DNA of 64,000 bases from Cristatella mucedo (lineage: Eukaryota > Bryozoa > Phylactolaemata > Cristatellidae): assembly GCA_009760855.2 (NCBI GenBank), contig WPIO01000003.1, forward strand, positions 8,268,001 to 8,332,000, written 5' to 3'. Under the pieces are notes generated by a model, which ran no database searches, had not been told where the DNA came from, and worked only from the letters and a program-made list of their open reading frames with translations. Position 1 is the first letter of the stretch, and each line of letters begins with the position of its first letter. Positions 1 through 64,000 of this stretch are shown piece by piece. Made by a program: the position numbers and the translations under genes.

Positions 1-1148
1 AGAGCTGTAGAACATTCGGGAAAAAAAGCCTCTACGCGCTAACAGTGTGCAAGTGATAGAGGATGCCGAATGTATTGCTTAGGATAGACCGGAAGACGCG
101 ATGCGGCTGAAACTTGGAGGACGTAAATGAGGATGCCAATGGCTTGAAAACAGCGCCTTGAATTAGTAAGGCTTCGACTAACAGTGCCGTGGCAAGGCTC
201 GCAATCTCCATCTGAGGGCATGGAGGATGAGTACAATGGGATCTAAGCGTGACGAACTCTTTTTTACCCGTCTTAATTTAGTTACTGCATCACCTGCGGA
301 AACCCGATGAGGCAACAAGCTTTCCATTTCGTTGTGAAACAAGGGCCACTTAACAGCCGACACCGTCATCGTAGGAATGAGACCGTCAACTTGTTCAGTA
401 AATAATCCACATGTCCCTTAAACTTAAAATGACAACGGAAGAACCTAGATCCCGAAGTAAATCGTAATCTTCCGTCTCGTAGCGTGTGAGCATATGAACG
501 GATGAACGGATAGATTCTGGCTTATTCAAGATATGCGTATCCGTCGCCTTTAGTCAGATACCGTATCTATGGTTTTCTCGGTGCATTTTCTAGGATTGTC
601 AGTGAACAAAAATATACCACTAGCAATATTACTGCTTTAATGTGCTGGTTTTCGCGGTCGCTGCAGTCTAAATAGTGAAATAAATCATTCCTCCCCGCGC
701 TAGAGAGCAGCCTCGGGCGACTTCGAGCACGATTTGGACCTTGACATGACTTCTTCGTGATACATTCGGGTATTCCGCTGATATCTTCTCTGCGACTGTT
801 CATGATCTGTCCTCGGACACGCTACCCAAAACAGGACCTGATTTAGCACAAGGCGTGATGTGCCATCAGTAAATACTCACATGGCGGGCCTTCTTCGGCG
901 GGTGAGAAAGAACCTCCGTACATCCTGCGTTTGCTATATCAACCGCTCGGTTATCAAACCGTTTAAAGTGCTGATCAACACACGCTGCGGTAGTAGCTTA
1001 CTCGTTGTGCCTCAGCATGTCATGAAAAGTCGACCGTCGGCAGTTACTAAGGTTCTGTTTCAATTCGTAGGCCCAGCGTATGCCTGGCCGGCTGAATGCC
1101 ACCTAGCATGCAAGCCACGCAGTTATCGGCGGTGCAGTTGTCGGACAG
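1..1148. other. No recognisable gene; unassigned sequence
   Basis: Only short ORFs of 60-100 codons on both strands, none with a recognisable motif or convincing splice sites. The part after about 860 could be upstream sequence of the retrotransposon fragment that begins near 1149, but I cannot align it to anything by eye. Confidence 0.4.
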
Positions 1149-1740
1149 CCTCTTAAATTTCGCCTGTTAAATGCCCGCTCACTAAAAACCACGGGGTTAC
1201 TTATTCGCCATCGGGCTGTCAAGGAGAAACTAGATGCATTTCTGCTGCTGACCGAAATGTGGATGGCGGGCGGTGGTGGATGTGTATCTGAGACCACCCA
1301 TAAGGGATATCATTCTTTCAGTCCAAGCGGTCTGGTAATGTGGGTGGCAGGGTTGTCATTGTTGTTCGTGAATCGGTTGTCTATAAGACATGCGGTTTTT
1401 CGCTCGGGCCGTCGTGTGTATCTATTGCGATCAGGTCCTCATCACAGACCATGCCTCCCACTGATGTGATCTACCGACCTCCTTCTGGCTGCCTAACCTT
1501 GTTAATGGATGAGTTTTCGGCGTTCCTCACCAAAATATTTGTGTGACAGGCCGTTACTAATTGCTGAATACTTCAACATTCACGTTGAAAACCTAGGCAA
1601 CAGCTAAGGTCTTTATTTCTTGACTGTCTGGAGAACTTTGGTTTGGTCCCACGCGTTAATTATGCCACTCACGTGGATGGCTCTATCCTAGACCTCCTCG
1701 TCACTAAGGAACGTCTGACCTTGTTCTTTGCCCTCTGACC
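1149..1740 (+). mobile_element. Decayed non-LTR retrotransposon endonuclease (APE-type) domain
   Basis: Read in three alternating frames, this stretch gives the ordered hallmarks of a CR1/L2-type apurinic-like endonuclease. At 1149-1256 is FRLLNARSLK, then a KEKLDAFLLLTE segment, corresponding to the family's 'NaRSLknK...lD.l.ltE' start. Next comes HKGYHSF, then VVIVVRESVVYK (from about 1340 in another frame) and VIYRPPSG (about 1469-1492). The last piece, at about 1618-1716, is FLDCLENFGLVPRV followed by THVDGSILDLLVTKE. Frame changes near 1350 and 1550 show it is dead. No reverse transcriptase follows. Assignment to the same family as the LINE A copies elsewhere in the window is likely but not shown, because those copies are 5'-truncated and lack this domain. 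Confidence 0.75.
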
Positions 1741-2600
<860 letters not shown>

Positions 2601-2924
2601 ATGACTTGACTTGCACTATAAAAGTTGCATAAGCAAACGGAGCAGCACCCGGAAAGTTATATACAAGACAGTTTTAATTACATTATGTATACACAGGCGT
2701 GCGTTCCTTTGCAAAAGTCTACTTTTTGTACGCTTGAAAGTCTACACTTGCCGGTACCCTGCCGGTGGCCAGTCAATAGAGAGGCTTGCATCTTCGTGAG
2801 ATGGCACTGGCCATCTTCTCCTGCTAACGGCTTGACTTCATCGTGGCGCCTCATTCGTTGATAAGGCGCACCCAAGCGGTCCGTGCTCTCAAAATAAGAC
2901 TCCGGCGATCAAAATGCAAATGGC
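2601..2924. other. Region downstream of RSPH14
   Basis: It separates the RSPH14 stop from the microsatellite and presumably holds the 3' UTR. No canonical AATAAA (TTTATT on the plus strand) was seen. Confidence 0.3.
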
Positions 2925-3008
2925 CTATGGTCTCCAGCTGATAATCGAGACAGCGATCTTGGCAGCCTTGGCGATGGCCGGTATCCTGTCTTCTGTATAT
3001 CGAGTTAT
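2925..3008 (-). CDS. RSPH14: RSPH14 exon 7, C-terminus and stop
   Basis: The acceptor is tttgcttactttcag. It encodes 27 residues ending AAKIAVSIISWRP then TAG, matching the human AARIAISVIEFKP terminus. The linker between exon 6 and this helix is about six residues shorter than in human. Confidence 0.92.
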   Translation of the reverse strand: MTRYTEDRIPAIAKAAKIAVSIISWRP

Positions 3009-6000
3009 CTGAAAGTAAGCAAAGAGAAACTGGCGATAGGCAATTTGTGACATCTTGAAATTTTTGTTTGATCAGCAATATCATGGCTGCAGGCAAACTA
3101 CTGATTCTATATTGTACTTGCTTAGATTGCAGATAAAACTAAGCAAGGGGCAAAAGCTGTAGGTGCCATGGCTAGCAGAACAGGGCTGCCCATAGTTTCA
3201 GGAAGGCAGCACCAGGCGAGTTCAGTACGAGCAAGTTAGTTGGAGCTGGCTGCATGCGGGCTGGGGCTAAAGGCAGGTTGGTTTCGGTGGAAGCAGCCAT
3301 TATTCAATCAACCGAGCCAGCCTGACAGAAGATGGTGGAAATTGGAATTTCAGGCTCAACAACCAAACCAATCCCAAATTTCTGGAACAATAGACAGGTG
3401 GAACTAAGCAGGTGGACTTGCGATGGCTATGCTCAGTCGCACCTTTGATTTGGTGAGCCGTGATAGCACACTAGGTAAGGTGGTTGCTTTCATGACCGAG
3501 GTCGCAGGTTCAATTCCTGCGGTGGGCGATCCTTTATCGCCACCGCAAGCGGTGGTGATAGCCGTAAAGGCTCTTCTGTCGCTATACAAAAAGAGGCTGT
3601 TTAATCAGCTAGGATTTTTTTGACCTGATCTCTCTAAGCACTCCAGCATTCGAATTCTCTCCTTTCATTTCCTTTCAACTCCTTTGCTGTATGTATTGCT
3701 GACATCTGCACATGGATTGCAACAAACTTTCTTAAAATGACTTTCTAAAAACCTTCATTCTCTTGCTCCAGCCTGCCTATCAGAACTACTCTCCTAATTG
3801 GCTAGGCATCGTACCACCCCCTTTTCTTCCTCAAATCTTTTAGTTATACCTCGTTCGAACCTCAAAACCTTTGTAAACCGTGTCCTAAGTTTGCATGCTC
3901 CCAAAATCTGAAACTCACTCCCGACTGACGCCACGACATCCCCCTGACTCGACGACACTTAAAAATAAGCTAAGCACGCTCCAGTTTATTTAGTATTTAT
4001 ACAGCATTTAGTGGGTCCACGTGATTCGTCCTTTGTGTGCTTATGCATATTGACACTGTGCATGCTGCCACAAACCATATTTACATGTCAACATTGTGCA
4101 TGTTACCACTAACCATTTGATCATGCTTTCTTTACAGCCTATGTAAAGTTCCTAGAAAGAGATTACGTTTCTGAGGGCACTATACCAATGTATAACAATA
4201 ATAATAACAGTGATTATTATTATGGCCGAAAAAGGCTAACTGCAAGTATGCCAAGTACATGCTCTCAGATTCAACCTATGCTCGTTATCGTTATCGTTGG
4301 GAGGAAACTGGATAGCTATAGCCCCTCTTGAGCCAGACTGAAGAGGCGTGTCATAGGCTATGCCTGTCTAATTATGCTAAGGTCATGGTTAAACCATTTA
4401 ATGAACACTTTGCTATTCTATGGCAGCTGGAAACCGTTTAGACAGCTGTGAAAATATTGTGATTCAAAAACTGTACTATAAATTAGTCTGCAGATATGTG
4501 CCACTTTTTTTGAACCAATACCAGGTTTCAGAAGTCGCTAGACATTTGAAGGCTTCTGGAATTGGCAGAAGCAGCTGAATCTGCCACATCTTTAAATTTG
4601 TGGCAGTTTTTTCGAAGGAAAATTGTCAGTCTGACTGAACAATAAAAGCTCATCAGGGCTACTGCTACCGGAAACCATGGAAGAGCAGACTGATAAGATA
4701 ACTGTGCATTGATCCTTTCAGCATGTTGACAGTTTTTCGATGCACCAGCGGGTAGAGCCTAGTATGATAGAAATGGTTTTGAGAAGTCGTCATTCTAGCA
4801 GGTCTGACCATGGAGATTTCGGCCACAAACAAAATCCATAATGGGAAGCTTGAGCGTATTCAAATCCCAAGAATTCTGGCCTGGTGAGCTAGGAGATCAT
4901 GAATCGAAACATGGCCAAAGCGAAAAAAAGAAGGCTCCTCAAACGTGCTGCTGCCTAAAAGCGCAGTTGATGCCAGTGCTTTCGTCAATGTTCAAGTATC
5001 TTAACAAGTCATCACGTCTTGGTGACTAGCAACTATGTCTTGCGACAAGTTATTATGGCATGCCGATGTTGGCTTTTGCTTGAAACCCAAGATACAGAGA
5101 GAGAGAAGTAAGTTAATACCCACCGGGTCTTGGCCTAGGGGAAAGGTGCTCACACTTCACGATTCAGGTCGTGAGTTCGAGTCCTGCAGTAGTCAATCCT
5201 ATATTGCCCACTGAAAGCAGGACGATGGCTGCTAAGGTTCGCGTACCGCTATACAAACGAGGCTACTTGATCAGCTAACCGTTACTTACTTTACTTTTAG
5301 CCACTCGGCGCCATCTGGTAGCGGCCGACTCGTGATCTAGTCATAACAAATAGGTGGGCAGGCAAGCGAGTGGCAACACAAAGGCGACCACTATTTACAT
5401 ATATCTCAACAACGGTGCAGCTTTCTCTACAAAGCTGCACTCACCTTATCAAGATGCTTCTGCAACGTTTGCCGGCCTTCAGGTGCCTCTGATAAGCACG
5501 TAAGAGCCTTGAGAGCATTGACCTTTGTCTCGCTGCTCTCGTCATCGACGAGCTTGACGAGTGGCTCCAGTGCACCGGCCTCTATGGCTGTGTACTTTCC
5601 CTTTGTTGTCACGGAGATACTGTAACGTGCCACAGAGGCCACTGTTTTACGGTTGCACGTTGTTGCTCAATCTTCGAGGTCGGCACGTGGTGTTGCAAAA
5701 TCGACTGAAGCGATCACACATTGGCAGAGGTGGCACCCTGAGACAGTAATGATGGGAGTAGGGGTTGACGTGCTAGCACTTGACGTCCTCTCTGCTGGAA
5801 CCAAGGGGAATCTAAGCGAAAATCGGCTGGTCCAAACCGGCGTTCGATTTCGGCTACTACCAGCTAAAGAAGCTACTTTAGCATGCTGATTAGTTAGTTA
5901 CAAGGTGGTGACTAGCCAGGTCGAGCTGCTACACCACTTGGCCTAAATAACTTTGGAGTAGCGTGGTGAGCAGAGACAGGAGCCTGGTGCTAGATGCAAA

Positions 6001-8559
6001 CGGGTGAAGAGTCAACACCTCATCTCTCAAGATGAAGACGGTGAAGAATACAGATGGCAATTGTGGTAACTTCTTATTTCCAATTCAGGTCAAACATAAG
6101 AACATGTCGGTCATAGACAGCAATAAGCACCAGCATCGACTTCGGACCAAAATGCAAGCATTGCACCCATCAAGCCTCCGAAATTCGGATGAAGAGCAAA
6201 ACAAAATGAATAACACGTGTACAGACGGCTTATTCCAACTAGTTAATACTCACCGACCGAAATTGAAGAGGTCTGTAAATATTAAGGGCAGTGCAATGCC
6301 TCTAGACTTGATCATATTAGCAAAGCCCAAATAAATGGCTTACTGCCTCTCTGATTAGTTGAGGGCTTCGTGCCATTCTGAGAGGGATATGTATCCAGTC
6401 GTCCCTTGCCACTTCATGCTGCGACTTTCGCCCTTCACTCTATCGCGGTTTTTTCAAATACATGGATAGTAATCTAATTCATCTTCATCGCTTCATCATA
6501 GAACAAGTTGCACTATTTTCCAACGTTGGTGGCTGTGTGTAAGAACTGTGTGTGTGTGTGTGTGTGTGTGTAATTAAATGTACAGTAATAATATGATGTT
6601 TGCAACGTCTAAATGTCTTATTTTTTATTACTTTGTCTAATATATTGGGTGATACGAGTGTAATGGTGACCAAAGGAGGTTATTTCATATCCAGAGGGAT
6701 CAAAGAATGTTAAAAATTGTATTTAGAGGGTTTTGAACAGGTTTTTATGCGCTAACTACGAAAATATTAAATTTGTAAATAAAGAATCCTGCTTCGCAGA
6801 AATTCACTTATAGTGGTAGAGTCTGGAACTGATTAACCATGATAAACTAGGGACGTTTGCATCTGATTTAACAAAAATAAACCTGCCTGCCCAATGGCCA
6901 GTGCAGAGAGTTAGCGAGTAGCTACGAACGATGCAAATGATGGCTTATTAATTAATAGAATCGAAATAGTTAAACATACTCCAATCATATACAACAGCCA
7001 TAAATGCAGCTGCAGCAGACATGCTGCAGCAGGCGCGTGCATGGGCAGCTACAAGCAACAAATCGAAGAGCAACGCTCAATTTCGGAAATCCGAGCCAGC
7101 TTAGCATTACATTCGTAGCCGATGAGAGCCGGCAAGCGCCGGCAAGTGCAGTGCGCGTTGCTTACGTCATTATGGCCCCTGCGGCATTTGCCCTCACCAA
7201 AGAGCTCTCGTCAGCCAGGAGCTTGACAAGCATCGGCAAGCAGCCCACCTCGACTGCTCTGTTTTTGCCCATTAATGGCACGCTAAAAAAACAAGATGCT
7301 ATACATTCAGTCGACAGACTCCTGGTTACCAAGCATCGCTCTACTTTCATGCGAAAGCCAATGGTCGTCAACTTGTTCTCTCGTTCACGGTGCCTCGAAG
7401 CGTGTGAGGCAAGATCACCTAAGAAAGTGAAAGCATGCATGCCAGGTGCCGATATCCGTCTCCAGGTATTCTAGTGCTTCGTAAAGCAGGCGGCTAGGCT
7501 CATCGAGTCATTTCGCGAGTCATTTACAATCGAGTCATTTCACACTTCCTTCTGCTTGTACGCTCCTGCTGTCTTTCCTACAGTGGATGGGGGATGACAG
7601 TGCACGGTTCACTCGAGAGGTTACTATCTCATCCTCCATCTTCCGAAACGTCGTATGTCGGGATATGCCGAAGGGCTGATTCTGAGGACTGCGATATCAC
7701 AGAGAAAGTCCGACACTTGCTTACGGAGTCTGTCGCCACCTGCATTGACTTTGCATCACTTAAGTCTCAGCTAAAGACGCGTCCATTCTGTCCAGCTTTC
7801 ATTGCCAGTCAGCGAAATTGTACTTCTTGTTCCTCTACGCTATGAATGCTTACCTGAATGCATGACTCAATGCATGTTAATAACCAGGGTATCTTCCAGC
7901 TTCAAAGGCTCCAAGCCTATCCGTGTGTGGTTTTGCATGCATGACTAAGCATGATACCGTTTCATGATATGCAATCATGTATTTAACCCTGTGGTTGTTG
8001 CTTCTCTTGCAAGTTATAAAGAACTTAAATAGAGATTTAGTGCTATAAGGGAAGTGGTTTATTACAATAGTTTTTATCATCATGATGCTCATTGCATTTG
8101 CAATCCTCACATCGGTACCCTAGATGCTTACAACCAAGTAAGCAAGCACCATGCACTAAAATAATGGGCAGGGTCTCTACAAAAAACCTCAGCCAATAAT
8201 ACATCTACTTTCACGTCGTGTCGTGGACGTAATGGTGCCGTTTGACGGCAGGGAGGACGCCCTGGTAATGGCGGCTCGGAATAAGGTCCATAAGTAAGAG
8301 GCCATTGCCTGGTCTTTCCTGACTGCTGGCTACTGGACGCCAGTGGTGAGGCCTTCCTGGGCAGCCGGTGGCCAGATATTGAGGCCTGCATTGCAGACCT
8401 CGATATTTTGCACTTGGATCGGACGACATTGAGGGGGCTGTGCGTCTCGGATGCCATTTCCCGATCGGAAGCCGTGTGGTCCCTGTTCCTGAATCTGGAG
8501 TCTCGGTAGCCCCAGCAGGGCAGGGCTCCTCCGGCTTATGTAATGTACTACATTCTAAT

Positions 8560-8611
<52 letters not shown>

Positions 8612-8758
8612 CATGGGTAGATAGCATGTTAACATACAGGTGTATACAGAGATAGATATGTACATGCATATTTATACCGATATGAGCTGCCAGTTCCAGA
8701 ATAGTAAGGAACTGTTTTAGCATATTGCTTGTTTTTGCATTTACTGAATCTGAAGATC

Positions 8759-8819
<61 letters not shown>

Positions 8820-10115
8820 AATTATGTGCTCGTTGCCGACAGGTACAGAACCAGCAGACTCGGTAGTCTCGATTAGTGTTCTACCATCAACTGAGCCACT
8901 GAAGCTGCCAAGTGCAAAGCTCTTAACACCATTTTTCACAGTGACCGGCTATAATTGCCAATGAGAAAGCACGCCCAAACAAGATTCCTTGCAATTGCAT
9001 CAGTGCATGCATGTACTCCAGTGCTCCTGGATGAACCAGCACTGCACTGAATCCTGAGCCAACCAAACTGGAGTAAATGTGCCCTGCTCGACCCCACTGG
9101 TGGGTAAATAGCAAACAAGTGCACACTGCCTGACCCACTCGTGGGTAAATAGCAAACAACTGCTCATGTGTGATACCGTACAGGCTCGTGGTAACGATAA
9201 CGGTTGTTGCTGGATAGCTCAGGTATTAGAATCCAGGCTAAAGTTTCCTCCAGGGTAAACTGCTCCTTCAGGCAGTGGAGGTGGTGCTCGTACACTGACA
9301 GGCCCGTCGGTACATTACCTTTCCGATATTACGGAATTTGCAGAATTTTGGCAGCTAAATGGCATATAAAGACACGTCAATACAAACGAATTATACATGT
9401 CAATAGCAGGACTTGTACAGCAACGGCAATAGCAACTGCTTCGCCCTGCGTTCCTTGGACGAAGCAGGATTACTTTCTTTTCCTGGTAAATGGTTTGGCA
9501 GAGCTTGTGCTGTGATGCCAGAGTCAATGTCTTTACTGCCTACCGATTAGATTTTGACACTAGCTAGGATTTATATCCTGAAAAGACCACTGCAGATCGA
9601 GTGCTGACTACTGAGCCTAGCATCCTGTTTACAGCACCTGAAAGCGATGTGAAACTGCCAGCAGCGCCGTCCAGTGAATGCCAAGAGGCCTGTAAATGGC
9701 CAGCCTAGCTGAAGAGTCCACGAGTTAAAATTATTCATTTTTCTTGATCAAACTTTACTTGACAAGAGCTAAGAATGACAAGAAGAAATGAAGCGAGCAA
9801 GTTAATTACCATGACAGTACAATTGCACAGAATTTTTGAGGCTGATTGTTTACATGATGGGAGGTTCGTCTGTGGACATGCCGTGCAGATAACTACTTAA
9901 TTTGATGGAACTTCCGTCTCACCAAAGGTAGAGAAAACAATCGATTTGTAAACAAGATGTAAGGTTTTCAAAAGCTCACTGGCTAAAAATGAGACTGCTG
10001 AAAAATATGATAGTATGATAAATAGATGATAAACTCAGAGATAAATTCAGCAAGAACAACAGGCAGTTGATTCATGGGCTAAGCACTAGCCAAGTGAGGA
10101 AGAAAGTGCTGAAGA

Positions 10116-10207
<92 letters not shown>

Positions 10208-10227
10208 GAGAGAGAGAGAGAGAGAGT

Positions 10228-10259
<32 letters not shown>

Positions 10260-10331
10260 CAGAGAGAGAGAGAGAGCTGAGAGAGAGAGAGAGAGAGAAG
10301 CAGCAGAAGCAGTATTTGACACCCATTCGAG

Positions 10332-10381
<50 letters not shown>

Positions 10382-13300
10382 TGTGCATGCACACGTGTGT
10401 GGAAATGTGAGCCACTGCGTGTGGGTGATGTGAAAAGAATTACTGCAATTCACTCTTATTAAGCAAAAAATGACATGAAATTGGCAGGGCAAAACTTGAG
10501 TTGAGGGTGAATATTGTAGTACACAATTTTATGAGGCACACCCATTGCATTTTCACATCATCGTGCAAATAATAATAACAATTCATAATAATAATAATTC
10601 ACTTGATAAAGCACCCTCAGAGAACTTAATCTCTTTCTAGGTGCTTTACATTTGCTGCAAAATGAAATGCAATTGAATGGTAAGTAAAATCATGCTTGAA
10701 AAAACAAACAAAATGAATAATATGGTTAGGGGTGACATGCACAGGGTCAGCATGCAAATGTGGTTAGTGGCAGCATGCACAGTGTCAGCATGCATAAGCA
10801 CATCAAGGACGAATCACAGGGACCCACTAAATGCTGTCCTAAATAGGTGTGTTTTTAAGTTCCTTTTAAATGTGGTCAGGTCAGGGGATGTTCTGACGCA
10901 GGAGGGAGTTCCAGGCTTTGGGAGCATACGAACTAAATGCACGGTCTCCAAAGGATTTAAGGTTTGTACGAGGTATTGGTAGACTATTGGATTCCGAAAA
11001 GCGGGTGGTACGATGCTTGGCCTGATGGGGTAGTATATCTGAAAGATAGGCTGGAGCCATAGAATGAAGGGACCCAAAAGTGAGCGACAAAACCTTAAAG
11101 TCAATCCGTTGCTTGACTGGTAGCCAGTGGGGCTGCAAAGATGCTGGCCATTACCATAATCTGCCGAAATACAGCAAACCCACCAAAAATCGGTTGCACG
11201 AAGCTCCAATTTGGATTGCATATTACTCTAGGCTATCGTCCAAGAGTTACCACAAAATTCCAAGATATCGGGTGAGCACATCCATCCTCATGCTATTCAA
11301 TGCAATTGATTGAAGCTCTGGGGAGGAGTGAATGCCTCTATCCACAGCAATTTATTACTGTGGATTACATAAAAACTTGTGCAATGGTGCAAGATTTTGT
11401 GAATACAGTTGAAAGGTAGCCTAGCATAACATGCAACCAAATTGGTGCTTTGAGCACCCAATTTCTGGTGGATTTGCTGTGGATTTATGTGAATTGCGGT
11501 GGATTAGCTGGTTTGGTCCAGCGGTTAAGGTGCTCGCTCAGACCAAGTTCTGGCTGACGTCGTGGGCTCGAGCCCCCGAGGCACGTGAAACGCCTGAATA
11601 GAGATTAAGTTCTCTTGGGGCAATATACAAATGAATTATATTGTGGAAATGGCCATCTGTCTTTGCAACCAATTTGCACGAGAACTCCTGAAGCAAAATG
11701 GCTTGAAATCATGTCATGCCATCATTGAACGTTGAAGTAAAAAGTAAAGATTAGCTGATTTAACAGCCTCATTTATAGAGCAGCAGAAGAGCCGTTACTG
11801 GTATCACTACAACTTGTAGTGAGCAATAAGGAATTAAAAAATGAAGGACTCAGACTTAGACCTGGGTCGTGGAAGTCCGAGCATCTTACCCTTAGCGTGG
11901 TAGTCCGAGCACCTTACCCCTAGGCTCAGACCCAGATTAGCCACTACCAAAACTAGAAGGGCAGCCTTTCAACCTATCTTGCCCAGATAAATCAGTCGGA
12001 ACGGCCCCGTGATTTTGCAAGAGTTCAACCTAATTCAATTCAGTCGGGTAGAGAGTGCTCAGTACATACATGCAACACAAGGCACCAAAGCATACGGCTG
12101 GATCGATGCGAAAACAGCCCAGCACAACACTAAGAGCATCCTTGCTTGTTATCGGTTTTTACTCAATGCCGACTACAGCAGTTGTTCCCCTCGAAAGCTG
12201 CAACCCAACTTTCTCTTGGACTATCTCTCAAACTAGCAAGATCATTAATGGTATTTTCCAGATCATCAGCGAGTGTCATGAACACCTGAAGTTGGATGAG
12301 TGGTTCATACAAAAGTTGGATGGGGTAAATGATTACAATAACAATAATAGGTCGTTTGTAAAGCACCCTAAGAGAACTCGTGTCCCTATCCATGTGGGCT
12401 ACAACTTACTGCAAGAGGATCAACATCCAAGAGTTAGTAACATGCAGGGTATCACACAACCAAAACAAACAAGTATCACTCTTAGGTCAGCAAGCTGCAG
12501 CAAACTTGACACTTGTGGCCACCAGTTAGTAAGAGCTCTGGCTAGTAACATGCGCTAAATCATGCACAGGTATGCATGTAGAGCATACCGGATAAAAAAA
12601 AGACAAGTTCGAAGGGTTTGTACGATAGTTGTGCCAGCTAAATTATTCTGTATTGACAGTCATTCAAACTGCACCATGAGAATTCACTGCATGGCAAGAA
12701 TGACCGCTCACATTGTAAAATAAAAACGATGCTAACGCTAGCAATTATGCTATAAAAATATAACTAATGAGAAAAAGTAGTTCCACAACATACCTGAGGT
12801 CCATTATATTTCGAGCAGCCTTGCTGCGCACGCTCGTGCTGCCGTGGCTAAGCAGTGAGTAAAACGTCTCCATGCCGTCGGAGGAGAGAGCTTCGGCCGT
12901 GTCGATGCGCATGCAGAAGTGCAGTGAATCGAGGATGATGTTCTGGATTTCCTCGAGCTCAGTTGATAACTTGGCCACCAGCTTCTTAACGAGTCTTGCT
13001 TCTACTATTCCCTCGGCCCCTGCAAAGCGTCGGCACAGTGCAAAGGCGGCATAACCGATAGCAGCTATTGGAGCTACATCCGCACGTTTCGGACGAGTGC
13101 ACCTTTGCATGTCACAGAGTACATGCCGCACAGTAGATGGCCGGCATCTACTCAGCCTATCTACTAAGCAACCCCACTGTTCAAGGCAAGTTAGTGAAAC
13201 AGCATTTTTTTCAGTATGCTGCTTGCAGTATTAAAACTTATCCATGAAAGGACACAATTTTTCCGGCGTGGGCACTAGAAGAAAAAAGATATTTGCAAGA

Positions 13301-16300
13301 ATTCTCGTGGCTACAACTACGGTGTCCGAGTAATGCACGAGCAAAAACTAGCCAGTGAACATGGTATGCTGTCTACGCGGGCTTAGAAGTTTGCTTAGCA
13401 GAACTAGATCGAGCTAGAGAATCTCTACATCAATGCGATGGCCATTTGTGGACGGACATCAATGTTTACTCTCAGTAAACATTCTCGGCTGTTTGTATTT
13501 CGATGTGGAAGTAGCAGCATGAAAAGAAGCCCAGATGCATTTCGACAAACTGATAGGAAGAAATTCAAATATCTTCGTGTGCAATAACACTATATTATTA
13601 ATAATTACTATTGTCATCATCGCCATCGCCATACAACGATATCTCTCCTGCTGCCGACTGTCCAGCCGACCTAAACTGCCTCACTCACTTCCTTGACTGC
13701 ACTCCGAATCAGCTGTTCTTTCTCTTTGTAGCATGAGATGGGGTCTGGTGGGCTACCGCATGCACCCCAAAAACCTCTCAGGCTTTGAATGTGCCACAAG
13801 CCCCCCCCCTCCCCCAGTGCAATATCCGCTACGGCCTTGTAGCTGTGTGGATATGCAGACAGAGATGCATTGCATTACATTACCTGTCGGAGTTTCGGAG
13901 ATCATCTGGAGCGTCATGTGAGCGTTTTTTCGAACAATATCTTCATGATCGTCCCATAGGTCCGACACTGGTAGCATTATGCCACTGTGCATGAATGCAT
14001 CTCGACCGATGGCATGTTCTGCAAGAAACGGCACACCCGAATTTCTTAACTCGGCACTTGTGCTGCAGCCGAGGAGCCGTGACCAGCGTGAGAGGGAGGC
14101 ACTGGACTACCAATTTAGGTCAAAGGTTAAACCGTCGATTTGAGACAGTATTAACTAAGATGCTTTTGACAGAAACAAGCTAGTGATCACATCCTTGCTC
14201 TGACGGCTCAGACAAAACTGCTTTGGAAGGCCCTATTTGGTGTCTTGCTTTACAAACAGGCCGTACGTATATTATTAGCCACGGAATGCATGTCACGAGT
14301 TGCTTGGATCTTTAGATTGTGCCGTAACACTGTGAGAACCATTAACATCTATCCAGTCTTTGCAAACTTCGTGACAGAGACAATACAAGCACAGTAATAG
14401 TATGCCGCCGAGAAGGTGTTCCATAATTGCTTACATAATGGCAGCAGGGGCGATCTTCCTGATGCAGAACTCCAAGGACGATTCATAAACAGCTGATCTC
14501 CACCACAACTTCGTCGATGCTAATTTCCTTGTCCCATCTTAAACCCCGGCTATGGTCCTCAACAAAAGATACTAAACGTAATATACACTTTTTGACACAG
14601 GTTGCATGCCCCAAAAGCAGTTCAATCTGAGAGTGAGCTACTGAAAACTGCATGGTGCCATATTTTTTTAGCCATGATTATTTTCTTAAAGTTACAGATC
14701 ATGGTAATATACGGATACATTTGACACTTAGATGCATACTTACGCACAAAACTCCCAATTCTGAACACCCACCATGCTTTTGCCCCAACGCCTGTAGTTC
14801 GATGACTGTTTACAGACACATTCAAGAAAGTCAGAGACTAAAATCGATTCTATTCCAACTGAGATCCGTTGGTGATTACAGCTCAAATAAGGTCAGCAGA
14901 GACCAAATGTTTGCAAAGCCATTTAATTAAACCAAGCTACCATACTAATTTAATGATGTTGCAAAACAGTACGGACAAGTCTGGCTATGGTTTAGTACAT
15001 AGTGTTAAGTTTGACGTAGCAGGACTCAAGCCACACGACATCACCACACGGCGTTAAACTCCAGAGCTCCTTGAAGCCTGCTACCATGTCATCGACCTTC
15101 CGAACCTTGAGACCACCGGAGGCCTCGGGTGTTCTACTACATGCATGTAGACTAAACAGAATCTATATAGCCTGTCATTTCCCAGGCATGAATTATCAGG
15201 CAAAAGGGCATCAATTCAGATAGGTTCACCATCAACTGCCACCTGGTGTTTGCACTGTCAGGACGGTATACATTTGATTGTTATGGCGGTACTCTTGGAT
15301 GCTACTATCAAATGCCAGCTGCAAGAACTATCATCCGGCTCTGCGCTCAAGCTTAAAACTGCATAGAGACCGAAATTTGGCCACGTGCTAGCATCACTCA
15401 TTACTTCGTCAGCATGGCTTCAGAGTAATCCAAGAAAAATGTCGCGATAACTGGTTTCAATTGGTACCACTATGCTGCATGTTTTTGCCTGTTCCAGAAA
15501 CAAGGTGCTTATAGGTCTTTTGTGGCTAAAAGCAGCACATTGTTGACGATACCTAAGTTGGTCTCCTGGCAAAGATGCGATCAACTGAGAAGGCAAACAA
15601 AAGCAGTAAAGCACGGAAACATACAAATTCGGTAGGCTACTATCGCATAAAAATACTTAGTGGGAGGTAGGGTCACCATCAGGTCTTGGTAGAGTGAGCT
15701 AATTAAGCTAAGCTATCACACTTCTCATATCTGCCCCTTTCTTTGTTTTTATTAATCCGCGATTAAAATATCAGCTCCCATGATGGCACTACTGGTATTC
15801 TTTGCAAGCAGTACCAGCCGATTTCACAAGCTTGCAGCAAACGTTGAGCACCGGTAGCCAGGGTACACTACTTTCTGCATGACTGCATACGTACGAGTCA
15901 TAATGTAGAGGCACTCGAGAGATTTCTCCCTGACGGTAACGTCCGTATCAATAAGCAGTTTCTTCAGACTGTCCGCCATACCTCCCCGAAGAGCTTCTGT
16001 GATGTGCTCCGGATCGTGCAAATAGTCGCAGAGTGACCTAACGGCACGCTGCCGCACGATCAAATTGGCATCGTGCAACTCAAGGTTCTACAACGAGCAC
16101 AACTCGCTTTGCAATTACATGCCCATTGCAACAGACGAAGCAGCATTAAATTGAGCTGATAATTACCCTGATTATGCGATTATTAAATAGCTTCCCTATT
16201 GCCGTGCGACTAAAATTTCCCTGACATGTAGCTATTTAATGGCACGAGCCATTTGCACGATAGCGAACGTGGAACCACCAGTTTGCAGTATTGAGATAAA

Positions 16301-17632
16301 GATCGAACCGAAAAGCATTGCTAGTAAGTCGACTTGAAATCGGTAGCCTCATTGCTAAAGCTCTTGACGATAAATATCGAGTAAGACTGAGCCAATACTT
16401 GGTCTTATTTAGCAAAACCAGAGCCGACTCAACATTCACTTAATAATAATAATAACAACAAAACACTTGATAAAGCACCCTCAGAGAACTCAATCTCTTT
16501 CCAGGCCCTTTACATTTGCTGCAAACGAAACACAATTGAATGGTGTGTGGAAATATCATACTTTGGACAAAGTGAGCCCCACAACAGATGGTGAGCACCT
16601 TAACAACATTCGAATTTCCGTAAGAAATACTTATGCGAAAGATTTGCTTTGTTTGAATGGCTCAGATTTTACAGATCGTACTAATGCATTCGTGGAACAG
16701 ATACAGTGTCTAGATTCTAAAGTTCGAAAGAAAAAATCTTTTAAGTATTTCCATTCTGCATTTACATCTGCGATTAAGAAACCTAAAGAGGAAATAGTTA
16801 AGAAAAAATAAGTCGGGCTGCACATGGTCCGTCTCTTCAGATCAAAATGATATATCAAGTTACATTGATGTATGGAATATTGATCGTGTGCATCTTTCAG
16901 CAGTCACAAACGTTCGCCTGGTGATGCACTGCACCAAGCTATGGCAGAGGCTTTGTTATCGCCGAAATAATCAATCCCCTAGCAAAGGTTACCAGCAGAG
17001 GAGCTCATACCTTGATCGGACGAAAGAACTGCCAGAATGTTTCTGCTGCCGCCACAACTGAGAGCAATAACTCTAATAACTGACAGATATCCCGCTGCAC
17101 TAAAATTTTATGTGTGGATGTGTCCGAATTCCAGCTTTAAATCTTGTCTTTCATCTCTAAGACTCAAGCAAGCTAGTCAAATATAGAAAGAAATTTATAT
17201 AAGGCCATCATGCAGTCGCACAAGTACTAATACTATTAGAAATGGTTTTCTGATAGTTAATACGATCCCCATCACAAGTAAGATACCATTGAAATTTTCT
17301 AACAGTCACCGAAAAATGATTGACCTCTCCACGCCAGTTGAAGCAACGTATTGAATGAACTAGGGGAGATTTAGGCTAGGTTTGGTGCGGGCCTTTTTTA
17401 TTGCGGTAACTAGCATAAAAGAAGTACAGCAAGTATTTCAGAAAATAACTTGTCATGCATTGGCAAGCCTTATGAGATTTTAACATAGGCACGCGCGCAT
17501 TCTGAGCAATGCGTAACCGTTCAACCGGTCGATACGTACCAGCCGAGGAAGAGCTCGATCTCCGTATGCGAGAGGCGTTCTGGTAACGTCGATTTGGGGA
17601 GGATATTTTGCTGATATAACTGAATTAGCCAT
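2925..17632 (-). CDS. RSPH14: RSPH14 (radial spoke head 14 homolog), complete seven-exon gene
   Basis: Radial spoke head protein 14 (formerly RTDR1) belongs to the radial spokes of motile 9+2 axonemes. CDS exons run from high to low coordinates: 17632-17540, 16087-15895, 14018-13884, 13019-12794, 7282-7166, 5619-5445, 3008-2925. They sum to 1023 nt, with every junction in phase and GT-AG, giving 340 residues plus TAG; human RSPH14 is 348 aa. Matches to the human protein as I recall it run the whole length: N-terminal PPQIDVTRTPLAYG, RQRAVRSLCDYLHDPEHI, the HAIGRDAF joint, RSKAARN, ANAAGAIM, TTKGKYTAIEAGA, LKALTCLSEAPEGRQTLQKH, and C-terminal AAKIAVSIISWRP. The fold is alpha-helical armadillo/HEAT-like repeats, with no signal peptide or membrane segment. 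The start is the only ATG giving the conserved N-terminus. Introns hold LINE and SINE fragments. No clear AATAAA is seen downstream; an AATTAAA-like variant lies near 2672-2678. Confidence 0.95.
3437..3613 (+). mobile_element. tRNA-derived SINE, family S1
   Basis: A tRNA-like head has a degenerate A box and the B box GGTTCAATTCC. It is followed by a body containing GGCTCTTCTGTCGCTATACA and a terminal '...AGGCTGTTTAATCAGCT'. The same body and end recur at the other S1 copies in this window. Confidence 0.75.
3770..4207 (+). mobile_element. LINE A 3' fragment, degenerate
   Basis: It aligns by eye to the RT C-terminal and 3' UTR of the LINE A copies (CATCGTACCAC..., GCATTTAGTGGGTCC, CTAGAAAGAGATTA) and ends in an (AAT)n tail. 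It lies in RSPH14 intron 6, antisense to the gene. Confidence 0.8.
4208..5123. other. RSPH14 intron 6, unassigned part
   Basis: AT-rich intron sequence without recognisable repeats or ORFs of note. Confidence 0.35.
5124..5280 (+). mobile_element. tRNA-derived SINE, family S1
   Basis: The head GGGTCTTGGCCTAGGGGAA resembles an A box. The B box is GAGTTCGAGTCCTGC. The body ends 'GAGGCTACTTGATCAGCTAA'. It is one of the better preserved S1 heads here. Confidence 0.8.
5445..5619 (-). CDS. RSPH14: RSPH14 exon 6
   Basis: The acceptor is cgttacag; the donor is a consensus GTGAGT (phase 0). It encodes the most conserved block: TTKGKYTAIEAGA and LKALTCLSEAPEGRQTLQKH. Confidence 0.96.
5620..7165. other. 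RSPH14 intron 5; contains a short (GT)n run
   Basis: No gene recognised. A (GT)n microsatellite lies at about 6547-6570. The short ORFs at 5653-5889 and 6032-6334 (plus strand) have no support. Confidence 0.4.
7166..7282 (-). CDS. RSPH14: RSPH14 exon 5
   Basis: The acceptor is ttttttag; the donor GTAAGC leaves phase 2. It encodes MGKNRAVEVGCLPMLVKLL and VRANAAGAIM. The intron upstream of it is the gene's longest (about 5.5 kb). Confidence 0.95.
7283..8554. other. RSPH14 intron 4, unassigned part
   Basis: No recognised repeat or coding signal. ORFs of about 80-110 codons on both strands lack motifs. Confidence 0.3.
8555..8608. repeat. (AT)n microsatellite
   Basis: Nearly pure TA dinucleotides, followed by degenerate TACA/TAGA repeats. 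Confidence 0.95.
8761..8818. repeat. (AG)n microsatellite
   Basis: An uninterrupted AG run of nearly 60 bp. Confidence 0.95.
8819..10110. other. RSPH14 intron 4, unassigned part
   Basis: No motif recognised. A short imperfect direct repeat ('CCCACT.GTGGGTAAATAGCAAACAA') occurs twice near 9095-9160. Confidence 0.35.
10117..10300. repeat. (GA)n microsatellite with GACA and GCTGA interruptions
   Basis: Purine dinucleotide array with scattered interruptions. It is followed at 10335-10380 by a (GT)n run. Confidence 0.95.
10335..10380. repeat. (GT)n microsatellite
   Basis: Uninterrupted GT run of about 45 bp. Confidence 0.95.
10560..11225 (-). mobile_element. LINE A 3' portion (RT C-terminus and 3' UTR)
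   Basis: Antisense (ATT)n tail, then the hairpin tail motif, 3' UTR and part of the RT C-terminal coding region (LPHQAKHRTTRFSESNSL, LKSFGDRAFSSYAPKAWNSL), with a frameshift near the C-terminus. It is 5'-truncated near 11140-11225. It lies in RSPH14 intron 4 in the same orientation as the gene. Confidence 0.9.
11503..11643 (+). mobile_element. tRNA-derived SINE, family S2
   Basis: The head is GCTGGTTTGGTCCAGCGGTT (A box region), with B box GGGCTCGAGCCCC. It ends in GAATAGAGATTAAGTTCTCT...ATATACAAATGAATTAT, a tail very like the LINE A 3' end. Confidence 0.85.
11750..11945 (-). mobile_element. tRNA-derived SINE, family S1, with internal duplication
   Basis: Reversed S1 body (GCTGATTTAACAGCCTCATT) and head (GACCTGGGTCGTGGAAGTCCGAGC...). 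The segment 'TAGTCCGAGCACCTTACCCCTAG' duplicates the preceding A-box end. Confidence 0.75.
12340..12600 (-). repeat. Dispersed repeat, family D
   Basis: Shares a long colinear similarity with 32278-32560: TACAACT.ACTGCAAGAG, then CAAACAAGTATC, then 'CTCTGGCTAGTA.CAT'. Its end, read on the minus strand, carries the same GAGA...TTCTCTTAGGGTGCT tail as LINE A and SINE S2. Confidence 0.7.
12794..13019 (-). CDS. RSPH14: RSPH14 exon 4
   Basis: The acceptor is ctttgcag. It encodes AEGIVEARLVKKLVAKL, IILDSLHFCM and VRSKAARNIMDL, matching the human 'ILDTLVLCL' and 'IRSKAARALL' region. The donor is GTATGT (phase 2). Confidence 0.95.
13648..13883 (+). mobile_element. LINE B 3' UTR fragment abutting RSPH14 exon 3
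   Basis: Resembles 20440-20705: 'CTTTCTCTTTGT.GC.TGAGA', 'GGGCTACCGCATGC', 'CTTTGAATG', and a final '...GGAG/CAGACAGAGATGCATTGCATTACATTAC'. The fragment stops exactly where exon 3 begins. Confidence 0.6.
13884..14018 (-). CDS. RSPH14: RSPH14 exon 3
   Basis: The acceptor is tttcttgcag. It encodes HAIGRDAFMHSGIMLPVSDL through ...QMISETPT. The donor is GTAATG (phase 1). The intron side of this donor is directly joined to a LINE B 3' fragment. Confidence 0.94.
14019..15894. other. RSPH14 intron 2
   Basis: No recognised repeats or coding signals. Short ORFs at 14652-14930 and 15420-15626 have no motif. Confidence 0.4.
15895..16087 (-). CDS. RSPH14: RSPH14 exon 2
   Basis: The acceptor is ttgtag before AACCTTGAG. 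The donor GTACGT splits a codon after ...LECLYIMT (phase 1). It encodes RQRAVRSLCDYLHDPEHI and the following helix pair. Read-through past the donor would add unrelated residues, whereas splicing to exon 3 keeps exact spacing to human RSPH14. Confidence 0.95.
16440..16545 (-). mobile_element. LINE A 3' terminal fragment
   Basis: About 100 bp only: antisense (AAT)n tail, then CACTTGATAAAGCACCCTCA and TTTACATTTGCTGCAAA. It lies in RSPH14 intron 1. Confidence 0.85.
16546..17539. other. RSPH14 intron 1, unassigned part, with a small plus-strand ORF
   Basis: An ORF at 16467-16811 begins inside the LINE tail and continues through a lysine-rich unique stretch (SKVRKKKSFKYFHSAF). It may be chance. 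Nothing else is recognised. Confidence 0.3.
17540..17632 (-). CDS. RSPH14: RSPH14 exon 1 (residues 1-31)
   Basis: Begins MANSVISAKYPPQID and ends ...RALPRL at a strong GTACGT donor (phase 0). It is too short for a usual ORF list; it was found by looking for the conserved N-terminal PPxIDxTxxPxAYG motif. Confidence 0.92.
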
Positions 17633-19238
17633 ATCGGTTAGATTACCCGGGTCAAACGCGGGCTTTCTGCTTGTGACCGATGTTCAAAGACCGCGACTTC
17701 CTGAAACAGCAGGTGTACAGCACGCTATCGGTTACCGGACTACTGCTCCTCTCGCAAATCATTACAATGTACTTAGCTCAAGAAAGCGAACGATATTAGT
17801 CACACTCAATAAATGAAGTAATGAGCATAAACCTTGGGTTTCAGCGAACAACTTCTTGCTCCTGGCGCGCAAGGGCGCAACACGTGAGAATCCCGGAGGT
17901 TTTTACAGGCTTCGGGGCGGGCAATCCAGATGAAGCCGTTGCTAAGCAGCAACAGGGATCCAAGGGCAAGACGATTCTAGTTGAGCAATAAAAGGCTGAC
18001 TATATAATACAAATTTGTATCAAAAGAATTATATTTGAATGGTAATATTGGACTAGAGTGGCCCCCTGCCAAAGTTTGATGATTGTTGCTGCCTTGTCTT
18101 TTGTAAGATGACGCCATATTTAAATACACCGCCGGTTCGGCTTTGTCTTGCCAGTCATTCTAATCCTGAACTGAGGCCTCAGTCGGACATAGAACTCCTC
18201 GCTAATTGGTAGGCCGTGTTTTATAAATATATTTCAAGTGCATGCCACTTATTTATATAATGATTTGTTTGATCTGCTATACCTTTTTCCTTGCCGCTGG
18301 AAAACTGTTATAGCGTCCAGGGCGGCTGCTACTTCGGTGATTGGTCATGCTCTATCGTACGTCAGCCGCGAATGCCGTTTACTGAAGGGGCTTAGGGAGC
18401 AGCTTTTCATACAACTCTGCGTTCCCTTTTCACTAATAAAACCGTGTTTTGAACACATTTATTACAGATTCAATAGTGAATGAAAGTCTGTTCTGTATGA
18501 AGATAAGCGTACTCAGTCAAATTTTCTGTAATAAGTGTTAAAATGCGTGGAAACCCTTCACGGCACCTCATTGACACCTAAAATTACTTTCATATTTCCG
18601 CACTTTCGAATTTCATCATAATTTAAAGCCAAATTATTGAATAAATCAGATCGATTAGTAATAGTTTGTATGGGCATGCAAAACTCTCTATAGGCTCTAA
18701 ATTATGCTAAACTCTCTATGACTCGGCCATTCGTAGTTCTTAACGACACATTGGATAAAAAAAGTAAGTAGATGAACAAATTTGGTAAAGAAATCTTCCG
18801 TAAAGGTTAGCTGCTGATCCGTTTATGAATAAGTCCAGGACATAAGACATAACTGTTATGCTGCTGGGTGCAATATAATTGCTGCACCAGTGTGCATCTT
18901 GCAACAGACACCATTCGGGTTTCATCATGCCAGCCTCGCGTTGTAAAAACACTCTTTATAAATTTTGTTTCTCTATCCGCAAGTAATTCAATCTTTCTAT
19001 GACCACTTACAAGAGGTTCAGTGTGTTTGAGTGCTGGCTATGCTCAAATACGAGTATTCTACAAGTCCAACAAGCCGGATGGATCGTAGACCATTTAATG
19101 CTGTAGTGATATCGAGTATAATTGAGCTCAATAGTAGAACTATGCATATTGTGTGCGATTTGCTAGTTACAACAAAACATGTGATCGAATCCGTTTGTGA
19201 CGTATGCTGCTAACAAATGTAGTGTTTTTATACCACAG
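17633..19238. promoter_or_regulatory. Divergent intergenic region between RSPH14 and the unknown plus-strand gene
   Basis: This 1.6 kb separates the RSPH14 start codon from the first recognisable exon of the head-to-head plus-strand gene, so it probably contains the RSPH14 promoter and perhaps both. No TATA box can be assigned. 5' UTR exons of either gene could lie here. An X-box-like palindrome is annotated separately. Confidence 0.5.
17938..17953. promoter_or_regulatory. Candidate RFX X-box-like palindrome
   Basis: GTTGCTAAGCAGCAAC is a perfect inverted repeat of GTTGCT with a 4-nt spacer, about 305 bp upstream of the RSPH14 ATG. RFX factors drive ciliary genes through GTTRCC-type half-sites, usually spaced 1-3 nt. 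The spacer here is longer than usual, so binding is uncertain. Confidence 0.35.
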
Positions 19239-19373
19239 TGTGTCTCGATCCGTTACATTACGACATGTTTCGAAGTGAGAAGCAGCAACCAAAGAAGGAT
19301 TGCCAATCCATCCAAATGAGCAAGCCAACAAAACGGATAGACCAAGAATCAGAGCGCCAGTCGGTTTTAGAAG
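19239..19373 (+). CDS. Unknown gene, exon with first ATG
   Basis: Coding from ATG at 19265: MFRSEKQQPKKDCQ...ERQSVLE, donor GTATCT in phase 1. A good acceptor (tttttataccacag) at 19238 suggests 5' UTR is spliced onto it, or that an upstream coding exon exists, since the frame is open to the acceptor. Confidence 0.5.
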
Positions 19374-22300
19374 GTATCTTGAGGTTTACTTATCTGTTGT
19401 AAAGTAGAGATAAAGGTGGGCTGATTCAACAGCCTCATTGTTATAGCGGCATAAGAGCCTTAACGGCTGTCACCGCCCTTGCTTGCACAGGCAGTGGACA
19501 ATAAAGGGTTGTCTGTTGCAGGACTAGGACCTATGATCTGAGTCGTGAAGCACAAGTACCTTAGCACTTCATTAAGACTTATGGCGCAGATTCTCTTGTG
19601 TGCAATCCTTTGAACTGCCACACGACAACCCAGTGCTTCATTTATCTTGGCTGCATCGGCAAACAGACTAAAATCTGCCTGTGCAATGTGTTTTTTTTGC
19701 ATTGCTTGACCAGAATCCTACCTTCAGTTTTTAGAACCCGTGCAGACGCCGATGGCGGCAGTGGTGCAATTCTAATCAACGATAACTTAGTCTTTAAGAA
19801 TGCCGCAAAAGATAGCAGGGCTGCAGGTATTGTGCTCTACTGGCAGGCCGACCAGAGATTTATCTGTGGTGCACCATTTCTATGCGGCGATATAATTTCG
19901 TCATCTTTTGTCTATGAAGGGTATGCTACCGATGCATTGTGGTAGAAAGTGAGTCCTTAACCCAAAGTAATTGCGTTGAGAAACGGAGGCTATCTATTGT
20001 TTTTGTTAAGAACCTGCACCGAAATAACCTTGCAGGGAAGAGTCCAAGCGAGGACCGCTCGGCTGAATCCCAAAAAAAGAAGCAGCGTAGGACCCATGGC
20101 GAGCTCGATGATCTTCACTTGAAGGTAGTATTTCATCATGTGATCTACGGCTTAACGTGGTCTTGTTACATTTTTGACGTGCTTGTGCTCGTATGACGAT
20201 GTTGTAAAACCATATTGAGCAAGTACAATTTGCATTATTATACTAGCATTTCTGTATAAGGCAATGTACTGGCTCATGCGATTGTATTGAGTCGCTAATC
20301 CCAAATAAATCAACGCTGCCTTGCAACAGTACTTGCATTCTTCAGTTGCATCTATTTCTCAACGACTAGCACCTGCCCGCTTCTGATGTGCATTGCCTTG
20401 CTTGATCCTTGCAGTATTTATAATGAAATTTTGGAAGGCACAAGTTGCACATCCTTTTCAGCGGTCCTGAGCTGCTACTTCTATGCTACTCACTACATCA
20501 ACTGCTCTCCTGACTCTGCTATGCTTCCCACTTTCTCTTTGTTGCGTGAGACGAAGTCTGTTGGCTAGCGAATGCGTACCGAAACCCGCTTAGGCTGTGA
20601 GTGCGCTATACAAAACTCTCCTGCGTAACACCCACATAGTCTTTATGACTTTGTGGAGTTACAGACGGAGATACATTGTATACATTTTTACAATGTTGTG
20701 CACATTGCAGCTATAGATGAAGCAACAATAGAAAATTGCAGCAAACAATTCAATGTTCATGTGCCACTAGTCCATACACGTTATTTTACAGTAATAATAG
20801 GCGACATGTAATTACTTGCTCGTCCTAGAAATGGAAGCAGCCTGCCAGTGAGTTAATTCTGAAGTTGCAACCAAACATACGGCTGAAATATGGCACAGAA
20901 CATGGGGGAAGCACGTGCTCCAAAGGGACTTTTCTGGAAAGAAAAAGAGAAGCAGGAGATGAAACCAGCTTTCCCATTGATTGTGAAGTGTAATAGCTAG
21001 CCGAAGACCTTTGTAGGTCTGAGACTTCGATTAAATTTACCAAATCAATCAGATCTGTTCTAATTCGCAGCTTTTGACTGCCCAAAATCTGAGAAACACT
21101 ACCAAAAGTGAGAAAATATAAATATATATATAAATATATATAATTCATTTGTATACCGCCCTTAGAGAGCTAGATCTCTATTCAGGCGCTTTATATATGC
21201 CTTGGAACTTGATCCCACGACCTTAGCCACACTTTGGTCGGGGCGAGCACCTAAACCGCTGGACCAAACCAGCTCGGCGAAAGTAAAATACAAGTATTTA
21301 ATTTTTCTTTTGGGGTGAGAAAGCCAAACGTGTTATTGCCACGGTATAAAACTCAGGTATTCCTGCTTGCAAAATGTCCCGCCTATGCCGATTTAGTAGG
21401 ATATTGACTGCAAGCTACTTTAGGCTTTGGAGTTTTGAGGTGTTGAATGATTCTTATGTTGGATCCTTCTTCTTCTTTTTCAGCTGTCGAAGAAGAAGGA
21501 GAAAAATAAGGAAAATAAACACCCACATAGCTCCTCAGAATTTAAAAGGCATGCGAACAATGTGGAAAAGCTTTCAAGCGTAAGTAGCAGTAGTTACACA
21601 CTCTAAGATGCTGCTCGTGCTATTTCATACTCTTAATGAAGCTGATATTTAAGCTGACCTCTCTGACCATCCTTGTGCAGTAATGTAAAGTATCTCAGTC
21701 GTAACTCCAACAAGCCATAAGGACTAAATGGCTGTTGCCCTAGAGATTTTTCTAAGTATACTGAGAGCCTAATAAGCTTTCGATGCACATACGGTAGCTA
21801 ACAGATATCAACCGAAATCAACAGAAAATGAGAAACATAGCTGAGTCAGGAAGGCACTCGAGGAAGTGAGTAAGTAGCATGGAAGTAGCAGCTCAGGACG
21901 GCTGGAAACTATGTGTCACAGTTCGCAGCAGGAAAGTAAATTTCGTTGAAAAAGAATTGTGGATGTGAGTCTTGCAGAGCAAAAGCTTCTGTTGTTCCAA
22001 AAGTCTTTAAGTTAAAGAATGAAACAGCTAATTTAATGTCCACGGGACCATTGGGCATGAGGAGGCCAAGACTAGTGAAGCAGTTTAACCAGGTATGAAG
22101 GAGCCAAGCCGTGACGGGTCTTGTGGGTCAAAGTAAAAATTGTGTTCTTTATATGTTGATTAACCGGAAGCCATCGCAGCTTCTTCAGCAAATTAGACTC
22201 TTGGCTGAACCTCTTGGATGTATGTAATTTAATCGTGCAGTCACATTCACTGCCAGCTGCAGAGTATTAATAGCTTTTTCGGTAGGTCCGCCAAAGCTGA

Positions 22301-25300
22301 ATTAGAGTAGTCTAGTCCAGACAGAACCAGGGAGCATTTTTGTAGCCAGGAAGCTACTAAGATCTTTAGCTTGCTGCTCAAAATCTCAATCGTACCCCTC
22401 CTCTTTTCTATTGCTGTCAAGATCTTCATCTCCTTGGGTATGCTATGCAGAGTGTGTCTGTATGTGCAGCATCGTTGGCATGCCTCACAGCACCTCTTTC
22501 CATCACACTTACTGTATTCTTACCGGACTTGAATGCAAGAAAACGGAAGACACTGGCCAGTTTTGGTTTTGGATCTACGTTTTACCAGGTTCAGCGCGAA
22601 GTTCTGGGCGGCATCGCCGGTCTGGTGGCTTCACACAGGCTCACGGTACGTACTTTTTTCCATTGCCACCACTGTCGTAGTGTAAATAACAGTACAACGC
22701 CCTAGCATTACACAGTGAGCAATCCTTTAACTTCAGACTAACGTTGGTATCTTCAACAAAGGCAAGAAGTCGGCCACACTAAGCAGAGGTATTGTTGCTG
22801 CTGCTTCTTCTGTTGTTACCATCGCAGCTGCTGCTGATGCAGCTGCTCTCCGCATGGACGTCTCTGGCCACTGCATCGACTCGGCAACGCGATTGAACTC
22901 GTGGTATTTCACTTGGATCCCTGGGCTGTCTACTGGCGATGGAACTCATCGCATCACGGTGCCATAGTTGCATTTTTTTAATATAATAATAATACATTTG
23001 GTATAGGTCCCTCAGAGAACTCAATGTTTAGCACCTGCCCACAATCCATGCATCTCTTACTAGGCGCTTTACATTTGCTGCAAAGAAAACACGATCGAAT
23101 GGTTAGTGTAAGCATGCTCAATAAACAACAAGAATAATATGGTTAGGGGTGATATGCACAGGGTCAGCATGCAAGTTTGGTTATTGGCAGCATGCACAGT
23201 GTCAGCATGCATAAGTACATAAAGGACGAATCACAGTGGCCCACTAAATGCTGTGATTAATAGATGTGTTTTTAGTTTCTTTTTAAATGTGGATAAGTCA
23301 GGAGTTGTCATGACACAAGTCGGAAGTAAGTTCCGTGCTTTGGGAGCATACAAACTAAAGGCAAAGTTTCCAAATGATTTGAGGTTTGTACGAGGTATTT
23401 CTAGACAGTTAGATTCCGAAAAGCGGGTGGTACGATGCTTGGCCTGGTGGAAAAGTAGATCCGATAGGTAGGCTGGAGCCAAAGAATGAAGGTTCCTAAA
23501 AGTGAGTGACAAAACGTTGAAGTCGATGCGTTGCTTGACTGGGAGCTAGGTCGGCAAAAAGTGGTTGATGTGGCAACTTCACCACTCACGACAGACAAGC
23601 CTAGCTACAGAGTTTTGCACCAGTTGTAAACGCCTGATTGCTCATGCCCGTAGACCAGCAAGTCAAGACAAGATGTCGCAAATGCGTGGATCAATTTAGA
23701 TGTGGTATCCCTGTCTAAAAAAGCTCGAATTTAAGCAATATTATGATGCTGAAAGTAGGCAGATTTGACTGCGGAGCTGATGTGATCGTCGAATGGGTGG
23801 TCACTTCTGGAACATGACACCTAGATTTCATGCAGATTCAACAGGAGCTATGCTGGCAGAGCCGATTTTGAGTTTTAGCCTTTCCAGTTTCTGAATCACA
23901 CTTGGTTTGCCCAGAACTAGCAAGTTGGTTTTAGCATCATTCAATTTAAGAAAGTTTGCGGCCATCTATGTTCGGATGTCATCAAAACATGCAGCAAGGG
24001 AGTTGAGAGAATTCGACGTGCGGTAGGGCTGGGAGGGATCAAAGCAAAGGTAAAACTGAGTGTCATATGCACAGAATTGAAAGCCAACGAGCCATAGAAG
24101 TGCATGCTACTCAAAGATTAACTTTTAGGTGGGTTTTAGTAGAAGGCTTTTAACGTTTGCGGCGTAGCTAAATGGCAGTAACTTCGGTTTTTTCCTTAGT
24201 ATCGCTGGGATTTCCTCTGTCTCCTCTCAGGCGCCCTATCCCTGGTGGGATATGGCCCCGAAGGGGGCTTCGACCTTCAGCCGGCCTCTTTGCTGGCTCA
24301 CCAGCACTTTTGGGTATGCTGCCCAATAACTCGGGCGCTAAATCTTCGAAGTCATGCTTCTCCCATCGAATCTGGCTTCGGAAATTGCTCAAGAACTATA
24401 GTTTTTTTATTTCCCATTCAACCAACGTATTGGCTAAAACCTTCCTGGTGTAGGATGGACATGGACAACTAGCGTCGTGTTTCCATCTTTCTTCCATCTG
24501 CGCTCGTACTCGGCTCGTGCTTGCGCTTGCACGCACGTGTGGCTGTGCTAGCCAGTCCAGCATGGTAGCATGTCTAAAACCTGAATGCATGATGTCTGAA
24601 CCTCGAAGCACGGGGGTGTGCCTATGGGTGTGACCGAGCCTGCCTGTTTTGCTTAGCGTTATTTCTTTTAGGGCTCTTTGCTGCAGATGCAACACGGCAG
24701 GCTGTGGACGGTTGGCCTGCCATCACGAAGTGAGTCGTCTATCAATCATTTGAAATTCAATCTGACCTGCCGGCACTCCTGTCTCTAGTCAGGTCGAAGC
24801 AGCATGATCTGCTGTGACAGTCACCGTTTGCTTGCATCCCATCCGACCCCATGATGCTTCTTGGCACGTGAAGGCTGTCTTCGTGTGCTGCAAGCTGTCA
24901 GGGGCAGCAGACTCTTTATCAAGAGCCTTGACAAATTGTTTCACGAAGCCCAATTGCATGTGTAGTGGGGGCACCACCACCATCTTTCGCAGATCCAAAA
25001 TTGGCTTCGACTTGACAGTGTTGTTCCACTGACTGACTGACTTTGACTCCGTCGTTCGTGTCAAAGAAATATTTTACTTCGACGAAGAGCAGCCTGCTGC
25101 AAAGAAGCAGCAAACAGTCAGCGCCGCCATATCACGGTTATAGTGTGTGGCTGCAATCCACAGGGCGTGCTGCACTAGCCAGCTCGCTCGTTGTAGAAGT
25201 GGCATCTGCCGTCGCGTGGCCTGGGGCTGGATTTCTCCTGCACGAGTGTGACAGCAGTTTAACAAACCGCCTTTGCCGGGCCTCAATTTGTCTCCCTGGT

Positions 25301-28300
25301 CTACCGGATCTTAGAGGTCACGACCTGGGTACGAAGCCGGTTAGCTTTCTAATGGGGCAGCCACAGGTCGCAGAGTGGGGCCAGCAATCACACTTTGTGG
25401 CCCGATATAGCCTGTCACTGTTGCGTGCAACTTTCCTGAGTCAGCAGGCATTAGACCGGTGAGCTACAGCTCCACTCACGATGCTAAGGATGAACTAGAA
25501 ATGCTAATCTCTCGACGTCACTGGTAGTACGGCAGCAGGCCCGTGGCTCCGTCGGATAACAGAAAGCTCGTGACGCAGCAAGATGGGGTATTCCAGTCAC
25601 GCAGCAAGATGAAGCAGCGGTGTATTCCATAACAGAACGATAGTGACTCAGCAAAGCAAGTCCACAGGCTGATCGTAGCCATTGCCGGAGCCTCTTGCTG
25701 AGCTCCCAGCCAAATAGAGATTAACACAAAGGTGAAAGTAAAAGTTACTGGTAGTTAGCAAAAGTCATCGAGCGCATCGATGTACGCACGTGTGTGCTTG
25801 CTAATATTAGCTGTAAGCGAGATGTTAGTAGCAAAAAAAGCGCTATTACCCGTGGCCATGCAATGAGCAATGGAGGGGATATAATAAGGGGGATGCATGG
25901 GATCAAGTGCTGAGTTCGGCGAAGTAAGTGCAAGCTTGACTGCTTGCTTGTTGTAGTCAATCATTGCAGATCCTACTGCGTGGACCACGGCCACTTAATA
26001 CTTGCTCTCTCACTTGTGAAATAGTCGCTAGGTGTAACTTGCGATTTCTGGGCAATGCCCCTACTTATGTTAGGCATATTAGAAACAGTGAATACAGTAT
26101 GAACAACGTTTGAACGTGTGAATATTAATTCGATGAACAATTTTAAAATTTCAGCATGATCGAGACAGATTACAATGGTTATTTGATGGCATGTCGTGCC
26201 CTCTTTGATTGAGCAAACATGGTACGGTTAACATAAGACGCGAAGAGCTTTGCCTTGAGTTTTTAGCCATCGGATGGTTGCATTTTTCTACTTTGCATGA
26301 ATGCAATCATATTATTAATGCAATCACATGCATCCATGGTGTGTAACTTGTTGGTGAAACTTGCAACAACCTCTGCTCTAGCTGCCAGCCACAGCTTGCA
26401 GGCATACCGTTTGTGGCTTGTGGATTTTTGAGACAAGCAGGTTCATGTACTATCCGTGCAAGCGGTTCTCCAAATCAAGATGATGTTTAGCATGTTGCTG
26501 TCAGCGGGCTGCAGGTGTTAGCCCGTGGTATGTAATACACTGACAGCACGTCAAGTAGAGTCCATAGCAGTGAAAAGGTACCAGGGAATCTCTTGATCAT
26601 CAATTCACGGGCATCCATGTTACTACCTTCTTCTTGAGGCAAGGAGCAAGAGCTAGGTAATCTCTGAACAAGAATCTGAAGAGAAAGCCTGACCTGAAGG
26701 AGACGTTAGGGGAAAGCCTTCAGGTGCTGTCGGATATTCTTTCTGTCAAGCAATAATGCAGACATAGCTCACCCAAAGAGGTGTAGAGTATGTAGTACCG
26801 ATAGTCTGGCACGTGTCAGACGACACCTAGAAAAGCCTGTTGATTACGTTGCGAGTTGATTTAAATTAAGAAATTAGTCAAAAAAGTTACAAAAAGTTGC
26901 TAAATTAACACTTCAAATAGGTAACACTTCAAACAGTTGCTTAACTCCAGTTCTGTTCATGAGCCACTCGATGGACTTTATTTTAATTTATATGTATGCT
27001 TGAGTTTATTTAAAGAAGAAAAATGTACATTTACGGGGCTAGCTTAAATGTAAATGCACTGGCAGGGCTAGCCTAACTTTGTGCTGTTTAAATGCAGAAC
27101 TTGCTATGGATTATATGCCTCCACTTTCGATGTAAATGTATCTAGCCCCTGCTGATGATGTCATTCATTCTTCGCCGTATGATGTGGCTTTTTTAGGCCT
27201 TTGGATCTAGAAGCACCCAACACTGATAGCTCACCGAGCATGCTACAAGAGAGCAGAAGGTTAGTCAGTCTGTTGGTGCAGAATTTGTATGCCAGGCAGC
27301 AGATTATTGCTGCATGATTATATCTATTTGTGTGCATCTTTCAGTCTTATCAATTGAGTCCCCATTGAATCATTGCAAAATGAAGTTCTCTGTGTGTAAG
27401 CATATGCAGAGTTTGTCATTATAATACCCCAACCAGCCCTCTTTTATCCCCCGAAATAGCTCTATATTTTTTATGTTCTGCTATGCATGCTAGCTGTGAT
27501 ATACATAAACAGAAGAAGTAGAAATGACCACATTGTATGTGTATGTCAGTAGAGTTAACTGACACCGCATGATCGGCTTTGATTTGAGATGATCATTTGA
27601 ATGTCTATCGCCATTAAATTTCTAAGATTTATTTTGTCATGCAACCGACATGTTTGCTGCAGTGATTAGCAGTGGCTATGCAGTATCGTTGGAGAGAAGC
27701 AGTTGATCTGTTTTAATCACTGGGTAGGCTTGACTACATCAGCACATATTACAGTATACACAGTGCTAGCCCTAAAAGAAAAATTCAGGCACCCCGGGAT
27801 TCAAGATTGTAACTTCAATTATTTCAGTGTTTATGGACTGCTGTCCAACAGATTTAACCAAAACTTAGGATTTTCACGAGTTAGCAATATTTTTAACAAC
27901 TCGTGCATGCTACCACATTGGTTTGCGAATAGGTGCAAAATATGCAATTGACCTTGTTTAGCAGTATGCTAAGCAATATATAGCTATAGTCAAAACATTT
28001 CTGATGATATTCTTTCCGATAGAATGTCAGAGTACTAAAAAGTAAGGCCTACTAGATTTTCCAACTATATCTCCAAAAATGGTATTGCAACCATTGGTAG
28101 AGCCAAGATGTCGGTAGAGGGCATGCCCCCCCCCCCCCAAGAAGAGGCCTGGGCCACCCCCTAACCTGGGCCACCCCTAAGCCCAAGTTTCGGCATTCAC
28201 GAACAACGAAATTATGTCCTATATCCAGTCCATGAACAACCGCAGCATGCATGCCGAATAAACACCATGATTACGAGCTACAATTTTTGATTACTTCTGG

Positions 28301-31300
28301 GTCTTGCCCCTACGTGGAAATCTTGGCTCTGCCCCTGATCTCAACAACCGGCAGATGCTTTAGGCATTCTCTCAGCAATAACACATTGTTTGAAGCATAC
28401 AATTTTGAGTTTGCACAACCGTAAGCCCGACATGGTTCGAAGCGATGCAAGAAATCGATGACATGGTAGAATGGAAAAAACCACCATGATAAAAGAGGAT
28501 TTAATAAATTCCTTTAAACTAATTCTTAGTTCTTGACTCTCTTGCTTTTCCAAATGCATGTACCATTAAGTAACTCTTCATAATCTCAATGGAAGCTTAT
28601 TAGTACTTGCAGGTCACCATGGTACCGGAATAGTGTGTTTACTAGGACTTCTACAGCAGTTTTATAGGGTTCCACTACTCCTTTTTTCTCAGGAAACGTA
28701 GTGAGCTGGCTTCCAACTACAAATGCACTATCGACTTCTTACATTGTCTCGAACCAGGTATGGTTTATACCTGTGCATGTGCAAAACCAAATGCCTCACA
28801 GATTGACCATTCCTGAAGAAGTTCCCGACACAATCGAGAGAAGGTATATGATCTGGATCTTAGCCCAGGTGTAAGGTGCTCGCAAAAGATTTAACTAGCT
28901 CCCTGGTTCTGTCTCGGCTAGATTATAGCAATTCCATCTTGGCTGGGCTAACAAAAAAGCCACTAGGCCACTGAAGCTGGGGATATATAGGGCTGCAAGG
29001 CTAGTTTACAAATTTCAGAGGTTTGGCAATGTGTCTCCTTTGCTGAAGAAGCTTCGATGGCTTCCGGTTGATCAATGAATACAGAGAAAAGTTCTTGCAC
29101 TGACCCACGAGTCAATTGCCCAATCACCTGCTGCAGGTGGGGCATACATTAGTCGCCAATGCTGCTGTGCTAATTACAATAGCAAGAGCAGTAGGCACAC
29201 ACAACATCATCTTAAGGAAGGGTGACCTAAATCAGAAGAGATTGCATAATCCAAAGATGAACTTCAAAGACGCCTCTTGTGACCTCCACTCTCTTGAAAT
29301 TCTGTTGTCAAGACTTCGAGATGACCTGTGCCAACAATTGATACCGGATGCCAAAAGGAGATGTGAATTGTGGGAAGTTTCAGTTAAACAGAGAATCCGC
29401 CGAAGGACACAGATGCCCGAGAACTAGCCTCAAGATGTTAGTCTCATGGTTTTCTAAAAGAGCTAGGATGGCTGCAGGTTGATCGACCGATACTGAGCAA
29501 AGTTCTTACACTGACCCACGAGGCTAACAATGCTATTCATGTGGTTTATTAAGCATATTACTCGCCATGGCTACCAGTAAAGCAACAGATTGACTTCAAG
29601 GTTTTGTAGCTCACTTTTAGGTCACTTCATTCTTTGGCTCCAGACTATCTCTCAGATCTACTCCCCCACTAGGCCAAGCATCGTACTACCCGCTTTTCGG
29701 AATGCAACAGTCTACCAATACCTCGTACAAACCTCAAATCCTTTGGAGACCGTGCATTTAGTTCGTATGCTCCCAAAGCCTGGAACTCCCTCCTGCGTCA
29801 GAACATCCCCTGACTTGACCACATTTACAAAGAACTTAAAAACACACCTATTTAGGACAGCATTTAGTGGGTCCCTGTGATTCGTCCTTGATGTGCTTAT
29901 GCGTGCTGACACTGTGCATGCTGCCACTAACCACATTTGCATGCTGACCCTGTGCATGTCACCCCTAACCATGTTATTCATAAGATTTATCAAGCACAAT
30001 ATTACTCACCATTCAATCGCGTTTCCCTTTGCAGCAAATGTAAAGCATCTAGAAAGAGACTGAGTTCTCCGAGGGCGCTTTATCAAGTGCATTATTATTA
30101 TTATTATTACGATTATTGTCATTTAGTTTCAAGAAATCCATCCATAAACTTTAACTTCCCCATGTTCTGATAGTACTGTCAAAAACTATCTTTCGAACAC
30201 CACAACTGTTTCCAAACCGAGTTCAAGCTGCAAAACAAGTTAATTTTGATTCCTTTTGATTTGATTTTGATTTGATTTGATTGATTTTGCTGATTCAACA
30301 GCTTCATTTATATAGCAGCAGAAGAGCCTTGACGGCTATCACTACCACTTGTCGTAGGCAATCAAACTTCTCGCAGTGCCGGTCCCGAACACATGACCTG
30401 GGTCCGGAACAGCGAGCACCTTATTCCTGAGCTAAGACCCAGGGGTTGTGCTAAGTCATAGAGTCATGAAGCTACCCCGAGACAAGGCGAGGACGCAGGG
30501 AGGTCACCCGGCACTCTCATTGTTATGTCTCAGTGAATGGTGGCTAATAAATTGGAGCTCTAAGTCGTACAGCTGCTGTTGGTCTTTCTATGGCCTTTTT
30601 CACAGCCTGTTTTAGCTAAACCCAAATCATCATTTCAAGATTATGATTGTATATGCAACTGTGCAAAGGCTAGTCGCATCGTGATTTTTGGGGTTCTGGT
30701 ATTATGGTTCGTGGAATGCTGTGACATTTCGTATGAAATCCCTGTTTTATCTTATCGCATGCCCTCAATTGCATTCATGTGCTATCCATGAACGTTTAAC
30801 GTTTTAGTCGCCCCTTTCAGCTGCCGTCCATGTTTGTGATCAGCAATAAACATCGCCAGTAATTGTCTCTAGGTCAGTTGCCACGTGAAATAGTGCTATT
30901 TCCTGCACTCTCTCATTAGCACCTAAACTAATTGCTTTTAAAAACTGGCTTAAAAAGCCTCGTGCAGTTTGATAGCCACCACAATAGGCAGGAGAAGTCA
31001 AGTCAGTTCAGTGTTTTCTCTGTCGGCTTATGAGCCTAATTACAAGTAAAACTGAACTTACATGTGACCCTATTGAGCAACGCTTGTATGTTGCCTGCAT
31101 CAAAATACGTCTCAAGTCCTCTAAATGAGCCATTCAAATGGCATTTTACCTTGGAATTAACTCCAAATAGACGGTGCTAACAATGTCACTTTACAAACCA
31201 CATTGATGGATTATGTCGTCAGAGCGCTTCGACAGCACATCCGGTTGCATGTTGGGCTCCAATCTTTTTCTTCCCTGGCCGGCCATGGGTTGCTACTGTT

Positions 31301-34300
31301 TATTGCAACTGAACCTGCCAGTTGATGTACGCTGGTGAATAAGACTAGTCGCTCACTAACCCTAGCAGCCTGCCTTTCCCAACAGGGATGCATGCTTGTC
31401 GGACAGTACAAGGAAAGAGTGAACGCAAGATTTTGGATTGCACGTTACATTGAAATCATCGGCAGTCATTTGCTTATACACTTTTTTACAGGTTTGTGTT
31501 AGTTTAATGGTTTTTTCTTTTCTTGCTGCCAAAGGCTGCTGGCCGGCCCTTGGATGCAATGTGCCACCACACCCATCACTGTGTTGATCTCGTAGCAATG
31601 GATAAGAAAAAATCAATTGTAACGGGTTCTGATCAAATGATAGGCAGATGCAATCAACCAGCCGGATTTTAAATTATACGGTTTGACTAAAATATTCAGT
31701 GTAGACGTTTTCTTGTTCTACTTCTGTTACTGGCTGCGACTTTCATTGGGCAATGTGTGGTTCCAATTAGCACCTTTGAATTGAGATTTCAATATATCGC
31801 TTAAATGGAAATTATTAAAAACATACAAGTCCGTTGATAATGAGCTATGAAGTGTACTTGGAAGCATCCTGTAGCAAAGATGTCAAACAATGCTTATTAC
31901 TGAAGAAATTCGAATGAATGAAGGAGCCAGGATCTTGGGATTTTGGACCTTCTTATTCAGATATTTGCCGTTAAGGAAATGATTGGGATTTTGAACAGAT
32001 TTGGAATTAATGTTTCATTTATGTTACTGCAACAATAATTCGCAATGCCTTTCTTAAAAGCTATAGACAGCATAAAGGTTATGCATATATAAAATATTTA
32101 TAATTCATTTGTATAGCGCCCTAAGAGAACTTAATCTCTATTGAGGCGCTTCACATATGCCAAGGGGCTCGAGCCCACCTTGGTCAGGGCGAGCACCTTA
32201 AGTAGCACGTGAGCAGCTTAAGCCAGGCTTGGTAAAAAGTCTTTTTTGCAATAATTCTGAGGTAATAATATAATAGTAATAATATATTGTTTGTATAGCT
32301 CCCTAATATAACTTAATCTCTATTGTGAAGTTTTACAACTCACTGCAAGAGAATCACGTACCCAAGGTTTAGTGACTTGCACGGTATCAAGCAAGCAAAA
32401 GCAAACAAGTATCGTGCTTAGGCTACCATGTTAAAGCAAATATGGAGACACTCATGGCGCATGTTAGTAGGACCTCTGGCTAGTAGCATCCACTGACTCG
32501 TGCGCGGGTGAGTATGCAAAGCAAAAAACAGGAACAAAAAAGACAAGCTCCCGTGGAGCAGAAGGAAACCGGAAACAGGAGCAGATGTGTCTTTAGCTGA
32601 GACTCAGCATAACTTCCGAAGCTATTACCTGTTTATTAATTCTGCTTCTTTTCTCATCATTTCACGATGAAGACAGACCCGAGCACCGGCTCATGTAACG
32701 TTAATCTACGTTGCACCGAACCTTATGATATATGCGTTGCTCTTCAGTTAGGACTAAGTTTTTTGCCTTGTTTCTGAATCTTGGCAATGCCGAGCAGCGT
32801 GGGCTTCTCTCTCATTTTACGATATCTACATATGAGGAATAATAATAAAACGATAAAGGTCAGCTTATCCAAAAGCCTCACTCCTATAGTTGGCAGAAGA
32901 GCATTAGTAGCTATCCCCTGCTTGCAGCAATCAATTAAGAATTGTCTGCTGCAGGACTCGAACCCACGACCTGGGTAGTAAAGAGTGATCACCTTACCCC
33001 TGAGCTAAGATCATGGGGCTAATTCAGCCAACCCATCTAATTCACCATGACAGTGTTATGCTAGGCTGGTTTGAACCTGTAAGCGAATCCAAGCGTTTCA
33101 GTCTATCGAAGCCATCCCGTTAAGATAATTTGGTTTGATGTCTCGATACAGAAGTGTGTGGGAGAGACCCTTACTTTTCTGGGTCTGTATGAATTGACTC
33201 TCGCAGGCTGGAGCATGAGCAAGAGCTTAGGTTAAAAATCAAATGATCTCGTCGAGTACTAATGCCACTAATTTGATGGCATACCAAGTTTACATATTTT
33301 GTCGTAGCCTGAGTCAGCTGTTATTTCTTTGAGAGCTGTAATAGATCTCACAATACTCATCGATGTCACTTACAAAGTGACCCACCAGTTTCTTGTTGCA
33401 GGCCGATTGACAGAAGCAACGTGCAGGCTGCTCCACCATATGAGCAGCTGTCAAAACGGCTGAACACTTATCTGCAGTCGACAGCACTGTTTGATCAAGG
33501 TGATGACTCTTCGAAATGCCCGAAGTTCAATTATTGCACCGTCGCGAGTATACTCAATTTCATTTGCGTGGTTTCTTGCTCTACCCTGTCGTATAAGTTT
33601 TTGCTTTGCTTCCGGGTTTTCAGATTATTTTGGCCAAACGATCGAAGCCTTGCAGGCACTTAATCTTCGACAGTAAGACGCATTTGCTCTGCTTGACTTG
33701 CATGCTTTGATGGCAGTGAGTGCTTAGGCTTTGAGTGCACTGCAGAAAACTCTGTAATGTAAATAGCACTCCTTTAGTCATCGTAGCTTTGTAGAATTGC
33801 AAATGGAAATACCCTGGACGTACCCTTACATATGTGCGTACAGACTGACGTTGCTGGTTACGTTGCTGGTTAGATGAACCTCTTTCTGTGAATCTTTGAT
33901 AATGTGCTACACCACTCGCTTGTACAGAAGGAAGGAGGCCATGGGGGAGGCCACGATTCTGCCTTTGATTAAGTGCACTTTGATGCACTTCGTTCTTTTC
34001 GTCCCGGCTACCACAGTCGCAGGAAGCAGCTCGACCCGTAAAAACAGTTACTTATCGGTTTGATCAGACGATGCAGTGTTAGTTAGCTGGTAATACTAGG
34101 AGTTCATGCGACCCCCTATGTGCCAAACGACCAGTGGTCAAGTCTATTAGAGCCATTCACCGTGGTATAGCTTTTGCTGGCCGGGCTATTGTTTTAACTC
34201 GCAACTCTGTCTTCATCATCTTCTTATGTAGCTGAATTTTCAGCCGGATTTATATAAGACTAGCTACGAAAAGGGATATTGAAGCACCTGAAAGAAAAAA

Positions 34301-37300
34301 TGACACGTCGTAGTTGGAGGCATCGGTCCCAACTTTAATTGGACATGTAAAGTAGCTTGAGGGTTAAGCCAAGAAAATATTTATACAATTGGTCCAACAA
34401 TTAAATATTTGTATAGGGTATCTTTTAAAAGACAAACATGCTAGAAATGGGATCTGAATTTCTGACGACTTCTACATAAAAAAAGGATTATGCAAACCGT
34501 GCCTAACACAGTCAGATGTGAACCAGAAGCAACATATGTGCAAATACAAAATCGACCGATAATTCTGGCGTCCTGATATACGACTAGAGCTTAACTTTGA
34601 ATTGTAAATTAAACTCTGATATGTGAAGTATTGGCCGAGTTGTGGAGTTACAGGGTACAAAGCTACTTTGAAAATGGAGCTTTTTAAAAGCCACGAGCAT
34701 GCACCTCAACAAGCTTCACCCATGTACCTTGATTTACCAATATTAATAATAATAATGCACTTGATAAAACGCCCTCAGAGAACTTAATCTCTTTCTAGGT
34801 GCTTTACATTTGCTGCAAAGTGAAATGCAATTGAATGATAAGTAAAATCATGCTTGAAAAACAAACAAAATGAATAATATGGTCAGGGGTGCCGTGCACA
34901 GGGTCAGAATGCAAATGTGGTTAGTGGCAGCATGCACAGTGTCAGCACGAATAAGCACGTGAAGGACGAATCACAGGGACCCACTAAATGCTGTCCTAAA
35001 TAGGTGTTTTTAAGTTCCTTTTAAATGTGGTCAGGTCAGGGGATGTTCTGACGCAGGAGGGAGTTCCAGGCTTTGGGAGCATACGAACTAAATGCACGGT
35101 CTCCAAAGGATTTAAGGTTTGTACGAGGTATTAGTAGACTGTTGGATTCCGAAAAGCGGGTGGTACGATGCTTGGCCTGATGGGGGAGTATGTCGGAGAG
35201 ATAGGCTGGAGCCATAGAATGAAGGGACCTAAAAGTGAGCAACAAAACCTTGAAGTCAATCCGTTGCTTGACTGGTAGCCAGTGCAGGTCGGCGAGAAGT
35301 GGAGTAATGTGGCAACTGCGAAGCTCACGGCAGACAAGCCTAGCTGCAGAGTTTTGCACCAGCTGCAATCGCCTGATCGCACATGCTGGTAGGCCAGTAA
35401 GCAGTGTTGCAGAAGTCGAGACGGGATGTCACGAATGCATGGACCAACTTGGACGTGGTATCCTTATCTAAACAAGCCCGAATTTTAGCAATGTTATGAA
35501 GCTGAAAATAGGCGGATTTGACTGTGGAGCTGATGTGGTCGTCTAACGAGAGGTCGCTTTGGAATATGACACCTAGATTTCGAGCTGATTCAACTGGAGA
35601 TGCTGGCAGAGCCAATTTTGAGAGACAGCCTTTCCAATCTCCGAATCACACTGGGTTTGCCCATAACTAGTAAGTTAGTTTTATCATCGTTTAGTTTTAG
35701 AAAATTTGCTGCCATCCATGTGAGGATGTCATCAATGCATGCAGCAAGTGAGTTGAGAGAATTCAAGATGCTCAAAGGCTGGGAGGGATCAAAGCAAAGG
35801 TACAACTGAGTGTCATCCGCATGGAAGTCAAAGCCTAGATTGTCTAGATAGAAGCCTAGATATCAAGGTTCAACAAGTTGGATAAGAGCGGCATATGATG
35901 TGGAGATCGGCAAATTTGTTGTTTTTAGATATGCTGCTTCTGGTTTACATCCTGGTTAGACTTGGTTTGCATAATCATTTTTCTATTATGTGGAAGTCGT
36001 CAGAGCTTTCGATCTCATTTCTAACATGTTTGTCATTTGAAAGGTACCCTGAATAAATATTTGATTGTCAGACTAATTTTATAAATATGTTCTTGACTTA
36101 CCCCTTGGGGGTCATTAGATTACCTAAATGCTATTCGAGACTACTTTGAATAGGCAGGCCGATGAGAAGAATGGAATAGCTCAGATGGTATTAAACGTGT
36201 TGGACCACCTGAGTACTTTTTATGATAAGGTCAATCTCCTTCCAGAAGTCTCTGAAGCAAACTTGGTTACTTACCGTGGCTATCGAAACGTCCCTATTCT
36301 ACTTACCACAATGGACAAGAAAGCAAGATAGTGATTGTACTTCAGTGCTAAAGCTGCAACTGACACTTGGCAAGTCAACCTGCTTGTCATGTCACGTTAC
36401 AATAACTCATAAGCAATCGTAGATTTTTATATGGCTACACTGGCTGCATACAATAACTTTGTCTTTGAGATCTCGGTGCCTCTCTCGGTGCCTGGTTTCC
36501 CTGCTTATCACGGGGTTACTATGCAGATTTGTTTGTCCTAGCTACTGAATAAGAGTTACAGCCAGTGCCTGCCCCTAGACCCAAGAGCTGTGCATTCATG
36601 CAGCTCCTTGCCTTTCCATCTCGTTTTGTGGGGCAGCTTGATGATTGGCAGCCTCGGCTGCATGCCACGCTCTGCTTGTAACAGCAGCCTTAAAGTTGTA
36701 TGCATTTTAAAGTGCTGCAGGTATTTGTCAATCAGGCTTTGTGGCTCCCTCAATCTTGCTGGCTTATTCTTGTATTGAACAGGGTATCTGCCTCAGCTGA
36801 AATGCTTTTAATCAATGCTGCTTGGTGGCCACTCACTCATGCTTTTTATAGCACTCTTACCGTGCTCATTTGCAGCCGTACATCTGATGTCTCGGAGCAG
36901 ACCAGTGCATCAGAAGGAGAGTCAGTAGATGTCACAGCATACGGTGAGTCTGTTATATCACTATCATGTTTTTCGGTACTATAGATTTACAATGTTGAGC
37001 TACATTGCATAGAGCTTAATCACATCTGTTCTCAACCTCCCTCTTTAGTTGCAATCCGGTTGCACGCAAATAATTCTCCTTGTATAGTGAGTGGTTCAAG
37101 CGACCAGTTATCAAATTTAGGTTTAGCTTAGCAGCGTAAACAGGTTCTGCCACAGCTGACTTGATATCATAATCTGTGCAGTCAGTTAAATCACCGCTAC
37201 CAAAACAATGCTGTTCTTTTAATTTGACGTGTCATATTCTCTATCATGCCAATAAATGAGCACTTGTAAGCAGAAGAATATGTCTGTCAGGTGCAGCAGC

Positions 37301-39048
37301 ACAAGTCACAGGGATGCCTCAAACCACCTGCTACTCATATCAATTATAAGTTTCTGCAATCCATCTCATAATGATGTGCCATTGCCCTAAGGCAAGGATG
37401 TGATTATCTTGCTTGACTGCAGCTCCAAGCTAAAAAGGAAGGGCTGCTAGATTGTTTGTTGACTTTTTCATACAGGGCTTATCAGTGCATATAGACTGCT
37501 TAGTGGTGTGAGTCTAATATCACGTTTTTTCGATAAGATTATTCAGGTAATTATTGGGTACCAGATATGTAGCTTCAGTTGAGATCATCAAGTTGTGTTG
37601 CTGATGCAAATTCAGCAGCATTTAGTCTTGTGTAATCCAAATCTCATGTTACCTGCCACGGCTTGGGCTACACTTGTCAGCTAAACGCCAATCTGTGTCC
37701 GAGTTTTCAATGCTAAGCCACTAATCTTAATCAAGGAAAAAACTACCGAAATTGGTATTAAGCTGAGTGGTCGGTCACTTCCTCGTTAGATTTATTTTAA
37801 AGGCTACTTGATGATTGCAACTTAAGCAGCAGCTGCGGCCTGGAATGCTTCATCCTACTTAGATTTCACAACTTATGGGTGATCGATCATGCAATACCCA
37901 TATGTTGTTGAGGCCGTCAGCTATGCCAACACAAGCTAGAAATTTGAATTTGCGATTTCTTTCCTCTTTCGTTGCAACACATTTTGTGCACGAAGTCTTA
38001 GTGACAGCTAGCTAGTTCCAATAGCCGTGGGCTTAAAACGAGTCAACGTGTCTGATCTTCAGCAGCAGACCAATAACTAAAGTATTTTACTTCTGTGTTA
38101 TGCAGAGCATTGTTCTAGTAGGGAGGCTGTTTGGTAACTGGTCAAAGCTAATATCCGGTATGCTTGTTGTTGTGAAAGCATGCCCAGCTCAAGCATTTCT
38201 ACTTTTTACAATGGATTCGTGGGCAGAACATTGTATAGTAGCCCTCTGGATTGTGAAATGCTTTTTCCCATATCTAAACCGGGATGTCAAAACATATTTA
38301 ACCAATGCGTTAGAGGCAGGCAGTTATGTGTTCATAATTAATCATGATGTATCTCTTGCTGTGTCACCAGGCTGTATTTATACAGGTTTTGTTAGGCTGA
38401 GTTGCTGGTTCCGGAACCAGTCAGCCAGCTGTTACTTGAAGCATGAATTAACAGGATCCGGGATTAACTTGAAGCATGGATTAACAGGATAGGATCTGGC
38501 AACAGAAGCTGGCTGCTGGCAGGTTTTCCAAACGTCGAAGTTCTGGTATGCTATCTAGTCCAATATGATCAGCATGTTTCCAGCACCAGAAGAGAGTGAG
38601 CTGGTGTGATAGGCTGTTGTTGACTAGGAGAATTGGTTGGTTAACAATTAGAAGCTCAGATAAAGGCTGCTTGCATTGAGATTCCACCACATAAGCAACT
38701 CTCTTGAGCATAACTTTCAAATGCTCAGACGACAGAGCCTTGTAGCTTGTAACTCACCTAGCCAGAAACTATCATTTGGATCTTCTCCCAGGAATTAAGG
38801 TCCTTGCTCTTCACGAGCCTTCTGCCGCTACATAAATAAGCTATCAAATCAGCTAATCTTTTGTATTTGCATAAATTTTGTGGTAACAATATTCCCATGT
38901 TTGCACGGTGCCGATTAATTAATGTTTTAGAGAAGTCTGAACCTGTGCACATACCTCAGCAAGAAGATTTTCCTCTGAATTGCATGGAGGTTACATTGGC
39001 ACAACCGAATGAAAATCGCTGTAAGTCAGCAAGTGTTAACAAAGGTGC

Positions 39049-39097
<49 letters not shown>

Positions 39098-42000
39098 TGT
39101 GTGCGTACACGTGTGCGTGCGTATGTGCTTGGGTGTGTGTGCGGCGCGTGTGCATGCGTGTGCATGTGCGTGCCTGTATGTGCATGCCATTTGCCTTAAT
39201 AATAATATATAATAATAATAATGTACTTGATAAAGCTCCCTCAGAGATCTTAATCTCTTTCTAGGCGCTTTACATTTGCTGCAAAGGGAAATGCAATTGA
39301 ATGATAAGTAAAATCATGCTTGAAAAACAAACAGTACTTCTAGAGCGCCTCTCATCTCGCCTGGGCATCACTGGCACTGCTCTGCAGTGGTTCAGGTCCT
39401 ATCTCAGTGGGAGACTCCAGAGTGTTGACGTGAATGGACAAAGATCATCTGAAGTACCTCTAAAATATGGAGTACCTCAGGGCTCTGTGCTAGGTCCGGT
39501 CCTTTTCACCGTTTATACTCTCCCTCTCGCTGATGTGATTGCCAAGCACAATCTAGGCTTTCACTTCTATGCGGATGACACTCAGTTGTACCTTTGCTTT
39601 GATCCCTCCCAGCCTTCGAGCACCTCAAATTCTCCCAACTCACTTGCTGCATGCATTGATGACATCCGATCATGGATGGCAGCAAATTTTCTAAAACTAA
39701 ACGATGATAAAACTAACTTACTAGTTATGGGCAAACCTAGTGTTATTCAGAAATTGGAAAGGCTGACTTTCAAAATTGGCTCTGCCAGCATATCTCCAGT
39801 TGCATCAGCTCGAAATCTAGGTGTCATATTCCAAAGCGACCTCTCGTTAGACGACCACATCAGCTCCACAGTCAAATCAGCCTATTTTCAGCTTCATAAC
39901 ATTGCTAAAATTAGGGCTTGTTTAGATAAGGATACCACGTCCAAGTTGGTCCATGCATTCGTGACATCTCGTCTCGACTTCTGCAACTCACTGCTTACTG
40001 GCCTACCAGCATGTGCGATCAGGCGATTGCAGCTGGTGCAAAACTCTGCAGCTAGGCTTGTCTGTCGTGAGCGTCGCAGTTGCCACATTACTCCACTTCT
40101 CGCCGACCTGCACTGGTTACCAGTCAAGCAACGGATTGACTTCAAGGTTTTGTCGCTCACTTTTAGGTCTCTTCATTCTATGGCTCCAGCCTATCTTTCA
40201 GAGATACTACCCCATCAGGCAAAGCATCGTACCACTCGCTTTTCGGAATCTAACAGTCTAGAAATACCTCGTACAAAGCTTAAATCCTTTGGAGACCGTG
40301 CATTTAGCTCGTATGCTCCCACAGCCTGGAACTCCCTCCCGACCTGCATCAGATCATCCCCTGACCTGACCACATTTAAAAGAAACTTAAAAACATACCT
40401 ATTTAGGACAGCATTTAGTGGGTCCTTGTGATTCGTCCTCGATGTGCTTATGCGTGCTGACACTGTTTATGCTGCCACTAACCACATTTGCATGCTGACC
40501 CAGTGCATGTAACCCCTAACCATGTTATTCATTTTGTTTGTTTTTCAAGCATGATTTTACTTACTATTCTATTGCGTATCACTTTGCAGCAAATGTAAAG
40601 CACCTAGAAAGAGATTAAGTTCTCTGAGGGCGCTTTATCAAGTGCAATATTATTATTATTATTAAACAAAATGAATAAAATGGTTAGGGGTGACGTGCAC
40701 AGGGTCAGAATGCAAATGTGGTTAGTGGCAGCATGCACAGTGTCAGCACGAATAAGCACGTGAAGGACGAATCACAGGGACCCCCTAAATGCTGTCCTAA
40801 ATAGGTGTGTTTTCAAGTTCCTTTTAAATGTGGTCAGGTCAGGGGATGTTCTGACGCAGGTCGGGAGGGAGTTCCAGGCTTTGGGAGCATACGAACTAGA
40901 TGCACGGTCTCCAAAGGATTTAAGGTTTGTACGAGGTATTGGTAGACTGTTGGATTCCGAAAAGTGGGTGGTACGATGCTTGGCCTGATGGGGGAGTATG
41001 TCGGAGAGATAGGCTGGAGCCATAGAATGAAGAGACCTAAAAGTGAGCGACAAAACCTTGAAGTCAATCCGTTGCTTGAATGGTAGCCAGTGCAGGTCGG
41101 CGAGAAGTGGAGTAATGTGGCAACTGCGACGCTCACGACAGACAAGCCTAGCTGCAGAGTTTTGCACCAGCTGCAATTGCCTGATCGCACATGCTGGTAG
41201 GCCAGTAAGCAGTGAGTTGCAGAAGTCGAGACGAGATGTCACGAATGCATGGACCAACTTGGACGTGGTATCCTTATCTAAACAAGCCCTAATTTTAGCA
41301 ATGTTATGAAGCTGAAAATAGGCGGATTTGACTGTGGAGCTGATGTGGTCGTCTAACGAGAGGTCGCTTTGGAATATGACACCTAGATTTCGAACTGATT
41401 CGACAGGAGATATGCTGGCAGAGCCAATTTTGAGAGACAGCCTTTCCAATCTCTGAATCACACTGTGTTTGCCCATAACTAGTAAGTTAGTTGTGTCATC
41501 GTTTAGTTTTAGAAAATTTGCTGCCATCCATGTGCGGATGTCATCAATGAATGCAGCAAGTGAGTTTAGAGAATTTGAGTTGCTCGAAAGCTGGGAGGGA
41601 TCAAAGCAAAGGCCTTCTACTGACAGCTGCAGATGTGAGCTCAGATGCTAGCCTGCTAGTCTGGTAGCCTCTAGTGTGGCGCTAGAGCCCTCTTGAATTG
41701 AGAGATCCCCTTTAAAGACTCGAATTTTTTCGGACATCTGTCGGTCGGCAATGTGCTCGAAGGGCTTTTTGGGGTTTTTTACTGGTCTATGCCAGCTGTC
41801 TGTATACTCTCTACTCCACCTATTCTCACTGTTCTCTGTTGAGTGTTTTTATCCTGTTTACAGTTTTTTTTGCAGTATACTATTTTTTATGAATTTTGAA
41901 AATAAAATAATATAGTTATTAATATTTGCGCATGGAACTGGAGAACCGCATCTTGACATCGAAAGAGCCGCATGCGGCTCGCGAGCTGCAGGTTGCAGAT

Positions 42001-42140
42001 CCCTGGTCTATGCAACAGCTTTCAACGCTCTACTAGAGAGCTCTTGGGTACCTATCATCCTACTTGAAGTGTGCAGCTGCTAACACGGCTCATTGTTCAG
42101 TGAGAGTTTCTATATGCCAAGTAAAGCGTGCACACACACA

Positions 42141-42175
<35 letters not shown>

Positions 42176-45100
42176 CCACTAGCAGCCATTGCTGTGTGAC
42201 TGTGTGAGCATAATTGGGCTCCCTGTACCATCAAGTGATTTATGGAATAAAGCAAAGGTTAAGTGATTTAACAGCCTCGTTTAAATGGCAGCAGAGGAGC
42301 CTTAATGGCTATTCGCCATGACCTGCATTGGGCAATAAGAAGTTTCCACTGCAGGACTCAATCCTGCGACAACCTGGGTCGTGTAGTGCGAAAAGCTTAC
42401 CCCTTGGCAAAGACCTGTGGGCATGCTGAGATCCAAGGGCATCTGGTCCATTTATAACTGATGTCGAAATTGCGATAATCGAAAATATTGTAATTAAAAT
42501 AGCCAGTGGCTCTTGATATTGAGGAACTCATATAACTTCTGATCCGAAAGAAAACATTGCTGTGGCAAGGCCAAGACCAGTCATTAATCATCGGAAAGAG
42601 CAAAGTTTGTGGAAAATTGGACCTGAGGTCCAAAATCTGCTTTATGCAGTGAAGAATGTGTGCTGGATTACTGGTGATGCTGTCACGATAGGCACCACTT
42701 TTGCAAGTAGATTTAATTTGGAGACTTAATACAATCGTATTTTCAGTCCTTGAGTAGAATGATGTGGGTGGAACTTATGCTATAATGACCTTTTTGGCTT
42801 AATGCTCCCATCCACGATCTTTGCCTTGCAAGAAAAGTCTAAATGTCTGGCTGTAGCTCAGGTGTTTAGCAGGCTCAGTTTCAGTGCAATTGTAATGCTC
42901 TGTTTGAACTCTGCTGGCAGTAGGACTTGTTGGAGGTCAATTGGCACCAGCCAACACTTTGTTGCCATCTGTGCCTATGAATGTAACGTGGGTACACGCC
43001 GTCAAACGTTCGGGAGCTTTATTTCCTGCAATCATGGACATGTACAGCAAAATTCATCCAACCGAAATCAGAAATAATGTAGCATCATATGGTAAAAGGT
43101 GGCAAGCAAGGCTGAACTCGAATTTCAAATTTCACTCTGGTACTAATAAGTATAAGCCGAGTTATGGAATGTACAAGGCATCAAGGTACGCTAAAAATGA
43201 AGCTGTTTAAAAGTCACATGAATGCACTTCAAAAAGCTTCACACATGGACCTCGATCTGCCAAGTTTAAAAAAGTTAGGTTAAAAGTCACATAGGATACA
43301 GAGATCGTTGAATATTTTAGTTGTAGATGCATTTCTTCCGGTTTACATCCATGTTAGGCTGGTTTGCATAATCATTTTTTTTATATGGAAGTCATCAGAA
43401 CTTCCGATCTCGTTTTAACATGTTTGTCTTTTGATAGGTACCATAAGCAAAATTTTGATTGTCGAACACATTTTATAAATATTGTTTTAGTTCTTCCTTA
43501 TCATAAAACGTGCACCCTTCGAATTGTACGTCGGAACTATGGTCTTCATTTGCCGAGTGGAAATAAGTTAGTGTGTACTTCCTCTGATTCGTGAGCACAT
43601 TTTTTCTCTGATACAGGTGATTTAGGTGATTGCTTGATCAATCCTCGTAGCTTGCTTCAGCTAAACGACAAGGCAATGCTTAATAAGGCCAAGCAACACT
43701 GGCAGTCCATGCCTGGGCATCCAAGTCCTTCTTGGTCGACTCATGATGGTCACTCTTCCACTCGGCTAATTACGGAAGAGGAGTGTCATCACCCAAATGA
43801 TACTATGCATGATAGTATAGTGGGAAGATTGATGGACGACGATATATCGCTGAACGTCACAAGATTCCATCAAAGCCCCGTGCATCCAGCCAGCGGGGAT
43901 GCTTCGTGGGCAGCTGGTACGCCCATAAGAAACTCATTGGTTGAGAAATTAGCAGCTGAGCAGGCGGTGAGTCACACGGTGACTGTTCCATGCCTCCTAC
44001 CTTTGTGTCACACTGAACAGAATGCTTCAGCCGGCTGGCTGGCTGTGTTTGGGTAGTGAATGACCCCACTCATTTGCAGATGTTTTCTGGCAGGGCATTG
44101 CCATAGGGCCGAGCTTGTGTCTGCCAGTTTCTAGTCGCACATATGTAGAAATAAGACATGCTGCTGGCTTTAGAGTCACCCCACCTGCCATGCATTTCTC
44201 TAGGATGCACAATTATATGTAGTGTTAATCTAATCTGCTAGCTCAGTGATCCTGGGAACTGAGAATTTCAGTAATAATAATAATAATGCATTTCATATAG
44301 CACCCTTGGAGAACTCAACCTCTTTCTACGCACTTTGCATTTGCTGCAAAGGAAGCATGATCAAATGGTTAGTGGTAGCATGCTCAATAAACAACAAGAA
44401 TAACATGGTTAGGGGTGACATGCACAGGTGAGCCTACCACTCAGTATGTGGCTAAATTGACATTAATATTGGCTTGCACGAAGAGTGAAATTGCGATGGA
44501 TAAAACTCGTGCTTATTTAAAAGTAGTTTTCGGGTAAAAAAAAACTTCCTCACAATTCCTTGACTGTTTAGTATGTACGAGCAATATGTGACACATGCAG
44601 AGCAAAACAGCTAGTGTGTTCTATAGACTCTTGATATATACCCACACTTGCGTAGTGTGTGCAGATATCCGGAATGGGGAGAGCCTAGCTTGTAAGTCGA
44701 GAATCTTAGCCTTGCAAAATATGTTCCCACAAAAGCCTTCTTATTGCAGCCGGTGTGCATTTTATCAGTCGAGCTGGTGAATGGAGCTTACTCTACTTTC
44801 AATGTAATGTGTATCCAAGCTGTAACTCCACAAAGCCACAGAGACTATGTGGGAGTTACACTGGAGAGCTTTCTGTAGCCCAATCAAAGCCTAAACTGTT
44901 TTCGGTACGTATTTGGTAGCCAAAAAACTTCATCTCACTCAACAAAGAGAAAGTGAGAAATATAGCTGAGTCGGGGGGGGGGGCAGTTGAGTTAGCAAGT
45001 AGCATCGAAGTAGCAGCTCAAGAATTTTGGAAAGGATGTGCCACAGTCGGCAGCAGGAGAGTAGATATCATTGCATAGGAATTGTTTTCCACAATCTAGG

Positions 45101-48100
45101 ACCTGCAGAACAAAAGCTTCTGTTGACAAAGGTCTTGAGCAGACGAATGGAGTAGCAATGTACTTCCATAGAGGACCTGAGAGCACGAGGAGGCTGAAGC
45201 TAATGAAGCAGTTCAGTTAGGTATGAAAGAGCCCAGCCGTAGCGATCATGGTTGCTCAGCGTAAGAACTTTAGTTGAGAACTCTGTATCAATTGATCAAC
45301 CGAAAGCCATCAAAGCTCCTTCAGCAAAGGAGGCACATGATGGTCATACCTCTGGAATTTATATACTAGCCCCACAGCCATCTTCATCACCAGCTGCAGT
45401 GGCCTAGTTTTCGGTAACCCAGCCAAAATGGACTTGCAATAATCTAACCGAGACAGACCAAGGAGCTAGTTAATTTTGTGCAAGCCACCGTGGAAAGCAG
45501 TCCCTAATCTTAGATAGGGATCAGACGTTACGGTAGATGTGGAAGCAGCCTTATTAACGAAGCTGTCCAGCCGCTCAAGCTCATTGTTGACGCTAAGGCT
45601 CTTCTGATTTTATATCAGTGAGACTATTGGATCAGCCAATGTTTTCTTTCACTATTATTTACAAGCACTGAAATTAGTAGTCCTTTAAGTGCCTTAGCTG
45701 CAATAGTAGAGTCCATTGCTACTCCCAGTTAGAACATTCTGCTCGAGTGGAAAGACTACTCCCAGTTAAAACATTCTGCCAAAGTGAAAAGATGTCGTGA
45801 AGAGTCGGCACGAAGCGTTTACACATTAAACAAAGCGCAGGGCTCAGCTGCAGACAGATTGTCGGGCTTGCTTTGTTTGCTCATAGCTCCGGAGTATTGC
45901 TGATCATGTGCTGCCGTTGGGCGAGTGAAGGACCAGGTGGTAATGTAGGATACGGCAGCTCGAGGCCGGCTGCCTATCTACACAGCAGTCCCCTGAACCA
46001 CAGCAGTCATCCTATCACCAACAAAGGCAGTTGCCCTTCGACTAGCTTGCATACCTAGCTTTTGACACGAGGGAGGGGACATCACAATGTGCCATGGATT
46101 TTGGACTGCTGAAAGCCATTCGGCCAAAGCCGTTAGGTTCTATGGTAGCATGGGAAGGCTCTGCTTTTGTAGCTGCTGTACTATATCTCGGTAGTACTAG
46201 ATGGGCTGACACAGTATCTGGCGAATGAAATGATTAATTAAAGTCTTAGTCGTAGAGCCGACGAAGTGACTGCTCCTTGAGCAGTGACTATTGATGGCAG
46301 TGGCGACTGCCACCTCATGCTAATGGTGACCATCCCTTCGCTCGGGCCTAACCTGCAAGGGGATGATCTGCAGCATTATCCATCGCTTGCTTCGTGCTGC
46401 TAGGAAGGACCAGACTAGGGAAAAAGCAGTGACAGGCTGAAGAAGCGTTAGTGATATGCTGTGGCAAAATTGCGTTAGTCATCACCTCTAAAACATGCAA
46501 TGGGGGAATCTTAGCATCAGTGTAGGATGGACCAGAGCAGCAAACATCTTACAACCGGCAAGCATGTCCCCGAAAAGCAGCATGATTCCGTTTAGCAGGT
46601 GGGGTCTACGACCCTCATCGTGGGTTCAAGTCCAGCCAAAGTTAATTATTTTTATGCCGACTATAAGTGGTTTGTTGATGCTAAGAGCTCTTCTGCTGTT
46701 ATATCAGTGAGACTACTGGATCGGCCAATCTTTTCTTTCACTATGATTTACAAGCACTAAAATTAGCAGTCCCTTAAATGCCTTAGCTGCAATAGTAGAG
46801 GCCATTGCTACTCCCAGTTGGAACCTTCTGCTAGAGTGGAAAGACGTTGTGAGGAGTCGGCACGAAGCATTCACTCATTAAACAAGGTCGCCCACAGGCA
46901 GCTTGTGGGTAGCCAGCTTACAGGATGTTTCCTCCTCAGGCAGCCTTGGGTAAGACCAGTGAAACCGGTCTTGGGGCTAGCAAAACCGGTTCCAAGCTTG
47001 CGAAACCAGCTGATCAGACCTAATATCATTCCTCTATACATAATCTTTCTGAAAAGCATGCTGCCGTTCCAGCTGATCGGTTTCCAGAATGAAAGAAGGA
47101 ACCATCGTGTAGTGTTTGAGGCAACGTGGCAGCCAAAGTGCTGACTTCACCCGGTGGCACACGGTAGATTTCTGCAAAGCCCGAGCTGTGCTCTTTCAAA
47201 TTGGGGTGGAGTAAAGAGTGTTTTTGATGCTGAAGCATATGGCAGAGTCCAGTCGCACTGGCTCTCTCAATGATCGTCCGCTGACGATTCGATCAAGCAC
47301 CGAGTTGCTTCCAAGCTCATCAGTACCCAGAAGCTCTCCGGCGTTGCAGGCACTAGGCGCGTAAACGTGCACACAATGAAGTTTGAAGCCAATATAAAAA
47401 TTTAGAAATGACAAGATCGTAATGTCTATGGTGTCATGTTATCATCCCAAGTCTAATTTTGAACACGGTCGATACCCAACCAGCCAGATACCATTTGTAC
47501 ATTTGCTCCTCATTGCAGCAGACCCCCTTGGCAGATGGTTTAAGAAAATTGTGTATGCCGATGAATACTTCTATTATATAATTTACAGTCACATCATAAG
47601 TGTCAAATAAATTTTAAGATTAGTTTATAAATTAAGAACGCCAAGATGGAATTGCTATGGCATGGGCAGTTGGTCAACTACACCTCATTAAATTTGGGCT
47701 TTTAGATTGGTCGTATGTTTGTTCTGGACACGGTATACAGTGCAGTCCTCTCTTCCCTAAGGAATGGAAAAGCTCAAGTACACGACGCATGAGACGCACT
47801 GCAGTTTGTGAGAAGGAGAGCACAACCTCGAATCATTGCTATTTCTGTTGCGCCTCGTCAGACCTCGTCGCTCCAGCTAACAGAGGGTAGTGTCCCGACT
47901 GGTATGAAATAGCAATCTAAGATGGTCACTAACAGATTCAGTGTTGGCCATCTGTTTTTTTTAAGTCAAAGCTTCCCTACTTTTTCTCTCATGTCCTCCA
48001 GTTGGCCTAGCTAAAAGCATACCATGCTGCTCAACACGACTGCACACACAGCACCCCGAGAGCACGGTCAGTGAGAGCGGAAAGGACTAGCCCAGGCTCC

Positions 48101-48840
48101 GTCGTGCCCCTATTTCTGACTGGAGCATCAAAGTAGCTTCGTCTGCTCCGTGTTGACACGCTGAGTCAGGATGCTGGGTTGCCCCATCCTTTCATGTGCC
48201 TGCCGCCACATGCCCTATCATCAGATTTGTCATTGCCGTTGCAGCAGGTAACCCTTTCTCGATGGGATGTTAATGCCATCGGCACCTTCAAGACGATCTT
48301 CACCATATTTTGCCCTTTGGTTTTTATCTGTGGGCCTGCTGTAGCTGCATCTGCAGCAAATTGCTGTGCTCGAGCACGGCAATCTATTATACTGCCAATA
48401 AACTGCAGCAGCAGGCAGCTCGTGAGTGCCTCCCCCTGTGCTTGAGTTGGGCTCGGTGGGCTGTATTGCGTGACTCAGAGAAGCTCTGGGCAGTGTTTAC
48501 TGATCAGGAGCAGATTCTATGCCAAACACGCCAGTGTGCCTAGGCCATTTGAGATGCGTGAGCCAATGATAGCTGTTTCAAGAGGGAACAGCAGCTGTGG
48601 GGTGAGCGGGAGTGGGGTACACTGCCATGGTTCTGCTAGTACTGACAAAGGGCAAGTACTAGAATGAAAAAATGCAGCCTTCCTCCATTGTACTTGTAGG
48701 GACAGCAGCGTGCTCACGAAGCCGGCTTCCTTGCTTGCACTGGTGAAGGGGCCTACCTCTTCATGCGGAGACTGCAGAAGCCTAAAGTTGGCACACCAAG
48801 TCCACTGAATGAAAAACTGCAGCCTCGCAAAATGTTTTGA
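19239..48840 (+). CDS. Unrecognised multi-exon protein-coding gene (about 510+ residues)
   Basis: I do not recognise the family. The model rests on splice logic. Exons: 19265-19373 (from ATG), 19728-19826, 20036-20124, 21484-21579, 22451-22645, 22737-22788, 24231-24313, (26155-26177 tentative), 27197-27259, 33402-33499, 36876-36943, 43617-43966, 48170-48247, 48700-48840 (TGA). The first seven join without a break in frame, as do 27197 to 33402, 36876 to 43617, and 43617 through 48170 to the stop. Two joints (24313 to 27197, unless the 23-nt exon is real, and 33499 to 36876) need another exon. The N-terminal third is Lys/Glu/Gln-rich and disordered-looking (QKKKQRRTHGELDD, LSKKKEKNKENKHPH). 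The middle has VGIFNKGKKSATLSRG. The large exon is polar and His/Ser-rich. No signal peptide, zinc finger or enzyme motif is evident. Its head-to-head position with RSPH14 is suggestive of shared regulation only. Confidence 0.6.
19415..19545 (-). mobile_element. tRNA-derived SINE, family S1, head truncated
   Basis: Reversed body: GCTGATTCAACAGCCTCATT, AGAGCCTTAACGGCTGTCAC, GTTGTCTGTTGCAGGACTAG. It lies in the first intron of the unknown gene. Confidence 0.75.
19728..19826 (+). CDS. Unknown gene, exon 2
   Basis: The acceptor is ctaccttcag. It reads VFRTRADADGG and INDNLVFKNAAKDSRAA. The donor GTATTG is in phase 1. It joins both neighbours in frame. Confidence 0.5.
20036..20124 (+). CDS. Unknown gene, exon 3 (basic, polar)
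   Basis: The acceptor is accttgcag. It reads GKSPSEDRSAESQKKKQRR then THGELDDLHLK. The donor is GTAGTA, phase 0. Only this frame is open across the exon. Confidence 0.55.
20440..20705 (+). mobile_element. LINE B 3' UTR fragment
   Basis: Shared with 13648-13883 and, reversed, with 21695-22395 and 44810-45600. It contains TTTCTCTTTGTTGCGTGAGA, GCTATACAAAACTCTC and CTTTGTGGAGTTACAGACGG. Confidence 0.7.
21143..21276 (-). mobile_element. tRNA-derived SINE, family S2
   Basis: Reversed copy. The tail TAATTCATTTGTATACCGCC and AGAGAGCTAGATCTCTATTC is followed by the tRNA-like head ending CTGGACCAAACCAGCTC. Confidence 0.85.
21484..21579 (+). CDS. Unknown gene, exon 4 (lysine-rich)
   Basis: A strong polypyrimidine acceptor (cttcttctttttcag) and a consensus GTAAGT donor bound exactly 32 codons: LSKKKEKNKENKHPHSSSEF then KRHANNVEKLSS. 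The phase 0/0 exon continues exon 3 in frame. Confidence 0.65.
21695..22395 (-). mobile_element. LINE B fragment (RT C-terminus and 3' UTR)
   Basis: Colinear with 44810-45480 (GAAAATGAGAAACATAGCTG, AGTAGCATGGAAGTAGCAGC, ATGAAGGAGCCAAGCC...). On the minus strand it retains LVLSGLDYSNSALADLPK, the RT C-terminal 'SRLDYCNSLLAGLP' region. It stops just before the acceptor of the unknown gene's exon 5. Confidence 0.8.
22451..22645 (+). CDS. Unknown gene, exon 5
   Basis: 65 codons in phase 0/0 between gctatgcag and a GTACGT donor. It contains a short hydrophobic stretch (LTAPLSITLTVFL), a basic patch (NARKRK), and FGFGSTFYQVQREVLGG. A second frame is also open across the exon, but it meets a stop at once in exon 6. 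Confidence 0.55.
22737..22788 (+). CDS. Unknown gene, exon 6
   Basis: The acceptor is aacttcag; 52 nt read TNVGIFNKGKKSATLSR; the donor is GTATTG (phase 1). The intron upstream is only 91 nt. The FNKGKKS core has the look of a conserved linear motif, but I cannot name the family. Confidence 0.6.
22980..24110 (-). mobile_element. LINE A copy, 5'-truncated and degenerate
   Basis: Antisense (AAT)n tail, 3' UTR, then RT C-terminal coding sequence (HSLAPAYLSDLL, HRTTRFSESN) and further RT, back to about the YADD region, with frameshifts. It lies in the intron before exon 7 of the unknown gene. Confidence 0.9.
24231..24313 (+). CDS. Unknown gene, exon 7
   Basis: An excellent acceptor (tttcctctgtctcctctcag) and a GTATGC donor. 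It reads GALSLVGYGPEGGFDLQPAS then LLAHQHFW, in phase with exon 6. A LINE A copy fills the intron before it. Confidence 0.55.
24795..25130 (-). mobile_element. Fragment of a transposon-associated ORF (PPLHMQLGFVKQFVKALDK)
   Basis: On the minus strand, 24789-25064 reads NNTVKSKPILDLRKM then PPLHMQLGFVKQFVKALDK. From memory this matches a protein found in many copies in hydrozoan and arthropod genomes ('LLPPLHIKLGLMKNFVKALDK'), generally taken as mobile-element-derived; its class is unknown to me. Only about 60 residues survive, with frame loss on both sides, so it is a fossil. Confidence 0.55.
25131..26154. other. Intron of the unknown gene, unassigned
   Basis: A 139-codon plus-strand ORF (25043-25462) and a minus ORF (25755-25994, ending HTRAYIDALDDFC) are open but have no recognised motif. 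They may be remains of the mobile element next door. Confidence 0.25.
26155..26177 (+). CDS. Unknown gene, tentative 23-nt micro-exon
   Basis: The acceptor is aaatttcag and the donor is weak (GTTATT). Its 23 nt supply exactly the phase shift required between 24313 and 27197, reading HDRDRLQW across the joints. Position and length are the only support. Confidence 0.25.
27197..27259 (+). CDS. Unknown gene, exon (PLDLEAPNTD...)
   Basis: The acceptor is ggcttttttag; the donor is GTTAGT in phase 2. It reads PLDLEAPNTDSSPSMLQES. It joins the 33402 exon in frame. Confidence 0.5.
27260..28085. other. Intron of the unknown gene, unassigned
   Basis: AT-rich, with no recognisable repeat or ORF of note. 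Confidence 0.35.
28090..28342. mobile_element. Candidate MITE with inverted ends (hAT-like termini)
   Basis: The left end GGTAGAGCCAAGATGTCGG...GAGGGCATGCC mirrors the right end ...TGCCCCTACGTGGAAATCTTGGCTCTGCCCC, giving inverted repeats of about 35 bp around a 180-bp AT-rich centre. A C14 run sits inside the left end. 'CAGGGGCAGAGCCAAGAT' is similar to ends of known hAT-type MITEs. The target-site duplication is not clear. Confidence 0.55.
28885..29112 (+). mobile_element. LINE B fragment (RT C-terminus)
   Basis: Reads LTSSLVLSRLDYSNSILAGL in the plus frame, then a frameshifted continuation to 'CTTCGATGGCTTCCGGTTGA' (the 'LxWLPVD' motif of RT C-terminal regions). Confidence 0.75.
29128..29427 (+). 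other. Unrecognised 100-codon ORF between two LINE B segments
   Basis: A continuous frame ends in TAG at 29425-29427. It contains NIILRKGDLNQKRLHNPKM, LEILLSRLRDDLCQQLIPD and VKQRIRRRTQMPEN. The composition is protein-like and helix-rich, and no retrotransposon motif is visible. It lies inside an intron of the unknown gene, and both flanks carry the same LINE B segment. It could be a captured exon, an unrecognised transposon ORF, or chance. Confidence 0.3.
29455..29524 (+). mobile_element. LINE B short fragment (direct repeat of 29055-29112)
   Basis: Repeats 'GATGGCT.C.GGTTGATC...CAAAGTTCTT.CACTGACCCACGAG' found 412 bp upstream. Confidence 0.65.
29560..30107 (+). mobile_element. LINE A 3' portion
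   Basis: Starts in the RT C-terminal region (KQQIDFKVL, then stops and frameshifts) and continues through LRTSPDLTTFTKNLKTHLF, the 3' UTR, the AGAAAGAGACTGAGTTCTCC tail and (ATT)n. Confidence 0.9.
30283..30446 (-). mobile_element. tRNA-derived SINE, family S1
   Basis: Reversed: GCTGATTCAACAGCTTCATT, AGAGCCTTGACGGCTATCAC, then the head 'CTTATTCCTGAGCTAAGACC'. A (GATTT)n run lies immediately upstream. Confidence 0.85.
30450..32095. other. Intron of the unknown gene, unassigned
   Basis: No recognisable repeat. Short ORFs on both strands (30579-30791, 31211-31411, 31362-31616) lack motifs. Confidence 0.35.
32098..32215 (-). mobile_element. tRNA-derived SINE, family S2, partial
   Basis: Reversed tail TAATTCATTTGTATAGCGCC, AGAGAACTTAATCTCTATTG, then part of the B-box and A-box region (GGCGAGCACCTTAAG). 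Confidence 0.8.
32278..32560 (-). repeat. Dispersed repeat, family D
   Basis: Second copy of the 12340-12600 repeat. Read on the minus strand, it ends in CAATAGAGATTAAGTTATAT...AGGGAGCTATACAAACAA plus an (ATT)-like tail. Confidence 0.7.
32855..33018 (-). mobile_element. tRNA-derived SINE, family S1
   Basis: Reversed: AAAGCCTCACTCCTATAGTT, then CTGCAGGACTCGAACCCACG and CTTACCCCTGAGCTAAGATC (intact-looking B and A boxes on the minus strand). Confidence 0.85.
33402..33499 (+). CDS. Unknown gene, exon (PPYEQLSKRLNTYLQ...)
   Basis: The acceptor is ttcttgttgcag; the donor is GTGATG, phase 1. It reads PIDRSNVQAAPPYEQLSKRL then NTYLQSTALFDQ, a probable amphipathic helix (Y..L...L..YL). The other two frames hit stops. 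Confidence 0.6.
33690..33815 (+). mobile_element. LINE B 3' UTR fragment
   Basis: Shares 'GTGCTTAGGCTTTGAGTGC.CTGC/AGAAAACTCTG' and 'CTTTGTAGAATTGCAAATGG' with the other LINE B ends. Confidence 0.5.
33816..34339. other. Intron of the unknown gene, unassigned
   Basis: No repeat recognised. A possible small exon (34021-34055, reading SSSTRKNSYLS) was considered, but it does not give the required phase. Confidence 0.3.
34340..34739 (+). mobile_element. Fold-back element C, left arm and centre
   Basis: An arm of about 250 bp (AAATATTTGTATAGGGTATC, CTGACGACTTCTACATAAAA, GTGAACCAGAAGCAACATAT) is repeated in reverse at 35856-36115. The centre (TTTTTAAAAGCCACGAGCAT...) recurs at 43195-43260. A LINE A copy is inserted exactly at its right edge. 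Confidence 0.7.
34740..35850 (-). mobile_element. LINE A copy inserted in fold-back element C
   Basis: Antisense (AAT)n tail at 34740, then 3' UTR and RT coding back to the QLYLCFDPSQP region. It is 5'-truncated near 35845. The frame is broken (missing 'TC' in the PTC region near 35050, and near 35405 and 35605). Confidence 0.93.
35856..36115 (-). mobile_element. Fold-back element C, right arm
   Basis: Inverted relative to the left arm. Read on the minus strand it gives TCAAATATTTATTCAGGGTA, CTGACGACTTCCACATAATA, GTAAACCAGAAGCAGCATAT. The 55745-55995 copy matches it most closely. Confidence 0.7.
36116..36875. other. Intron of the unknown gene; contains an unassigned ORF
   Basis: A plus-strand ORF at 36128-36331 reads FETTLNRQADEKNGIAQMVL then LLPEVSEANLVTYRGYRNV. 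It looks protein-like but has no recognised family and no clear splice sites in the phase needed here. A minus-strand ORF (36556-36753) contains LRLLLQAERGMQPRLPIIK, also unassigned. Confidence 0.25.
36876..36943 (+). CDS. Unknown gene, exon (acidic/serine-rich)
   Basis: The acceptor is ctcatttgcag; the donor is a consensus GTGAGT, phase 1. It reads RTSDVSEQTSASEGESVDVT then AY. Both other frames contain stops. It joins the 43617 exon in frame as AYG-DLG. Confidence 0.6.
36944..39040. other. Intron of the unknown gene, unassigned
   Basis: A 130-codon plus ORF (38100-38492) ends in a short internal duplication (CTTGAAGCATG.ATTAACAGGA twice). No other structure is recognised. Confidence 0.3.
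39046..39190. repeat. (GT)n microsatellite, degenerate to the right
   Basis: Pure GT for about 45 bp, then GT with CG/CA interruptions. Confidence 0.95.
39198..39332 (-). mobile_element. LINE A 3' end, left part of an interrupted copy
   Basis: Antisense (AAT)n tail to GCTTGAAAAACAAAC. It continues at 40665 (AACAAAATGAATAAAATGG), where other copies have the two sequences side by side. Confidence 0.9.
39333..40664 (+). mobile_element. LINE A copy, young, nested in another LINE A copy; RT C-terminal half
   Basis: The open frame (to TGA at 40429-40431) begins VLLERLSSRLGITGTALQWF, has GVPQGSVLGPVLF, the catalytic FYADDTQLYL, then the long C-terminal region ending LFRTAFSGSL, followed by 3' UTR and an (ATT)n tail. 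It is 5'-truncated in the RT palm, so it is not autonomous. Over the shared ~367 residues I count four differences from the 51701-53761 ORF. Confidence 0.95.
40665..41615 (-). mobile_element. LINE A copy, right part of the interrupted copy
   Basis: 3' UTR and a 251-codon RT C-terminal frame (40772-41527, with SLKIGSASISPVESVRNLG). It continues back to the CFDPSQLSSN region and is 5'-truncated at about 41615. It belongs to an older subfamily than the nested copy. Confidence 0.93.
41940..42007. mobile_element. Right end of an hAT-like nonautonomous element
   Basis: AAAGAGCCGCATGCGGCTCG, then GAGCTGCAGGTTGCAGATCC and CTGG. This resembles the subterminal 'GCAACCTGCGGCTC...GAGCCGCATGCGGCTCTTT' palindrome of many hAT elements, with a terminal CAGGGATCTGCAACCTGC. 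The matching left end is not found nearby. Confidence 0.5.
42131..42173. repeat. (CA)n microsatellite
   Basis: CA dinucleotide run of about 42 bp with one interruption. Confidence 0.95.
42262..42420 (-). mobile_element. tRNA-derived SINE, family S1
   Basis: Reversed: AGTGATTTAACAGCCTCGTT, GAGCCTTAATGGCTATTCGC, CACTGCAGGACTCAATCCTG, CTTACCCCTTGGCAAAGACC. Confidence 0.85.
42421..43084. other. Intron of the unknown gene, mostly unassigned
   Basis: One segment (GAGCTTTATTTCCTGCAATC, ATGGACATG) recurs near 56250-56285, so part belongs to a dispersed repeat. Confidence 0.35.
43085..43520. mobile_element. Fold-back element C, centre plus right arm
   Basis: The centre is in plus orientation (AGCTGTTTAAAAGTCACATG, CTTCACACATGGACCTCGAT), followed by the arm in minus orientation (TTCCGGTTTACATCCATGTT, GGAAGTCATCAGAACTTCCG). 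This is the same order as left centre plus right arm in the split copy. Confidence 0.65.
43617..43966 (+). CDS. Unknown gene, largest exon (117 codons)
   Basis: The acceptor is cattttttctctgatacag; the donor is a consensus GTGAGT. It reads DLGDCLINPRSLLQLNDKAM, then AKQHWQSMPGHPSPSWSTHD, then SIVGRLMDDDISLNVTRF, and ends RNSLVEKLAAEQA in phase 0. Polar, with the composition of a real protein and no repeat similarity. This is the strongest single exon of the gene. Confidence 0.75.
44268..44430 (-). mobile_element. LINE A 3' terminal fragment
   Basis: Antisense (AAT)n tail, then 'GCACCCTTGGAGAACTCAACCTC' and TTGCATTTGCTGCAAAGGAA. Older subfamily, nearest to the 22980 copy (AATAAACAACAAGAATAA). 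Confidence 0.85.
44810..45600 (-). mobile_element. LINE B copy (RT C-terminus and 3' UTR)
   Basis: On the minus strand it reads GLSRLDYCKSILAGLPKTRP, LQLVMKMAVGLVYKFQRYDH, then VPPLLKEL, the C-terminal RT signature, interrupted by stops. Confidence 0.8.
45590..45840 (+). repeat. Direct repeat unit 1 (about 220-250 bp)
   Basis: Colinear with 46670-46890: TATATCAGTGAGACTA.TGGATC, TTAGCTGCAATAGTAGAG, TGCTACTCCCAGTT, GAGTCGGCACGAAGC. Unit 1 has a short internal duplication (CTACTCCCAGTTA.AACATTCTGC twice). Confidence 0.85.
45841..46587. other. Intron of the unknown gene, unassigned
   Basis: No recognisable repeat or coding signal. Confidence 0.35.
46588..46715 (+). mobile_element. tRNA-derived SINE-like element at the start of repeat unit 2
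   Basis: The B box CGTGGGTTCAAGTCCAGCC is followed by 'GCTAAGAGCTCTTCTGCTGTTATATCAG', similar to the S1 body. It joins directly to the duplicated 46670-46890 sequence, so that sequence may be the body of a longer SINE. Confidence 0.5.
46670..46890 (+). repeat. Direct repeat unit 2
   Basis: Second copy of 45590-45840, lacking the internal duplication. Confidence 0.85.
46891..48169. other. Intron of the unknown gene, unassigned
   Basis: Short ORFs only (47657-47890 and 46818-47144, plus strand), without motifs. A small internal repeat of 'AACCGGT' occurs near 46960-47005. Confidence 0.35.
48170..48247 (+). CDS. Unknown gene, penultimate exon
   Basis: Exactly 26 codons between gagtcag and GTAACC: DAGLPHPFMCLPPHALSSDL then SLPLQQ. 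It is phase 0 at both ends, joining the large exon and the last exon. Confidence 0.55.
48700..48840 (+). CDS. Unknown gene, last exon and stop
   Basis: A strong acceptor (ttcctccattgtacttgtag), then 46 codons and TGA: GQQRAHEAGFLACTGEGAYL, FMRRLQKPKVGTPSPLNEKL, QPRKMF. An AATAAA at about 49472 is a possible poly(A) signal, some 630 nt downstream. Confidence 0.65.
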   Translation, partial: GQQRAHEAGFLACTGEGAYLFMRRLQKPKVGTPSPLNEKLQPRKMF

Positions 48841-51464
48841 GCTGCTGCTGCCGCTGTTGTCAGCTCAGTTAGAGTCTGTTAAGTTAGCCTCACAGGCCGC
48901 CGCGATATATTGGAAAGACTTGGCACCTGCGGCCTTGCGATCCAAAGGCTTTTTGCATTGAACCAGAATTAAATCACCCAGCCTTGTCTTATAGAAGCAA
49001 CACTCCCACATTCGCACGAGGGTGGAAGGCATGGCCCTAAACCGGTTGTAGAACTCTCAAGGTCAGCTCCAAGGCCTGCTTTGGCCAATACATGCTAAAG
49101 CCACACGGCATGTCAGCCAACAGAGTCTGGCCGCTGCATCTGCTGCTTCTGCTGTTGCTCTTTTCTGTTACTGCTGTTGCTTTTGATGCTGCTTTTGCTT
49201 CTGCTTCTGCTGCTGCTGCTTGTACTCTAATGAGTAGCCTGGAGCCACAGGCTGACCGGCCTCTGCCAGCTGGCCAACTGGCCCGCTCTGCCACTCGGTA
49301 ATTGCTCTAACTGGATGCATCAGGTGGCAGGACCAGCAGAGCCTGGTGCCGGGGTAGACCTAAATTAGTGTCTTTGCGAAAGGCCAGGCGGCAGACTGTG
49401 GCTGCGAGAACCCTTTGTGCTAGAGGAGAGTAGGCAATAACTGCTGGGGCCTCCTACTTGAAGCCTGAACACAATAAAGAGAGGCCCTCGTGAATGCAGC
49501 TCATGCATGCCTGCCATGCTGCCTACCCAGCAGGTCACGTGGCCTAGTTACAGCATAATATAGCTGGAGCCTCGAGATTCATAAGTGGATAATTGATCGC
49601 CAGCCCAGGAAGCAGCTGCAGCCGACAAAGAGTCGCTGACACAGTCTGTGCCTGTCTCTGTCCGATAGCACTGTGCCGGCTTTCAGCACCCAGCGTCAAT
49701 GTAAATATTGCTCCAGAGACATGCACAAAGACATGCCAAGATTGATTTCACGGGAGACTGAGAAAGGCTGAAGCAGTGCAGCAGCAGCAGCGCTACGTGC
49801 TCAGTATGATTCAGGCCGACCAGTGGAGAGCACTGCCAGCTTGGCAGGCACCACGATGCCCCCCCCCCCTCTCATCTCGTGGTCCATCCATCCTGCTGTT
49901 GGCGATTCTCCTACGGCAGATCTTCCCGAAACCGCATGCCGACAGCCCTCATAAGGCTCTGGCATTCTCTACTGTTTGCACCCAGCCATTATAAAGCAGC
50001 AGCCATAGGATGGAGGCCAACCGTCATCAGAAAGCAGCTGTCCCTTGGAGATAAAGACCTGCATATGGTGGCTCTTTGTCGATATGAGGGGTGGGGATTA
50101 ATTAGTGCCAGGACCAGGCTTCGATGCAGTCCTTCGATGCAGCCTCAGGCCTGTCAAGCTGGCAGGGTGGTGGGGGGACGCCGGTCATAGACGACGGTGT
50201 GTGCAAGCAGAGCTTGACTGAACGATGGATAGCTTGAACGACCACCTGCACTGCCACTAATGCAGCTGGCGTTCAAATCTAGCCTTCCTCACTGGCACTC
50301 CTTAGCATATTATTCAGCAATTTGCAGCCACTTGTTTGTCTGAAGAATGCTGGCAATGGCCATCGGCAGGCAAAGCAAGCTCTACCAGATATGATGCCCT
50401 CTTACAGGTTTGTCTCGTGGTCCAAGGTGCTGCTCTGTTCTTCCAGCTGGAGTTTTCTGAGGTTGCTACACAAATGTATTATTGATAGTAGTATAAGCTT
50501 TATCGTGACTTCTTTGCAATCTGGCATGTTAAAGGGGTCATGTATGCATAGCTAGCCATGCCCAATGTCACTCTATCTAGCACGACACCTAGCCTGAATG
50601 TGCTGTGCTAGTGGGTGCCTCAATGAGACACCATCAAGTGTTCAGCACTCAGTAGGCCTGACACGACTGTTTTGTGCACACAAGCCACTACTATTCTGCA
50701 AGTGGCAGCCATCTGCTAGTGTTTCGTGGTATGTTGCTGGGGCTCACCTGAGCAGAGAGTAAGCAATTGTTTGTGCATCCTTAATTGTGTCTTGCTTGCC
50801 TCCGGATCAGGCTGCTTGTATTTCCTCTCCCCCACACACAAACTAACAGCACCAGATGCTTGCTACCCACTACCCTCGAAGCATGACAGGATCGTTTAGC
50901 ACCACTGCCATGAGTTTAAGAGAAAATGAGTTGCAATCATTGACAGAGCATCCTGTGGTCGATGCACTTTGCTGCAATTGATGTCATGGCTGATGCTACT
51001 GCTGCTGCCACGTCGGCTGGTGTGTGCATGTACCTCGTGCTGCTGCTGCTGCACTTTAGTCACATAGTGGTGAGTCCACTTGCTCTCACTAGTTTCAGGC
51101 AGCTGAACAATACAATTGCTCCACCCTAGTCATTGCCAGTAATGGCTACATATGCCTACATTGTGTCTGGTAATCAGGCTTCAGTAGCTAACATGTCAAA
51201 CAAGCAGTTAGATGAAAGATTGCTATAAGGTGGTCTGGTCTCCAGGGAATAGTATACTTTGAGTTGAACACTTACAATTGTAGAGCCTCTCATTCAGAGC
51301 TGTATGTGCTCTCGAGAGGCCTGAATTGGTAGCCCTACCATTTCTTTCTACAGCAGTGTGCTCGTTCTTTCTGAGCCTTGCCAAACCGTTTACTTACTAA
51401 ACAGGAGCTCCTAGTAACCAGTGATCCCGAGTGTCTTCTTGTGTGCATTTGCATGCTGCTCTAA
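48841..51464. other. Downstream of the unknown gene; unassigned, low-complexity rich
   Basis: CTG/CTT-rich low-complexity sequence at 49135-49225 gives an artefactual LLLLLF/AAAEAEAKAA frame. A C-run lies at 49860-49868. AATAAA at about 49472 may serve the gene upstream. No further gene recognised. Confidence 0.4.
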
Positions 51465-53761
51465 GTATAATAATAATAATAATATTGCACTTGATAAAGC
51501 GCCCTCAGAGAACTTAATCTCTTTCTAGGTGCTTTACATTTGCTGCAAAGTGATACGCAATAGAATAGTAAGTAAAATCATGCTTGAAAAACAAACAAAA
51601 TGAATAACATGGTTAGGGGTTACATGCACTGGGTCAGCATGCAAATGTGGTTAGTGGCAGCATGAACAGTGTCAGCACGCATAAGCACATCGAGGACGAA
51701 TCACAAGGACCCACTAAATGCTGTCCTAAATAGGTATGTTTTTAAGTTTCTTTTAAATGTGGTCAGGTCAGGGGATGTTCTGATGCAGGTCGGGAGGGAG
51801 TTCCAGGCTGTGGGAGCATACGAGCTAAATGCACGGTCTCCAAAGGATTTAAGGTTTGTACGAGGTATTTCTAGACTGTTGGATTCCGAAAAGCGAGTGG
51901 TACGATGCTTTGCCTGATGGGGTAGTATCTCTGAAAGATAGGCTGGAGCCATAGAATGAAGAGACCTAAAAGTGAGCAACAAAACCTTGAAGTCAATCCG
52001 TTGCTTGACTGGTAACCAGTGCAGGTCGGCGAGAAGTGGAGTAATGTGGCAACTGCGACGCTCACGACAGACAAGCCTAGCTGCAGAGTTTTGCACCAGC
52101 TGCAATCGCCTGATCGCACATGCTGGTAGGCCAGTAAGCAGTGAGTTGCAGAAGTCGAGACGAGATGTCACGAATGCATGGACCAACTTGGACGTGGTAT
52201 CCTTATCTAAACAAGCCCGAATTTTAGCAATGTTATGAAGCTGAAAATAGGCGGATTTGACTGTGGAGCTGATGTGGTCGTCTAACGAGAGGTCGCTTTG
52301 GAATATGACACCTAGATTTCGAGCTGATGCAACTGGAGATATGCTGGCAGAGCCAATTTTGAAAGTCAGCCTTTCCAATTTCTGAATAACACTAGGTTTG
52401 CCCATAACTAGTAAGTTAGTTTTATCATCGTTTAGTTTTAGAAAATTTGCTGCCATCCATGATCGGATGTCATCAATGCATGCAGCAAGTGAGTTGGGAG
52501 AATTTGAGGTGCTCGAAGGCTGGGAGGGATCAAAGCAAAGGTACAACTGAGTGTCATCCGCATAGAAGTGAAAGCCTAGATTGTGCTTGGCAATCACATC
52601 AGCGAGAGGGAGAGTATAAACGGTGAAAAGGACCGGACCTAGCACAGAGCCCTGAGGTACTCCATATTTTAGAGGTACTTCAGATGATCTTTGTCCATTC
52701 ACGTCAACACTCTGGAGTCTCCCACTGAGATAGGACCTGAACCACTGCAGAGCAGTGCCAGTGATGCCCAGGCGAGATGAGAGGTGCTCTAGAAGTACTT
52801 TGTGATCGATGGTATCAAAAGCTGCCGAAAGATCGAGCAAAACAAGAAGAGACACTCTACCCATGTCTTCATTCCTAAGTAGGTCGTTGTATACCCGAAG
52901 CAATGCTGACTCTGTGGAGTGATTAGCTCTAAAGCCAGACTGGAACTTACTAGCAAGGTGTGAGGTTTCGATATACGAGTTCAGCTGGTCTGCCACGACC
53001 CGTTCCAGTGTCTTTGATAGGAATGGTAGAAGGGAGACTGGGCGGTAGTTGCTTAAGTTCTCTTGGTCTAGTGTAGCTTTCTTGAGAAGTGGCCTGACTA
53101 CAGCTTTTTTGAAAGGTGCTGGGACCTGACCTGAGGCTAATGACATATTAATGATGTTGGTTATGCATGGCAGCAGCAGATCAATGCAACGTAGGAGCAG
53201 GACAGTGGGAATAGGGTCCAGTGGACTTGTTGTCTTCTTTGATTGAGATACGAGCTTTAGGACTACATCACTAGTGACCTGTTTAAATGCAGACATTGAG
53301 GCGCAGCCAAGAACCGAGGAACAGCATTCTAGTGGGAAGGTTGTCATTGCAGGGATGGATTCCCTGATTTTGTCTATCTTCTGCACAAAGAATCGAGAGA
53401 AGCGATCGGCTAGATCATCACAAGGATCATCAGGTAAGGAGCTAACCTGGGAACGGTTGAGGAGATGGTTTATTGTCGACATCAGCATTTTTGGATTGTG
53501 CATCTGTGATTCAACAATGTTTCTATAGAAGCTAGACTTAGCCTTTGCTAGGATCGATCGGTACGACCTACAGTAGTCTTCATATGCCTGTCGATGGACA
53601 GTTAGTCCGGATCTTTTGTATGCCTTTTCAAGCTTTCGTTTAGTAGACTTGGCTAGTTTAATGTCTGGGGTAAACCATAGGCCGTCTGGGCGGGGGCGCA
53701 CAGTATGATACCTTGAATGATATTTAGCCCTGGTTATTGCTTCTCTTGAGCTGCAAAGCAC
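51465..53761 (-). mobile_element. LINE A copy with intact 686-codon ORF (CR1/L2-like reverse transcriptase)
   Basis: The largest retrotransposon ORF in the window (51701-53761) encodes the RT half of ORF2 and copies element RNA by target-primed reverse transcription. Visible parts: linker residues about 1-170 (DGLWFTPDIKLAK, KRKLEKAYKRSG); RT blocks NYRPVSLL (239-246), LVLLDLSAAFDTIDH (306-320), GVPQGSVLGPVLF (367-379), the catalytic YADD (400-403); then a C-terminal region with FVTSRLDFCNSLLTGLP and LADLHWLPVKQRIDF, ending LFRTAFSGSL. The 3' UTR is about 230 bp and ends in a hairpin tail and (ATT)n. The N-terminal endonuclease is absent (5'-truncated near 53730-53761; the nominal start is GTG), so the copy is dead but young. 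Antisense ORFs of about 80 codons are shadows. Confidence 0.95.
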
Positions 53762-54555
53762 CCGTCAAGAAATTTGGCTCTCTTAGGGTGCTGCCCAAAC
53801 GACTTAGTACTATCATTTTTTAGTTTTTGTCTACCAAGGATACTGGCATAGAGCGATTTGGATGTGCTTTTCTCAGCTACTAGCTCACCGTAACTCACTC
53901 CCGATGCTTTGCCTTCTGCATGTATCTTGATACAGACCTAAAATGATGGGCTGTCGAGAATTTGATGCAGTCCAGATTGGTACACCAGCAAATGATAGCT
54001 CCTCTCCGGCAGCTATGTGAAAGCAAACGATGCCTATCCCCCGAGAGCCTTTAAGAGCTGTTCTTCACTCCGGCTTCAGATTACTTACTCCCAGTCAAGC
54101 AGTGGGCAGCTGCACAGTGCTTGCTTGTCAGCACTGCCAGCTAGGTTGTTCACTGAGTCAGTAGGGTTTCAGCCAATGAGAGCACGTGTACTAACTCCCA
54201 CATTCCCCGAAAAGCCCGGGATGACAAAACAGTCCTATCCATGCAAATGTGCACACTGACATTGGCCGAGCTGCTGAGAACATAAATTAGAACTAATGCA
54301 TTCAACAAATAGCATGCAATCAAGGAGATAATGTATGTCGACGGGCGGTTATGGTGGACCTGATTGCTCAGGCAATGAGGTGGCTGCCTACTCCTGACCT
54401 CGGTGCACGTCCCGGTGGGAAACTGGTTTTGGACCGTAGTTTGCATCTGCCAATCTGATGGTAGACTAAAAATAGCACTATGCATGCAATACCTTCCTGT
54501 CCTGAAAATAGTTCATGCATGCTAACCATGCTGCAGATGTCGAGTCTGCTGCCGC
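53762..54555. other. Unassigned sequence upstream of the LINE A copy
   Basis: On the minus strand, 53975-53765 is open and exon-like (ASGVSYGELVAEKSTSKSLY), but part of it (53785-53815) resembles a reversed SINE/LINE tail. It is therefore not called as a gene. Confidence 0.3.
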
Positions 54556-54599
54556 ATGCTTATGTGCAAGCTTACGTACTTATGTGGGGGGCTACTATG

Positions 54600-55399
54600 T
54601 GAAGTCGGGCTACAGGTGTCTTACTCTGGGGCCTTAAAAAAGTCGTTTATTATTCAACTGTGGCTGCTTCAAATTACAAATGGAAATGCCCAGGTGGCAA
54701 AACAATTGCATGATAAACTTGGAAGTTACCCAAAGAAGTCCACAGTAGACTTTGTGGCTGATCAAAGCAAATATATATATGTAAATATATAAAAAACAAA
54801 CAAATTGCTTTGAGTATTACCTTATCCATGCACGCATATGCTTGAAGTGACCAAAGTTTATTAAGCCACGAGAACTTCTAAAGGGAATTGCCTTCCGAAG
54901 TTAAAATTTCAAGTTTAGTAGAGCAGCAGCAACTGTTTCATGCAGTGAGAATGCAAACTTAAAACGTGTGCTCGGTACTTAGCTGACCAATCATGGTATC
55001 CATGCTTGAGGAAGGCATTTAAAGAAAAATTTGAGCTTGATCTTGATGTTACCACTGACCATGCTGGTTTGGAGGAGTTTGAATCAAGTAAAGACAACTT
55101 TGATCCAAGACTATAGCGTGTTATCAAAAAGAGCGAAGGCATTGAAACAATAATGCAATCACAGTTCTTGAAGTCGGATGAACCATACCCTGACAACAAC
55201 AAGGAAGTGTGGTGTGCAATTTCTGATGGTGAGAATATTCCAAAAGGGATACCAGGTCCACATTACACATATGGTCTACAACACTGCCGAGACTGCAGCC
55301 ATGCTTGAATTAATAGAACACGAAATGTCAAAGTAGTGGGTGGTTTAAAGCAATTCAAGTGGCTTTTCCGTATATACGTTCCCGTGACACCAGATAGTT
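54600..55399 (+). pseudogene. Decaying coding sequence of unknown family
   Basis: One frame reads from 54958 to 55399 with only two internal stops (near 55114 and 55306): CARYLADQSWYPCLRKAFKE, DHAGLEEFESSKDNFDPRL, stop, KSEGIETIMQSQFLKSDEPY, EVWCAISDGENIPKGIPGPH, stop, then a weaker tail. Just upstream, 54640-54790 is open with LLQITNGNAQVAKQLHDKLG and SYPKKSTVDFVADQSKY. The composition is that of a real protein. Family unknown; it could be a host pseudogene or a transposon ORF. Confidence 0.4.
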
Positions 55400-55744
55400 A
55401 ATCAGAAAATTCAGTGCATAAGCTCTCCTGGAATACCATTAACGATTATCCATTTTTGAGACTTGCTATAAGTAAACGCCGGCAGATGAAGCACTATTAA
55501 GCATATTTATAATATGGACATGACCTTCACCTCTGCCGCAGAGACATGACCACAAAAAGAAAATTTAAAAGTACTGGACAATGTGGATTGAATTGAAAAT
55601 GTATATACGATAGAACATCGTCTTATAAGTACCGATCTGCCTACATCCGGCTTCCTATACCCTGGAAAAAGTAATTAAGTTGACATAATATGTAAAGTTT
55701 AAGCATCCAGGCAATGCAATGCACCATTCTACTGAGTGAGCACT

Positions 55745-55995
55745 TTGTTTGCTTCAGGGGGAATTTCAAGAAAATACTTTTAATATTTGGTCCGACTATC
55801 GAACATTGTTTAGGGTATCTTTCGAAAGAGACAGACGTATTAGAAATGGGATCAGAAGTGCTGACGACTTCCAAATTAAAAAAAAATGATTATGCCAACC
55901 ATGTCTCACCCGGATGTAAACCGGAAGCCACATATCTATAAATAACAAATGTACCGATCTCCACATTATATTGACTTGCATCCCAACTTGTTGAA
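55745..55995 (+). mobile_element. Fold-back element C, single arm
   Basis: Matches the arm of the split copy: TTTAGGGTATCTTTCGAAAG, GTGCTGACGACTTCCAAATT, GGATGTAAACCGGAAGCCAC, CCGATCTCCACATTATAT. Confidence 0.7.
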
Positions 55996-56289
55996 CTTCG
56001 GTAGATCGACGTACATGCGTGAACTTGTGTAGGTGCTTGTTTAGATTTAGAAACTTGTTTAGATTCTTGTGACTTTTGTTTAGATTTATTTTCTATGTCG
56101 TTCGATGCCTTGTGCATTCTCTATCTCGGTTAATATTTCATGTTTCAGAGTGAAAGTCGACATGCCAATTCATTTCTGCTTGTACTACATGATTGTAGTT
56201 TACTTCACGTTTGTCTGGAGAATGTTTGCTATACATGTAATCAACTGCCCTGGAGCTTTACTTTCTGCAATCATGGACATGCACATGTG

Positions 56290-56985
56290 AATAGTAATAA
56301 TAATAATAATAATGCAGTTGATAAAGTGCCCTCAGAGAACTCAATCTCTTTCTAGGCGCTTTACATTTGCTGCAAAGGGAAACTCAATTGAATGGTGAGT
56401 AATATCATGCTTGACAAATCACATAAATAACATTATTAGGGGTGGCATGCACAGGGTCAGCATGCAAGTGTGGTTAGGGCAGCATGCACAGTGTCAGCAC
56501 GCATAAGCACATGAAGGACGAATCTCAGGGACCCATTAAATGCTGTCCTAAATAGGTGTGTTTTTAAGTTCTTTTTGAATGTGGTCAAGTCAGGGGATGT
56601 TCTGACGCAAGTCGAGAGTGAGTTCCAGGCTTTGGGAACATACGAACTAAATGCACGGTCCCCAAAGGATTTGAGGTTTGTACGAGGTATTGGAAAACTA
56701 TTAGTTTCAGAAAAGCAGGTGGTACGATGCTTGGCCTGGTGGGGGAGTAGATCTGAGAGATAAGCTGGAGCCAAAGAATGAAGTGACCTAAAAGTGAGCG
56801 ACAAAACCTCGAAGTCGATCCGTTGCTTGACTGGGTGCCAGTGCAGGTCGGCAAGAACTGGTGTGATGTGGCAACTGCGATGCTCACGACAGACAAGCCT
56901 AGCTGCAGAGTTTTGCACCAGCTATAATCGCCTGATTGCACATGCCGATAGGCCAGCAAGCAGTGAGTTACAGCAAACATGGACA
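56290..56985 (-). mobile_element. LINE A copy, 3' portion
   Basis: Antisense (AAT)n tail, 3' UTR, and a 153-codon RT C-terminal frame (56457-56918: NSAARLVCREHRSCHITPVL, AYLSDLLPHQAKHRTT). It is 5'-truncated near 56975. Confidence 0.92.
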
Positions 56986-57600
56986 TTATCGCAATCCACG
57001 ACTTCGTGCTTGGTGAATGGTTTGTGTCGCTTTTGCATACATCTTTCAAAACCATTTAATTATTTCTGGTACTAGTAACGCCCTCGATATGCTAAGACCT
57101 ACTCCTTTTATAAGGGAACAGCTCAATCTCCTGACAAAGAGCAGCTGGACACTAGCAGTTGACAAGCTGGAATTCCATCATCTGAACTGCAGTTGTTGTA
57201 GTCGCAGTGCCTATCTACTAGAAGAGTCATTTCAGCAATGTCGTCTGCCGTCAGCTACGTGGTTCCCCAGCATCCAAGCATCCGTAGATGAACTCGTCTT
57301 TGCATATAGCTGTCATAAACTCCATCAGCACACTATAAAGACTCAGCAGTTTAGCAAGGTTAAAAGTATCACCATGCATGAGAACTTATAGGAGGCCGAT
57401 GACTATACGCGATCAATCAGCCAGCAGCAGGAGCAGCAGCTGCTTGTAGCTGTCTATATACTGATGACTGATTTTTGGAGAGATCGAGCAGTGTGTTCTC
57501 GCGAAACCAACGACACTGATTCCTGATTGATCTCTTGAATACCAGTATTTACAACATAATATTGTCAGCTAGTAATCAATGATTCCAGCAATGCTTAAAA
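56986..57600. other. Unassigned sequence with an open plus-strand frame
   Basis: The frame 57073-57391 reads ALDMLRPTPFIREQLNLLTK, LEFHHLNCSCCSRSAYLLEE, then VKSITMHENL before a stop. No family recognised and no convincing splice donors. Confidence 0.25.
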
Positions 57601-57604
57601 AAGC

Positions 57605-57752
57605 TTAGCTGATTTAACAGCCTTGTTTATATAGCAGCAGTAGAGCTTTTATGGCTACCACCACCACTTGCAGTCGGCAATACAGGATTGCCCAATGCAG
57701 GACTTGAACCGACGACCTGGGTCATGAAGGGTAAGCACTTTACCTCTTGCAC
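57605..57752 (-). mobile_element. tRNA-derived SINE, family S1
   Basis: Reversed: TTAGCTGATTTAACAGCCTT, AATGCAGGACTTGAACCGAC, CTTTACCTCTTGC. Confidence 0.85.
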
Positions 57753-58250
57753 TTTTTAGCGATTTTCTTGTGCAGCTGGAAAGTCCTTGACAATCGGAAT
57801 TGACTTTGTTTCAACGATATGTTAAAACAATGCAATTGAAGGCCAAAGGTGTAATCACACTTTCTTTCGGTAGTTGTTGATTAGGCATACAAGACAAGCC
57901 TTGTGTGGCATGACATTCATAGTTAATTATTATCATTCTTTCTCCCTCGGTCTGTCTCAGCTATGCACGTGATTATTTGGAGCAGTGGGTTTGCTTAACA
58001 AGTCTGATGACAACTAGAACTAGGCACCACTGCTATAGCCACTGACATATTGGTAGCATTGCTTCAACCAGATGCGAGTACAGCCAGACTTGATGTCAGC
58101 AGCATCTTTATATAATTGTGCATGCAGGTGTACTGAGTCACTAACGGGTCCTACTAAGAAGTTACTGTGAATATTATCTTCTTTTGTGCTTTTTCATGCT
58201 TGCCGAAGCACATTACCTCTATTGCCGTTAGCTATTGGTTAGGGTCAGTG
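57753..58250. other. Unassigned sequence
   Basis: No repeat or ORF of note recognised. Confidence 0.35.
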
Positions 58251-58254
58251 AGTT

Positions 58255-58345
58255 TAAAGTTCCCGAATAGAGAGAAAGTTCTCTTAGGGTGCTATACAAA
58301 AGACTTCATATTATTCATGTGTTTATACATGTTATTATTATTATC
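58255..58345 (+). repeat. Isolated LINE A/S2-type 3' tail
   Basis: CCCGAATAGAGAGAAAGTTC, TCTTAGGGTGCTATACAAAA, then a TTATT-rich end, sense orientation, running into a divergent antisense LINE A copy. Confidence 0.6.
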
Positions 58346-58830
58346 AGAAAATGTGCATATGCTCATAAGAAAGCATGTCAATTGGTTAGTGATAAGATGC
58401 ACTATTTCAGCATGCAAAGAAGTATTTGCACTGAAAGAGCAAATGCTGTGAGGACCAGGTAGTGTTAACTTCCCTTTACATGTCGTCAAGTCAGGAGATG
58501 GCATGATGTCAGTCGAAATTGAGTTCAAGGCTTCGTGAGCATACGAATTAAAGGCACGTTCTTTATAGGATTTGAGGTTGGTTCGAGGCACAGCTAAGCA
58601 ACTTGAGTCAGAAGAGCGGTTGGTACGATGCCTGGCCTTAGTTGTAAGTATTTCGGAGGTATGCAGGTGCAAGAGAACGAAGGGATTTCAGAGTGAGTGG
58701 CAGATCCTTAAAGTCGGTATGTTGTATGATGGGAAGCCAGCTCAGGACGATGAGAAGTGGTGTAATATAGCAATTGCGACTGATAACAACAGACAGACAA
58801 GCCTAGGGGCAGAGTTTCACTTGAAATAAG
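58346..58830 (-). mobile_element. LINE A-related copy, strongly diverged
   Basis: On the minus strand, ATKARHRTNRSSDSSCLAVP, RTNLKSYKERAFNSYAHEAL and SPDLTTCKGKL match the RT C-terminal end of LINE A at perhaps half the positions. This is an older relative. Confidence 0.75.
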
Positions 58831-59689
58831 AAGGCTGATATGCCCAAACATTTGTAATCTCACAGAATTCTAATCTTTTGACGTTACAAATTACATACTC
58901 TGTGGGAATGCTGGTGAGGTTTGGCTTAGTTGAGCCATTCCCAATCCCATAAACCTATGCTTTATTACTCGTGATATATTTCTTCCATTGCAATATGACT
59001 TCAATTGCAGCAGATTTCTAGATAAGCATTATGTGGGCTCGTTTACAACAGCCAACTTATAAACCGTGGTCAGTCTGGAATGAGTACTTGAGCCATTGAT
59101 CTAGCTTGTGTAGTCGATAATCTTTCTGAGCATGGTATCATAAATCAGATGTATCGTGGCTTCTGCCAGCTGCTACAGTGTGTACAAGACAGCCAGATGT
59201 ATCAGGATGGCTTAATTGACCCATCCTAGTTCAGTAGCTTGCCTACGATTGTTGACACAGCTTGGCACTCTGCACTTCGTGTCCCCTGACTGTCCAGCTG
59301 TTGGGTTCCCAGATCTACCATCTCAGTCCATGGAGCCCAACCGACTGGCTGAGAGATAAGGACAGGCTTTTTGGGCCGTCTGCTTGCCGATAAAAATCAG
59401 TTACAGACTCGATAATTCAACAGCTTTACCGGTCAAATGTGACTTTTTTCTGGTCTGCAGCTTTGCCGAAGCTTCCTGTAATTCACCAAGCAGTAAGCAT
59501 GGTTGAAGGCAGCTCATATGTCTGCCGAAAAGAAGATGTTTTGTCAAAGTAGCTAAGTAAATCTCGACCCAGAGGTGGCCGCCCGGTCGATTTCTTCCTT
59601 TAAGCCCAACCAGTGAACGAGTTCTGCTGCAAGCGAAAAGAGTGGCTGCCATTGGTGATGGGCAGTGTATCTCTTGTCTATTGTTGCAT
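58831..59689. other. Unassigned sequence
   Basis: No recognised repeat. A minus ORF (59401-59730) partly overlaps the next LINE copy. Confidence 0.3.
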
Positions 59690-60420
59690 CTGCATGGAAT
59701 CCGAGTGTCCTTTTCCAAAGTGACCATCAACAGACGACCACGTCAGCTCACAGTCAAGCCTGTCTGCTTTCAGCTAGTCACCATTGCAAACATTCAGGCC
59801 TGCTTAGATAAGGATACCACAGCAAGTCCTTGCTTTTTGTGACATCCATTTAGACTTCTGTAACTTGCTACTTGGAGGTCCTCCTGTCTATGCAAACAGA
59901 CGCTTACCACTGGTGAAAAACTTTGCCACTGGGTTTGTAGGTCATGAATGCCACAATTGCAATGTTTTACCACTCCTCACTGATCTGCACGAGGTCCTCA
60001 TCAAGCAGCATAGTGAATTCGCAGTTCTGTCACTCACTGTTGCTGAGCCCCATTCTCTTGATCCGGCCGACCTCCGAAATGCTTCCTAACCAGGCTTCAG
60101 ATTGTACCATCCACTCTTCTGACTCAAGTCGCTTATCTGTGCTTCTAACAAAACTACTCAAATCTTTTGAAGACTAGCCTGCGGTTCGTATGCTCCCAGA
60201 GCCTAGAATTTACTCCGACTGACGGAGAAATTCCATGACTTGATGAAATATATATATAGAATTTTAAATAACCACTCGTTTCTTAAAGAATTTGCTCCAC
60301 ATGAATAATTCTGTGTGCGCTCATGCGTGCTGACACTGGGAATGCTATCACTAACAAATTTTCATGCTGCCTTTTGTGTATTAGTATCGAGTGCTACCTG
60401 TAAGTTATCTGTATTTATTA
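59690..60420 (+). mobile_element. LINE A-related copy, strongly diverged
   Basis: The order of motifs is kept: CACGTCAGCTCACAGTCAAG (SSTVKSAYF region), ACATTCAGGCCTGCTTAGAT (KIRACLDKDTT), VKNFATGFVGHECHNCNVLP, LLTDLH, then 3' UTR GTGCTGACACTG. Several frameshifts. Confidence 0.75.
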
Positions 60421-63059
60421 ATATTACCTCACGACTTCAAAAGAGTTAGCAAGAATGGCATCTTTGGTAATAAGAGGTTACTTTACTATCTAAAGGAGCT
60501 AGTTTTATTAAGGTAGGAATTTACTGTTTCGGTCTCAAAATTGAAAGTTTTTACAATCAATTACTTTTCAATAATGTGCTTGTCATGCATATTATGTGGG
60601 CTTTATTACCAGCAAGCTGTTCATATTAAACCCGGTTTGTTGTAAGTTGCTCTTGCACCTCAATCCCTGCCTTGATATAATAAAATAACACAGCCTTCAA
60701 ATCTGCCCAACTTACTTGAATGGGCATGCTTTGAGGCTTGTGGTCCTTCCCCTTTTAAACCCCATGAATGACTTGTTCTGACAAGACTGAAATTCGGCCC
60801 GCTCCTGGGCTTAATCTTGGTTACGACCCTAGGTGAATTAATTGCCTTTCTGTACTTATACATTTTCAAAAATATCAGTTGAATCAGCATCAATGCTTAC
60901 CGTTAAGTCACCATACTGCTAAGATGAATTGAGCAAGAGAGGAATACCAAACACTGCAGCAAGCAGCTACAATTGCAGTTCTAATTTAGAACGAAATGAT
61001 AGATCCAGCGATTTGTCACTGCAGTCCTTGTCATGTGAGAGCTTTTTATAAACTGCTGTTTGCCATGCCATGCTTGCTCGTGCATTGAAGGTACCGAAGA
61101 AAAGGCTATTGGGGGCCATGAACATGACTAATTTGCAATGTAGTTAAACAAAATTGCAAACCAAGCTAGAAGCGAGAGCCACGAATAGAAGGGCACATCG
61201 AAACACTTCAGGCTTCACGGGATTGTTTGGATCGCATCAGGTTCGAGCGTGTTGTGCCTGCTAACAGAATCCTTTTGATGCCAGCCAGTTAACAATGAGA
61301 GTCAGGGATCTGTGCCCCTTGTTGGGCCCCTTCTTTGTCGGGCTCGGGCGTGCATACCCACCGTGCAGGCATCTACAGCAGTCTGCAGGTCCATGCTGCT
61401 GTCAATGCACAGAGCATGAATCAAGAAGCCTGTCAAGCAAAATTAAAAGCACGTCGTCAAGGTCTTCAGGCTTGGAATGTGCCGTGTGAGACACGTGTAC
61501 AGGCCGAGCAACGTTGAGCTGGCGCCATGTGCAGGGATGTGCAGAGCCGTGACTGACTCTCAGTGGCCTGAGCTGACAGCTTGTCGCTCGATATTCTTAT
61601 TCCGATGTTCACGGATCTCTTTTTGTTCCCGTGTGATGCTGGTCACAGCATTTGGCTCTCTAGCAGACTACCAGGCACGACCACGATCTCAGGAGGATCA
61701 AGTCTCTGGAAAAGCTACTGCCACCACACAGCTTTTTCGGCGAGGGCTCAAACGATTCTTAGATGGTCTTCGAACATTAGTCTCGGTTTACCAGTGGGTA
61801 ATCGCAGCCCCATTACCTCGGCAGAAGCCACTTAGCCTCTCAGGCTTGATTTCGGCTGGCAGAGGTCAAAGTGCACTGTCGAATCCTTTAAATCTTACTG
61901 CTGAGGCGACTTTTTTTAATGTCGTCTGCAGTCTTTTGGCTTGCTATAGGGTGCATACTGTGCCCTTACCTGCATGCTGTCGTGCGCATGTTGGCGCTAA
62001 TGTTGGAGGCTCTGCTTGCTTAGACTTATATCGGTTAATTTGACCCAGCCTCCAAAATTTAGGGAGGAGCATGTAGGGGCTGACTGTCAGTTAACTGCTG
62101 AAGTTTCGTGGGCGAATTGCCGCGTGTTAAAGTGGTCAAATGACGAACTTCTGTAGTCAGCTGCTTCCACCCGAAAAATCGTTGAGCTGCTTACTGCTGA
62201 GCAGCTGGTGCTCTGTCTTTTTTCGTGCCAAGCCCAGCCCAGCCCAAGCATAGCACAGTGTCAGCAAGCATCTTTCTCGTGCCCGCACTTAGGGCAAAAC
62301 ACAGTCTGTCAGCGTAGACAGTGGCTGCGGATCCAGACTTTGTATCGGGCTCAAATACCAAATACCCTTGACAGTTCGTCACTGGGTCCGGTCAGTGTTT
62401 GGAGTGTTCAACTAGTCCAATGCCACGAGACAGACAGAGAGACAGACAGAGAGACAGAGTACCCTCCTAAAGGCTCCCTATTGCTACCACCTCGTACCGC
62501 CCAGTACCGTGTTACATCACTCAGCCACTACATCAAAACCGGTAACTGCAACCCCTTACTTTTACTGTAGGCACTCACCTGCAGCCACTTTATAATAACA
62601 GTGGAATGGGTTGCAGGCTAACCTATCCTGCTGTAGGCTAGAACCGGCAACCAACGACTGCATCTAGGCATCCGTATATACAATAGCCCGCTGACGCAAC
62701 CGCTTTCGAAAGTAAACAGCCCGATTGAATTCAGCAAAGCTTTGCAGCCGTTGTTCCATAAGTATGCCAACGGCCTCCAGTCCAAGCGGGATTGGTGCAC
62801 ATTCAAAAACCCCAGCTGACCTTTGCGGGCGGCACCACCTTTTCGGTGAGAGGGGTACCAACTATTATAGCCGTCCTTGTATAATTTATTCTCGCTGCGC
62901 AACGCTATTGATGTATGGTTTCGCACTAATAAAATCTGCTATTACTATAATTTCAAAATTTAGCTTCAGCTACAAGAAAGTAGGTAGCGAAGGGAAATGA
63001 CGTCATGGAAGCAACCATTAATTGGAGACCCCCGGCGTACGGTCAATAATAAACATTAG
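60421..63059. other. Unassigned region before the CpG-rich gene start
   Basis: Contains overlapping plus-strand ORFs at 61335-61517 (AAVNAQSMNQEACQAKLKAR) and 61477-62043 (188 codons), and a minus ORF at 60660-60893 (LVRTSHSWGLKGEGPQASKH). None has a recognised family. A short GACAGA repeat is at 62428-62458. Confidence 0.3.
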
Positions 63060-63149
63060 CCCGACCGAGGTCGGCTGCTCTGCTCAGCTGCTGCGGCCGG
63101 TTGCTCGGGCGCGAGATGCGCTCGCCACGGTAGCCACGAAGCGCGGCGA
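63060..63149 (+). promoter_or_regulatory. CpG-rich probable promoter/5' UTR
   Basis: From about 63060 the sequence becomes GC- and CpG-rich, unlike the rest of the window. It includes a CCGACCGAGGTCGG inverted repeat at 63061-63074 and precedes an ATG with a consensus donor shortly after. Confidence 0.45.
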
Positions 63150-63491
63150 ATGGAGAAGGCGGCTAAAGTCTTGCGCAGGTGAGTGGGCACGCTAGGCCAG
63201 GACAGCCAACGAGCCGGAAGCATTCGGCCCCGAGCTCGTCGTCGAGCCGCCGAAGCGCGGCTGTCGGGGAGCAGCGGAGAGAATTCAAATGCTGCGTTTA
63301 CGTCTCGCGCGCGCGCGCATCGCTCGGCTAGACCTCACCACTCGCCCCTCCCCCTCCCCCACCGAATTGTAGGAGCGGCGCCAAGCTGATGGCTTTAAGC
63401 GACGGCGGCTCAGCCGAGCTGCGCATCGCCATGTCGGAGACGGCCGACGTTCGGAGCGCTGCGCGGACGTTCTCCGAGTCGCAATCTGCAG
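63150..63491 (+). CDS. First two coding exons of an unrecognised gene running off the right edge
   Basis: Exon 1 (63150-63178) reads MEKAAKVLR and ends at a consensus GTGAGT donor in phase 2. Exon 2 (63373-63491) follows a strong acceptor (CT/CCCC tract ending gaattgtag) and reads SGAKLMALSDGGSAELRIAM then SETADVRSAARTFSESQSA, with donor GTACCG in phase 1. The two join in frame across a 194-bp intron. An ATG at 63389 in exon 2 is an alternative start in the same frame. The protein continues beyond the visible exons. I do not recognise it, and the composition (Ala/Arg/Ser rich) partly reflects the GC-rich DNA, so a non-coding explanation remains possible. Confidence 0.4.
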
Positions 63492-64000
63492 GTACCGCTC
63501 GCTCGCTGGACCGCGGCTCGTTGGACCGGGCCGCCGCCGCCGACTTGCCGTTAACCGACAGAAGTCTTAACTCGCGCGGGATGTGAACAGCGGCCGGCCA
63601 TTCTGCCGATCGGCCCAGCTCTCCCTGCTCTCGGCTGCTGCTTTTCGTAGGCGGCGGCTCAGCAGCAGCAGCAGCCCCCCCCCCGTAGTCTGCTACCGCC
63701 GCCAGTTGGTGGCTTGCGATCGGCGACTTGCCCGCAGCGATTTGCCTCCGGCGATCGCCCCAATGCGGTTAGATGCTCACTTGCGGCACTCACTGGGCGG
63801 CCGAGGTCTTGCTGCGTCGGTGCTGTCGCTAGGTAGGCTGCCAGTTGTATTTAGTTCTGTTTGCTCCTTCTTCATGAACGCTGCCTGGTTCGGGACCGCT
63901 AGACCTGTTGGTGTCGATTGATTGCTGCCGACTGGATTGGTAGACTGCATTCGTGCCTGGAGCTGTGATTTCTTTAGCTGCCCTGGGTTCGCGGCTCCTG
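63492..64000. other. GC-rich sequence, probably intron or UTR of the right-edge gene
   Basis: Open frames at 63583-63921 are explained by GC richness. A CAG/GCA run lies at 63660-63675. No further exon can be supported inside the window. Confidence 0.3.

Follow-up and report, generated by a model that had tools for sequence, protein, structure and literature searches.

A predicted eleven-exon gene without a Pfam or PDB family, head to head with RSPH14 in Cristatella mucedo

Ordinary multi-exon animal genes that lack a Pfam domain have GT-AG introns, short exons, a divergent neighbour and dispersed repeats within their introns. The candidate gene described here, which lies on the + strand of a 64,000-nucleotide stretch of the Cristatella mucedo genome (the window), resembles such genes in all of these respects; unlike them, it receives no family from Pfam or PDB. 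Its divergent neighbour is RSPH14, encoded on the - strand at 2925-17632 (start codon about 17632, stop about 2925); when the exon pieces of this gene are joined, they hit chains named "Radial spoke head 14 homolog" with E values of 1.2e-71 and 2.9e-64. The two genes occupy one locus on opposite strands, but whereas RSPH14 is a HEAT/Arm-type protein with solved relatives (E 1.2e-71), the candidate is without a match in either library.

The intergenic stretch and the surroundings of the locus

RSPH14 and the candidate are arranged head to head, with their start codons about 1.6 kb apart. Head-to-head genes often have a promoter in common, and transcription of the candidate would leave this 1.6-kb stretch (GC 0.41, CpG observed/expected 0.97) in the direction opposite to that of RSPH14, which would use it as well. 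A search for X-box-like sites with the standard 2-base spacer, allowing up to 3 mismatches, found none in 17633-19264 and 27 in the window as a whole, where chance predicts 24. Some 0.3 kb 5' of the RSPH14 start codon, at 17938-17953, GTTGCTGCTTAGCAAC pairs two X-box-like half sites across a 4-base spacer; it was noticed by eye, and the spacer of the X-box consensus is narrower than 4 bases.

Several other elements were observed in the window. Long GA- and GACA-type microsatellites (2159-2590 and 10119-10298) lie between RSPH14 exons. The minus strand of 51701-53764 carries an uninterrupted frame of 687 codons in which Pfam recognises a reverse transcriptase (RVT_1, E 9.1e-31). Retroelements such as this one, the introns and the RSPH14 gene together give the sequence the content of an animal genome. 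At the far end, 62001-64000 reaches a GC content of 0.56 and holds several open frames; it had no Pfam match and is perhaps the beginning of another gene.

Exon structure of the candidate

The minimal chain comprises 11 coding exons on the + strand (19265-48840) that encode 385 residues with no internal stop and end in TGA; the stop lies about 29.6 kb downstream of the start codon. The chain was assembled by splice score and phase from exons chosen by eye, partly on splice score and with their translations in view. It has what a spliced protein-coding gene has: a single frame, GT-AG borders, a start and a stop. Taken together, the splice-site scores far exceed the local AG/GT background, a comparison that is inflated because those scores had themselves guided part of the selection by eye. 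The initial annotation had described twelve exons mostly joining in frame to a proper stop; the join to TGA holds, as do the peptides it quoted (FNKGKKSATL and QPRKMF) and the placement of the eight borders examined, at 19239, 21579, 22451, 22645, 22737, 36943, 43617 and 48840, all of which fall at AG, GT or TGA, while the count in the minimal model is 11. It had also remarked that the required frame is the only open one in several exons, and this is the case for six of the ten non-terminal exons; two frames are open in three others (21484-21579, 27211-27259 and 33624-33672) and three in one (22589-22645).

Exon 1 (19265-19373, residues 1-36) begins with an ATG that has an in-frame stop 42 nt 5' of it. 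An AG resembling an acceptor precedes 19239, and exon 1 may begin there, behind a non-coding exon. Its codon score was equalled by 1% of open stretches under the RSPH14 codon model and by 7% under the kinase model described below. Exon 2 (20036-20124, residues 37-66) is rich in Lys and Arg, and exon 3 (21484-21579, residues 67-98) contains a KEN triplet and has the best acceptor of the set; neither has a second copy in the genome. Exon 4 (22589-22645, residues 99-117) was originally drawn as 22451-22645; its donor and frame are retained, and the start at 22451 is less favoured than that at 22589 (acceptor scores of 2.5 and 4.9). Together with exon 5 (22737-22788, residues 118-134), which several gene-finder runs lengthen to 22903, it encodes a peptide running from VQREVL to FNKGKKSATL.

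Exon 5 leaves one base over and exon 7 starts with one, so 22789-33401 must contain one exon or more that accepts two bases and passes on two. The minimal model closes this phase gap with the tentative exon 6 (27211-27259), which restores the phase (2..2) and has an ordinary codon score. No gene-finder run returned the start at 27211; a version at 27197-27259 in the same frame appeared in three earlier + strand runs and in one of eight masked runs. For this middle section the gene finder favours 24231-24313, 24672-24729 and 25164- or 25183-25458, which sit in mostly unique DNA. Its proposal of an exon at 28693-28757 was dropped, as that segment lies inside a dispersed repeat. In the same interval, 24903-25032 has few copies: other parts of the genome match it once at 80% and, over part of its length, three times at 76-79%. 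A minus-strand frame within it reads VVPPLHMQLGFVKQFVKALDKE, and it is perhaps a fragment of a mobile element.

Downstream, exons 7 (33402-33499, residues 151-183) and 8 (33624-33672, residues 184-199) were each recovered in four of the eight masked runs and have ordinary codon scores, and exon 9 (36876-36943, residues 200-222) was recovered in all eight. So were the large, polar exon 10 (43617-43966, residues 223-339), in which the required frame alone is open, and the terminal exon 11 (48700-48840), whose peptide includes PKVGTPSPLNEKLQPRKMF and ends in QPRKMF before the stop. The first exact AATAAA past the stop, a polyadenylation-type hexamer, lies at 49473-49478 on the + strand, in a window that contains 57 of these hexamers against 48 expected by chance, so that its support for the gene end is weak.

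Codon usage, gene finding and copy number

Two codon models, both trained on sequence independent of the candidate, were used: one from RSPH14 (376 codons) and one from moderate-GC3 kinase exons of this genome (5 loci, 915 codons). For the null, stop-free stretches matched in length to the exons were drawn at random, as 200,000 sets, from both strands of the DNA at 19-49.5 kb minus the exons and known repeats. The 11 exons scored 49.0 with the RSPH14 model (null mean -16.3, standard deviation 13.9) and 27.8 with the kinase model (null mean -42.9, standard deviation 16.1), and in either case one of the 200,000 sets reached the score, the stretches in these sets not being conditioned on splice sites and the longest exon drawing on 104 overlapping stretches. 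As a whole, the 11-exon set thus resembles genes of this genome in its codon usage. Taken singly, exons 6, 7 and 8 (starting at 27211, 33402 and 33624) are unremarkable in this regard, and their support therefore comes from splice sites and phase.

The locus was also analyzed with a small dynamic-programming gene finder whose splice matrices and amino-acid prior were generic. With repeats masked, a penalty setting of 9 and RSPH14 codons, the + strand of 18-50 kb scored 65.1 versus 20.8 for the opposite strand; the corresponding controls gave 39.4 (RSPH14 antisense, 16.3 kb) and 10.6 and 13.6 (54-62 kb, 8 kb), with fewer chances of a high score because they are shorter than 18-50 kb. Without masking, the candidate strand scored 68.1; the opposite strand reached 23.6, and none of 30 Markov sequences exceeded 30.8. 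The unmasked RSPH14 antisense control outscored it, at 79.4, so the gene finder is not specific by itself; masking microsatellites and other repeats halves that control score (from 79.4 to 39.4). With mixed kinase and RSPH14 codons on masked sequence, the margin narrowed: the candidate scored 38.9 versus 27.5 for the antisense control at penalty 9 and 19.0 versus 17.4 at penalty 11. The positive control, RSPH14, which is also the training set, scored 109.0, with all 7 known pieces overlapped and 6 further exons added. Across the eight masked runs, between 6 and 10 of the 11 candidate exons were recovered exactly.

In a translated search of the whole assembly (572 Mb, 688 contigs), exons 10 and 11 returned four matches at E ≤ 10, of which two were their own and two were at chance level (E 2.14 and 7.91), and neither exon has a second copy. 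Exons 1-9 matched only this locus, bar one match at E 1.9, in a search with little power for the shortest exons, which found even themselves with E values of 0.02 to 0.6. At the DNA level, searches covering 19239-22000, 27000-29000 and 33350-37000 placed exons 1-3 and 6-9 outside the surrounding dispersed repeats. The initial annotation had named, as grounds for abandoning its gene, the large exon proving to be part of a repeat; that objection falls because exon 10 is without further copies in the translated search, and the exon does not appear to be repeat-derived.

Two inverted repeat pairs lie within introns of the model. The first (20448-20662 and 21701-21915) consists of opposite-orientation members of one dispersed element that flank exon 3, with three arm pairs that are 76-87% complementary (40 scored among 8341 first-look candidates); pairs of this kind around an exon can promote its skipping or the formation of circular RNA. 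Between the arms of the second (34360-34549 and 35919-36105, 80%) lies a dispersed LINE-type fragment (34739-35843), copies of which are 92-95% identical among the matches listed.

Family searches and competing readings

Neither the fragments nor the joined protein matched a Pfam family with an E value under 0.08, the best matches being at E 0.087 (fragment) and 0.13 (joined protein). Scans of the + frames of 17600-36992 and 41700-49902 gave no family at its curated cut-off (best E 0.1 and 0.21). The joined protein had no PDB match at E ≤ 10, and a partial join reached E 1.6 at best. The libraries with eukaryotic sequences behind this result are Pfam, PDB and the organism's own genome; within them, the earlier statement that the protein could not be assigned to any family stands. 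Rfam gave nothing at gathering thresholds across the whole window, a literature search with peptide strings of the candidate matched no paper, and the papers found on RSPH14 and sponges were not relevant.

The predicted product is basic (pI 9.1 overall), especially over residues 1-140 (pI 10.0), as well as hydrophilic (GRAVY -0.94), and contains one KEN (residue 75), three RxxL, seven S/T-P dipeptides and basic clusters. KEN, RxxL and S/T-P are known from proteins of the cell cycle and the centrosome and arise by chance as well; the KEN and RxxL motifs here, candidate degrons (KEN and D-box) of an APC/C substrate, are short enough for chance to yield them. The product may have a regulatory or scaffolding role and be disordered in part, perhaps acting in the cell cycle or at the centriole or cilium. 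We offer this role as a weak suggestion of low probability, to which the KEN, the S/T-P dipeptides, the basic clusters and the RSPH14 neighbour point; it is weak because the motifs also occur by chance and the intergenic stretch has no standard X-box-like site. It is very doubtful that the candidate represents a lineage-restricted new animal family with a cilium or centriole role and a divergent promoter in common with RSPH14.

Judged from the genomic sequence, the candidate is likely to be a real protein-coding gene, present in a single copy, that spans about 29.6 kb of the + strand, is transcribed away from RSPH14 and has a predicted product of 385 residues in the minimal model. The claim of a real multi-exon gene, made at the outset, is favoured by the codon statistics, the phase-consistent exons and the single copy. 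That the exons are instead the remains of a pseudogene, or stretches of intron or intergenic sequence that happen to be open between AG and GT, we regard as improbable: 30 kb offers many AG/GT pairs, and the unmasked antisense control likewise yields a high-scoring chain, but codon models trained on other genes score the set far above its null, 385 codons run without a frame break, and the genome contains no second copy. A division into two transcription units (exons 1-5 and exons 7-11 as separate genes), or a chain that is partly wrong and has other middle exons, is unlikely, though it is favoured by the 10.6 kb between exons 5 and 7, the weakness of exon 6 and the exons at 24231-25458 with which the gene finder spans the gap; against it, one exon suffices to bridge the phases.

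The reading of a real gene can be specified further. The candidate is very probably an ordinary gene to which Pfam and PDB do not assign a family, and we lean slightly toward its having a known ortholog, conserved widely among animals but with neither a Pfam model nor a solved structure, in which case the choice of libraries alone would make it look unassigned. Pfam and PDB were the sole eukaryotic protein libraries searched, and both easily miss hydrophilic proteins; against such an ortholog, not even a weak family match emerged (best E 0.087 and 0.13 in Pfam, and 1.6 in PDB).

Animal genes without a domain assignment are common in themselves. If expressed, the candidate gene would add one more family-less gene beside a radial-spoke gene, and its divergent layout with RSPH14 makes co-expression in ciliated cells easy to examine.
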